64,000 nucleotides of DNA from positions 77,001 through 141,000 of the forward strand of contig NC_053047.1 of NCBI RefSeq assembly GCF_003473485.1, in the 5' to 3' direction. This document shows positions 1-64,000 of the stretch, one piece after another. Every line of letters begins with the position of its first letter. The first letter of the stretch is position 1. The translations under genes and the position numbers were made by a program. The notes beneath the pieces were generated by a model. The model ran no database searches, had not been told where the DNA came from, and saw only the letters and a program-made list of their open reading frames with translations. This DNA is from Medicago truncatula (Eukaryota; Streptophyta; Magnoliopsida; Fabales; Fabaceae).

Positions 1-66
1 TCCTTATAGAAATTTGATTCAACAGAATGCTTTGAACTAATTTTTGATATGAGATTAAAATTCATT

Positions 67-101
<35 letters not shown>

Positions 102-270
102 TAAGGAATATAAGTAAAAACATGTAAAATATAGCTTACACCAAATAATTGTTGTAAAACAAATAATGTAACCCATAATTTTGACTCAAAAGTTTATCCT
201 GTGTTGTTTTAGTAAGAGAAAGAAATATATATTATCCAAAAATGAGGAGGAAAGAATAGAAGAAAGTGAG
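1..270. other. Upstream region of the DUF3531 gene with an AT microsatellite
   Basis: AT-rich DNA with a pure (AT)n run at about 69-98. It is the presumed promoter and 5' leader of the gene starting at 271. No other gene is visible. Confidence 0.5.
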
Positions 271-2941
271 ATGAGTAGCATGGCGTGTGGATGTTGGTAC
301 TACAACAACTACTGCTGTCCCCCACAGTCACGGTTGAATTCTTCATCATCTTCATCTTCATCTTCGGTGCTGAAGCGTAGTCCTTCTACTACTTGTGTAT
401 TTGTTTGTGTCTCTAAATCCTCCAAATCCAAATCAAACGGTGGTGAAATTGATAAATCGATAAAAGGATCAGGAACCACCGCTAGAGGTCGGAGATTGCT
501 TAAAATTAGACAAGATAAACAACAACGCGAACAAGAACGCGTTCACAATTACCCTGCTTGGGCTAAGTAACTAACTAACTTCTTTCCTTTCCTATTATTG
601 CTGCACCATTTTCATTTTCATTCAAATATTAAATGAACGAATGTTGCATAATAATGATAGAGTCCTTGAAGATGCTTGTAAAAACGACACTGAACTACGT
701 GCTGTACTTGGTGATAGTATTGGCAACCCTCAACTCATGAAGGAACGAGTATGTTATCTTCTTTCTTACTTTCTACTTCCTTTTTTTCAATTATTAAACT
801 GAATATATTCCTTTCTTTCCTTCCAGGTGGAAGATAGAATTCGAAAAAAGGGTAAAGACTTTCGTCGCTCCAAAACTGGATCTGTTGTTGCCTCCAAAGT
901 CACCTTTAGAGAGTATGTATTATCATAATTATTAATAATTTAATACTCTCAGAGACCTACTTGGTGGTTGTTTACTCTTCTCAATTTCCTCGCAGCTTCA
1001 ATCCACTTGATTCATATATCTGGTTTGAATTGTATGGTTCACCATCTGATCGTGACGTTAATCTAATTGGCAGTGTATGTCTTTTCTCTTCTTTATAGCT
1101 TTTCAATCTATATTATATTATATTATATAATACATTCATCAAATCTTATTCTTTTATATAGGTTATTCAAGCATGGTATGTCATGGGTCGACTTGGGGCA
1201 TACAATTCTTCAAACTTGCAGGTACTTACTTACTTACCCCATTCATTCATTACATGCTTACTATCCTCTCTCTCTCTCTTTCAATTTCTGTTCCCTTTTA
1301 ACAGAGAATTGAAGTATCTTTTTAATTGATGGCAGATGTCAAATTCGTCAATGGATTATGATCCTCTCTATGACTCAGATAAGGGTTTCAAAGTGATGCC
1401 GTCATCTTTCCATGATATCAGTGATGTTGAGTTCCAGGATAATTGGGGGCGAGTTTGGTATATCGTCTAAAACTCTGTTAGTCTTTTTAATAAATGGTTT
1501 TATGACCTTGCAATGGACAAAGGTTGAAAAAATTGAATGATGCAGATTAAATTATTAACCACAACAACGTTAACCACAATAAAATGCCTTTTCACTCTAG
1601 GAGGAACTGACAACATGGATTCAATGATATCATAAACCATGTCTAGTGACGAACTATTTAACCTAGAACCTTTATATTAGTTTAGCATATAGTTTTTTGT
1701 GGTCTCATTCTTCCTCTAACTATTGGAACTATTCTCCATTTGATTTACTCTTCTTACCAAGGCTTTTAGAGATCTTCTCCTCAGTTCACACATGTCTAAA
1801 TTACCTAGGGCAAGATTTGACCATCTTTTCTGAATAGGAGGCTACCCCAACTTTCTCTTTAAAGTAATCGCTCCTAATCATTTAGTACCCTTTATAGCTT
1901 TTATTGACTTGTCAATTATGAGTATACCATTCGAAAAAAAGCATGTATTGTGGCATTGTCTCTTGGATATGTTTAGCAGGAACACGAAATAAAACCAAGC
2001 TCGGTGTTGTAGAGATGAGAGTGTTACAATAGGTGAGTGATTACTTACAAAAGAAAAACAAGATTGTATTAAGAGAAAAAATGGGGTAGCTCCCAAAATA
2101 GAAAGGATGCTAAAGTTTTGTCTTGTATTGTTTAGAGAGTAGAGAAAACTAGTTGAAACGACGCTATGAAGGATAGACCAGATGGAGAATAGTTCAATTG
2201 TTAGAGGTAGAGGGAGTACCAGAAATATTATTGGTCATATCATTAAAAAAGATTTATATTTAAATGGGATATCATTAGACTTGATTTATCTCCAAAAAAA
2301 AACATTAGACTTGACTGACAACAGAACATTGTGGATTATTTGATCCATATACTCAACTTCACCTAGTGGAAAAAAGGCTTCGATGGTTGTCACCAGCTAA
2401 ATAGGTATTGAAAAGGAGGGAAGTTTTCTTTATTATACAATTTCTAGTAGCTGAAAGCTTCAGAATCATAATTAAAGTTGTAGAGACTTAATAATTTAAT
2501 ATACAAACAATTAATAACAATGTCATTTAGTTAAATACATGACTGCAGTAGAATATGAAAGCGTGGTAGGGTATATTTTTCAATCAAAACTCCTGTTGGT
2601 TCAATACGTTTAAGCTTTAAACAAATCGTACTTGCAGGGTGGACCTGGGTACTGCTGATTATTTTGCCATTGATGTGCTTCTCAACTGCCTTACTAATTT
2701 AAGCTCAGAGTAAGTTTGAATTACTGAACTGCATGTAATAAAAATGTAAAGAATATATGTAATGTAACTATATGTCCAAGCTCGCATTTATTGTTTTTGT
2801 TATGCAAAAGTAATGATTAACCTTTCTCTGAATGACAGATATCTTGGTATCCAACAAATTGTTTTTGGTGGTCGGTCCATGGGTGATTGGGAAGAGGGGA
2901 TGACAAACCCTGAGTATGGTTACAAGTACTTCAAGATATGA
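271..2941 (+). CDS. DUF3531 family protein, probably chloroplast-targeted
   Basis: Exons 271-566, 661-748, 827-912, 996-1074, 1162-1221, 1336-1457, 2638-2709 and 2839-2941, all with GT-AG borders, join into one 301-residue frame. The N-terminal ~70 residues are rich in Ser, Lys and Arg and poor in acidic residues, as in a chloroplast transit peptide. The conserved part begins near YPAWAKVLEDAC and includes NPLDSYIWFELYG, VIQAWYVMGRLGAYNS, DNWGRVWVDLGTADYFAIDV and GDWEEGMTNPEYGYKYFKI. As I recall the family, DUF3531 occurs in cyanobacteria and plants and has no assigned biochemical role; none is claimed here. An in-frame ATG at 280 is an alternative start. Intron 6 (1458-2637) carries a long inverted repeat. 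The gene converges on KTN80. Confidence 0.88.
1708..2215. repeat. Long imperfect inverted repeat (fold-back/MITE-like) in intron 6
   Basis: The left arm near 1712-1742 (motif GAACTATTCTCCAT) matches the reverse complement of 2178-2212. Pairing continues inward: GCTACCCCA near 1841 pairs with its complement near 2087, and AGTAATCGCTC near 1863 pairs with a diverged complement near 2040. Nearly the whole segment folds on itself with gaps. Superfamily is not clear; the right end resembles the CTCCCTC-type termini of other MITEs here. Confidence 0.6.
2273..2314 (+). repeat. Micro-insertion: poly(A) insert between 12-bp direct repeats
   Basis: CATTAGACTTGA occurs at 2273-2284 and 2303-2314. The 18 bases between are TTTATCTCC followed by nine A. 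This is the layout of a target-site duplication around an extremely truncated poly(A) retroposon. Confidence 0.55.
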
Positions 2942-4990
2942 ACAGGGACTGGATGCAGTTCATCCCTTACACTCGATTTTGGTTTAAAAAATGATATAAA
3001 GAGGTTCAGCAATAATATGCATTGATAAGAATATGCCCTTGGATGAGATGGTTTGCTTAACCCTCTTAAGTTGTTCTTGGTTACCTCTTGCCCGATAGGA
3101 TTTCTCGTACCATATGGAGCCAGAAGCCTTGAGATTCAACTGTGTTTTGTTGTGACTGACATTAGAAATAATAGATTTAGTCATGAGAATAGAATAGGAG
3201 TGGCTTGTGAAACTTTTTCCATTTCAAATCTGATATTAAAATGGTGTATCAAAATATAGGTAGATTTATCATTAAATTAGTTTGATGCTTTGGTGGTATG
3301 AGATGTAAAACAAGCATATTCAGTACTTAGTAATGTTTGTTATATTCTGGAATGTTATCTTGTGGCCACAAAAAGGTGCACCATACTAAAATGTGGTGTA
3401 CCGATAATTGCAATATGCCTCCTCAAGTGAATATTTTCATAATAGTGTGAATATCAATATTTTATCAAGTTTTGAATGAAATCCGATACAGAGAACAATT
3501 GGAAACTGCAAGAATGCTGAGAGAAGAAGAGGAGAAAGTTAATTGAATTGTTATTGTTCTATGATCTCATTCATTTCTCTTGCGCTCTATGAGAAAGTTT
3601 GTTACAATTCCTTTCTTTTGGAGAAAAATATTCTACCTTACCCCATTATTCCTTTCGTATGAGAGTACTTTAACGACCACCTTTGCTGACTTGTGCATTT
3701 TGACTTTAAAAATAAAAATATGTTTTTGGTATTCTAATCTAACCTCACCTTCAATGTCAACCAACCACTTCATTGCCAGAAAATCGTAAAACCGAAACCA
3801 ACATTTCATTTTCAGCACCATATTATTTTGAAGAAATGCAACATATTACTTTCCCTTTGCGGATGTACTACTGCTTTAAGAAAAGGCAACCTTAAAACTT
3901 CAAAAATTCTCACAACGGCAAGATCTAAAAGTGCCAAACTAACGAACAGCAATCAACACTCTTAAATTGCAAATACAAACAATATGGAGCCAACCATACG
4001 CCAGCTCATTTGTGAGTGATGTTTTGTTTAATAATCCATGGTTATTCACTTATTCTCCTTATAAGAACCTTTTGATTATGAAAATTTGGCTATTTTTGTA
4101 TGGGAATTGCTATTTTTACAAAGTCACAAATGAAAGAGAAGAGATTAACATGTTGCTATTTTATAAATAAATAAAAATACAAAGCTGTTAAGTCCGGATT
4201 TGGCAGTAATCATGACCGAGTATTGGTGAAAATCAACTGAAGATAACAAGTCATGTGTTTCATTATTTGGGTGTTCGTAAGAACAAGCATTATCCTCTTT
4301 GTATATAGTGAATCCGACAGATTAGTTTGAATGAGAATATAACAAGAGACCTCCTTTTGTTATAATAATAACAAGATTAATAAAATAAAACAAGGCTACC
4401 GCAAGGCATATAATAGTTACCGGGACAAAGTTGTCGATTCATTTCCTACGTTATATACGACACTAATCCATAGTAATATAATAGTTACCGAAGGCATTGA
4501 AAGAAATCATACAATAATTTGGAACAGAGAAAATGAAGGGTCACAGTCTCATACAATCGCGCCTAAGCTAAGACACTAAAACAATAAATAACAACAAATT
4601 TTCAACTAAGATTAGATCAGTATCAGTAGTAGCATTGTCCCATATTAGGTTAGTTGTTGACGGGAGTGAGATCTCCACATTAAGCTTAAGCTTATAAACA
4701 GAACTGTGCAAAACTAATCTATTAGCAAAGTGCAGCACATCACATCAGCTCTGGTTTCCGTGTGTATGTTGAAGAATTAGCAGTATCAGACTATCAGTGC
4801 CGCCACTTATCATCATCACCCTTGAGTTTTAACAGCAATAAATAAATGTGCATACATGATTCGATGCCAAAAGACAACGCATCAAACTCTTGATGACTTG
4901 TGTAGAGATTTTAAATCTTTGAGATGCACAAAAAACCTCTACAGGCATCCATGTAACTTGAGCAGCAAGACTAATCTAATACAGTCAAAG
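2942..4990. other. Convergent intergenic region
   Basis: This lies between the 3' ends of the DUF3531 gene (+) and KTN80 (-) and must contain both 3' UTRs and polyadenylation signals. The short open frames here have no recognisable protein character. I see no RNA gene or mobile element. Confidence 0.4.
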
Positions 4991-7900
4991 TCACGATACA
5001 TCCTGAAGTGCCAGATTCAACTCGTGTGCAGATTTTGCAACTGATCCTCCTCTTCTATAGATGAAAGGCAAATAAAGTGGAAATTAACATTAGAAATTCT
5101 AAATCATCCTAATACATTATTTTTAGCACAAAGTGTTTATATTTTTTCTGCTTTCAAAATCTATAACTTATATAGAGATACCAAGTTTTAGCATAGCTAA
5201 ATTATTTCATTTATTCATTTACAATTTTATCCTTTTTTATCTAATCATATAACTATAGAGATACCAAGTTTTAGCATAGCTAAATTATTTCATTTATTCA
5301 TTTACAATTTTATCCTTTTTTATCTAATCATATAACTAATTTTTTCAAATAATTGCAAAAACATGTTTCCCCAAGATGAGTACGTTAGTGCCCTCATATG
5401 CATGCTAGTACTCCCTCCATCCCAAATTGTATGACGTTTTGTGCATTTCACACATATTAAGAAATGCAATTAATATTGTGTGGAAAAAAGATATTATGGG
5501 TTGTTTTACAAAATTGTCCTTAATAAATAATATGGGAAAGATAAATGAAAGAATTGAAAGAAGAGATAGTAATAAATAGTTAAGGTTATAATCGGAAAAG
5601 TGACATTAATGTTGCATTGGTATTTTTTTTTTTTTGAAGAAGAAGAAGCTAAAATGAAGTTTATTCAAAACGCAAAGAATCCTAGCAAGCACAAGAAATG
5701 CTTGGCTAGGAGACTTAAATAGGAACATACAAAGGAAAAGTGAGCCGTATATATGCGGAACATGTTGCATTGGTATTGTAAAGCGACATATAATTTGGGA
5801 CAATTTTTTTTTCCCTAAAGCGACATACAATTTGGGACGAGGGAGTATTAAATAACATGAATTTAAGCCAATCGCATAAAATAGAAAGCATTTAGCATTA
5901 CACCCATTTAGCACCGCCAGAATTGACTGAAACAAAAGGGGAACTGATAAACTTAAACATGTACCTCATTAGAGAAGGTAGGAAACCTTTGACTTTTTCG
6001 AGCTCTACAAAGCAGACGTTGCAGCGCTCTAGCCTGGATCTCATTAACAATAAAAAATTAATTAAATTGTGTGATGGAATATATAAAAAGTAAAATAAAA
6101 TAAGTCATGATTATGAACCTTTTCTCTGCTTCAATATCAACACCAACAGAGGGTTTAGCTGACAGCGTTGAATAGATTACTGAACCAAATACTCTGACCA
6201 GGTTCAATAACATTTCCACGGATATAGATAGATGTCTACAGATATGTGAATACCAGAACTGTCAGCATAGAACTGAATCTATAAAATAAAATACTATAAA
6301 GTGAACTATCAATTTAGTCTCAAAATTGAAGGTTTGGGCAATTTGGTCCTCAAAAATAAAGAAACCGCAAAATAATCAATCACTTCAAAACAATTTTAGA
6401 AACTATCCATTTTCTCCTACTTTGATAACTTGCTTGCTACTGGCTGTAACTTTAGCTAAATATGATAACTTCGCAAAACAAATTGTTATAGCTGCTTTCA
6501 TATTATAACAGTAAAAGAGACAACATTTACCTATCCATTTCACTTTGTAAAAGGTCGGTAAGAAGGGGCAGAAGACCTGTACATAAGTCAAGTGTGACCA
6601 TATCAATTTTCTCCATTATAATGCTAACAACATCAGCAATCACCTGGAATAAATACAATTAAGTTAAATGAATTATTAGAACTCTATTTGCCAAAAAAAA
6701 AAATATGCATCAAATTTGTTTATACCATAAAAGAGAACACAAAAATTGAGAAGTTGTAAAAACAAAAAACAAGCAACTCAAAATGCTTACAGCATGATCG
6801 CCCATCTTTGCCATCGTGCTAATGACCTCTGTAACATCATTTCTTTCCCAACGTCTGAAGACAACCTGAAATATAATGGTTTCAAAATTCAGCAAATCTA
6901 TGAATGGTAGTAGGCATTGCTCAATTACCAAAATTACATTTAAATTGTTCTCTAGAGGATAATTTTTTGTTAAAAGAGTGCTTTTTGTATAAAACCATGT
7001 TATTTTGCATGTTGAGGAAAATCCTTCAGAGCTAAATATTTGATGTTTGCTCTTTTAAGCTATAATATAAAGCGGCCTTCTTAGGTTATTTGTGGTACTT
7101 GACTAAAGATTTTTTGAAGGATTTCTTCTTTCAATAAACAAATTTATTAGCAAATATTGCTTTGAAAACGTTTTTAGTCTTGAGCATACCAGTTTGTTTG
7201 TGGTTTATACTGTAAGAGGACACTGTAGAACATAGAATATCATGAATATTTTCAAGAGTATCTTGGATGGTCTCGAAGGATGGAAGGAGGGATTTCCATA
7301 CATCATTAATCATTATTTGTTCTCTTGTTCAATTAAAAAGTCCAGTATTACTGTAAATACAGGCTATTGCTTTGTCTTTCGTAGCACATCATTGAGCAAC
7401 ATATGTCAATACTAATAGTATATATTATGAGTTTCTTTCACAAAAAAAAAAAAAAAAAAAGTATATACTATGAATTCTTTCTTTTCACCCACCTAAATTC
7501 CTATAATTTCAACAGATACATTGTCTTCCGATCTTGTTCTTCTCTACTAAATTATGTTCCCCTATCAGATATCATAAATGAAAAGAAAAAGGACGCGGAA
7601 GCAAGTCATGTCCTACAAGCCCAACTTGTTTGGCGTTTAATATCATGCCAAGACTCATTATACAAGTAACAGAAAGCCAATACAAAAGTAATAAAAAGTT
7701 CCAAGGACACAGAAAACTAATCATAAAAATTAACAAATCCAATCATCAATACCTTCAACTTGGATGAACGGTTCTGCATTGAACTGATAAATTCATCATG
7801 TTGTTCCATTAAATCAGCAATAGAATCTTCATCGCTAGCAGAAACTGTGGCCTTCTCAGTGGATATGGAATGTGTTCTCTGTAACATCCAGGGATGAGTA

Positions 7901-10900
7901 AACAGGTGGAAATGATACAAGGAAAAGGCAAAATAAAGCTGCCTCCTCAATCTAATTGCATCAAACATGAAATTGCTTCTGAATCCGTGAATTTTCCGAA
8001 GTTCAACACAACTGTCTTATTAACATGTAACAAATATTGGCAGGTAGAAACATGCAGAAGTGGTCCCCATGAGCTTAGTTCAATTGGTAGGGACAATGTA
8101 TTGTCATATGTAGGGACGATACCTATTAAGTTTGAAAAAACATTTTCTGTTTTCAGAAACACTTTATTTCTTGTTTTCAAAGATTTGTATAGGACCCATT
8201 TGAGTTGAGAAGATAACAGAAGTCATTCTCACTATTTCCAACACATCCCTTTAAGAATAGGAAACAAAGTGAAAACAAGGTGTCACTTGTGTAATTGTTT
8301 GAGAAACAGAAAATGCTTTTAAGATGAGTGCTAGAGATACACTCTTTTTCCAACACATTATATCTTATTGGATGAAATTAATGTAGGTCTCACTTAGTGT
8401 GGGACGCCTTTTAAAAATGGTGGGAGTGGGACCCATATGAATTTTATTCAATAAGAGAGAAAGGGTTTGAAAAAGAGTGTGTGGCTAGAGCTTTTGTTAT
8501 AAACAAAGTTCGGAAGTATTAGAGCAAACTTGTCCCTGAAAAAAGCCTTATGAGTCCTACAAAGGCCACATTTCTAGGAGAAGTGACACTAGACTACCCC
8601 CTCGAATCAACCATCACACTAGACAAAGTGGCCCAATAAAAAACCAAAGAGGTGGTCGCAATTAAGGTAGTTTGTCCAACATACTCGTCACACCAAACCA
8701 TGTTGTATGGACGATGTGGGCAGCTCAACAATAAATCTATGACAGATTCTGATAATATCAAAATATTTGAACTTGGTCTAACTCCACCCACAAAACTTGC
8801 ATGGAAGCTATGTACTGCTCAAGCCTTATAAGCACTACAAAGGTCGTATTTCAAGACAATTAAGGATTAAGCCTGCTCCCTCAACCCAACACACAAAAGA
8901 TGTTGTACCGTTGCAATGACGGCAGACAATGCAACCCAATAAGGCAATAACAGACAGCAGGGGTGGCCGCAATTAAAGTGGATTTTCTGACAACCTCAAA
9001 TCTAATAGAAGTAGAAGAAAATAAAATAAAATAAAATAAAATGAGTATGGAACAAAATAATAAACAGTATAGTACCCCACTGAAAGGAAGCACATGAACT
9101 GATGGTGTCCTCCCATGAGAAATTCTGTGTCTAGGTTCCTCAAAATTAAGAGAGCGTTCCCTCTTTTCCAAAGTGAGAAGTGAGCGCATTCTCCCTATAT
9201 AATTTAAAGAGGATAAAAATAAGAAACCATTTATATTAATAAATAATGATTATATCATTATTAACAATTAAAAGATACCTCGTTTCTGTACTTCAATAGA
9301 ACATCCATCTCTGTTCAGTTTCTGACCCCCGCCTTCATCTGTCACAAGACAACTCAAAAATTAGTAATTCACCATCCAACAGAACAAAAGATTTCCAGAT
9401 TTTCACGAACAAGCACCCATCAATCAATCATTATAACATAATAACAAGGTCAGGGGGACCTTCGCACTTTTTGGGACATTAGGTTGAATGGGTTGGTTTA
9501 ATTAAGTTTATATTTTGTCTCACTATTGCCTTGTGTTTACTGTCCTTGTCAATTCACATAAGACTAAAACAGCTACATGCAGGACTCCAAAGAGAAGCCA
9601 TCAGGACAACAGTTTCCCATAACATTTTGAAGAGCTGATACAGCCCTAGCCATTTGTATCAAGCAAGTCACTTTACAGAGTTAAAGGCTTCCTGCAAGTT
9701 AATACTGTCTAAAAACCTATGTTTTAAATTATAATCAGCATGTTATAATAGTCAAAAAAAGAACAGCATATTATCTTTGGATGATAGAATGACTGACAAA
9801 ACAAGTCATCCTTTTCACAACATGACATGCTCACAGTTGCCCATCGTATAGAAGCTGAATAGCTTGCCAGACAATTAAGGATCAATATATGTCATTGCAG
9901 TTTGGTGTTTCTCTTCATAGAATGGAATTTGCTTGTATATAGAACCTATATTTTTAATACACACTGACATGTCGAGCAATCTAAGTTTATCTGTAGCAAA
10001 ATTATTTTCCAACTCAGACACAGACTTCTGGTACTTTCTTTTTGTGAGTAACACCAGGAACGCTTTCTGGCTCAGACACATGAAATATATTACTATTGAA
10101 AGAGAAGATGCCTTTCAAATTCTGTGAAAAACAAGAAATATATTACCAGTTATATTATTTTCTCAGATCACAGTTTGGTGATTTCTCATAGATGAATATT
10201 CAGTGAAATTGTAAGAGCTAAAGTATTGAACTTCTCTACTGGAAAATGATTGTATTGAATTTCTGTTACAATTACAATTGAGGCCAATCTATTTATAGAT
10301 TGCCTTTAACCAGTTCTAGCTGGTGAAGGGTGGTTGACTGACTGACAAATGTCAGTCAGTTAGTTACAAACATAACTGAAACAGTTAGGGTGCTTACAAG
10401 TGTTTTATACACTGTGGGAGAGTCTACAAGCTCTCATGAGCTTTAGTTAAGTTAGATCAGCTTTAACCTTTAACACCAGTGAAGAAACTAATTCGCTTAA
10501 AAGCTTGAAGTACATGCTCAACCCTGTACTTTTTTATACAGAATCACCAGTAACTAAGGTTTTTGGATCCCCATTAGGTTCACCGTAGTACCCCGAAGGG
10601 TTTTTGGACAGTCAATGCCAATGAGACGTATACTTGGGTTGGCAGCATAGACACACAAGAATTAATCGTCAGATTTTTCGACCTCCCACCCTTTCTACCA
10701 TGATTCTGGAAATGTGACATGCAAGGACTTAAAAAAAATTAATTACACTAACAATACAATTAAGTAGTTTATTACCTTGAGTTGAGCTTACAGAAGCAGG
10801 CAAATTATTTTTATCTGAAAAACCACTTAATTCGCTACCCTTAGAAGCTGCAAATTCTGTCACATGAGAGAAAGGTGGCTTATCCCCATCATCTCTGTTG

Positions 10901-13900
10901 TTTGTAAATTTACGTATATCTACTGCCTTCGACTGCAAAGATAATGGCATTGTTGTTCCAGCAACACCAACTTCTTTTCTAGAATCAGCTACAGACTCTG
11001 GCCTAGTGCTAGTTCTGGGGACAATAACAGGTATAATATCTGATCTATTGATGAGTGGAACACTTGACGTTGTATGTGATTTCAAAGAACTCCTTTTCTG
11101 AGCGGTTGAATTAAGCACTGCTGTTGAACCACCAGAGACTGTTTTTGAACTAGAATTAGAATTTATCCTTTGAGGAGTACTTGGTGCACTTCCTGTGGCT
11201 TCATGCAATAATAAGTCAAGTAATGAGAAGTTTTGGCCATAAGCATATTTAGGACAATAGGAACCAAAACAAGATGGATTAAACAAGCAATTAATCAAAA
11301 CAAATGCCTAAAAGCAAATGAAAGATTTATAAAAGGAGAAAAGATATATACATGCCAAATATTTTCCATCCTTCAAGGTGTCTGAATCTTGAGAAACTGA
11401 CAACCTTCCAAGAGATCTTGTTTCCTTCAGTAATGGATCCGGATTTTGTGAAACAGATAGCCTAGCCTTGGCTGTAATTTCGTTCAATACAGTCGTATTT
11501 CCACTTGAGGATTTAGATTCTGAATGGCCATTTAGTTGGTTCATACTATTGAGTGCATATGGTTCTATTCGCTGGACAAGATGTCAGAAATGTAAAAATG
11601 ACACATTAGCATCAAATAGTATCAAATACAACCATTACTATAAGCGTAAGTAATTTCTCTGAAAGATAAATGCATCTACCGAGATGTCCACGACCCAGAC
11701 TCCAACGCAACTTTGATTGTATGAACAGCCAAGAAGTTTTCCTTCGTGAACATTAAGATCTGACAATCTAGACCAACCAACTTCTACCATATCATGGCAC
11801 CTTATAGGTTCCCAAGAGAAAACCTAAACAAAACCAAATAGAAAAGTTACCTTAATAGATAGTGATCTCACATAATCAACTAAAAGAGGAGCTTACCTTC
11901 AAACTCTCATGCAAACCACATAGTAGGGTCCTCCCGTCAGGACTGAAAGTAAGAGACCGTACTCCAGTTGTCTGAAATACAAATATACAAAATTCTTAAG
12001 ATATTTCAATCAAAACAAAATTAACTTTAAATGTCGATTTTAAACTTATTAGTAAAATTGCTGTAACCGAAAGTACCTCCGGACCAGCTGAACCAATAAG
12101 CTCAAAAGTTTCAAGGTCCCAAAATTTAACTGTCCTATCAGCAGAGCCTGTGCATGGGAAATATATTATTGAAATAAAAATTACAATTGATTTCATTCGA
12201 TTAAAGAAAAGGGGGGGAAAATATACAAAAGAAAACAGCACAAGAATCCAGCACTAACTGTGATGTAATCGTGTAAATAAAATAACCTAGAATTGACAAC
12301 AAACAGATGTGTCTGCTAGGTAAGCCAAATTGGGTTGCTTGCTTTTGTAAGATATGTTAAATTTTGTGATTGCATTTGGCAATTAAATTATAATTCTAAT
12401 AGAATTTGGCAAAGATGGCTATAAAGAAATAACATGATTTTATGCACGGATTCTAGCAAACATTTCACTCACAAGTTCTGTCTTTGTTAGTGGACTTTTC
12501 TGGCTATCTCACAAAGCTTGACGCCTTGACCCCAACTATCCCAAATGCAATCTGGCCTTAATGCCTTATTTATCCCACATTCAGTTTAACCCCAGCAACG
12601 CAAAATTGAAATCAGTCCCGGCTGTCCTAAATTGGTGATAAATTTAATTGGAATTCATACTAGCTAGTAGCCTCCAGATGTGAATTGCACCATAGGTGAT
12701 TCCTCCCATCATCAATGAGTCATCCTCTAATGAATTTTCCATGGTTGTGGCACACTACTCCCAGATTCAATTTCATTATTTTAACTGCCCTAAATTTTCT
12801 TGAAGTTTAAGGCTTCCTAATTTATTTATTTATTTTGGTTGCTAAAGGCTTCCTAATGTTGTTCTTGGTGGATTTGGGGAATTTCAGTTCTCACTGTATA
12901 GCAGCTTGCTAGGAAATTTCAACTAATGATCATTCCAGCAAGTCTTTTCTTCCATAGTTACACAACATCCCAACCAGCTCTTCACATTGTGATCATTCGA
13001 ACCATCTTGTTGAGTTGTCTTTCCAACAATGCTTGTCTCTAATACATCTCCAACTTCCATTAGTTGCCCGCACATACTATATATTTATTTTAACAGTTTA
13101 TTATTTGTAATAAGCTTAATGCTTAATGAGCTTTGGCTTGAGCGGGTGTTAGAATATACAAAAACTATCCCATAATCTTAAAGCTGTATCTTGAGAAATT
13201 AAGAATATCTTGGATAACCTTTCAGGATTGGCATTCATATTTCTTTATGTTTCATGATTTGTTTCCTAATTTAATTAGGATGAGGAGTATAGAATTATCA
13301 GGATTAGTTTTTTTGTTGAAGATTAGGAGTCTAGTATTAGTATGAGTAAGGTGTGATGCTTAGGTTTTCTAATAATTACTATTAGAACCCTTTAATCTAA
13401 AACTCACAACTTCAGCAAAAACAGAGTGAAAACAATGTAGCAATTTAATAGCAACTAATAGAACCATATCGATTAAGAATGAATATAAAAAACAAACCAA
13501 ACACACCATTACTTGTCAAGACACTTACTGTTTTGATTTCATTACAAATTAGAAAAGTAAGACTAACCTGTTGCTAGTAGAAACTCGCTGGGATGAAAAT
13601 CTATACACTGGATCTGGCCCTCATGAGACTTAAAATCGTGCAAGAGTTTTCCCGCAGTCAGATCCCACAACTACAAATTGTATACATTATTATAATTTAT
13701 GTCAAGTTTAAGGAAAACACCATTCACAAGTGAAGCGACAGTATAGCCAGATCACAATCCATTTAAATATTAAGATAATACATTACAAATTATGCACCAA
13801 GTAAATGACGGATGAGCCAAGTACAGGATTTCAAGTCACATACCAGTGTCAATAAAGATTAGATAACTCATTTCAAAACATTATGATTTGTGACAGCAAA

Positions 13901-16900
13901 AATAGTTAGAATTGAAATTGATTGGATAAGAGAGAAAGCTAACAACGTGATAAGAGTGAGGACAATATATCTTCCACAACAAGGGGGGTAAAAAATATTT
14001 GTAAAAAACAGACTTCAGAATGTAGCAAGGCTGTTCAATCGACATGCCAAGAGGAGAAACAGCCATTAGTCAAACACCAATTAGAGGCCAGTAAATAGAA
14101 ACCTATCCTAAAGAAGGCTCATGGCAAAGGATTCAAAATAAATGCAAGCATTCCCCGCCGACCAAATCCACCTAATGATTATATACAGCATGCAGTCTTA
14201 AGCCTATTTATTATTGGCAAACTTCTTATAAAGAGCTGACCAATGTTGAGGGAGAAGGTCCAAAGAAACTTTTTTTGTTTGAAATATGAAAGGTGAAGTG
14301 ATAGACTTCAACAAAACCATTCTCTACTCCCCTATAGGGCAGCTAACTCAAATCCACAAACACAACTACGGTGAAAAGGAAAGGAGAAGGAAAGTCGTCT
14401 TGCCTAGCTTACAAGAATTAGATTCCCATCCACACACTCCATGAAAATGACTTGACAGAGTTTCAGGTGTAATAACAATATAGAAGAGTGGGAGAATTCA
14501 AGAGAAGAGTGTTTGTGAGGAATCGTAAATGAATACTCTGATTCTGGTGAGCTACATTACAGCTTATATAGTAACTATGCTGGACTGCTGACTCGGCACA
14601 TTATTTTGTGCAAGAGTCAATCAATAATGACTTAGCCTAGCTATCCTCTGATAGATCTAACTGCCTGGCAGCTACGGATTCAACTGATCTGTAACTCACA
14701 CCATGTAAACATAAACACTACATGTATTCAGAAAGAAAAAATATAATGATACAAATACTTTGAATTCTCTCCTCTTATTTTCTAGCGTTTTCCCTCATTT
14801 CCTCACCTAGTCACCTGCTTACGAATATTATGGTCGCCTTTGAATTTTCTCTGTCTTTGGAGGGCATCCATCATCGTCATGAATAAATCTTGATGCGCAT
14901 TTTTGTTTCATTTAGATGTCTTCATTGTATCATCCCCAACAGGACATCCAATACTTTTTCTTTTTTAGTTACTATACAATAATAACTACTATTTCAGTAT
15001 TTCTTGGAAACTTTCACATAGTGTTGAAGGGTGACTCTTAAGAAAGTGGGCTTCAGCAACCAGATAATAGAGAAATGCAAATATATTTATGTCAATTGAT
15101 TACAACAGCCTTGTTATGGAATCTGACTCCACTAATATCATGAAAAAGAAAAGTAATTCTAACCTTCACAGTATTGTCTTCTCCACCTGACACAACCCAC
15201 CGTCCATCTGGGGTAAACCGAATTGCATTTACCCCTCGAGTGTGACCCTTGTATGTATGAATACAACCCTTCTTTCTGATGTCCCATATCTTAAGATTGG
15301 TGTCCAGAGAACCAGATGCAAAGAATTCTCCAAAAGGATGGAAGTCTACTGATGTACAGTTGGACCTATGACCCGTAAGAGTACGAACAACTACCAAAGA
15401 AACATAGCAAGTCATCAGTTTGAGCAAAAAAGTCGTGGTAAAAAAACTGAATAAGTTTTATGAGACTACTCTGATCTCTTTTCATCAGTATCGTTAAAGG
15501 AAATAGCAAGCAACAACATACTCTTTGCCTCCTCTAAGTCCCAAAGTTTAATAGTACCACTTGCAGCTCCAGCAGCTACCAACACTTCAGACGAATCAAA
15601 GTTTACAGAGTCTATTCCACTTGAGTGTCCTGACAGACTCTGCAAAAGGTGAAAAACTCTACTGAAAATAAATACATAAAAATATATTCCCTCTAGTCAC
15701 TACTATACCAACAAAAGTATGTAAGAAGATAATATCAGTATCATTCCTAATTATCTCAAGAAACAAAGACTCAAATGCATAATAGCATTATGTAAGAAAC
15801 CAATCACTTGTAAATTCCAAGGGGACACTATGGCATTGATTTCAAGTTTTGTAAACTCATACCATCAGGAATAATATTCCCGGGTATATATAAATTTATA
15901 ATAATGGGATTCCTATTCCTGGGTATTTTTTTATTAAAAAAACAAGTGTTTGCCAAACTTTTATAACATTCCCAAGGTATAAGGTGGTTATAGGAATTAA
16001 AAATAAATTTATATCTAAATTTCATTCCCACCTCATGTAAATCTATTTTCACACCCACTCACTTGGGAATGTTTTCATAGGAATGTAGACACTATTTTTC
16101 TCCTAAGAATCTTTTATGCCATGTTACGAATAATTTTTTGTTTGGGAATACATATTCCTTACCCAATATATTCTGAGGAATGTGCTTAGATTAATTGAAA
16201 AAAAAAACACATCCCAATACTTAAGCATATTGGGTACCAGTATCAGCTTAAAGGTCCAAGGTTCAATCTCACTGGGCTTGGGCAGGGTGGGATTTATAGA
16301 AAGGGACTAGCACCCCTGTAGTGTTTTTCATTGATTGAACCAAGAAAAATAGCAGAATCCTAATTCTTTGAACTTCTAAGAGAGGAAATTTTTCATACTT
16401 CATGAAAGAAACACCTTGGAGAAGCCAAAAAGGCAACAAAACAAGGAGAACATTTTAGCCTCGATTTTTTTTACATGTTTACATTTTCATTCCAGGCCCA
16501 ACCAACCGCACAAAACCTTAGCAGTGCATGCATAATCATAATAATTTGCAAATCTACTTCCTCTCTAAACATAAAAACTGAATGATCTCGAATTGCTCAA
16601 AGTTCATAGCACATGCCCAAATCTAATAAGATATAATTATTGGTTTAAAGAATATAGTCCCCCAATGGACACATATCAAGTGGAAGATACACTATACGAA
16701 CAGAGGTAAAAAGCAGAAAATATCACTGCCTAAGATTGACCCTGTGTAAAAGAAATAGAAATGCAGATGATATGACTAACACATTCAATATGAGTGAACT
16801 CAATTCAATACTACCTTGAAAAGTTCTCATACAAAACAATCCAAACACCATGTTTCTTTTTCAATCCTATGTTGTCAATAGCAGCACATTGTGGCACGAT

Positions 16901-18532
16901 TGCAGTGGGGTGGTGCAGAACAGTGGCTAGCCACCCCCAGACAGAGTAAAGTTGCTGCAATTGCAGTTGCATTTGTACTTTGTGCCTCAGATTCAAATTG
17001 TGTTTTGGGATAGTGGCACTGCTACAGGAGTGTGATAGGATTAGGGGTTTGAAAACATAGATTCCCTTAAAATTTAGTCATTACTCATTACATGGCCATT
17101 TTAGGGTTTTCTTTCTCATATGATAAAAAAATCTGGTATCCTTCTTCTCTTCAGTGTGGGCCATAAACATGTTTTCCCCTCTCTTCCTTTCACTTTCCCT
17201 CGGTCATCTGTCAGTTCCCCTCTTCTGCCTGTGAACCAGCCACTGTAGTACGGTACCAGCCCCACCTTCGCGAGCTATCGTCGTCTCCAACACCCAGCAT
17301 CTGATCCTCTTCACATAACCAGGGTTATGACAACTCCTACTCCTTCTTGACCATCATCAACCAGTGGCTCGGTTAGTTCTTGTGCGCACAATATTTAAAG
17401 GACGGGAAGGATAGGAAGAAGGTTACATGTGATTTTTGTGGTCAAATCACTACAGGAGGAATGTTTGATTGATTGTTATTGATGAAAACTTTTATTTGAG
17501 TTTTGATGTTTAGTTACTTTAAGTAATAGAAGCTTAACTTGTTTGTTTCTTTGAATTTCGATGGTATTTACATGTATGATTTGCGTAAGACTTATGACCT
17601 TTTAAATCTAACTAGGAATAAATATTTTATAAATTTTGAGTAATGTGTTTAATTTTGCAGCAACTATATGTTCATTAGTATTAATTGTGTAGTATGCCCA
17701 AAATAATCAAATAGCGGTCATTCTATACCCCGCAATCTCATTTCAGGAGTTGGCCACTCTACAGATCCTCGGATTGACAACATAGTTTCAACTACCGTTT
17801 ACCACACAAGTTAGCTTCCAACGACACCAAATGTAAAAGAGGGCAAGAAACCCCATTATAATCCTAATCCTAGTATAATAATATAAGGAAAATCAAAAGC
17901 ATATATAGAATCAATGACATTGAGTTCTTTTATTTATTTTTTTGTCTCAAAGCCTAGTGGCAAAACACACAGACTAAGTGGGGAATTGCCGATTCAAACC
18001 CCTGCCACAGCATGTCATATGTCACTGCAGCCTTTTACATCTGAGTTGTACTTAAAAGACATTCCTCACAGTTTTCTCTCATCCCAATTTAGTCTCTTAC
18101 TAAAAAATACTACCCAAATTAGTCCCTATACAGAGTAAAAATTAGTTTGACTCATTACCACAGATACTAATTTGTCCCCAGTTTGAAAATGTTAAAAGAC
18201 TAATATGGTATTAATTTTTTTGTCGGTAACAAATTGGGTATTGACTCTAAAAGTAGCAATTAGAATACAAATTTAAAAAAGATGAGGAGAGAAAAACTAA
18301 CCAGGATAGCATTAGGTTTACCAATAGCCCAAAGATTAACCTTATGATCTTCCCCACCAGTAACAAGAACCCTACTTGATTTTCTACCAATCTTAAGACA
18401 ATTCACAGCAGAAGCATGTGCCACAAATTCCTCTATACATAACACGTCAAGGCCAAACAATAATAATTAAAAGCAAAAAACTAGAAGAAACAAATGAAGG
18501 ATACGTAGTTTGTAAGCGCGTTTGGTAGTCAT
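4991..18532 (-). CDS. KTN80: Katanin p80 WD40 repeat-containing subunit B1 homolog
   Basis: Regulatory subunit of the microtubule-severing enzyme katanin; in plants it pairs with the p60 AAA-ATPase and directs severing at microtubule crossovers and branches. Eighteen exons in transcript order: 18505-18532, 18302-18432, 15522-15639, 15164-15390, 13568-13670, 12077-12147, 11897-11971, 11680-11823, 11352-11571, 10776-11198, 9279-9338, 9076-9194, 7753-7878, 6791-6865, 6531-6643, 6119-6235, 5965-6033, 4991-5054. They total 2283 nt (760 aa) with consistent phases. The N terminus is [22 protein letters not shown]40 repeats fill about residues 13-300 ([37 protein letters not shown]). A low-complexity Ser/Thr-rich linker follows, largely in the 423-nt exon. 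The con80 p60-binding domain ends [17 protein letters not shown] and [13 protein letters not shown]. One cassette could be missed in the weakly conserved linker. Confidence 0.93.
5171..5336. repeat. Perfect 83-bp tandem duplication
   Basis: The 83-bp unit at 5171-5253 is repeated at 5254-5336 with no difference seen by eye. It lies in the last KTN80 intron. The lack of divergence suggests a recent duplication. Confidence 0.85.
5609..5777 (-). mobile_element. Short poly(A) retroposon with 16-bp target-site duplications
   Basis: ATGTTGCATTGGTATT flanks the insert at 5609-5624 and 5762-5777. The ~137-bp insert begins with a T run and GAAGAAGAAG, so on the minus strand it ends CTTCTTCTTC plus poly(A). 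No tRNA-like A and B boxes are evident, so it is either a 5'-truncated LINE or a SINE of unknown head. It is nested in a Stowaway MITE. Confidence 0.75.
5780..5840 (-). repeat. Micro-insertion inside the Stowaway right end
   Basis: Two 24-bp copies, at 5780-5803 and 5817-5840, match at 22 of 24 positions and contain AAAGCGACATA and AATTTGGGAC. They flank a 13-bp insert of nine T plus CCCT. The second copy is the genuine MITE terminus. Confidence 0.5.
7418..7473 (+). repeat. Micro-insertion: 30-bp poly(A) insert
   Basis: GTATATATTATGA (7418-7430) and GTATATACTATGA (7461-7473) flank GTTTCTTTCAC plus about 19 A. One mismatch in 13. It lies in the KTN80 intron between exons 7753-7878 and 6791-6865. 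Confidence 0.55.
8060..8115 (+). repeat. Fragment of a tRNA-derived SINE
   Basis: GAGCTTAGTTCAATTGGTAG followed by GGACAATG matches the A-box region of the better preserved SINE at 62394-62483 (GAGCTTAGCTCAGTTGGTAG). The B-box half and tail are not recognisable here. Confidence 0.5.
8330..8491. mobile_element. MITE-like inverted-repeat element
   Basis: GCTAGAGATACACTCTTTTTC at the left end matches the reverse complement of the right end (GCTCTAGCCACACACTC...). Similarity continues about 60 bp inward through TCTTATTGGAT/TCTTATTGAAT. Length is about 162 bp. It lies in a KTN80 intron. Confidence 0.6.
10210..10478 (-). mobile_element. Possible solo LTR (Copia-like) fossil
   Basis: The segment starts TGTAAGAGC and ends near TTTAACA. 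On the minus strand a TATA-like motif (CTATAAATAGA) lies in the position expected of an LTR promoter. Flanks share CAGTGAA imperfectly. No internal coding part is present. It is old and sits in a KTN80 intron. Confidence 0.35.
12809..12857 (-). repeat. Micro-insertion with 13-bp direct repeats
   Basis: AAGGCTTCCTAAT occurs at 12809-12821 and 12845-12857. The 23-bp insert is a TTTA-rich run then GGTTGCTA, equivalent to an A-rich-tailed insert on the minus strand. Confidence 0.45.
14469..14700 (-). mobile_element. Possible second solo LTR fossil in a KTN80 intron
   Basis: The segment runs from TGTAATAACA to GTAACTCACA and, on the minus strand, has a TATATAAGC motif in an LTR-like context. The termini are of the TG...CA type. 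No matching target duplication was found, so the call is tentative. It is broken and non-coding. Confidence 0.3.
16867..17785 (+). mobile_element. hAT deletion derivative with BED zinc-finger remnant
   Basis: Terminal inverted repeat CTATGTTGTCAAT at 16867 pairs with ATTGACAACATAG ending at 17785. Flanks TTTCAATC (16859-16866) and TTTCAACT (17786-17793) match at six of eight bases, as an aged 8-bp hAT duplication. Near 17400 one frame reads [20 protein letters not shown], the start of a BED finger. The rest of the transposase is missing. It lies in the KTN80 intron between exons 18302-18432 and 15522-15639. Confidence 0.7.
17925..18020 (+). repeat. tRNA-like repeat fragment
   Basis: A T run then GTCTCAAAGCCTAGTGGC, an AAGTGGGG segment and GATTCAAACCCCTGCCA resemble split pol III promoter boxes. 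The same order of motifs recurs at 62564-62650. Too degenerate for a functional tRNA. Confidence 0.4.
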
Positions 18533-19544
18533 TGCAGTCTGTTTGAGAAAGTGAAAACCCTAGAAAACATTCGAATTCACTTTAACAGATCTAAGATTTT
18601 CAGATCCTGAAATATTTGTTTGGAGTAGGAGTAAATGCGTTGTGTAATAGATCAAAATGGAGAAAGAAGATGAAATTTGAAAATGAAACGGAAACACTAA
18701 CTTGGAGTAGCAGTAATAGTAGTAGATACGGAGAGAGGGATTGTTGCTTAGGAGTTGCAGATTTCGTAAAGCAAAGTGCAGTGTGTTGGAGTGAAGCGTA
18801 ATGCCAGTAGCGAGTGAAGGTTGAATTTCGCCGTCAATCCAACGGCGGTCATCGGAGGATCTGAGAACTCAGAGAGAGAGTAAAAAGGCGCTTTCACGAT
18901 CTGTGACTGGTCATCAGTAATGATAATGCTTCATTGCTTATGTTCAAATTAATCTCTCGTGGTGGGAAGGAAGGTTCAAAATGTCAGTCAAAATTCACAA
19001 ATCAAAACTTTGTAAAAAGAGAAATGATATTTGGTTGTCACAACAGTTGTAATCTAAATAAATGTTCAAATAACACAACTCTTTAAAAATATCTGAAACC
19101 GACTCTAATTACGTACCTTTTTTATTTATTTATTATTTTTTATAAGACTTACTATAATAATATGAAAATTGTTGTCCTAAGTTAAAAATGAGGTCCCTGA
19201 ATATTTTAAAAAAAAAAAAAAATCTGACTCTTTTAAATTTTAATCATAATAGTCATTCAAAGAATATGTTAGGAATGACAAATGGATAAATAAGAGATCA
19301 AATTAATAGTAAGTTGTTAAAATATAAAGACTAAATTAATAGTGAGTGGTTAAATATGGGATCAATTTGATAGTTCAATAGAGTCGATGACATTTTTAAA
19401 CATTCATAAGGTTAGAGACTTGGTTGAGAGTTGTCAAAATCTTCCCTAAGGCTAAGTTGAAATTTTTATTTTGATTGGCAATACAAAAGTCTGCCTTGGG
19501 AAAAATACATTTATCTTCCTTAGGCTTTATCTAAATGTAACACG
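18533..19544. other. KTN80 5' leader/promoter and intergenic DNA
   Basis: The KTN80 leader is expected just above 18532. A purine/pyrimidine-rich, higher-GC stretch up to about 18930 fits a 5' UTR and core promoter. From 18950 to the hAT element the sequence is AT-rich with no recognisable gene. Confidence 0.45.
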
Positions 19545-20559
19545 CAGTGGCGGAGCCACATGGGGACAGGGTATGGCCATGGCCTACCCATTAATTCTGT
19601 GAAATTACTATAATACCTTTGATATAATCTTAATTTTACAACCATGCCATTGACCCACTCTCTCCCACTCCCACTCTCTCATTCGTTTTCTTCTTCTCAT
19701 AACTGGAAAGAAAAGAAGCGCTTCTTTTCTCATCCTCACCATTCACGATTCACCCACCGCCACCGGCCGCCGGCGGTAACATCACCTTCATCCACCGGCA
19801 ATCGGTCGTGACAGACGAACTCTCCTTCTAACTCAAAGCCTCCATCTCCTCTCTCAACATTGATATCTACTATGATTCTTCATTTGTCTCAATCTTTCTA
19901 CAAACCCTAAAACTGTTAAACAACTGTAAGTGTATCTCTGATTCTTTGATTTCTTTTTGTTTGTTAATGAATTTGATATTTGATTTGGTTTTCAATTTAA
20001 ATTTTCCCATAACCCTAATCAAAACAAAATGGGATTTTTGATTTTTGACTATTATAGCTAGCTTATAGTTGGAATTAAATCTAATGTCATTTTCAAAGAA
20101 TAATCACGGCTTTGGATTTTCAAAGAGTATATGGATAATTGGATTTTCAAAGATTATATGGTATATAGAACCTAATGTGATTACTATGCGTGATCTCTTG
20201 TCATGATTCTGTAAATACAATTGAGACACTGCCAGGACATTAGGGATAGAAGCAGGGAACAATATGACTGGAGGGATAAAAGACCTCAGTTGCCTGTTGT
20301 GGAATGTTCAATATGAAATCTTGTATAATTGTTTTCTGATTAAATACAGCTTGGAATTATCTTGTCTTAATAAAATTACAAGTTGACAGATCATTATAGT
20401 TTCATCTTCATATGTTTCTCCTTAATTCTAGCAACTCCAAATGAAAAGTGTTTCAAAAATTAGAACCAAGTATAAGCCTCTTTAGCTAGTCAATATATTT
20501 GGATTTAGAAGTATAAGCCTCTTTAGCTAGTTAATTTTGAAATGAAACTGTATTGCTTG

Positions 20560-22571
20560 TGTAACGCCCTAGTCGATATATTTAATTATTTTGATTTATG
20601 TGGAGTCTATATATATATATATATATATATGATTTTTGGTGATTTATGTGCTGTGTTTATTTTATTATATGGTTTATTTTAATAATAATTGGATTAAGTG
20701 AGAAATAATAATTATTTTGGAGTTTGGGGAGTTATTTAATATTTAATAGAATTAAAGGGAGTTAAATGAAAATAAAGGGAGTTAAGTAAGAGGGAAGTTA
20801 GGAAAATAGATGTCAGAAGCTTTTTACGTGAAACTGTCAAGTTGGGAGAAAAGGGAGAGAAGAGCAAGTAGAACCCATGAACCAAATTGTTGTGCATTTC
20901 TTTCTGCAATTCTAAGGTAAGGGTGAGGTTTACTTCAGTAGTATAGATTTTAATTCTGAATTTGAGTTTAACAGAGTTTTGGAGTGAATTGGGATTTTGG
21001 GGTTTTATGATGAAATGATGATTTTGGAGTTGAAATTGTGATTCTGATGTTAGAAATAGGTTCTGAGTGCATACAGTAAGTTAACTCACACCTGTAAACT
21101 GATTTGGGGAGTGAATTGAAGAAAAATTGGATTTTGGGGAAAAACCTGTTTTCTGCCCGTACAGAAGTTCATCGCTCGCCTCGCGAGTAGCTGTGCTCGC
21201 CATGACGAGTGAGCAACTTCATAGCTCGCCTCGCGAGCAAGCCAGATCAAAACTTGATTTTTGAAATGTTGTTATAAGGTGTTTTGGGGATGGTTTAAGG
21301 TACCTAGATGGTTTTAATGATGACTGAAGCAAGTTTTAGGTTAAAAAGATGAATATGGAGCTTAGAATTGAGGTTTGAGTGAGAAAAATGTCAAATTCCC
21401 GATAGCACCTATTTTTCACTCGCCTCGAGTTCGCCTTGAACTCGCCCTGGCGAGCAAGCAGTTTTGGGAACTCGCCATAGCGAGCAGATGTGCTCGCGAG
21501 GCGAGCTGCACAGTTTTTGAGTGCTGAATTGCGTACATGAATGGTAGTACTTGGTGTTGTTGTTTTCGAGCATATTTATAAATAATTATGCATTATTTTG
21601 GATTGCTGGATTATTGGTTGTTGATTGCTGTTGATGACTGAAATGTATGCTTTATCTATTAACCATACATGTTGTTTAAGTGGAGTCATATGGATTATGT
21701 ATGCATGGTCAAGTTGTATGTAGATATACACAAGTAGGTCCATTGCATATGCATAAACAGCGGAGAGGACTCATGTCCTGGAGCACTGGTTGCTCAACAG
21801 CGGTGAGGGCTTCGGTCCTGATGAATGTTTTAACCATTCAAAAGCGGTGAGGGCTTCGGTCCTGTTTGGTACCACATGCATATTTGCATTTATTGAGGAG
21901 TCTAAGGTGTTGCCTTAGCAGTGTTGTCATATCATTTGCATGAGTCTTAATTGTTGGTTGTAGTTGCCACATTGATGATGATGATGTTGTTGATGAATAT
22001 ATGTAGATATTTATATACATATTGTGATGGGTGGATTTTGATGATGTTTGTTGTTGCTTGTGAATTATATACTTATATTTGCAAGATGATGTATTTGATG
22101 TTTAGGGTGTTAGATTCAATTGAAGATTTTATTATCTATATTTTATTGTTGTGAATCTCACCCCTTCTGCTTGAAAATGTTGCCCTTCCTATGGGTAACT
22201 TGCAGGTGATCCTGAGTAGTCGGTGGTGGCTCAATGTCGTGTCTAGGGCTCTGATACGTGGGATGTGAAATATTCTTATTATTGTTTTCTTTCCTATGTA
22301 TCCTATTTTGGAACTTGTTGTTATGGCCCTATGATGGTTGAAATTGTTGTTAGGTTTTATGCCAAGATGTTGTTTGGAGAATTTAACCTTTGTTGTTGTT
22401 ATTTGAAATACAAATTTTCCGCTGCATGATTTTGAAGTTATGAAAGATGTTGAATTAAATAGTTTTATTTTCTATTTAAGGAATTTTTGAAATGAAGTGT
22501 AGCATACCCGTTGTGGAATTACTCTTATGAATATTTATTATTTAATTGCTTTTGGGTAACGGGGTGTTACA
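20560..22571. mobile_element. Solo LTR, Ty3/Gypsy (possibly Del/Tekay-like)
   Basis: The 2012-bp segment begins TGTAACGCCC and ends GGGTGTTACA. It is flanked by a perfect 5-bp target duplication, GCTTG (20555-20559 and 22572-22576). No internal retroelement domain is present, so it is a solo LTR left by recombination. The clade guess rests only on the terminal motif. It holds clusters of CTCGCC/GGCGAG palindromes and three copies of a hairpin-prone AGCGG...GGTCCTG motif. It is younger than the hAT host. Confidence 0.85.
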
Positions 22572-22970
22572 GCTTGCAACTTGAAGCAGATAAGCATTTT
22601 GATTTAGAAATATATGATAGTTGTCATATTATGTTTATCCTGTTAATATAACCTGATTTTGAAGAATGTTGTCATATAACATGGGACAAAAAGGTTGTTT
22701 TCCTCATCTGTTTTCACACTGATGCACCTACCACCAACCGAGTATTATATTAGAAGATAATTGTCCTTATTTGCATGATCAAACAACACACTCATATATA
22801 TATAACCTATGCATAGTGATTTCACGCTTACAATCATTTTTGTCAATGGTATTGTTTCTCATTAGACATTAGCAGTACCATTGTCAATTGTAGATTTGTT
22901 TCATTATAAGTCTTAACAATATTCTTACATCACTTTGATAAATTTGTTTCTTTGCAACAGAAAAGTCAAG

Positions 22971-24584
22971 ATGAAGAGTCAAACAATCTATTCATTTTAC
23001 AAGAGGAAGGCCGATGATATTGAAAAAGATGAAGAGGTTATAATTTCTAAATTTTGCATCGTTGTTGATGAAGCTCGTGATGAGTCAAAAAAGGAACAAA
23101 TGGCTATTGTGTTAAGATTTGTTGATAAAGCTGGTTTGATGCAAGAGAGATTTTTTGATGCGGCACGTGTTAATGACACTTCTTCGTTAACTCTTAAGGA
23201 AGCAATATGTGGTATACTTTCTCGACATAACCTTGATGTTTCTAACATTCGTGGTCAAGGGTATGACGGTGCTAGCAATATGAGAGGAGAATGGAATGGT
23301 TTACAAGCACTTTTTATGAAAGATTGTCCTTATGCTTACTATGTCCACTGTTTTGCTCATCGGTTGCAACTTGCCTTAGTTACTGCATCAAGAGAAGTTA
23401 CATCAATTCATTAATTCTTTGAGAAGTTGGCTTTTGTTGTCAATGTTGTTGGTTCTTCTACTAAGCGCCATGATGAGTTACAAGCTGCCCAATCAGAAGA
23501 AATTGCAAATTTGTTAGAGACAGGGGAGATTGTAACCGGTAAAGGTAAAAACCAAGTCGGTACTGTGAAAAGAGCTGGAGATACTCGTTGGGGATCACAT
23601 TTCAATTCTATTTGTAGCTTGATAAGTATGTATGAAGCAACTTGTAAAGTTTTAAAAATAATTGCAAAAGAAGCAAAAAAATTTGCCCAACGTGCGGATG
23701 CCGATAGTTCTTACAATTATTTGAAGTCTTTTGATTTTATATTTATCTTGCATTTGATGAAAGAAATTATGGGAACAACAGATTTGCTTTGTCAATCCTT
23801 GCAAAAACAATCTCAGGATGTTGTTAATGCTATGCTTTTGGTTCGTTCAACAAAAGCTCTTATTCAAGATTTGAGAGAAAATGGTTGGGATAAATTGTTT
23901 GCTAATGTGGTGCCTTTTTGTGAAAAACATGGTATTGAAATTCCTGACCTCAATGATTGTCATTCAACAACAAGATTTGGGCGTTCTCGTCTTGAAGAGA
24001 ATCAGGTAACAATAGAGCATTATTTTAGAGTTGAAATTTTTTTTACTACCATTGACAAACAATTATAAGAGTTGAATAGTAGATTTAGTGAGCAAGCAAT
24101 GAATTTGTTGACTCTAAGTTGTTCTTTGTCTCCCGAGGATGGATATAAAGCTTTTGATGTTGACACTATATGTACTCTTGTTCAAAAATATTATCCCATG
24201 GATTTTAGTGATCATGAGAAGATGAAATTGCCATTTGATCTTCGACATTTCCTTTTTGATGTTCGCCAATCATCAACTTTCAAGAATTTATCAACTATTC
24301 AAGAATTGTGCTCATGTTTGGCTGCCACTGGACAAAACAAAGAATACTTCTTGATTGATAAGTTGTTGCGCCTTATTATGACTCTTCCAGTTTCTACAGC
24401 CACAACAGAAAGATATTTTTCAGCAATGAAAATTATCAAGTCCAAGTTGAGAAACAAGATGGGCCCTGGGTATCTAGCAGATAGCATGTCAGTTTATATT
24501 GAAAGGGAAATTAGTGCATCTATTAGTTCCGAGTCAATTATTGATGATTTCAAGTCACTCGGAAAGCGTAAAATGTCACTTTAA
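22971..24584 (+). pseudogene. Transposase of the hAT element (ZMYM1/TTF-type), broken
   Basis: One frame starts MKSQTIYSFYKRKADDIEKD, the usual N terminus of plant TTF-type hAT transposases, then jumps into the RNase H-like core (CIVVDEARDESKKEQMAIVL). The TTF zinc finger and the start of the core normally between them are missing, so an internal deletion occurred. The frame continues to the hAT C-terminal dimerisation region (LPVSTATTERYFSAMKIIKS). Two in-frame TAA codons, at 23412-23414 and 24066-24068, break it; both are explainable as C-to-T changes of CAA. Otherwise the frame is uninterrupted, suggesting modest age. Confidence 0.88.
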
Positions 24585-24743
24585 ATATTTAATTATCGAT
24601 GTATTATGCACTTTAAATTTTGAATGATCGATTTTTGGTTTATTACTTAAATATGTTGTATGAAGTATGATTTATATATTTTAGTCTATTTTTTATGGAG
24701 GCCATCCCAAACAATTTTGTCTGACTCCGCCACCGATAACACA

Positions 24744-26200
24744 TGCTCTCTATTTTCATGCTCATCACATGCCTCTTATTCCTTAGATTTTATTTTTCAA
24801 AAAGCAACTGTTAAAAAACTTGTTCTCCCTTAGAACCAGATGTTGCACACATGCCCTAAACTGACTTTCTTAAAACATACATCATAAGTATATTGATCAG
24901 GTTCATGTCCACATAATTTATTACCTGGAATAAAAAAAAAACTAGTACATGTCTAATGAGCTACATGTACACGTTCTTTCAACACATAAGCTATGAATCA
25001 CGTACACTTCTTAAATTGAGTGTATTTCGATGTCGTGAATACGTGTTTGTGTCCAACACCAAAATATATAATTACATTTAATCATATGATTTTCTCAAAT
25101 TTTTATCGATGACGATGTGTCAATATCTATACCGTGTTTGGTGTCCATGTTTGTTTCCTGCTTCAGAGCACGAAATTCATTAAGTGTTTGTTTTGATTCC
25201 ATGTCAACGTAATTCATTGCTTGTCCAATTAAAAAAAATCCTTATAGTTAATTCCAGTTTTCCTTCAACGAAAAATACTATATGCAAGTGTTTTTTGAGA
25301 AGATGAAAAAATTAGTGGTTATAATCTGTGGTGTGTGGCTATCATACTTACTAATAAAAATTAGAATCTTTCACTTCAATGAATCTTGAAAACTCGTCAA
25401 ATATCGTCGTTTTGAATTTTAGATATACTAAGAACCCAAATATTTTTTATTCCTTAAAAAAACAAATATTTTTTATATATGCATTTCTCTAAACTACCTT
25501 TAACATTTCTTAAAATTTCAAAATGGGGTCTCTCAATCTATGAATTTTGAAACTATGTACAAAAAAATCATAAAAACTACCATATTTTTTATCAAACGAG
25601 ATTAAATTTCAAGAGATAAAGGCGGTATAACCGACAAAACAGATAAAGTCAGAAATGAAGTACAAACGAATGGGTATTATCGTATAAAGAGAAAGATCAA
25701 GTCATGTCTTTATTGGATATCGTCGACCCATTTTTGTTATATAGTTTTTTTTTATATGGTTGAAAAAGAAGGACATGGACTTCAACTTTCAGTATTTTTT
25801 TAAACTTTAACGAGAAAACAAACGATGTTAGGAGAAGAGGGATATTTCTACATATTTTGTTATATGGATGTAAGTGCCAGTTTTAAATAGACTTCGAAGA
25901 AGGTAAGTACAATTTCTCCTATTTTTTTTAGATTTTCTAGCATATATATAATATAATTATTTGATTATTCAACCCACTTTGGAGTGTGTTCCTCCTCAAG
26001 GTCTCAAGTTCAATTATCTTTAATGTCAATTTGAGAGGGTTAGTTTAGCTTCTTAAAAAAAATAAAATTAATTACTCATGAATTTTTTTTAAGAATTAAA
26101 AATGTTTATTTAGTAGTGTCAACAATTATTTTTTTATTTTAAAATTACTTATTTAATTTTTTATTAATTTATTGCAAAAATAATTTGAAGAAAACGTAAT
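24744..26200. other. AT-rich intergenic DNA with a dispersed repeat
   Basis: No gene seen. 24999-25200 carries a GTGTCC/ACGTGTTTGTGTCC-type repeat with distant similarity to 49305-49445. A micro-insertion lies at 25437-25476. Confidence 0.4.
25437..25476 (+). repeat. Micro-insertion with 14-bp perfect direct repeats
   Basis: CAAATATTTTTTAT occurs at 25437-25450 and 25463-25476. The 12-bp insert is TCCTT plus seven A. The AT-rich repeat weakens the case slightly. Confidence 0.5.
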
Positions 26201-26329
26201 TGTTTTTATTGTGAATTCGAGCAAATAAATCACGCCAATAAAACTTAAACGTGTGGAGTAAAGGAAGTAGTAATCAATGAGCAAAGTAGTCTTAAGCAAC
26301 AACAAAACAAACATATATCCAAGTGTAAA

Positions 26330-28010
26330 GAAACACCGCAAACATACTCAAAGCAACAAAGACAATAAAGAGGAGAAGGAGAACAACAAACAAATATTGT
26401 TTACACGGTTCAGTGCAAAATGACATACTCTCAAGAAGATAGTAACTTTCTGATCCATTATGATGAGAATGATACGATTAAGTTACAAGAAATTAGCTTA
26501 GAAGCTCACAGAGAACAAACTTTAATTTCTACCCATTTTTAAGTTACTCACACTCACAATGAATCCTATGAGAAAATACCAAAGGAAGCTTTTTAATCAT
26601 TTCTCTAATGAGATATAACTACCTAAGGTGTTTACAGATGTTTTCCAACCTAAAAGAACCTCTCACCAAAGACAAACAATCATAAAGTTTCCTCCTTTGA
26701 TTTATCAAGTTTCTCTATCTCGAAGCTCTCTAAAAAAAATTGAAGAATGAGGCCTTTTATATTGTTTAGGTCCCGAGGAATCGTGTCGCGGTTCCTTACC
26801 ATCGTCCCACGATTAGCAAGTTCGTACACAGTACGAAATGACCGTTATCTAATAATCGTGTCATGATTTCATGCACATGTGCCACAATATTTCCAGTGGC
26901 AGCGCTCCTAGAAAATGAACCAAAATTGTGCCATGATTATATTCTCACGTGCCACGATTTTTCCAAAACATCAATGACCAATTTTGAACCAAATATCAAC
27001 ATTTCTTCACCTTAACTCTAAATGAGTGGTGATGTCAATTTAACAATCAATCGCCTTGCTGCTCCTTGCAATATGGAATTAATCTTCAACGAAACTGATC
27101 GAGTTCAAGCATTGCTTGAACCTTGATCTGGGCAATGACTTGGTGAACACAAATGTCATATTTTATTCGGATGCAACTTTATCAACCATAATCTCTTATG
27201 ATTCAATCATGTATTTAATAAAGTGCAAGCAAACGTCAATGTGTTTTATCCTCACATGATACGCTTGATGATTCGCCAAATGGATGACACTTTTGTTATC
27301 ATAGTGCATCTTCATACATACTTGAGTAACTTCTAGCTCACCAATTGTATATTTCAACCATATGGATTCCTTCATTCGTTCAACAAGGGCAATGTACTCT
27401 GCTTGAGTTGTAAATAAAGCCACCGTGGATTGTTGATCTGCCTTCCAACTAATAATCGTGTCATAGAGAGAAAACATAAAATATGATAGCGATTTTCTTG
27501 TGTTCACAATGCCTATGTAGTATGCATCTATGTACCCCTCTAAAGCATCTTCATCTTGAGCTGCTCTCGTGTACTTCAAACCACCCTACAAATACTCATA
27601 TAAATATCTCAAACCCCAATTTCAAAGCTTGCCACTTAACAATATCGAATTTCAAAGCTTGCTATTGAACAATTTTCAGATTTGCATTAAACTGACTTAC
27701 TATGTTAACCGCGTAAACTAAGTTTAGTCTACTACAAACCATACCATACATGATGCCACCCAACCCCGCAATACTCTCCATCATTTATTTTCATCCCCGG
27801 ATTAAGGACATTGCTTAAAGGACAACTTTGTGCGATAACCCAAAGGAGTGCTAACAAATTTAGAGTTTGACAATCTAAAACGCTCCACCACCTTATTCAA
27901 ATAACTCAATTCAGTTAATAAAAGTTATTATTTGTCACGATTCCTCATGATATCAAGAGGATGCATAGCTTTGGGTTGGCTTTTTTCACCTCCATATTTA
28001 CCCTTGACCT
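26330..28010 (-). mobile_element. Ty1/Copia relic: polymerase C-terminal and LTR-like part
   Basis: The minus strand at 27196-28010 encodes pieces of a Copia reverse transcriptase C-terminus and RNase H (motifs ALFTTQAEYIAL, YDNKSVIHLA and RIKHIDVCLHFI). Downstream, about 26330-27000 looks like the 3' LTR region, with ACACGGTTCAGTGCAAAA near its end. Gag, protease, integrase and most of reverse transcriptase are absent. It is broken in several places and old. Confidence 0.7.
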
Positions 28011-28019
28011 AATTTGCTT

Positions 28020-29973
28020 ATTAGAATATTATAATGTTGTTGTCATTAAAAAAGATAAAAAATTTATATTATATTTGATATGTTGTTTGTATATATGAAG
28101 AATATAAGAATAATTTATTACAATATAAAAGTGCAAAATATATATACCTATAATTTTTTTAAGATGATTTATAACTACAAGTTTAATCACAATTTCATAA
28201 AAATTATTATTCGTAATTTATATGCATCAATGCAATAAAAGGAAGCAGATAGATGGGTACATAGCGTTCGTTTCAACGCTACTCATAATGACAATACAAG
28301 TATAAAAAAAACTTATATTTTACTTTTAATTTAAAAATTTAAGTGTTAAAGATATTATTTAAAGAAAGAAAAAAATTGGTATATCATTAAGTTTAAATTG
28401 AAAAAAAATAGTATTAAGTAAATCATACATAATTGATTCTCCTTCGTGTATTTCAATCACAAAGAACACAAAAAAAAAGTAACTACCATTGTATCTTATA
28501 AGGGAATGCATTATCAATTTTTTCATGTATTCAAAATGACTTTTAGAACCACCATGTCGTGTGAAAATGAACACTACGAGGATCATTTGTATGGTAAGGG
28601 TGTTAAAGCCATTACGTTTGGCCGCATAAGACAGATTAGATAATATAGACTGAGGACAATGATATCCATTTCAATGTCATTTTGATTTATTTTCACATGC
28701 ATAATATTGATTTTCTTATTATTATATTTTTCTTTATTATTGTTGTTGTCGTCGTTGCCATCTTCGTTAGCTTATTTTGATTTGGCACTAAGAAGCAAAG
28801 ATGACCTTATGTTACAACCATCTAATACCAAACTCACTCCAACCCAAGAAACAGACTTAATGGGGACTTCCTACGAGGATACCCATCCCAAAGTTCTCGA
28901 AGTCAAATATACTTAATTTTAAAGTCTTATAAGTTATTTATCACTTGTAGAACTCCATACATGTATTGCATAACACCAAGACTCATCTCATACCGGAAGC
29001 AACTCATTCAACATACTTTGATTTTTAAGGATCACTCATATCTCTAGTAAACTTCACACCTAACACATAAAAAAACATTTATATGTATACACCTTTTATT
29101 TTTCTTCACACATATTCAACACTTCATTTTTCTATCACATCACCAACTTATCACATTTATCATAAATAGATTATTTTTGAGTGTCTATTTTTTATTTTTT
29201 TATAAAAAGATTCCAATATTGTATTATTAGTATAATGATGAATCGAATCACTTGATTCACCATTTATATATGTATGATTGATGGATAATAATGATAATTG
29301 TTTGGTTTGAGGGTGAGCTGGTATTTTGGCAGGTAGGTGCTGTGTGTTGTTTGAGGTCTGAACAACTAATTAATAATAAATAAAGTAAAAAAAATGAATA
29401 AATTTAAATAGTTAGTTATTGATCTATGTAATGTAATAATATAATAAATAAAGAAAATAGAAAAAGAAATAGAAAAGAAAATGTCGTCACAACTCACAAT
29501 AGCTGAGAAATGGAATGAATGACGGCAAAGGAAAGTGGTGAGTCCCATTGTTGAGTTGGATCGATCGATCTTGAGCGTCCATTGTATACACACTTCAAAA
29601 CACAACACAAAGGTTAGAAAGAAGAGAAGAGTGGGTGGGTTTGGTGCGATTGCTGCTGCTAGTGCGAGAAACTTTTTCTTTTCCATTTTCGAGAATTAAC
29701 AAACAAAGCCTTTCCTTTCCTTTCAGCTATCTATCTATCTATCTATCTATCTGTCCGATCCTCGCTCGATCATCACTGCACTTCTCTTCTCTGGTTTGCT
29801 TTGCTTTGCTTTTCACACCTCCACTCCAATTTTATATTTATTTTCATTTCATCCAACTTTGGATAAAATTAAATTACATAGATCCAATCCTTGATGATTA
29901 CCGATCTGAGGAGGTTCTAAACATCTCAATTCAATTCAATTTCCATAATCCTCAAACCCTAATTATTAATCCG
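28020..29973. other. Intergenic region and LCBK1 promoter/leader
   Basis: AT-rich DNA without a convincing gene. A frame at 28707-28916 has a signal-peptide-like start but no ATG. From about 29560 the sequence is pyrimidine-rich, with a (TCTA)n run at about 29727-29753, and probably forms the LCBK1 5' UTR. Confidence 0.4.
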
Positions 29974-30006
29974 ATGTTATTATTATTATTATTATTATTA
30001 TTATGA
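29974..30006 (+). promoter_or_regulatory. Poly-leucine uORF overlapping the LCBK1 start codon
   Basis: An ATG at 29974 is followed by nine TTA (Leu) codons, a trinucleotide microsatellite, then TGA at 30004-30006. The predicted LCBK1 ATG is 30003-30005, so uORF stop and main start share ATGA. Repeat length changes would alter only the number of leucines, leaving the overlap intact. Translation is inferred, not shown. Confidence 0.6.
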
Positions 30007-33000
30007 GAGATATGCTCAAGAGTGGGAGTCTTTCCCGTAATTCTACTGGTAGTACTAAGTCATCATCTTCCGCATCAGCCGCCGCGGCACTCAGACTCTC
30101 ATCACCTCAACAGTCCTTCAGACGATTAGGATTGTGTTCTCAATTATCAACTGCTGGTGAACATTCTTCTCCTATCGTCTTCCCCGAAAAACGCAGTAAA
30201 CTCAAGGCTTCCAAGAAGAACAGTACAGAAGCCATTCGTGCATCCGGTGATCATCAGGATGCCGCTGCAGCAAAGAATTTCGAGCATAGGATTGATATAC
30301 CAGGTGGAGGTGACGAAAAATCTGATTTGTTAGGGTATGTTGTTTTCTCTGGCAAATTGGCTTTGGATAAGAGGAAGATTTCTGTAAATAATAATAACAA
30401 AACTGATGCTCAACAACAAACTTCTTTTGATACTACCAATCAAGCTGCCGTCGATGCTAAATTAACAAGTAAAGCTTTACTTTGGGGATCACATGTGCTT
30501 CACCTTGACGATGTTATCTCGGTAATACTAATACATTGCTTTTATGTCAGATTAGGGTACCTGTTTCGATAGACAGCTTATCTGCATCTTATAGCACAAA
30601 CGTTTATCATGTTAATCACGATAAACACTTACGTATAAGCTATTTCTATAGCAAAAGATAATATGAAGTTAAGTTGTTTTCATAAGCTATCCTGGAGATC
30701 TAATGAAAACAAGCTGTAAACAGTTTATGAATATGTCATAAGCTGTTTTTGTAAGTTCTCTCGAACAATCACACAAAACTTATGCTAATATATAAGCTCA
30801 AATAAGTCAATCCAAACAGGCTCTAGATCGATGGTTTAGTACTATTGTGATAAACTAAACATACTTTTTTTTAGGTTATAGGGAAACAAAAGACATGACT
30901 GATTGGTTTTAGTATGTGACGTGTTACTTCTAAACAGGTTTCTTATCATGCTGGTCTCAAACATTTCACAGTGCATTCGTATCCGATGAAAAAGGCTTCA
31001 TGTGGTCTTTCTTGTTTTATAAAACCTCGAAGGAGTCGCAAGGATTTCCGTTTTGTGGCTTCTACAATAGAAGAGGCAATTCAGTGGGTTGGTGGATTTG
31101 CTGATCAACACTGTTTTATTAACTGTCTACCTCACCCTTTAGTTTCTTCCAAGAAGCAAGCGTCGTCGGAATTATTTCAGACAGATACCCCTCCTGAATT
31201 GCTCTTTAGATGCAAAACTCCGCCTAAGATGCTTGTAATTTTAAACCCACGCTCAGGCCGAGGTCGTTCCAGTAAAGTTTTCCACCGTGATGTGGAACCA
31301 ATATTCAGGGTATGTTACACTCCATCCCCAATCATGTAAGCTGTGTGTATGCTTCTTGTTATGACCATCGTTGTGATGGTATGTTATGCATATTTGACGC
31401 CATCTTTGAATTTGGCGAGGAAGTCAAAAGCTGCGAGATTGATAATTATAGTAATATATCTGTATCATGTCAAATTTTCAATTTTTGTCAACATATAGCT
31501 CTTTCATATGAATATTTGTATGTCGCTTCAGTTTTTGATTTCAATACTGCAGCCGTTATAGTTGAGCTACTTGCATTACTTTATATGTTTATAAGTATAA
31601 ATATACTATGCAAGACGAAGGATACTAAAGCAACTTGTGGCTTAATACTTTGACAGCTTGCTGGTTTTAGATTGGAGGTAGTTAAAACAACATCTGCCGG
31701 TCATGCTAGAAACCTTGCATCAACTGTAGACATCAGCACTTGCCCTGATGGTAAATTCACTGTTCTGTAGTATGGATGCATGTTTGATTATACTCCCTCC
31801 ATTTCAAAATAAGTGTCATTTAAGGTTTTTATACAATAGAGTTGTCAGAAGACACACACTTATATTAAACTAACCTTATTAACTATTGGTGTGCTTCCCA
31901 CCATCATATATGTGGAACATAATGCTTTGAGAGTAGTTTACATATCAATATTAGAGGGCACAGTTGGAAAAAAGTTATTAATTCTAGTTTGAAACAAATT
32001 TTCTTCGATAAAGTGTCACTCATTGTGAAACGGTGGGTGTAGTTTTCGTTGGTACTCTTTTAAATGTTTTCTTTTCTCATATTTGTATCTCTTTCTTATT
32101 CTTGAAATCTGTACTCCTTTCAGGAATCATATGTGTTGGCGGTGATGGGATAATCAACGAGGTCGGCACACTATTTTATTTATTTAGTTATTTTCTCCCT
32201 GTACTGCTGGCTTGGCTTGTTCATTTAAAATACCGTCTTCTTTCTTTATTGCTTGTTTTATCTCCTAAAAGGTCTTTCATATACTGTCTTGACTGGAAAA
32301 TACAGAACAACTATCCAGACTGAAAAGAAAATACAATGATATTCCATACAATGATACTCTTGAACTCTATCCTCTTTTATCTACACAGATCATAACATTA
32401 CAGAATTTCAGCACCCTCCACTGCCCTGCCAAGTGCCTAGGTGGCAGTTAGTTAGCAGTGGTCACAATGTATCCCTTCCCAATTGGATCTTTGACTTCCC
32501 ACTGTCCATATTTTAGCGATATGAGGTTTGCTATTCAAGAGGAGTAAAGTAGAATTAATAATCTTAAGCAGTTGAATTACTGACAATCGTTTTAAAAGTT
32601 TGCCTTAGGGCTTCATATTAGGTTTTTAGTGGATCGTTGTTTCTTCTTTTATTCTTTTCTCTGTTGCACTTTTCCTACCATTAAGAGAAGAGTACATAGC
32701 TTTTATTTCTAAGCATTAAACAATGATCCAGGGGAGTTTTTTGATTGAGTAAATTGGATTCAGTTAATGACTTCGGAGATTGTTGAAATTACAGCAATCT
32801 CCAAATTTGGCTGACTTTGGATTGGAGAAGAATTTACAAACCTACACGTTGGACTGAAAAATCCTAAGTCTCCATTCTCCTATCTGAATTTGAGGAGAGG
32901 TGAGTCTTGTCAGGAAAGCCTATAAGAGATTTTAGTTTCTTACCAAGAAAATACAGGATCCTTAACGGGATAAAAGCCTCATATGGCAGGTAACGTAGAT

Positions 33001-36000
33001 GATGAAACCTCACTATACGTTATTTGGTCATTTAAGAGATTGTCCAATTTAAAGAGCTATCTTTAAGAAATATCCTTCAAAAAGTCCTTACTCTAGATGG
33101 ATTTTTTTTGAAAAAAAAAAATTCTTCGTAAAAGCCTTGGTGATTTTATTTTGTTGAAAATTCGGTATCCGGCCCAAGGATAACCTTGGTAATTTTTAAT
33201 ACATATAGAGAACTTCAAATGATGGGATAAAGCTTTGCTGATACTGTTATTTTTGCACGAAAAGAATACATGAGTAGTTGATACTTGATAGATAACATAA
33301 CAGAGACAAGAAAAGCCCCAAAGATAGGAATAAGTTTCAAATCTTAATATTAGATATTTGAGTCATCACCTGAATTGAAATATTTTGGCTTGTGGATTAG
33401 CACCCAATTAATTAAGGGTCTGCTAGGAGACCTGACGACTTCCAAAATCATAGAAAAAAAAATCCTTTTATCCTAGTTTAACCACTATTAGCCGCATTGA
33501 TTCTCAAATCAGACATTACCTCAATGAATCTAAGAATAGAAAGAACATTAACAAAACTTCGCTTTCCTCTTTCAATAAGAGGATAGTATTATTTGCAAAC
33601 TGTGGGTGAGAGACCATGATCTCATCTTTAGCCTGCTTTGCTGCCCTTGATCAATTCCTGTCAAAACCTTTGGAAATTGTTCAATCGAAAACATGTACTA
33701 CTAGAATTAACAAGAATGGAGATAAAGAATTCCTGGCCTAAATCTGCAACATCAATAATATTGCCTATCATATCATTTTCTACACTTCACTATAAGTAAA
33801 GAATTGTTTGTTTCACAACAATTCTTCTGTTTTACCGTTACTCATGAATATTTTTCAAAAAATACAGTGCTGTTCATTATTCCAACAAATCTGGTGCATT
33901 TCGCTCCCCACCATTATTTTTTAAATAAGCATACTTTAAGATTGTGTTTTTTTTGCATATATTGAACACACGCACATAGAATCATTATATACACGCCATT
34001 GATGATGGACAAGTTTATTTGTAGGTTGTTAATGGTCTACTTAGTAGAGACAATCAAAAGGAAGGAATATCTATACCTATTGGAATTATACCAGCTGGTT
34101 CTGATAACTCACTGGTATGGACTGTTCTTGGAGTTAGAGATCCTGTTTCTGCAGCAATGGCTATTGTGAAGGTAGCATTTTTTGTTTTTCTTCTCTCAAA
34201 TATTTGACGAGAATCCTGGAATGTTAATTGAACTATTTTAGCAAGAAAATAGACACTGATAGCGCTATTATTTTTATATCAATGTCCTGCCTCAGCCAGA
34301 GACATGTGTATGTGTCTATAGAAAGATAAATAGTAAGAATGTGAATTGCACAAAATGTGATGAATATATTTTCACCATTTGATCATGCTTGGTTTTTTTC
34401 TTTCTCTGTTTTGATTCTTATTTATTTTAAAGTTGAAAAACAGTTGCACCATGCCGTCATCGATTCGTGCTGATGCGTACTAAATAGCAAACCTCTTATT
34501 TTTCCTACTTAGTACACAATTGTTCATCTTTTATAATCAGCTGTTCATTCATTATAACAGTAGATTTTTTGGCCAGTCTGTAATTTTTTTTAACGATGTG
34601 CTGCTCTTTATCTTTTTATATCGATTTACTTTAGCATTATTGGCTTATAGAATAATATTCAATCGATTTACTTTAGCATTATCAGCTTATAGAATAATGT
34701 TCAAGTTAAAATCAAACCGGGAAGCATTAGAAGCGGGACTTGCTATGACTGTGATTCATTGTTCCCTTAAATGTGTATGGAAGGGGTAACATCCTCCTTC
34801 TAATGCCCTTAATAAGGTCTGTTTTGCCACATACTCTAAATAATATGCTTACTGGAGAGAACAACATGTAGAAAAGAACCTGTCAAATATTTACTTATAG
34901 TAGGAGTATATTAATGCTCTGGGATTTCTTTTATACTTTATTTGGACCACTACATATCATTATTTACTCTTAAGTATTTATGAATTGTGTAGTGAGTGAA
35001 CTAAAGATGACGTAGTTTACACTTCATTTTTGGTAGAATAGATGGCCATTTTTTTATTTAAATGCCACTTTCATTCTCATGTCAACAGTTATGTAGATTT
35101 TATTGATATCACTGATACTTCAGAAACACTTGCAGTTACTTAATATACTAATTCAATTTCTTGGTTCAGGGGGGCCTTACCGCTACAGATGTCTTTGCTG
35201 TTGAATGGATTCAGAATAATAAAATTCACTTTGGATTAACAGTCTCATATTATGGTTTTGTTAGTGATGGTAAGTCAATGACATATACAAACATTTTTAT
35301 ACTGCTTGGTTTTTAGTTATGTGCTGGTTTCTTGTTTCTCGCTGCCACAATTTTTTAGCGACCGTGTATTAGCAGCTCTTAGGTTCATATTTTGCAGACA
35401 ATGTCTTCCTTGAGAATATTTAGCCATAATTAGCTTATAGTTGAAATGTCCAAGAGCCAATCATTCCAAGAGCTTAAGGACTCCTCACACAATAACCATC
35501 TAGAATTGTAGTGATAGTGAATACAATGCTCAGGCTCACCCTAACCTTGTGTTGAAATTAAACTTTTGTTGAAAAGAATGGGTCTCCTGTCTAATTTAGA
35601 GAACATGTATTATTTAATTAAAGCTGTTCTTTAAAAGGTCGTAGGAACTTCTGGTAATAAGCAGGGTAGTTATATGGATTTTACATGGACATATTAGGAA
35701 GTAGTAATAATGTGGGTCAGGGGCGGGGACTGAAGAAATTGCTCGGAAGAATTGTGGTGTTAAAATGGTGCATGTAGGTGGCTCTGTAAATTGTCCGTTA
35801 TTATCTTTGACTGCTTTTTCATTTCGAAGTCTGTAAACTTAATGACAGTTTAACAATAGGCACTAAGTAACTGAACACGGAGAAAAAGATAAAAATGGAG
35901 GAGAAAATTAAAAGTTGGGTACCCTATAGGACCTTGAATTTTCAATTTTGGTTCAGCATTAAGTGTATCTCTCATGTTGCAGTGTTGGAACTTTCTGAAA

Positions 36001-37425
36001 AATATCAGAAGCGCTTTGGCCCACTGCGGTATTTTGTTGCTGGATTTCTCAAGTTCTTATGCTTACCGCGATACAGCTACGAAGTTGAATATCTTCCAGC
36101 ATCAAAACCTGAAAAAGAAGGTTCCGGTGAAAGGGAAGTAGTTGACATGTCGGAGCTGTATACCGACATCATGACCAGATCAAATAAGGATGGGATGCCC
36201 AGGGCATCTAGTCTTTCAAGTATTGACTCAATAATGACTCCGAGTCGGATATCTGGTGGGGACCTGGATACCTGTAGCAGCACTCATGCTAGCACCGAAC
36301 CTTCTGAGTTGGTGCGTGGCTTAGATCCAAAGTCAAAACGCCTATCATCTGGAAGGAGCAATATCACAGCAGAGCCAGAAGTCATTCATCCCCAACTGCC
36401 TCTGTCAACAACTCCAAACTGGCCAAGAACAAGATCTAAGTCAAGGAATGATAGAGGATGGGCTGGATTGACCACTACACATGATACCTCTAAATGGGGG
36501 AATGCAGCGAATGATAGAGAGGATATATCATCTACACTGTCTGACCCAGGTCCTATCTGGGATGCTGAACCAAAATGGGATCCAGAGGCTAATTGGGATG
36601 TGGAAAACCCTATTGAGTTGCCAGGGCCACCAGATGATACAGAAGTAGGATCCACGAAGGAGGTTGTGCCACGTTTTGGAGAAAAATGGGTTGTTTCAAA
36701 GGGACAGTTTGTTGGCATTCTGGTTTGCAACCATGCTTGTAGAACTGTCCAGGGCTCTCAGGTGGTTGCTCCGAAAGCTGAGCATGACGATAACACTCTA
36801 GATTTGATCATGGTACATGGGAACGGAAGGCTGAGGCTGTTGAGATTTTTCATACTTCTACAGATGGGTCAACATGTTTCACTGCCATATGTTGAATATG
36901 TGAAGGTATTTGCATCAATAATTTTTTTACTCCTTATTTTTTTAACGAATGCTGGAAATTACTGCTTAATCATTTTACACGCTATTCTTTTTAAAAAAAA
37001 GAATCATTTTAAACACTATCAATGATTAAAATCACTGCACTATATAGACGACTAAACTGGTAAAAAATCTCAGGCCTTCCTTTTTCAAAACTACGGATGA
37101 CAATTGTGATCAGTTTTCAAGTGTGTATTATGTCTACTTCAGTTTGTTTGAGAATGATGTCTTGTTTGGCATATCTTGCCATGTTATTTAGTGTGCAGAA
37201 GCTGCAAATTCTCTCTTACCCTGGTAACTCATGCATCTGTATCTGTTGAAATTGTATAAAAATTCAGTTCCCCTTCGGATGCAGGTAAAGTCTGTCAGAA
37301 TAAAGTCTGGGAAACACACTCACAGCGGATGTGGGATTGATGGTGAGTTTTTTCCACTCAATGGACAAGTAATTTCTTCTTTGCTTCCAGAACAGTGCAG
37401 GCTTATTGGTCGGTTCCGTATATGA
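30003..37425 (+). CDS. LCBK1: Sphingoid long-chain-base kinase (LCBK1-like)
   Basis: Phosphorylates sphingoid long-chain bases to signalling lipids; it has a diacylglycerol/sphingosine-kinase-type catalytic domain. Exons 30003-30521, 30938-31309, 31657-31750, 32124-32161, 34025-34171, 35170-35269, 35983-36905 and 37285-37425 give 777 aa with consistent phases. Residues 1-60 are Ser-rich. Catalytic motifs are NPRSGRGRS (276-284, nucleotide loop), CVGGDGIINEVVNGLL (332-347) and PIGIIPAGSDN (359-369), split across introns. The large exon 7 adds a Ser/Pro/Trp-rich linker (WDAEPKWDPEANWDVENP) before VSKGQFVGILVCNH. The C terminus ends LLPEQCRLIGRFRI. An in-frame ATG at 30012 could also start. Introns hold two MITEs. 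Length agrees with the Arabidopsis protein as I recall it (about 760 aa). Confidence 0.93.
30555..30822. mobile_element. MITE in LCBK1 intron 1
   Basis: The right end, on the minus strand, reads GAGCCTGTTTGGATTGACTT, a terminus familiar from dicot MITEs. The left end (GGTACCTGTTTCGATAGACA) is a diverged inverted match. The interior holds several AAGCTT/TAAGCT-type subterminal motifs on both strands. Superfamily uncertain. Confidence 0.6.
31793..32039. mobile_element. Stowaway-like MITE in LCBK1 intron 3
   Basis: Left terminus CTCCCTCCATTTCAAAATAA and the complement of the right terminus (CACCCACCGTTTCACAATGA) are diverged inverted repeats. TA dinucleotides flank at 31791-31792 and 32040-32041. 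Length 247 bp. Confidence 0.75.
34620..34703. repeat. 42-bp tandem duplication in LCBK1 intron 5
   Basis: The unit starting ATCGATTTACTTTAGCATTA at 34620 is repeated from 34662 with three differences. Confidence 0.75.
36968..37019 (+). repeat. Micro-insertion just after LCBK1 exon 7
   Basis: AATCATTTTACACGCTAT (36968-36985) and AATCATTTTAAACACTAT (37002-37019) match at 16 of 18. They flank TTCTTTTT, eight A and a G. It lies in intron 7. Confidence 0.4.
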
Positions 37426-37917
37426 TTAGTGTGAGTTATTTTCAATTCTTTGACGGGTTTTGGTAAGCTAGTGTACCTTTTCCTTTATGAATCCAGATAC
37501 CTAATCTGTCTCGTCAAATACCTTGTCGCTGTAACAGCTGAGCTTTGTAAATCTTTTTTATTTTGATTTCGTAAAAAGAAGAAAAGTACACTGCACATTT
37601 CTACATTTTCTACAACAAGAAGCTGAATGTATTGCTAATCTCCATTTCCTCGAATTGATCACTTGATTCTTTTATTCTAATGCCTATAGATTATGATCCT
37701 GTTTCTCAATATCTGTAATCTGCTCATGTTCAGTCAGTCTCCTATATATTTCCACAACATGGTGTGAATATCGGGGATGATTTTGGGTCTACATTTAAGT
37801 TTGTATTTGTTACCTTTTGGTTTATGTTTTTGATTAAATCCTAAAAAAATATTGACGAAAATTGAACCACGTTCGAATTTTATAATGGTAAGTAAAATAA
37901 ATTTCTCTCTAATAAGT

Positions 37918-37960
37918 CAACGGCTGGGTGAGTTGTTCAAAAAAAACAACGGCTAGGTGA
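37918..37960 (+). repeat. Micro-insertion: GTTGTTC plus poly(A)
   Basis: CAACGGCTGGGTGA (37918-37931) and CAACGGCTAGGTGA (37947-37960) flank a 15-bp insert, GTTGTTC plus eight A. The repeat is not low-complexity, so chance is unlikely. Confidence 0.65.
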
Positions 37961-38696
37961 ATATTGTGGATGACGTATTTTTCTAAATTTGTATGATTAA
38001 ATCGATCTTTATAATTTGTAAGAATAAAAATGTCTATTTAATCATTTATGAAATAATAATCCTGATTCAAATTTAAATCGTTTTCATTTTCTGGGCACTC
38101 ACTCATGTCTACAAAGATGTGTCTTTTTCAACAAAAATCCCAAATTGTCAGTGCACAGAAAAGGGTACTCATCTCAATTTCAATAACTAATACCTATGGC
38201 ATAATTAGTAGAAAAAGCTCCTGTAAGGTTGGTCAAGACAGTGGAGGATGTATTGATAGAGGAGAGGAGGGAAGAGGTCTGAAAAGAAAAATACAATGGG
38301 ATGCACACAAACTAGTTAAATTTAATGGTGGAAGATGTAGATCCACCGTAAACCTCTTGTCAAATTAGTCTATATTAGCTTACCTTTTCTATAATTAAAA
38401 GCCAAAATTAAAACCCAAATCAGGGGCTAACAGGTTACCGGCAGTCAATTAAACGAGGACCATGATGGCTCCCCAATATCATCCGTAACTTAAAATGAAT
38501 AATGATCGTAATCTTTAGCATATGCATTTTGGACACCCCTTTGTATGCCAAAAGGAAAAGGCTTCCTTTCACAATTAGTTCTCATGTTTCTAATTAAAAA
38601 TTTTGATTTAATTCACGTGGACTAATAGGTCCTTTATTTGTTCCATCTATTATATGTTTGGTTTCAAATAGTTTTTTTACGATAGTTGATGACAAA

Positions 38697-38733
38697 AGTA
38701 AACTCACTTCCTTCAAAAAAAGTAAACTCACTT
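38697..38733 (+). repeat. Micro-insertion: CCTTC plus poly(A)
   Basis: AGTAAACTCACTT at 38697-38709 and 38721-38733 flanks CCTTCAAAAAA. The same CCTTC-poly(A) sequence appears, inverted, at 63192-63207. Confidence 0.65.
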
Positions 38734-38847
38734 GAATATATGTCATTAGATTAAAATCAGAAACATCCACTCTTGTAAGTCTTCTGTTTCAATGGTTGGT
38801 GAATACTCAATTTAATGCTCAAGTCAAATGCATAGATCAGACAATAG

Positions 38848-38900
38848 AAATGAATTCATGCTTTGTACCAAAAAAATAAAATAAAAATGAATTCATGCTT
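38848..38900 (+). repeat. Micro-insertion: TGTACC plus A-rich tail
   Basis: AAATGAATTCATGCTT occurs perfectly at 38848-38863 and 38885-38900. The 21-bp insert is TGTACC followed by an A run broken by single T residues. Confidence 0.65.
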
Positions 38901-39603
38901 AAAGATTTTTACAAGGGCGTTCATTATACATCATGTTTCATGTGTTTGCACTTGGCACCCCTCAGCAAAATAGCATAGTAGAGAGGAAACACCACCATAT
39001 CTCTGGTGTTCCTTTCACAATTGGACGCAAGACTAGTTTTGATTTGTTCTAGGAGTTATCATGAGAGGAAAGTGAAGAGAAATAGCTCTATAGAAACTTA
39101 ATAGTTTACCCGTTTCATGAACATTATTGAATGCCAAATGTAGTTTCAATTATATAAACTAATAATTATTTGTATCATCTTGTTCTTCTAAAGAATAAGT
39201 ATTTGTTTCCTTCGTAAACAAAAACAAAAAATCAGTATTCTAGTGTCTTTTACAATATTACACAACACTGTATTTATTTATCTATATATTATCAAGGTCA
39301 AGAGCCATTAAATCATGACTCGGAGATCTCTTGCTGGTTTAATCTCTGATCCAACCTTTAAACATTGCAATGAAGTAAATAACTGAGATTTAAAAACCAG
39401 GCAAGCGTGCATCAATTGTTTTCAACAAGTTTGATGATAAATAAATTAAAACAACCCCTTAAAACTTCACCTTTGGGTTGGCCATAGTCCATGTACATGA
39501 TAATTAAATAGAAACATAAATACTTATTTTTCTGGTTGGGCCAACCAAGACAAATATAAATACTACTGAATATATAGCGCATATTTTATAGCAGGAAACC
39601 TAG

Positions 39604-40758
39604 CTATGTTGGAGTACTTGGCAATGAAACTAGAGTATTTGTATGAAGCCATGCTTCAAAATGGCCCACTATAATGTCATCAATCTTTGTCAGTTGTCTA
39701 GTCTTGACATTGTAACAGAAAATTATCTTTTTAACGCCTGAAAATGATTTTCGATTTATTGATGAATCGATAAGTGCTATAAAGAAAATTTGGTCGTTGA
39801 TCCAGAAACGAAACCTCAGGCCCAGTATGCTGATATTAATATCAAAATCCAGTTCGTGGCCACAAATAGCCCCATAATCAAAAGGCCCCATCTCATGATA
39901 AAGAGTCCATTTTCCTAAATCCAAATCCAAAGCATAGATTTGATATGCACCAGCACTACTAAAACCTTTAACCAAAACAATGCAAGAAAGACGGTCTCCC
40001 ATCCATGAAAAAATCCCAATCGGAGCATAATCCACTCGCGGAGGGGGGAGTGGATACTCTCTTATAATAATTTCCCTGTCAACATCCATCACAGTCACTC
40101 CATCCCTTGTTATCCAATAAATATCATTTTCTCCATTATAAACGGGATCCCATAGAAAATAACATTTAAGGTCGATAGCTTTTTTTCTAGCTATCTCTTT
40201 CCATGTGTTATCAACTCCAATTGTTAGGACGTAGAAAACATACCAATTGACCCCCAAAACATTTAGGACATCTGCTACAAACAACTTGAAATTGGCAGTG
40301 CGAGGAACGCGTGCTATAGTAGATCGATTAGAAATGAAGCATTTTGAATTAGTGGGTGGATTTGGAATTCTAAAGCAGCACTTAAGGATGGGGTTTACTG
40401 CAAAAGTTAGTGTAGAAAAAGTACAAAGCAGTAAAATGCCATGACAAGTAGCCATTACAAGTCCCATTTTGGAAGGTGTTCCCAAAGTAATCCTTTCAGG
40501 TTGTCAATTAACATGATCTTGAATATTCAAGAAATAAGAATTTGTCGTTGAGTTGGTCTTGAAAACGTAAAGACCAGGTGGTTTAAGAGGTAGGTAGGCT
40601 GAGATAGCAGTGGCCCAAGATTTGGAGACGTACCTTGCAGAGTTAAGAAGACACTTAAAAGGAAGCAAAGTAAGGATAGGAAGCATCAAGTCTTGAGAGA
40701 GCTCTGAGAACAGAATAAAACTCTTATTACTACTATTTGAGCATTGCCTAATATTCAT
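39604..40758 (-). pseudogene. F-box protein gene with an in-frame stop
   Basis: One minus-strand frame begins MNIRQCSNSSNKSFILFSEL. An F-box-like motif follows at residues 17-50 (LSQDLMLPILTLLPFKCLLNSARYVSKSWATAIS). A long C-terminal region resembles F-box-associated domains (ILLLCTFSTLTFAVNP, MGDRLSCIVLVK, YQIYALDLDLGKWTLY). A TGA at 40504-40506 splits the frame after residue 84; coding continues in the same frame to 39604 with no further break. One nonsense change, a sequencing error or an unseen small intron could explain it. An intact protein would act as the substrate-recognition part of an SCF ubiquitin ligase; the substrate is unknown. Confidence 0.75.
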
Positions 40759-41879
40759 ATGCTTCTTGTTTGTTGCATGATGAGTCAGAATGAGAGCAGT
40801 TGTTTATAGATTTAAATCTCTTCTGCCTCATAACTCTATCCATTATCTTGCTTCAATCAATCACTGCAGGCATATAGTATAGAGCTGAAATGTCATTATC
40901 ATAATTCATAAGGTTCACTCACACATGAAATTCAAACAATTTCAAATTCATTTCAGATCTAAATATCAGTTACACTAAATTCAGAGTAAGAGTACGGTGG
41001 ATTTTAAATTATCAGTTAGAAAACAACATATGAGAGACAGAACAGTTTCAAAGAGGGCTAATTCTAAAGCAGAAGTATCACCAGCAGAACAGTTGGATTT
41101 GAATTTGGAACAACCCAAAAAGTAAAATAAAACAAAAATACATTTTTTCAATAGAAAAGAACCCATAATAATAAAAGATAGAATTTTGATTGAGAAATCT
41201 CTCAATACCTGGTAAATGGAACCTTGGCGTGGATCTAGAGAAGAAATGCTTCGAAAATCCAAAGGCAACTGAAGCACAAGCAATCAATCCTACTCACTGC
41301 AGATCAATCAATAGAGGAATGCAAAGATTGATAAATTATTGAATCGGAAGTTATTGTGAAGAATTTGGGAACCTAAGTTGGTGATAGATACCATGAAAGC
41401 GGGTAGAAGTAAACATGTTCACGTGACATTATTTAAGGTTACATTTCTCTGCCACTTAATTAGAGTTTTGATCCTCATATCTTAATTGACTCACGAAAAT
41501 GGTCTTACATTTTTAAAACGAATAAAATCATCACTAAATTATTATATTTTGTACCGTTTTAGTCTTAACCCCCATTTTACTCTCTAAAAATGCCGATGTG
41601 TCATATTTTTTAATGATGTTGCCAAAAAAACACTTACGTGACATTTCTAACATGAAAAATGATATTTACATGTCATCAAATAATTTTTTTTAATTGAAAA
41701 TAATTAAAATAATTTATAAATTAAACAAAAACATTTCATTGTAAATTAACAATTAGAAAATAAATCAAAAATAAGAATCTGAAAATTCAAACAACTACAA
41801 CAACTTCTTCTTAATTCAACTTTCTCAAAATACAAAAGTACAGATCATTAAAAAATGAAAATTCCAAAACTCTCCCTTT
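40759..41879. other. Upstream region of the F-box locus
   Basis: A possible minus-strand donor (CAG|GTATTG) lies near 41212, which may mark a 5' UTR intron. Short frames here have no domain. The rest is AT-rich. Confidence 0.3.
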
Positions 41880-43730
41880 CTCAAAAGGACCACCATAACT
41901 GCTTTTTTCCGGCACCATAACTACTTTTCGGCGAAGCTCCGGTGAAGCTCCCTACCCCGTTTTCCGTCATTTTCACGGCGTTCGTCTTTCTCCTTCACGA
42001 TGGTGGACCTCCTATGCACTTTTGCCCCAAGTTTTTACCTCGTTTTCGCAACTCCTAGTGGTGTTCTCACCTTCGCGATTTCTCTACAAAGAACTTTGTG
42101 GTTTCTTCTCCGGTGAGCTTCGTTCCGACCTCTCTCACTCATGGCATGTTCTTGGCCGTGTATGGCTTCTCTTGACACACCGGTTCCTACAAAGAAGATT
42201 TTGCCAGAATCTGGGAAACCATTTGCCCAAATTCTTTATGGTGCCTCTTCCGATGGGAATTTACTGGCCAAACTTCCCCCTAAATTGGTTATGGGCGATT
42301 CCATTTGAATTAAGATTACACAGGTTGCTTATGAATCCGATCTAGCTACGTGCAAAAGCCAACTCCATGGATGGTTGACTATGCATAAAGGGGATGCTCC
42401 GATTACAACCCTAGCATTGAAAACGAAGCTCAACTATCTTTGGCCACAACTTCGCAATTGGAGCTTAATTCCACTTGGTAAGGGTTTTTTCGAATTCATT
42501 TTCAGTTCAATTGAAGATATGAAATCTGTCTGGGCACTTGGTGTTATGAATTTGAAGCCTAGGTTCCTGAGGTTCTACTGTTGGACAAAGTATTTCATCC
42601 CTAAATCACTGCAGAACCCTAGGACATAACCTTCAGGCATGCTCCAAAGTCACTGCAGACACTACTGTGTTAGGCTTTAAACCTGTTAACAAAGTGGTTC
42701 ACAAGGCACAATAACATTCTAATACAAACACCATGAAGAAATCTAAGTTGATTGGCTCTAAAGGGAAAGATGTTTTGGTTCATCAGCACAATGATACTAC
42801 CAACAAGAAGAAAGCTGAGTTGAATGCTCCTGAAATGTCTGAGGCTTTTGCTAACAATCACAAGGATATAGCTGATCAAGCACCTGATAATACTTTTACT
42901 AATTTTGACATGCTCAAGGCTCATTCATCTGCAATTATTGATTTGGAGGAAGGTGAATTTGACGTTAATGCTACCATTGTAGATGAGATTTTGAACAATG
43001 AACTATTATTAGATGCACCATCACAACAAAATGTAAAACAAGTGCATCTCACTCTACACAACTCCTTTGAGTTGCTTGACAATGGTTCATAGTATGTTAC
43101 TGATGAGGCTATAACAATTGGCATGAAATCTACTCCCACAAGACTGGATATGCAAATTGTTAAAAATCCAAGTGTGGAGGACAATTCCCTAGGGAAGGAT
43201 AGCATGACTCAAAACACAAACAGAGAGGATACTGGTAAATTTGAAAAGAGGCCCTCTGAACCTGTGGGCTAGACTTATGCAATCCTTTGTTGGGCCCTGC
43301 AAATGGGAGGCAGTCATTCCCCATTTATGGTCCTTCTTCTCTAGAGTTCCCTGTTCTTCAGCCAATTTTGACCCATGTTACCATCACATATGATATCCTA
43401 GGTCCAGATAAGATGAAACTTTATGTTGTTAAAGGACCTATGAATATGTTTGTTGCTTGTATGCAAAGTGGTAGAATTCTGAGCAAGTTTTGGGGTGATG
43501 AGCAAGACACTGATGCTGATAGTACATTTGATTTGGAATCTGAACTAGAGGCTCACAAACTCATTTACGAATTTCCAGATGCCTCACACTACTTGGCACC
43601 TTCAAGTGAACCAGCCAAAAAGAGCAAAAGAGGCAGGCCTAAGAAGCAAAAGAGCCCCAAAGACAAGCTGGCTATAACAGCTCGATTTTCGCTAGAATTA
43701 TTTTTAATTGTTTTAATACGTGTTTATACG
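41880..43730 (+). mobile_element. LINE (L1-type) ORF1-like remnant with DUF4283 similarity
   Basis: A GC-richer leader (41900-42020, CTCCGG/CGGCG motifs) precedes frames resembling plant LINE ORF1/DUF4283 proteins. At 42310-42629 one frame reads WSLIPLGKGFFEFIFSSIED then LGVMNLKPRFLRFYCWTKYF, a typical DUF4283 core. Acidic and Lys-rich frames follow (42733-43092, 43287-43700), ending with KRGRPKKQKSPKD, an AT-hook-like basic stretch. No reverse transcriptase follows. Several stops and frame changes make this a relic. It could instead be a domesticated or chimeric host copy. Confidence 0.5.
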
Positions 43731-43823
43731 TGCTTGTGTGTGATTATTTATCATTGGGTGCATTTTTATGGGTTTACGTGTTGGAAGGGTAATTTAGTAA
43801 TTCATAGTGAGGATTATTTTTAG

Positions 43824-44206
43824 TGTTTCAAATAAGAACCATTATTTTACTAAGTTACTAGTATGGTAATTAGTTGTGAGCCGGTAAGTGATTGTTGTTA
43901 TTATTTTACCGTTAAGTGAGTAGAAACATTTTAGAATTAGTGAATGACTGAGTTAAACCCACTAAGACATTAGGGTTAAGCCCATTTGAGAGGAGCCTAT
44001 ATAAGTTCTAGACTTTAGAGAAAAATAGGTTTTCAAGAATGCAAAGTGGAATATATTGAATTGATATGATATGTGAATGATTTCTAGGTGTTGAAGTTCT
44101 AGACATTAGGTGTTTAATGATTTCTAGGTGTTTGACTATTCATTAAAAAGTCAAACAATTCAATTTACACTACATCAAACACCTAAGGGAATTAACCTTT
44201 TTTATA
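43824..44206. other. AT-rich spacer
   Basis: Contains a short repeated phrase (GATTTCTAGGTGTT near 44080 and 44120). No gene seen. Confidence 0.3.
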
Positions 44207-44489
44207 CTCCGTGTGTCCCGTAATAAGTGAGTCATTTGAAAAAAAATTGTCTCAATTTTTTTTTGACTTATTTCACTTTTCAATACAACATTAATTACTT
44301 TTTCTTTTTTCAAAATTTTACTATAATTAATACTACTTTCATCACTCTCAATTCAATATATTCCACTTTGTATTTATGATCATGGAGAATGCACCAATTT
44401 TTAACAAGAGTCCTTAAAACCATTTTTCTCCTGAGAATTGATGTTGACACATTGCCATTGGCTAAGAAACAATAGTAATTTACCCAAAT

Positions 44490-44582
44490 GCCCCTCGGCA
44501 GTTAACTGCCGAATTATGGAACCGGCTGCAGTTAACTGCCGAGGAAAACTGAAAACTTCGGCAGTTAACTGCCGAGGAAACC
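44490..44582. repeat. Cluster of a 16-bp palindrome
   Basis: CGGCAGTTAACTGCCG is a perfect palindrome, present in full near 44497 and near 44561, with a variant (GGCTGCAGTTAACTGCCG) between them at about 44524. A weaker relative (TTGGCAGTTAACTACCAAG) lies near 45133. All fall inside the surrounding MITE-like element. Confidence 0.8.
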
Positions 44583-44737
44583 TCAAACCTGTTTTTTTTT
44601 TTTTTTGACAAAAACCATAAATTGTCATTAATAAGATTTATTAATTTTGAATGTTTCAATCATTATTTTGGTACGTTTCAAACAATTGCAGTATTATACT
44701 TATGCGTATATATCTTATTAAGAATAGCATTTAAATC

Positions 44738-44943
44738 AGTGTAAAAATTAAGCATTTGAATATTGTTTTGCACATTACTTAAATAAAAATAATAATAAAA
44801 AATCTTTAAAATAATTGTGCACAACGATTTTTTTTAAGGTATAATATGTTGTTATATTTTCTACATTAAAATAATTGTGCACAAAGATTTTTTTTTATTT
44901 AAGTAATTTGCAAAACAATATTCGAATGCTTAATTTTTACACT
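44738..44943. mobile_element. Nested inverted-repeat (fold-back) element
   Basis: Arms beginning AGTGTAAAAATTAAGCATT at 44738 match the complement of the segment ending at 44943 over about 70 bp with few differences. The interior also repeats a TTAAAATAATTGTGCACAA unit directly at about 44807 and 44864. Confidence 0.75.
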
Positions 44944-45293
44944 TATTAGGTCCATTAACTACCGATTATAGATATTATTCATCTCTCATATTTCTTCATT
45001 TATGGCAACAAAATCATATGAATGAAATCATAAAAATAATTATGTTTAATTCCTTAAAAGGATTAAAGAATTAAATTTAATTAAGGAAAATTTAGGTGTA
45101 TCTCCTTATTTAATTTCAGTTTTGAAATTCCTTGGCAGTTAACTACCAAGGGCAAAAACGTAAATTACTCGTGTGACACAACCTTATCAAATGTGGGAAC
45201 ATCAATTCTCTTTTCTCTTTCATTCATTTATATATTTTTTTAATATGTGTGAAATGAACAAATGATTCACTTAATCTGAGACGGAATCACTAC

Positions 45294-45614
45294 TTCATCC
45301 GATTTATTTAGGTCATACTCAATGTGGTCTATTTATAAGAAACAATTAACTTTTTATATTGATTGTGTATTTAATGTATCATATATCTAGAATATAGATA
45401 AATACATGATTTGAATTAAAAAAGTAAAATGTTTCTTGCGAGAGATGATGATTATTATCCATGAGTGAGAGAGAGAACATGACAAGTCACGTAGAGCGGC
45501 ACAATCGAGCAAGCAATCCCTACTTCACATATTTTCATTTTCATTTTGTGATAAAAAATAAAAAGAAGCTAAGAGAAGAGGCATATCCAGAATCAATCAA
45601 TCAATCAATCGAAC
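45294..45614. promoter_or_regulatory. FTRA promoter and 5' leader
   Basis: AT-rich DNA ends in a leader with a (TCAA)n run at about 45590-45610 directly before the ATG. CACGTAG near 45489 resembles an ACGT-core element; its activity is unknown. Confidence 0.4.
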
Positions 45615-46022
45615 ATGAACATGAACATGACTAGCATCACTTCTTCAATTGCAACATTGGTGACTCCGTTACCGTTGTTCATGAATACGAAGAACAAGAT
45701 TCAGAGCAGAAGCAGCAAAATGACTCGGATAAGATGTGATGTTGGAGAAGAAGATTCATCATCATCAACAGCGAAGATTGGATCGCGTGTTAGGGTTAAG
45801 GTTCCTCTCAAAGTCTATCACGTTCCCAAAGTTCCTGAAGTTGATCTAACTGGTAGAGAAGGACAAATCAAACAGAACGTGACTTTCTGGAAAGATAATA
45901 AGCGAATCTCTGCTAATCTTCCTTATAAGGTTGAGTTTGTTGCTGATGATATTCAAGGTCCTCGTGGTCCTCTCAAGTTCGTTGCTCATCTCAAAGATGA
46001 TGAATTCGAATTTCTAGAATAG
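45615..46022 (+). CDS. FTRA: Ferredoxin-thioredoxin reductase variable subunit, chloroplast
   Basis: Small partner subunit of the chloroplast enzyme that passes electrons from ferredoxin to thioredoxins for light regulation. It stabilises the catalytic Fe-S subunit and carries no redox centre itself. The intronless 135-residue frame has a Ser/Thr/Lys-rich transit peptide (about residues 1-50). The conserved SH3-like domain follows: IGSRVRVKVPLKVYHVPKVP, LTGREGQIKQNVTFWKDNK, LPYKVEF and GPLKFVAHLKDDEFE. Three ATGs (45615, 45621, 45627) are in frame; the first is taken. No disruptions. Confidence 0.93.
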   Translation: MNMNMTSITSSIATLVTPLPLFMNTKNKIQSRSSKMTRIRCDVGEEDSSSSTAKIGSRVRVKVPLKVYHVPKVPEVDLTGREGQIKQNVTFWKDNKRISANLPYKVEFVADDIQGPRGPLKFVAHLKDDEFEFLE

Positions 46023-47267
46023 AGTATTTCATAAATAATTACGCATATCAATTACTACATTAGAGAGAGGTATTCATGTTATCTCATCTCTTCTTTAATC
46101 AAATTCTGTCAACTATCTATCTATTACTACATTTTCACTATCATTTTTATTTTTAGTGTAAACACTCCAATTCAGTCTCCGACTGAACACATACGAAAAT
46201 GTAAGGACTAATATGAGTTTTATTTTAGTCAGACTGAATCGGTGATGCATCTGTTTCAATAGTTAATTGCTGCACCTCTTGCGATAGTGTTTTGATTGAT
46301 TGTTACTCTTGCATCAGTGCAAATACAGAAGCAAGTAAAAAGGGGGGATGGGATAACAAATTGATGTTGTGTATTCAACCATTTAGCTTTCACAAGTATT
46401 AGGCTGTGTGATTGATATTTGACTAAACTTACTTACACCTCTGAGGAAGGAAAACAAACATTAACCACTGTTAATGTACATGTGAAACAAGAAACTCCAA
46501 CAAGCCTAGTTGGATGAGGTGACTAAACAAGAGGGGTGGGACTGGTGATTGATTACTTGTATGAACTTAATTTAAAACTACTTATGGTAATATAACAACA
46601 ATAAGTCATGCTTTTAAAATTGAAATTTTGAGGGAATAAAATAAAATGGGTGTCCTTTGATGGACAAATATGATTTAAGGCTTTATTTTTAGTATATATA
46701 TAATAAAGTGTTAAAGAGATTTAAAACCAAAATAGTATTCTTCTCTTATTTCTATTTATTTTCTTACCTTTTTTTAGTGTACTGAAAGCCAAGTGCTTTA
46801 CGATGGTTGTACCAATTAATCGATTGCAGAGTCGTTAGATCTAGATGTAAGTTTGGTGTAGTTGAATCTTGCACCTAAATATAATGATTCTGCAATCGCT
46901 CATCAATCAAGAGGACTTAGGTCACACTCCATTTTCTTCATCATTTATATGCAACAAAATGTAAGTGTCTATAGATCTCAAAATATTGGAGGACAATCAA
47001 GTTATCAACATTACTTTTCTCCTTCCAAACCAACAGAAAGAATATATTTGCACCAGTCACCACTTTTTGATTTAATCATGATCTGTTTTACAAATTACAT
47101 TGTGAGGTCTGTCATGCGTGAGTAGCCTTGCAGAGTCAGTTTATTAATGAAGGCAAAAAAATTGTTAAATAAAACCCAATAACAAAATTTTTACAGCTTC
47201 GGCATGAAAATCAAACTCTGTCACAAACAAAAATGCAAATATAAGCCGTTGCGAGTCATTGCAAATC
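46023..47267. other. Convergent intergenic region between FTRA and DEG10
   Basis: Holds both 3' UTRs. A frame at 46862-47125 has no recognisable domain and is probably chance. No RNA gene or mobile element identified. Confidence 0.4.
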
Positions 47268-50200
47268 TCAATTTGAGCTAGTTAATTGCAAATTATTCTG
47301 TGCATCAATGAGATCGGCTGACATTGATGAAGGTATTCTATGCCGCGTCAAAATTCGAGAAGTGGCAATTTTTGCCGTTTCATAGTTCAAGACAATGACC
47401 CTGTTGTCGTCCAAATCAAAATGCAAGCTGTCTTTGGTACAATTTTCAACAAGTTGGCATAAGTGCTCTAGATTGTCAATTTCTGTTCCATTAACCTTCA
47501 AAACCTGGGTATCACAATTATAGCATATTGAAGCAAATAGGCAAACAAAACATTCATTTGAAGTGAAAAAAAATTAACGTACCAACAGTTATTACAATGT
47601 GCTTGGAATTTCTTCATAGAAGTACTTATGAACATCTAAGGGATAGACCATTCGTTTTCAACACCTATGTGAATAAAATTAAAAATCTGCCAAGGACCGT
47701 TGTTGCTTACAAAGACATCTTTGAAGGATGAGTCATATGTTTACTAATATTTCTGCAGTAATTTCACTAAGGATGGTAGACCTACGATACTATCAGAGAT
47801 TTACTAATTTTTTTCTATTGGGGAAGAACAAATCATTATTTAATGAAGTGACATCAATGACAATTTTAACACGTTTTGCGGAGATTTGAACTCTTTCCCC
47901 TGTGGTTATAATAAGGTCAAGTTCTTATCATTATGTTGACATCTCATGGACAAGAGATTTACTCGTTTCCAATCCAAGCCTCACATTGATTAGAAATATG
48001 ACCTAAATAGAGCTTTGTAAAGCTTAGACAATCATGACCTTACAAGTCGATTTTGTGGAGTTTGAGTTAGACCTAAAATCTAACATGGTTACTAAGTTGA
48101 CAATAAAAGGATGTTCTATCTTTGTCAAAATATCCCTCTCAGCCATGTGCCTAATAAATAATAGCTAAAGCATTGACAAGTTGGTACCTGTAAGTCTGCA
48201 AGACGCTCATATCCAGCGTTGATATCATCCATCAGGACCTAAAATCAATGAGAAATTATTTTTAGAAACAATGCCAAAACCAAATATCTGCATTAACTAG
48301 GTAAATTATTGTCAACACGTGTGCCTTGTCTTCACCATGTCCAAAACATTTCTATTTGAATTGTTTATCGAGTTTTAAGCTAAACTTAATGTGGAAAATG
48401 GTAAATAAATATGTGTGTGGATAATCCAACAACGCTAACCTGTGAAAATTTGTATTAGAGCTAAAATTATGCTAACCTGTGACAGGATAACAAGTTGTTG
48501 ATTTTCTTTCTTGGGCAATTCCCTCAATGCTCGTTCACACAAACGACGGGGTGAAGCATTATACCAGTCCTCCCCATATTCATGAAGGTATGGCTGAGTG
48601 AGGGGAACAAAAACTAGACCGGCAAAAATGTAATAACTTGGAAGTTTATCAAACTGATGCACTGGAACTAAGGGCTGGATCTGAAATATAGACAGTAACA
48701 CCAATGGAACAATTATCCAAAAAAGCAACTTTATCACAAACAATTGTAACAGTTACAAGTATAACAAAACAGTAAAATACATCGGACTGCAAAATACAAT
48801 AAGCAAAACTGATCAGAAAGTATGCAATGGACAAGAACTACACATAACAAACATATCCGGAGCTAGGTCAATACAACGTGAATAAACATGCAACAAGTCA
48901 TTTTTGTTAGAAACTGGAGAATAAGTTCTCGATTAATCCGTATAATTTGGTTGGTGTAGCATAGTACAGAGTAGTCCAGTATATATATAAAACTTACAGG
49001 TTGGAGAGTAATACTGAGTTCAAGCTCTTGGCCGTCCCGCATAACTCTGACTACTGCTTTTTCATTAAGCTTCTTCATAGACACCAAGTGATCAAATGTT
49101 ATCCGTTCTCTGTTTCGGAAGGGAACTGCATTGTATATGTGAAATATTATTCCTACGAACTCAGGAAAATCATAAAAGACTTGCAGGCAAGGAAGAAAGA
49201 CTTTTCCATTTAATTGTAGTGCTCAACTAATTTATCTGTTTCTAAAGAAATCACAAAAGAAGTGCTCAACCAATCGTAGTGCTCAACTTAATCGTAGTGC
49301 TCGACGCTTATTATCGATTGCGTGTCCCACACGTGTCAGTGTCCAACACCAACACATGTGATAACATCGAATTATGTCATCTTCTCAAATTATCATAAGT
49401 GTCGATGTGTCCGGTGTCCGTTTCTGTGTCTGTGCTTCATAGATAGGGACACAGCTTGGAACGAAAATAACTTGAGTGAAAAGTCAATCCTCGACAATTT
49501 TATTTGGTCGTTTATGCAGCCAAAACTAGTAGAGAATCATCCTGATAAACTTCTATGATCTATGTCTAGCATTTAATCCAAATGCGTTTTAGTAACATTT
49601 TCAAGCACACAATCCACAAATCTATGACTTTGTGATGGCATGTTGTTGGATTTCCATCACAACAATTTGCTATAGCTGCTTTTTAACACTTCTTAGAACA
49701 TCGAAGGAATGTTATAAGATTCAGAATCAGAATATTTCAACTCTTTCAAAATTTCAAATTAGACTTAAACCTATGTTTTATTGGATTGATGCTTACGGTG
49801 CATAAATGCATGAGTAAAGCAAAGACAGGAACTCATATAAATGAAATTTCATGTACGTTGCCATGTTAAACCCTCCCATATTACATAACATAGCAACGAA
49901 TGAGGAGGCTGAGACTTCTCAAAGGCTGTTTATAGAGTAAGTAAGAAAATTCAGGAAAAAGAATTGAAAGAACATACCTGTACCATCATTTGCTATAGGC
50001 ACCCCATCAAATGAAAGTATAATATCATTTTTCTTCAGAACTCTGTATGCATCTGAAAGTGGATTTATTTTGTTTACGAGCACCCCAGTCATGCCACGCT
50101 GCATACCAAAATGATTTCTGAGGTGCACATTTTCAGTAGTTTGGCACGACAAACCCAGGGAGCAAAATCCAATGTATTTTCCATTTTCTTCTACATCAGA

Positions 50201-52006
50201 TATAAAATGCTTTATTACAGGTACTGGTATTATGTAACTGCAATAGCAAATATGAAAGAAAGTAATCTATTATGCAGAACATATGTTTGATCAGATCAAC
50301 AGAATATCAAATATTTCATGATAGTTTAAGCATTTCCTACAACCATTATAACATCTCACAAAGTAAGGCCATCGTGGCGATCCTTCCCTGTTTTCCCTTT
50401 ATAAACTGCCGGGCCTGTAATTTTTAGGGGTAATTGGTCATTCAGACTTGGTCGTAATACTCTTTTTTCACCTTTCTTATCCGTTACACTCGATCGGGCT
50501 GTCCTACAGGTATCATCATTTCAGCTCCATCAAGGTTCAAACTAAGTGAAGATCTTCATAGATCTGCATGAAGATATCCTCCAGTAATTGGTATCTCTTG
50601 TATCATATAAGTTCTTCTTTCTGTTTCATATCATACTTGGCAGCTGCCTTTTTTTAGTTCTTTTTTCTATTTACATTTCTTTAACAATACCTCTATTTTC
50701 TTTTGTTTGAAGATACCAGGCTTTGTTGTTTGTTTTTTCTTTTCATTCTAAATTTGTTTACTTCTCACTTCTCTGTTTATGTCCTTCATTTTTCAATTTC
50801 TATTCCATTATTCTGTTTTTGTTCTTTGTCAACTTCTTTGTACAAATCTTCTTGATCTGTTTCAAGGTCCTTAACAATTTCATTCGTTACCTGATTGGAC
50901 TCATTTTTATTCCTCTCAGTCCCTTAGAATGATTGATGAGATAAATTTCCTAGAAAAATTGTGTTTTTTGTTCTTGATATAAACAATTTGGTCTTTAAAC
51001 ACAGTGCTTAGTTAAGTACTATATCTGAAGGTTGCAGAATCGAATTGAAAAGTGATAATGATTAACTACTATAAATGAAAGTAGAAACTAATGGCAGATT
51101 AAGGCGTTAATGGATCTTAAGTAAAGAAAAATAAAGCAAAAGGACTTACCCTATATTCTCGGCACCAGAAAGATTTTGGAATGCAACTCCAGCAACTTTG
51201 TTGCCCATAATTGCAGGACCACCACTATTCCCAGGGTTAATGGCTGCATCAATCTGTATTGCCATGAGCTGTGAAGCACCATGTACATATTGTGTAGGTT
51301 CAACCCTGGAAACAACACCTTTAGTGACTGAAATGGTGTCGCCGCCTTGTGGATATCCAACAACAGCAACAGCTTGTTGTAGAAAGGGGATGTCTCCAAA
51401 CTCCAAGGGAAGCATTCCATCCCAAAATTCATGAGAGTCTACAATCAATAGAGCCAAGTCACATTCATGACCAACAGCTTTGACTTGTGCTCTATACTTG
51501 TTTGGAGAACCATGTTTCCTTACAAGTACAAATGAATGATCAGCTACTACATGAGCATTTGTAAGAATCTTTCTCCCATGAATTACAAACCCTGCAGTAT
51601 TATGTTGTTGAAATTGGATATGAATTTATTGTGTGAAAAATACAAAGGAAAGGAAAGGAAGAAAGAAGAAGATACCAGAGCCCATAGATTCACGCTGAGA
51701 TTTGTTCTGCCAAGGAAGCAAATAATTAGGACTGCATGAAACAGTGAAAATCTTGACAACGGAATTGAAAGCAAGCTCAACAGCAGTATTAGTAGTATGT
51801 GTCAATGCGGCGGCGCTACGTGGTTGAATATTCTTCCTTTCTCTTCTTATTCCTCTTACTGATGATGTTGTTGTTATGAATGTTTGATTTTGTTGGGTAT
51901 GAGTCTGAGTCTGATGAGTGTGAGGAACAAGTGAAAATGATTGAGAAGCGAGATAACGAGATGAGAAAACATTCCTAAAACCACGGACATATCTAAACAT
52001 CGTCAT
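47268..52006 (-). CDS. DEG10: DegP/HtrA-type serine protease, probably mitochondrial (DEG10-like)
   Basis: ATP-independent HtrA-family endopeptidase for organelle protein quality control. Exons in transcript order: 51676-52006, 51150-51591, 49978-50237, 48998-49125, 48477-48680, 48188-48238 and 47268-47504, 550 aa with consistent phases. The N terminus is Arg/Ser-rich with few acidic residues ([18 protein letters not shown]), like a mitochondrial presequence. The trypsin-like domain has His124 (TNAHVV), Asp155 (ECDLALL) and Ser233 (NPGNSGGP), a complete triad. PDZ-like segments follow ([20 protein letters not shown] and [15 protein letters not shown]). The assignment to DEG10 rather than another plant DEG rests on C-terminal architecture and presequence from memory. 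A duplicated splice donor lies in intron 5. Confidence 0.92.
49305..49445. repeat. Dispersed GTGTCC-rich repeat in DEG10 intron 3
   Basis: Contains CACGTGTCAGTGTCCAACAC and GTCGATGTGTCCGGTGTCCG. A diverged relative lies at about 24999-25200. Family unknown. Confidence 0.4.
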
Positions 52007-53913
52007 TCAGTTTCAGGGTCGTCGACTCACCGATTTACTCAAAGCACACGGCGGCAGCCATGTTGTACTTCTGTCTGCTGCTTGCTTCCTACTTTTTTAC
52101 TGCTACTCTAATTTACATTTGTTTGATTTTACCCCTCAAGTTTCACAATTCTTTGATTTTGGCTCCTCAAGTTTCAATTACTTTATTTTAATCCTATAAA
52201 TTTAGGTCATTTTGTATTTGTTAGTCACCCATCCACCTTTTTTTGTTTGTTATTATTAATTTACTTCTTTTTAAGGAAAAAAATATTATTTTTCATCTTA
52301 AAATTTATCTCTCTCTCACAAACTCATATTTTAAGGGTAAACTAAGTTTTTTTTTGTTTTTTTGTTTTAATTTGAAAGTTTTTGTGTGTGTGTAAACCTT
52401 CCCTTTCTAGGGGAAGAAGACCGAGATCAGCCGTGAGGTAAAGATAATATTAATATGATAGAGAATTATTCCATTCAAGAATCGAACTCGATTCTTATGA
52501 ACAATTTGTCCATTGATAAAACTTATTAATCACTTGAGTTCAATTACTTGATTTAATTATTTTAATATATTATCAACTATCTTATTTTCTTTATGCACAT
52601 CATATGATTATGCGATGTGTGGTTGGATATCAAGGGAGGAACAAGCCTTAAATTTTACCAATGTTTTATTACCTTCCTTTAAATTTATCACAGTTCATCA
52701 ACAATTGATTAATTTAAGCAGTAAAAAAACTTAACCCTTAAAGCAAGTGGTAAAAATAAGACTGATTCAAGAATTAAATTGAATGATGTTGTGTTACAAT
52801 TTAAAAAGTAAGTCACGGAAGGACTATGACAATTATTAAGCATAATTAAAAAAATTAACGATAAGAACTTTGTCCTTAGACTCCTCTCAAATAAGAAATG
52901 TGTCCTTAAGCTAGTTCTTAACTCTAGACTACGATTTTATTTGAAACTTTTGTTTATTTCCTTCGTATTAATTTCAAGATATAATGCGCAACTCATGTTG
53001 TGTTACTTACATGATCCAAAATTACTAACAAGAGATAAAATGCTACATATGTTACTTTCTTCACCTTCAATTTCGAATATTCATGTTTATCATGCTTCTT
53101 TCACTGCACTCATTTCGACAACCTTTTCTTCTAATTCATTTCAACGTACATTTCGTCAATCAATGGTTTCTAATAACAAATACAACTCTTAAGTATTATC
53201 GATCAACAAAGAATAACAAGATGTTTCACAACTTCTATATAAGGGCTACATTTTTCATGGCAAATAGTTCCTCTCTAAATAAACAAGGATGAAGTGATAT
53301 GCATGAATCCCTAGAGTGGTAAAAGCACGCGTATTAACACTAAATGATATCAACTGTTACTATGAGATCAGACGGTTAAAATTTTTTATCGTTATTTTGA
53401 GATCGAAAACTGCATGACACATATACTTCATCAAATCCAAACCGGCTTGTCTTCCATTAATTCATGTGTGTGTTTTTTTTATATATTTTAAATATATTGT
53501 AAAAGAATATATAGATTTAATTTTTTTTTTCGACAAGATATAGATTTAAACTTTTAAGAAAATATAAACAGGACCTTTTCTTTTTGAGAAATATATGTTT
53601 TTTTCTCTTTACATACAATTTTTTTATTTTTTTTTACAATATATGCTGTTATTTACTTTTTGACGAAATATATGCTGTTAACTTTTTTTCCAAAATATAT
53701 CCTATTAACTTAAAACCTGAGAATTTGTAAAAAAGCATTAAATAAAATCCGATAAGATATGGTAACATTTAAGACAAAATTACTATAAAAAAATAAAAAA
53801 TTGAGAGAACAAATTACATTAGATTTAATAGACTTATAGAATATTCAACTACCTATTATAAAAGACTAATTAAGTTGGGGTTTAACAACTTTACAAAAAA
53901 GAAAAAACTCACT
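52007..53913. other. DEG10 upstream region, dispersed repeat and AT-rich spacer
   Basis: DEG10 leader and promoter lie just above 52006. About 52629-52980 is one copy of a diverged direct repeat whose partner is at 55410-55928 and 56612-56660. From 53440 to 53700 the DNA is very AT-rich, with a micro-insertion at 53509-53549 and a repetitive stretch at 53638-53700. Confidence 0.45.
53509..53549 (-). repeat. Micro-insertion: poly(T) plus CGACAAG
   Basis: ATATAGATTTAA at 53509-53520 and 53538-53549 flanks ten T plus CGACAAG. On the minus strand this is CTTGTCG plus poly(A). Confidence 0.55.
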
Positions 53914-54333
53914 ATGGCTTATAGGAACAATAGAGTTTGCGACCATCTAACCCTAGGAGTGTGCCACTGTACAAGCAATGATGACTCTTGGAACATCAAG
54001 AAAGTGTTGAAACAAACTGATGTTGGTTATTGCAGTCGACTTTTGTTGGGTAAAAAATTGGCTGAAGAATTTGTGTTACCTGTGTTGGGTGCTAAAGCTC
54101 ATAGAGGAATTCAAGTTAAAATATGGGATATTGACACCAAGTCCATGCACACTATCAAATTCAAGAGACGTTCTGGTATGTATTTTTTCAATGGTGGTTG
54201 GGTCAAAGAGTTTGTCATCAGAAGAGGCTTACAAGAAGGGAATAAGATTGGTCTTTATTGGGATCAATATGGTAAATTCTTTAATTTTACTGTTCTTGAG
54301 GCCGATAAGGATCAGAATAGACACTATGTTTGA
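53914..54333 (+). CDS. B3 domain-containing protein
   Basis: Single-exon frame of 139 residues from the ATG at 53914 (MAYRNNRVCDHLTLGVC). Residues about 25-130 resemble a plant B3 DNA-binding fold: WNIKKVLKQTDVGYCSRLLL, VKIWDIDTKSMHTIKF, YFFNGGWVKEFVIRRGLQEG and KIGLYWDQYGKFFNFTVLE. These fit the small legume/Arabidopsis B3 proteins formerly labelled DUF313. A nuclear transcription-related role is inferred from the family. It is short and single-domain, and intact. The locus is bracketed by diverged direct repeats, so local duplication is possible. Confidence 0.8.
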   Translation: MAYRNNRVCDHLTLGVCHCTSNDDSWNIKKVLKQTDVGYCSRLLLGKKLAEEFVLPVLGAKAHRGIQVKIWDIDTKSMHTIKFKRRSGMYFFNGGWVKEFVIRRGLQEGNKIGLYWDQYGKFFNFTVLEADKDQNRHYV

Positions 54334-54646
54334 TGATCTATTTTTATTTCCTAGTTGTTACTACTTTTCACTTTCAAGGAGTTTTGATTATCTTTAACTT
54401 TTTTTTAGTATTATTCATCAAAGATTGTCTCTGATTATAGTATATATATCAACGATTAATTACATAAAAGATTTGTTTTGCTTTGGTTCATTGTTAGTGA
54501 AACTTGTGGTTTTTTTTCTTATATATATTAATATAACAATATAAGCTAAAATAATATTATTTGTGTTTTTGAGTTTTTTTTTTTTTAAAGAAATGTGATG
54601 TTATTGTTGTGAATTGAAGAGGTTAACTCTTTCATGTTACATAACA
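54334..54646. other. 3' flank of the B3 gene
   Basis: AT-rich, presumably including the B3 3' UTR. Nothing else seen. Confidence 0.4.
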
Positions 54647-55224
54647 AAACTCATGTCTTTTTAATGTTTGCGGATAAATAACTAGCCGACCCTACTTTCC
54701 TAGTGAGAGAAATCCCAACTTCTCTCTAAACGTTTTTTCTCTTTCGTTCATTGAGGAGGGTGGTTTTAGGTATTTTTGATCTAAAATCACCCCTCTACAT
54801 CTTTTTCCCATTTTCTTTCCTAAATAAGTGGTTTTCACATATATCAAGTTTTTCCTTTTGTGTTTTTTGTGATTTCGTCGTCTAAGTGCAGCGTTGTGTT
54901 GTTCGTCGTCTTGTGTGACATTTGATTTCGCGTTTGTCGCGGTGTTCATTTAGTTCCTATTGAAAGATCGACATCAGTCAATTACAAATTCGATCAATGA
55001 TTTGGGCGTCAACGTTGCAGATTCGGAAGCATGAGTATTTCGGTGATTTAGATTTTATCATATTATTTGTAGGCATTTTGCCGTTGTGCTATTAACTTGG
55101 TTGCTGTGAGTTTGTTCACATATTCACCTTTTACGTTTTTAGATGTTTACATCTGATGTACTCTATCAATTTGAATGAACAAATATCGTTTTATTTTTGT
55201 AAAAAAAAAAAAAACTCATGTTTC
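54646..55224 (+). mobile_element. Short poly(A) retroposon, probably LINE-derived
   Basis: AAAACTCATGT precedes the insert at about 54647-54657 and recurs immediately after a 14-A tail at about 55214-55224, giving a target duplication. The ~555-bp insert has a pyrimidine-rich start (TTCTCTCTAAACG) like a LINE leader and a 3' end typical of plant LINEs (TTTGAATGAACAAATA before the tail). No coding domain. Either both ends of a LINE with a large internal loss, or a non-autonomous element. Confidence 0.65.
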
Positions 55225-55928
55225 TTACTAGCAGTCTCTGTCTTATTTTTAAAAATTGTCATATTCACGCAGTTGTATCCGTATCATACGAGTTCTGTAC
55301 CCAAACCTATACAACATATAGCTATTGAGTTCTTAAATTGTTTTAATATTTTGTTAATAAGTTTTTTTTTTCCTTTATGTTACTACACCCGTTTAATGTG
55401 ATAACTGCTAGGATATCAAGGGGGAACAAGCCTTGAATTTTTCCCTTTCATTTTTTTTTTCCCTTTAAGTCTATTCTAATTCATCAGTAATGAATTTGAA
55501 ACTCTTAAGTCTTAAGCAACTGGTAAAAAAACCATTGATTCAAGAATTAAATTTAATGATGCTTTGTGTTACAATTTAAAAGTAAGTCAAGGAAAGAATT
55601 ATGACAATTATCAAGTTATGGAACTTAAGTTCTTAATGATCTCTATCAAATTAGTTTAAGTTGTTAATGAACTGTACCAAATTAAAGGATAAATCGTTCA
55701 AGAGAAATCATATTTAATTTTTGAATGGAATAATTTAATTATACTTGTTTCATGATCGAACTCGAGATAATAATACTCCTTTTAGATGGGAATGAGAGGG
55801 ATAACCAAAATGAACTATAAGAATTGTAACCTTATGCTAGTTTTTTTTCTTCCTAATTCTATAGGTAAAAACTATTGTGCAAGTATTTTATTGAAATAAT
55901 AAATTCAGTCTAAAACTCTAGACTATGA

Positions 55929-56611
55929 GAGCCCGTTTAGTGCACATGATTTGATGCATACATGATAAAAAAAATGATAACATTATTTTATTCTATCATT
56001 TGTTTGATGGACACTTGTTATTGACATGATAAAATAAACAAAGATGTATAACTTTAATTTTACACCCATAATTAAATAAATTGCGAACAAGATTGGAAAG
56101 AAAACAGTTGGAATTGATATCGATTGTTATTTTATAAAGAAAATTACGAAGAAAATCATAGTTGATGTGCAGAAAATCAATTGCACAAAACATAATATTG
56201 GGAACCAAAATGATTGAAGGAACATTGGGAAGCAAATCAATTGGAGAAAATCGTAATTTTTATTTTCCAATTCATGTGCAGCAGAGGGAAACGATCGGGA
56301 ATAAATAGAGGTTACGCGTTTCTTAACTTTAAGTATCATCATGTTGCTAGCCCATCAAAAACTAAAGATAAAAATAACAAAGGGTGAATATGATAGGATT
56401 AAAAATGAGTTTAAGTTATTTTTTCCTATTGATGCACCAACGGCTGCGGTTATGGTGCATAAGGAAATTTTATGCACCCTATATAAATCCAGAAATAGTT
56501 TATGTGAGTTTTATTTCTTATGCACCATAACCGCACCCTGCACCAACGGACAAATTGAAACATGATATAATAGTTTTATCACATCTTGTCTTCCTTACAC
56601 CAAACGGGCTC
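55929..56611. mobile_element. Terminal-inverted-repeat element (MITE-like) with nested MITE
   Basis: Left end GAGCCCGTTTAGTG and complement of the right end GAGCCCGTTTGGTG, with an inner ATGATAAAA/GTGATAAAA match. Length 683 bp. The related repeat copy near 52923 lacks it and serves as an empty-site comparison. No clear target duplication, so superfamily is unassigned. Confidence 0.7.
56444..56538. mobile_element. 95-bp Mutator-type MITE with 11-bp target duplication
   Basis: GCGGTTATGGTGCATAAG near the left end is perfectly inverted near the right end. TGCACCAACGG flanks the element at 56433-56443 and 56539-56549. Duplication length of 9-11 bp is the MULE hallmark. It is nested in the element at 55929-56611. 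Confidence 0.8.
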
Positions 56612-56994
56612 CCATTTTATTTGAAAATTTTGTTTATTTCATTCATATTTCACCGTTTAGCATTAATTTTTTATTTTTTATTTTTATGAAAAGAAAAGAA
56701 AAAGCTTTTTTACTCTTCTTTCAAAAATAGGTGAAGAAAGTACCATATGTAGCAAAAAGAAAGTAAACTCATACCCGTCCTGTATTATGAGATTTGAGAA
56801 AAACAAAGTCATACCCAAAATGAGTGAAAGCAGATAAAACTGTGAAAATTAGTATTAATCGCACCCCCTAGTGAAGATTGTTTTCTTTCCCTTCACTTAA
56901 CCTTACCCACCAACCCCTTCTCACCCCTGTCTGTCGTGTTAATTCATTCATCTTCTCTCACCAACCCAAACCCTCACTGTCTCCTTCCTCTACG

Positions 56995-59525
56995 ATGATG
57001 GCATTTTCAGTTTGCAAAACAATTCCATTAACTTCTTTCTACAAAACCAGCACCAAAGAAGTCTCAATTGAACCATCATCAATATGGTTTACAAGAAAGA
57101 CGAGAAGTATTGGTGTAATCAAGTGTTCAATTGAACGCAGTAATAGCAGTGATGGAAAGAAAGGAGTAGTTTCGAATTCAAATTATGTTGTACCTTTGGA
57201 TGATTCATTTTCATTCTCAAATTCATCTTCCACCATTACTCGCCCTTTAGCTGAGATTCTTAGAGACCTTAACAAACGTATCCCTGATACTCTTGTTAAA
57301 CCTCCCATTGATCCTTCCTCCTCCGCTTCTTCTTCCATCTTCATCCCCTGGTCAGTGTCTTGTATTTTTTTCCATTATTATTGATTTATATGATCCTATT
57401 TTACTTTCAATTAATCTGTTTCTTCTTTGATAGGTATCATGCTAATAGAATGTTAAGCTTCTATGCCCCAGGTGCGTGTTTGTATATTGCAAGTTCATAG
57501 TATTGTGTTTTTTTTAATTTTGGTGGATATGTTAGGATCAAATTAAAACAATAGTTTTCAATTTGAAATCTGTTTTTTTACTTTTTTGTAGGATGGTGTG
57601 GAGAGATACGTGATGTTATTTTCTCCGATAATGGAACTGTAACTGTTGTATACCGTCTTACTGTACGCGGATCTGATGGAGAGGTACCTACCTCTGCTAT
57701 TGCATTCATTCATACTTCTTTTCCTTTTTGCTTCTAAACCCTATTCTGTGCATATTAATTAATATTGTTATCATGTTAAATAAACTGGCATTGAGTCAAC
57801 TTATTGGTGGATGATATATAAAGCTTCTGCTCTTATTATCTTTAATATGATCTAGGCCGGCATGTTACGCTTCTCAGTGATATTGTATCAGCATTTATGC
57901 CATTATTCTTAGAATTCTGGTTGAGCCTAACTCAACCTTGCAAAACTGGCTTGTAAGGCGATGGCTGCCCAAACTTTATAAAAACCACATAAGCCAACTA
58001 AATCCACCCCTTCACACCCAACACAATGAAGGTTGTTGGAGGCTGCAATGAAGGCAACCCCATATGCTGCAGTTAGGCGGCTAGGGGCGGGCCACAATGG
58101 GGCGGAATTTCAAACAATTATATATGCTAGCAATCTTATCAAAAGTTTATTATGTGTCTGTACTTGAACCGAAATCTAAATTCAGAGCAACTTATACTAT
58201 TCAATTCATTCATTCATATTTTCTTCCTCTATTGTTGTTGTTGTTGTTCTCTCCTTTTTGCTTCTAAACCACACTCTTTGCATATTGGACTTTGAATGAA
58301 TATTGTTATCATGTTAAATAAACTTGCATTGGCTCAACTTATTGGTTGATATGTTATCTTCTAAACAAGCTTCTGTTCTTATTACATTCAGTATGATCTA
58401 GACGTGCATGTTATGCTTTTGAGTGATATTGTATCAACTTTTATGCCATTTATATAATGCCACTTATGTTATCAAAAGTTTGTTATATGCTGTCTATACT
58501 TGTAGTACCCTAAATCTAAATTCGGTGTCAGATTATTAAGTCTGATAGTACACTGCCTTCTAACACTATTCAAGGATAAAACCCTCATAAATTATCAACT
58601 ATGTTTGAGTCCCTCATGTTGTAGTGCAGGGGTTACCACTACTAGGACATGAGTGTTGGTTCGAACCCACGACACCCCATCCCATGTCACTTGGCCAATA
58701 GCACAAAAAAAAAATTGAAAATGAATGTGGCCGTGAAATCACTGGTACTCTACTCCTTGAAATTATAAAATGAATTAAAGGGCAGCGTCCTATTTTACTT
58801 CTAATGCATTCATTCATATTTGCCACCTCTATTCTCCTTCTGTCCTTTTTCTTTCTAAACCACATTTTGTGCAAATTATCCTTTGAACATTATTATGATC
58901 TTAAACTTGCATTGGCTGAACTTATCGCAGGATATGCAATTTTCTCAATGAACCATTATTATGATTTATAGCTTATATTCTTATTACAATGAAATTGAAT
59001 ATAATTTGGCAAATGTCCAATATGATTTAGGTAGGCTGTCATGCTTCTCATATTGTATCACCTTTTATATATGCCACTAATCGTATCAGAAGTTTGTAAT
59101 GTCTATAATTGTACCTTAAAATCTAATTAGAGTAAGATTGATTTAAGTTTAATAGTGCATTACCTTCTATACTATTCAAGCCAAAAGTCACAGAACTTAT
59201 CACCTATGATTCTAAGTGGATATTTATTCTACATTTGAGCTCTTTTAAAGCATATCTGAGAACAAATGCAAAGGCACTGGTACTATACTAGTTGAAATTA
59301 CAAAATCAACTTTAAAACAACTATCTAATTCTAAATGTCCAAAATGACTGTAACTTTCTTTGTTGATGACAGGCTTATCGTGAGTCAACCGGCACAATAT
59401 CAACTACCGATGGCTCCATTAGTGATCCAGTTTCAGCAGCGGAGGAAAATGCTTTTTGTAAAGCATGTGCGCGGTTTGGTCTTGGCTTGTATTTGTATCA
59501 TGATGATCAAACAGCCAGTATGTAA
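56995..59525 (+). CDS. RAD52-2: Organellar RAD52-like DNA-binding protein
   Basis: Plant RAD52-like (ODB) proteins bind single-stranded DNA and promote annealing/recombination in organelles. Exons 56995-57350, 57434-57471, 57592-57683 and 59373-59525 give 212 aa with consistent phases. Residues 1-60 form a Ser/Thr-rich transit peptide ending near IKCSIE. The conserved region runs TRPLAEILRDLNKRIPDTLV, IPWYHANRMLSFYAPGWCGE, RDVIFSDNGTVTVVYRLTVR, ESTGTIS and AFCKACARFGLGLYLYHDD. Chloroplast rather than mitochondrial targeting is inferred from resemblance to the RAD52-2/ODB2 type. A second ATG at 56998 is equivalent. Intron 3 (1689 bp) is built of diverged repeats. Confidence 0.9.
57700..59080 (+). 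repeat. Three diverged tandem repeats in RAD52-2 intron 3
   Basis: A ~250-bp module recurs at about 57700-57900, 58205-58460 and 58800-59080. Shared landmarks are CATTCATTCATA, TTTTTGCTTCTAAACC (or variant), TTGCATTGGCTCAACTTATTG, ATATGATCTAG and ATATTGTATCA. Spacing is about 505 then 595 bp. The copies differ substantially, so the array is old. Confidence 0.7.
58614..58725 (-). repeat. tRNA-like repeat with A run
   Basis: GGTTCGAACC (B-box-like) and an A run after TAGCAC resemble a degenerate SINE. No target duplication found. Confidence 0.35.
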
Positions 59526-60916
59526 GCACTGATATTTTACTTGGTTTGTGTGTCTAAACTGATATAAATAGAAGTGGGCAAAAAGTGGCGGTTAGACTCT
59601 GGTCAAGTACTTTTATGGAAAACTAGAAGACATATCTTTGTTTTGTACGAATCCAAATGCTTATTTGAAAGCATGTTTCTATTTTGGCTTTATGTTTCCA
59701 AAGTTAGGGTACCATAAGCCTTAAATTGATGTGAAAATGAATAATTTCATATGTTTTTACTAGTGTAAAGGGAATATCCTTTTTTTACTATGAAGACTAC
59801 TACTAAGGTGTTGTCCATATGTTTTGAATCCAAGTATGGATGATTTATGAATTTGTGTAGATAAACAACATAATTAAGGTCTGAATTTATGTATTATTTT
59901 CTTTTTATAATCAAGAATATGGTTAAACTGTTTTCATATATGGAGGAAGACATTTTTTATTACTATTTGCAAAATACATAATCTCACGACCCAAAACAAA
60001 AATCTTAATAGATTAGGTCTCGTTTATTGTGAAAATATTTTATATTTTCATATATATATTTTTTAAAATTATGTTGATTTTATTTGCTAACGAGGAGATA
60101 ATAACAATTGTGTACTGGCAATGAAAATTCCGAAAGATTTGTTTTTATTGTATCCAAATATGCATGATGATATTTCATATTCTACCTACCCATCACAGTA
60201 ATTTTTTCAATAGTTTCATAATTTCTCATTAACATGTTAAAATTAACATATTTTTTCTAAAAAAATGATAGTGAAAAATATTTTCACAAATTAAATGGGG
60301 TTTTAGCTTCTACTTCTACTCAATACAACCTCTTACATATTTTGAAAATATATATGATTGTTCCAGTGCCACTTTATTTAGAAAGAAAAAAAAACATATC
60401 TCTCTATAAACATAATCTCTCCAATCATTCACCTCCCGATTCAATTGTGAATTCGATTCATAACACATTTTGTTCAATGAATTGTTACGAATCAAAGCAA
60501 ATTTTAGGGGTCTTTTTGGGAAGAGGGTTTTGGAGGGGAGAGTTATGAAGGATTAAGTCTATATTTGAATATATAGTTTTGATATTTAAAAAAAATGAAA
60601 AGAGCATCATGATAAATGATTATACAGTATACAAAAAAATATTATATAATAACTAAATAATATTTAATTGATTTCGGTTTTCTTTTTTATAGTATCCATA
60701 ATTTAACCATCCATCTTTCCTCCTAAATCATTGAATACACATTTTTTCTTAGTTTTCACCAACATTTTAGAAATAGCAATCAAATTTAAAAGGTAAGGAA
60801 TTTTGTCTTTATCGCTTATAATTTCAATATTTATTTCATTGTTGAAGTGGTGGTTGTGGTCCCTATTAAGCATATAAACTTTAAATGTATGAATGAAGGG
60901 ACAATAGAGAAAGATA
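59526..60916. other. Intergenic AT-rich region
   Basis: RAD52-2 3' flank and the promoter of the gene at 60917. No gene, RNA or mobile element recognised. Confidence 0.4.
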
Positions 60917-62174
60917 ATGTTAATTTGTGGCTCAAGTTTATTGCCACACTATGGATCCTCCATGCCTTACCTACATGTTGGAGGTTTTCAAAGTGAGAGG
61001 AATTGGCACAACAAGAAGAAGAATTCAAGTAGAAGAAGCATGATGATGACTTGCAAATCTGTGCAGAATGAGAGTATTGTCAAAAGAGTATGTCACAAGT
61101 ATAGTCTTACCCTTGCTACCTTCCTCACAACTGCTGTGGTAATAGCATCAATTGCAACAGTTGATGCAGCAACTTATGATGAACAAGAAGAGACCCTATC
61201 AAACATACCTCAAACTCTATCAGGTGAGTGCAAAACAGCTCAAGATTGCAAGAAACCTAAAATACAGAAACCAAAGTCAAGAAAAGCAGAATCATGCACA
61301 GGTAAGTGTGTCACTACATGCATTAGAGGTGGTGATGGCTCTCCTGGTGAAGGCCCTCTTAACATCATAGGACCACTCGTTGTTTTCAAGCAAGGTTTTC
61401 GATCTCGTCATTACTGGTAAATGTTTGCCTTAACTTTTTGCTATAATATATATATATATTTTTAATTTGCTTTTGTTAAAGGATCGATATAGTACATGAA
61501 TTTGTTTATACCGAACATCAATCTTCCTTAACCTCTCCAAAGTCTTTGTCAAAATCGGATCACTAGATTGAACATTTATAAGTGAAACCAAGTGTTTATG
61601 ACAAAAGAACTAGCTGAGAGTCCTTCAAAATTGTTCAACAACAAAAGCCACCCATCACTGCCTTCTTAATTCGGCCCAACACCGACAATATTAACTTTCA
61701 ATTCATTATTGACAACTTCTTCTTCTCATGCAAACAACCATATCCTCCGTGCTGGTGCTGGCCTCTTTAACAACACTAACTGAAAACAATCTAAGAAAGA
61801 TAGATATCCTTCAGAGGAAACCAAACCAACCAACCCACCACTAATAAATAGTGCCCCTAGTCTCTCCTACTAAGTGAAAGGTCTTTTGGCACTACGTTAG
61901 AAGAAAAAGAGATACACAATTAAACAATTCAAATCGGTTGGGTAATTTGGATTATTAGCATACGTACAACTAATTTTTTAACTTGCTGAATTCAAACTTA
62001 GAATATTTGATACACGAACGTGGTTTGCTTGACTATGGTTATTGTATGCACCAAAAAAAAGTATCAAGTTATTATCACTTTCAATTGATGCTCACCTTAT
62101 GTAATTTTGTGTGCAGTTTGGTAGAATGTTCAGATATCTGTAATTTGATAAGCAGTGCTGACAACGTGCCTTGA
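60917..62174 (+). CDS. Small cysteine-rich protein, probably thylakoid lumen
   Basis: Exons 60917-61416 and 62117-62174 give 185 aa; the split codon forms Cys167. Residues 1-60 are Ser/Lys/Arg-rich with few acidic residues; 63-84 are hydrophobic (LTLATFLTTAVVIASIATVDA) with an A-x-A-like cleavage site, a bipartite thylakoid-lumen-type presequence. The mature ~100 residues contain eight Cys (105, 111, 127, 131, 135, 167, 171, 175), conserved-looking GGDGSPGEGPLN and PLVVFKQGFRSRHYC, and a Lys-rich stretch (KKPKIQKPKSRK). I recall plant homologues of unknown function; no activity is claimed. Four disulfides are possible. The exon-2 frame supplies three of the Cys, which supports the splice. Confidence 0.8.
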
Positions 62175-62383
62175 TATTATTAACTTTAGGGAAGCAGTCG
62201 ACATTAATAAACCTTTGTATAATGTTTATGTGACCACTTCTTTCATTTTCTACACACTGTCATTCTTTTACACAAATATTTTATTTTTCATCATTTTTAT
62301 ATAATTTTATTCTTAGTTAGTCTAGTTTTATGCTTAAATACAATTATCCACCTTGATAGTTAGTTGAAGTACCTGTCAATAAC

Positions 62384-62493
62384 TCTTATTGCGGTCGTGA
62401 GCTTAGCTCAGTTGGTAGGAACAATACATATTATATACAAGGTTTGGAGTTCGAATCCCGACCACCGCAAAAAAAAAAAAAAATCTTATTGCG
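62384..62493 (+). mobile_element. tRNA-derived SINE with target-site duplications
   Basis: TCTTATTGCG flanks a 90-bp element (62394-62483) at 62384-62393 and 62484-62493. The element has an A box (TTAGCTCAGTTGGTAG), a B box (GAGTTCGAATCC) and a tail of about 14 A after CCACCGC. It looks like a nearly pure tRNA head plus poly(A). The clean duplications suggest recent insertion. Confidence 0.88.
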
Positions 62494-63068
62494 ATTGCGA
62501 TTCTTGTGAGAGATGCGATTAATTTTTCTTCAAGCGATTACACGCTAAAAAATTAATTATTATTTTTTTGTCAAATAGTCTAGTGGCTATAATTCACGTT
62601 TTAAGGTGAACAAGTGGGGTGTCTGGGGTTCGAACCTAGTCCTGCCAACAGAGCTATGCTCACGGAGACATTAAGTTTGTTCGTGAACTGCTTCAAAGAA
62701 TGTTAAGTATAATCTTGACTGATTTTGTGAGCTACTCAACTAAAAATGCAAAAAAGTAAAGCAAGATAGAAAGATAAAAGCTTAAAGATTAAATTAAATC
62801 AGAGATCCTTTAATTAATTTAATTATAACAAGTTGGTAACAAGTTAGTCATTTAAATTTATTAAAAAAAGTTAGTCATTTAATTATAATTTTTAAACGTT
62901 GAATAATTTACGTTAAGAAAAATCTAAAAAGAACAACTTATTGCAATTAAATAAGTTAAAAGATCTCTAAAATAATTTAAATAAGATAAAATTGTGAAAA
63001 TAAGTCGTTTAATTGAATGTGTGTATTTTGAAAAATTTACAAAAACATTGCTGGCTGAGCATCAAGAC
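62494..63068. other. Repeat-bearing spacer
   Basis: Contains a tRNA-like repeat at about 62564-62650 (TAGTCTAGTGGCTA and GGGGTTCGAACC) related to 17925-18020, and a micro-insertion at 62841-62882. No gene. Confidence 0.4.
62841..62882 (+). repeat. Micro-insertion with 15-bp direct repeats
   Basis: AAGTTAGTCATTTAA at 62841-62855 and 62868-62882 flanks ATTTATTAAAAA. AT-richness makes slippage a possible alternative. Confidence 0.45.
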
Positions 63069-63269
63069 TTATCGGAACTTAGCTAGCTGAGGGTGAACAA
63101 CTTCACCAAAAACATTACTCCCTGCTTCAGCTGAATTCCCAAATGGAATGTTAGCCTCACGAGTTAATGCTAAAAACCTAACAAGCCTGTTTTTTTTTTT
63201 TTGAAGGAACCTAACAAGCCTGTTGTTAAACATCTTTCTAACTTCTGGAATTATCTTAGCACCAGTCAA
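63069..63269 (-). other. Open frame of unknown character containing a micro-insertion
   Basis: A 66-codon minus frame (ALTREANIPFGNSAEAGSNV, GEVVHPQLAKFR) looks protein-like at its C terminus but matches no family I know. Inside it NRLVRFL is repeated around QKKK because of the insertion at 63175-63224. Possibly a terminal exon or gene fragment; not called as a gene. Confidence 0.2.
63175..63224 (-). repeat. Micro-insertion: 17-bp perfect repeats around poly(T) plus GAAGG
   Basis: AACCTAACAAGCCTGTT occurs at 63175-63191 and 63208-63224. The 16-bp insert, read on the minus strand, is CCTTC plus eleven A. The net gain of 33 bp keeps the surrounding minus-strand frame open. Confidence 0.75.
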
Positions 63270-64000
63270 AATCAGGCTTCATGCAAGCAGTTTTTATGTC
63301 AAAAACATTAATTGAATATATCTTTTGTAAACTCTCCGCATTGCATTAATGATTAAAACAATCATTATAACCAAATTTAAAATCGATTTCCTGACAACAA
63401 TTCAATTGATGTGCAAAAGGCATCAAAAATTTCAGAGTTGAAGGATAGATAGAAGCTATCAACCATTTCGAATTTGCTGTTAATTGCAAATGTATATCAT
63501 TATCTCATGTAACCAAAAAAATTCGAATATTAATCATAGCAATATTCTTTAGTTTTTGTTGTTTTCATTTTATTACAAGATCCATAAACATTTTGCATAT
63601 ATTATATATTAGAAAATAAAAATAAGGTATCTAAAATATAATTTAGTCTTTGACTTTTTTTTTTTAACAAACTAAAATGATATAACCAACAAAATTGATT
63701 CACCTGCACAAGTCATGCAAGGAATGAACCAACCAAGAATATGTAAGTTTACAAACTCACGGACTCGGTGGATAAACAAACACCCACCAAGAATGAAAAC
63801 AACTTAGATGGTGATCCCCATACAAAGAAAAAGGTGTTTCCACCAGTCATGAAATCTATAGGCTTAATTGGACTTTTCGTCCCCTAACTAATTTGTTGTT
63901 TTTATTTTAGTCCCATAACTTTTAAAATCAACGTTTTGGTCCCTTACAAATGTCTCCGTTAGTCAAATTAGTCATATTCCGTTAATTTTAACATCAAATG
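63270..64000. other. Intergenic DNA; possible repeat end at the window edge
   Basis: AT-rich with no gene. From about 63862 (GGCTTAATTGGACTTTTCG then TCCCCTAACTAATTTG) the sequence resembles the common legume repeat with AGTCCC/GGTCCC phrases. It runs off the window, so its type cannot be judged. Confidence 0.35.

Follow-up and report, generated by a model that had tools for sequence, protein, structure and literature searches.

Minute poly(A)-tailed insertions between target site duplications in a plant genome: probable products of LINE target-primed reverse transcription

Introduction

Can LINE machinery leave an insertion that contains almost nothing of the element? The question is raised by a 64-kb window of Medicago truncatula DNA (the whole stretch analysed), in which a first-pass annotation listed 13 loci of one layout, a direct repeat enclosing a few bases and a poly(A) run, and read them as scars of target-primed reverse transcription (TPRT) aborted almost at once. 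Here we examine these loci together with 25 stretches of 10 kb drawn at random from the same 430-Mb genome, 314 kb in total. This reading of the scars is supported by shuffled-sequence controls, by paralogous empty sites and by the composition of the inserted bases, while the list of loci becomes shorter.

Results

Insertion loci in the window

A short insert lies between direct repeats at all 13 loci, some of the repeats being mismatched, with coordinates within a few bases of those first reported. At eight of them (2273, 7418, 25437, 37918, 38694, 53509, 62841 and 63175) at least seven As abut the second repeat copy, or Ts follow the first, and a further two (38848 and 12809) have impure A-rich tails of the same polarity as the other eight, together with paralogous empty sites. 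About ten of the 13 loci are insertions of one class, listed here with their target site duplications (TSDs):

2273..2314, + strand, micro-insertion: TSD CATTAGACTTGA, 12 bp; insert TTTATCTCC-A9
7418..7473, + strand, micro-insertion: TSD 13 bp with 1 mismatch; insert GTTTCTTTCAC-A19
12809..12857, - strand, micro-insertion: TSD 13 bp; A-sense insert TAGCAACC, then an A-rich (TAAA)n-like tail
25437..25476, + strand, micro-insertion: TSD CAAATATTTTTTAT, low complexity; insert TCCTT-A7
37918..37960, + strand, micro-insertion: TSD 14 bp with 1 mismatch; insert GTTGTTC-A8
38694..38733 (first reported from 38697), + strand, micro-insertion: TSD AAAAGTAAACTCACTT, 16 bp; insert CCTTC plus As, A7 in all
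38843..38900 (first reported from 38848), + strand, micro-insertion: TSD AAATGAATTCATGCTT, 16 bp; insert TGTACC, impure tail A7TA4TAA
53509..53549, - strand, micro-insertion: TSD 12 bp; A-sense insert CTTGTCG-A10
62841..62882, + strand, micro-insertion: TSD AAGTTAGTCATTTAA, 15 bp; insert ATTTATT plus As, A7 in all; nick AAC|AA
63175..63224, - strand, micro-insertion: A-sense TSD AACAGGCTTGTTAGGTT, 17 bp; insert CCTTC-A13; nick AAC|AA

Two of the original loci do not belong to this class, and a third is a weak candidate that neither the repeat-first detector nor the later automatic detector recovered. An adjacent retroposon completes the list:

36968..37019, + strand, weak candidate: 18-bp repeat with 2 mismatches; insert TCTTTTTAAAAAAAAG, near-palindromic
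5779..5840 (first reported from 5780), no strand assigned, rejected as micro-insertion: subterminal direct repeat at a MITE end
53624..53711, no strand assigned, tandem array: period ~27, ~2.7 copies; contains the rejected locus 53638-53680
5609..5777, - strand, retroposon copy: 126 nt, 5'-truncated, poly(A); TSD AATACCAATGCAACAT, 16 bp; 3' end CTTCTTCTTC-A13

The double repeat at 5780-5840 is spanned at near-equal length, with 92–96% identity, by all 39 other scored MITE copies; these belong to the best 40 of 1223 candidates, and lower-ranked copies could be without the double repeat. Two further MITE copies that carry it (L025 and L031) occur in the random sample. At 53638-53680 there is no A-run at the junction. 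The element at 5609-5777, one TSD copy of which (5762-5777) is placed at the MITE end or inside it, had been described as a longer poly(A) retroposon. On sequence comparison it is not a complete short retroposon; it belongs to a family of longer elements and is truncated at its 5' end: homology among the other copies runs ~190–900 bp further 5', and AATAAA stands just upstream of the tail. TSDs were sought for seven other family copies, which extend further 5', and were not found.

Polarity and abundance against controls

With the main detector (insert of 3–12 non-A bases, A-run of at least 6, direct-repeat score of at least 12) the 314 kb yielded 18 matches of TPRT polarity and none in the mirror orientation, the automatic counts including two array copies of a single L026 event as well as L010:530, a repeat found by the mirror scan as well. 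Dinucleotide shuffles (n = 30) gave a mean of 0.03 and a maximum of 1. A repeat-first detector returned 20 against 1, the lone mirror case being the MITE repeat described above; a looser first detector, which also takes in longer inserts and tandem arrays, returned 38 against 15 in 264 kb. Poly(A) is thus restricted to the 3' junction (18 versus 0, 20 versus 1), as for a non-LTR retrotransposon. Automatic detection recovered six of the ten accepted window loci; a mismatch in the repeat hides 7418 and 37918 from it, and an impure tail hides 38848 and 12809.

The density in the window had been called high. It is above that of the random stretches (6 in 64 kb versus 12 in 250 kb, at a repeat score of at least 11 and with leading As given no credit), but at these numbers not clearly so.

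A hand-curated set of 24 events leaves out L018:4958, with a TSD of just 10 bp, L010:530 and L017:4164. The looser detector's L017 array hits and L026:8775 represent tandem arrays and are not among the curated events.

The insertions fall into a narrow size range, the non-A part being 4–11 nt long in 20 of 28 detector matches. Matches of TPRT polarity compare with mirror matches as 18:0 at 3–12 non-A bases, 5:4 at 13–40 and 12:5 at 41–150, so that across the 314 kb there is no excess over mirror at 13–40 bases. The size class looks discrete and not like a smooth tail, the numbers for the gap being small. Longer truncated copies are present, of 126 nt (window 5609-5777), 45 nt (L021) and 999 nt (L012).

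Paralogous empty sites

Single-copy paralogs, which are empty sites within one genome and not alleles, could be read for five loci (38694, 38843, 12809, L023 and L030), and one unit of the L026 tandem array is likewise empty. The paralog L054 (C6:66290-66650) has a single repeat copy opposite both 38694, where 9 bp of left flank are aligned, and 38843, where both flanks are aligned and the joined allele matches at 91%; L055 is empty opposite 12809, again with one repeat copy. The L026 array has been hit twice at the same nick, once by TTGGTC-An and in another unit by TCCTTC with an impure A tail, the TSD of the latter being 2 bp shorter.

Other comparisons are less simple. At 2273 the match to the C7 paralog is split in two by a gap, as it would be if that site were filled, and the C1 paralog, which lacks the insert, is ambiguous in its details, TTTAT also following its single copy. 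The L032 paralog is diverged and the single paralog of L012 is longer. L009 and L017 sit in repeats in which places without the insert exist, L009 also having a few places with extra length. L016:7555 was dropped, its 13 other junction-spanning places comprising nine with 26–37 extra bases, one with 15 and three with none. A genome search with 7418 or 37918 returned only the loci themselves, so for 7418 there is no empty site for comparison. No junction-spanning paralog was found for 16 of 28 loci, some of these searches having scored 40 of 251–815 candidates.

Target sites and nick-to-tail spacing

In 18 events the TSD is 12–23 bp long (median 14.5). It starts with AA in 14 of 18, a start that the detector partly favours, and is preceded by C in nine, T in seven and G in two, the preceding base being non-A by construction. 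With the A bonus removed from the detector, at least two leading As are still found in 13 of 18. A nick motif at the TSD edge had been anticipated and is there; it reads TT/R, not strictly TTTT/AA.

The same arrangement is visible genome-wide. TTCCTT-A13 occurs 590 times versus 24 read backwards, and the insert at 25437 is similar to this TTCCTT-An class. ACAA lies 8–18 bases before TTCCTT-A10 in 317 matches versus 146 at 24–34 bases (backwards 8 and 6), and before YYYTC-A10 in 1721 near versus 892 far matches (backwards 201 and 275); at TSD distance ACAA is roughly twice as common as in the more upstream interval. The spacing from ACAA to the tract peaks at 15–16 in the 100 near matches listed and is flat in the 50 far matches listed, though for TTCCTT the far spacing is not perfectly flat (p 0.02). 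Within the sample, all three tracts of the form (TTCCTT or CCTTC)-A8+ are micro-insertions.

Composition of the inserted bases

The last four non-A bases contain on average 2.96 pyrimidines in the 24 hand-curated events versus 2.20 at 594 A-runs (p 0.0008), compared with 3.22 at 18 L1 3' ends, and C stands directly before the tail in 14 of 24 events versus 25% (p 0.0006). The expected resemblance to LINE 3' ends is present as an L1-like composition. The non-A part, pyrimidine-rich like the 18 L1 3' ends, is too short at 4–11 nt for assignment to one LINE; TTCCTT is the exact end of none of the 20 L1 loci inspected, the nearest being TTTCCT and TTTGCTT. The micro-insertions have no body with a Pol III promoter, as a SINE would. 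Filler from flanking DNA is rejected as the source of the non-A bases, since flanks match them no better than swapped flanks do: in 23 events, 5-mers matched in 9 of 21 versus 11.1 with swapped flanks, 4-mers in 22 of 23 versus 20.3 and 6-mers in 4 of 16 versus 4.0.

Discussion

Putative mechanism and alternatives

The loci are very probably products of TPRT by an L1-clade LINE that end 4–11 nt beyond the poly(A) tail. The sequences directly display the layout, the polarity, the TSDs, the paralogous empty sites, the base bias, the spacing from nick to tail and, on small numbers, the gap in size; from these features we infer L1 as the enzyme, and a stop by the enzyme as opposed to a short template. 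An endonuclease would nick the target, the nicked strand reading 5'-..TT/R, and the T-rich 3' end would prime on the poly(A) of an RNA, which is probably that of L1 or a transcript mobilised in trans. Reverse transcription would cover the tail and no more than a few terminal nucleotides of the 3' UTR before it halts; the second strand would be cut 12–18 bp away (23 in one case) and the tiny cDNA sealed in, leaving a scar of TSD, a few pyrimidine-rich bases, An and TSD. Our more tentative suggestion, about which we are rather evenly divided with some leaning towards doubt, is that reverse transcription by plant L1 elements aborts at a discrete step ~5–7 nt past the poly(A). The tiny insertions left by such a step would form a mode of their own, more numerous in the sample than the LINE and SINE insertions that can be recognised and have intact TSDs, and perhaps of the order of 10,000–36,000 in the genome, and second-strand cleavage at the normal TSD distance would therefore need no long cDNA.

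The narrow size class would also arise, though we consider this less likely than not, if TPRT copied decay fragments (the tail and a few 3' UTR bases, protected for example by poly(A)-binding protein) to their end. The diverse ends are what many transcripts would give, and mRNA cleavage sites in general have C or T before the tail, as here. However, the strong genome-wide over-representation of TTCCTT indicates few source RNAs, and LINE proteins show cis-preference, which speaks against random fragments. On an unlikely reading there is no special stop point, and the insertions are simply the shortest products of ordinary LINE 5' truncation; the copies of 126, 45 and 999 nt show that longer truncations exist, but a smooth tail would fill the range of 13–40 nt, where TPRT and mirror matches are about equal.

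Tandem duplication with filler DNA during break repair may be common here, as neither junction shows an A/T-run of the tested kinds in 126 of the 147 direct-repeat pairs of the sample. As the origin of the tailed loci it is very improbable, given a polarity of 20 to 1 with the single mirror case a MITE repeat, non-A bases that are not flank-derived and a motif that recurs genome-wide. Replication slippage might be entertained for the AT-rich repeats at 25437 and 53509, yet it hardly merits belief: repeats such as CAACGGCTGGGTGA and AACCTAACAAGCCTGTT are not simple sequence, shuffles yield almost no matches, the inserted pyrimidine-rich bases are novel, and some paralogs have a single copy and lack the insert.

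Relation to known insertions

These scars had been thought a possibly unrecorded form of insertion. Single human cases are already known; in plants, a keyword search of the open-access literature (titles and starts of abstracts) found no such class. The human examples, at L1-endonuclease sites, are a poly(T) insertion of ~120–130 bp in NF1 exon 25, for which the authors consider severe truncation possible, and an Alu insertion in SERPINC1 of 6 nt plus A40 (PMC3219598, PMC4859970). Like the scars here, they consist of a TSD or nick site and a tail with almost no body; as treated in those articles they are single disease cases with long tails, and a frequent size class is not shown in the passages concerned. 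They also differ in the TSD of 6 bp at NF1 and in a 1.4-kb deletion that accompanies the SERPINC1 insertion.

Direct repeats around a few extra bases are shared with plant tandem duplications with filler; those have no A-run polarity and no recurrent motif, and their filler is expected to come from nearby DNA. With plant L1-clade LINEs and poly(A) SINEs the scars share the poly(A) tail and flanking TSDs; they are without an element body and are invisible to similarity search. One review states that poly(A) terminates almost all L1 LINEs of flowering plants (PMC3747384). For the maize LINE Cin4, the rows given include TSDs of 15–16 bp, poly(A) of 9–12 and extra bases at the 5' junction, all features shared with the scars; the Cin4 copies given have bodies of more than 1 kb, which the scars lack (PMC10490952).

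Similarity-based annotation is blind to insertions of 10–30 bp, so plant LINE activity may be badly undercounted, and some small indels may be mistaken for break-repair filler. The scars are a repeated record, within one genome, of nick sites, TSD length and the stop point of the enzyme; because they record these many times, the little-understood early and second-strand steps of TPRT become testable by counting.

The first-pass loci

The first-pass annotation had grouped thirteen window loci under one layout, a short direct repeat enclosing a few non-A bases and a poly(A) run, with no element body (here, a micro-insertion). Direct repeats are present at all thirteen, some of them mismatched; the single layout does not extend to all, two loci being other things and one, 36968-37019, a weak candidate despite its repeat. 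At eight loci an A-run of ≥7 lies at the junction predicted by target-primed reverse transcription (TPRT), and 38848 (38843-38900) and 12809 have impure tails of the same polarity and paralogs with a single copy. Locus 53638-53680 is a tandem array. At 5780-5840, adjoining the truncated retroposon at 5609-5777, the double repeat and T-run belong to a MITE end: the repeat is spanned in 39 of 39 other scored copies (92–96% identity, nearly equal length), although these come from the best 40 of 1223 candidates and are therefore biased toward query-like copies. The double repeat also occurs in two MITE copies of the random sample.

Polarity and insert size

The genome (429.9 Mb in 42 contigs, eight of 43–65 Mb) was sampled as the window (C6:77001-141000; GC content ~34%) plus 25 random 10-kb stretches, the first 25 of 200 drawn, giving 314 kb. 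The mirror control is the identical sequence reversed or complemented, in which composition, runs and direct repeats are kept and polarity alone is flipped. Where 3–12 non-A bases precede an A-run of ≥6, 18 matches had TPRT polarity against 0 in the mirror, and the excess over shuffled sequence on which the first-pass proposal depended was borne out, 30 dinucleotide shuffles averaging 0.03 against the 18 observed. With the A-run set at 5, 6, 8 or 10 and the repeat score at 10, 12 or 14, TPRT matches ranged from 28 to 7 and mirror matches from 2 to 0. Earlier detectors returned 38 versus 15 (264 kb, admitting arrays and long inserts), 27 versus 7 (264 kb) and 20 versus 1 (314 kb), the sole mirror match of the last (L031:9474) being again the MITE repeat. 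A detector allowing ≤40 non-A bases gave 28 versus 6 (314 kb), and within it 20 versus 0 at 4–11 non-A bases, these 20 taking in two array copies of one event in stretch L026 as well as L010:530, a repeat picked up by the mirror scan too. Separately, 126 of 147 short direct-repeat pairs in the 314 kb were without the tested kinds of A/T-run at either junction, a larger, unexplained background of filler-bearing duplications and tandem units.

By size, TPRT matches numbered 18 at 3–12, 5 at 13–40 and 12 at 41–150 non-A bases, against 0, 4 and 5 in the mirror, so that micro-insertions look like a separate size mode, on small numbers. Allowing ≤1500 non-A bases gave 36 versus 13, of which 16 versus 2 were below 20 bases; the longer matches judged clear retroposons measure 45 nt (L021), 120 nt (L019), 126 nt (window) and 999 nt (L012). 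Window 44806-44887 may be a longer member of the class: a 22-bp repeat (1 mismatch) encloses ~30 non-A bases and A8 in TPRT polarity.

Empty sites and repeated insertion

Rejoined as single-copy alleles and searched against the genome, 28 loci yielded 10 with at least one junction-spanning place lacking the insert, so the empty sites anticipated by the first-pass annotation do occur, as paralogs within one genome.

Loci with an empty place in the joined-allele search
Window loci: 2273, 12809, 38694, 38843
Sample loci: L009:6564, L017:248, L023:3289, L026:9045, L030:1539, L032:1194

Among the candidates scored (40 of 251, 40 of 815, 40 of 390, and 14 of 14 in the remaining search), 16 of the 28 loci had no junction-spanning place. 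The paralog adjacent to L012 carries extra length, and L016 is mixed, its 13 spanning places having 26–37 extra bases in 9, 15 in 1 and none in 3. Seven paralog pieces were read at base level. A single repeat copy is clear in paralogs of 38694 (left flank aligned over 9 bp), 38843, 12809, L023 and L030, and the diverged L032 paralog is consistent with one. Locus 2273 is ambiguous, since its paralog has after the single copy the same TTTAT that lies behind copy 1; in a second 12809 paralog (L059) the alignment begins inside the repeat and adds little.

The tandem array of L026 (8729-9096) contains an empty unit at 8843, units at 8921 and 9031 with insert TTGGTC-An and an 18-bp duplication, and a unit at 8729 with a different insert, TCCTTC plus an impure A tail, and a 16-bp duplication. 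Both duplications begin at the same base: these are two independent micro-insertions at one nick. TPRT predicts such a pattern, in which the first nick is constant and the second cut variable. Elsewhere, L031 holds a local cluster of micro-insertions or candidates within ~3.3 kb (2124-2221, 4214-4271, 5364-5404), two members of which directly adjoin (TGTAGCAATTTAAGTT and TTAGGATCAAATGT duplications).

Inserted bases and genome-wide motif

The non-A part has a mean length of 6.6 nt over 24 curated events, hand-picked from several detector outputs and the first-pass list. Its last four positions hold 2.96 pyrimidines, versus 2.20 before 594 sample runs of ≥7 As, a set to which the events also belong (p 0.0008); the base before the tail is C in 14 of 24 (versus 25%). 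For 18 L1 3′ ends the pyrimidine figure is 3.22; these ends, taken from 20 zf-RVT loci selected because they scored high and had a long open frame, include CTCTC-An, TCTTC-An, CCGTC-An, TTCCT-An and TGCTT-An. The retroposon at 5609-5777 does end CTTCTTC-An, with variants in its family, and represents a longer family in truncated form, 126 nt in length. Capture of neighbouring DNA as filler, the alternative raised at first pass, gets no support from the flanks: of 21 non-A 5-mers, 9 recur within 100 bp, where swapped flanks give 11.1.

Genome-wide counts are of matches, and one site may match repeatedly. TTCCTT-A13 has 590 matches against 24 backwards. ACAA lies 8–18 bases before TTCCTT-A10 in 317 matches (backwards 8) and 24–34 bases before it in 146 (backwards 6), near versus far giving a binomial p of about 1e-15; before YYYTC-A10 the counts are 1721 near (backwards 201) and 892 far (backwards 275). 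Near YYYTC-A10 spacing peaks at 15–16 among 100 matches listed (chi-square p 5e-6), and far spacing is flat in the first 50 of 100 listed (p 0.42); for TTCCTT, among matches listed, near spacing peaks at 14 and far spacing is not perfectly flat (p 0.02). All three (TTCCTT or CCTTC)-A8+ tracts in the 314-kb sample are micro-insertions. One dispersed sequence, probably a retroposon 3′ end, makes up 8 of the 100 near ACAA/TTCCTT-A10 matches listed, ending GTGGTTTCCTT-An or the near variant GTGATTTCCTT-An; it could be a source of the TTCCTT motif, and no convincing copy turned up in the stretches examined.

Mechanism and abundance

Polarity, duplication, single-copy paralogs, the repeated nick and spacing together make TPRT the best-fitting process. 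We infer L1 to be the enzyme because plant L1s have poly(A) 3′ ends (PMC3747384) and zf-RVT loci number at least 150 in the genome, with 150 of the 6219 candidates scored. The reverse transcriptase may stop early, or the RNA that it copies may already be short. Random decay of the template would also leave short inserts, and is less favoured: the motif recurs, which counts against it, and the trough at 13–40 nt is hard to obtain that way. An early enzyme stop is favoured on the same two grounds.

Twelve micro-insertions in 250 kb extrapolate to ~20,000 genome-wide (10,000–36,000; 95% Poisson, roughly 6–21 per 250 kb). Single cases are described in humans, in NF1 (poly(T) of ~120–130 bp, 6-bp duplication; PMC3219598) and SERPINC1 (6-nt Alu with A40; PMC4859970). 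Keyword searches of titles and abstract openings in open-licence literature found no plant class of such insertions, which is weak evidence of absence since that literature alone was covered.

Other window features

Rfam matches exceeding the gathering score are:
22492-22576, MIR2617
44488-44556, MIR2629

The MIR2629 match overlies GCAGTTAACTGCCGA repeats, recovered also as direct-repeat pairs, and may therefore be a repeat-derived hairpin. At 5171-5338 an 83-bp unit is duplicated head-to-tail, perfectly, its zero divergence implying a very recent origin or an assembly matter.
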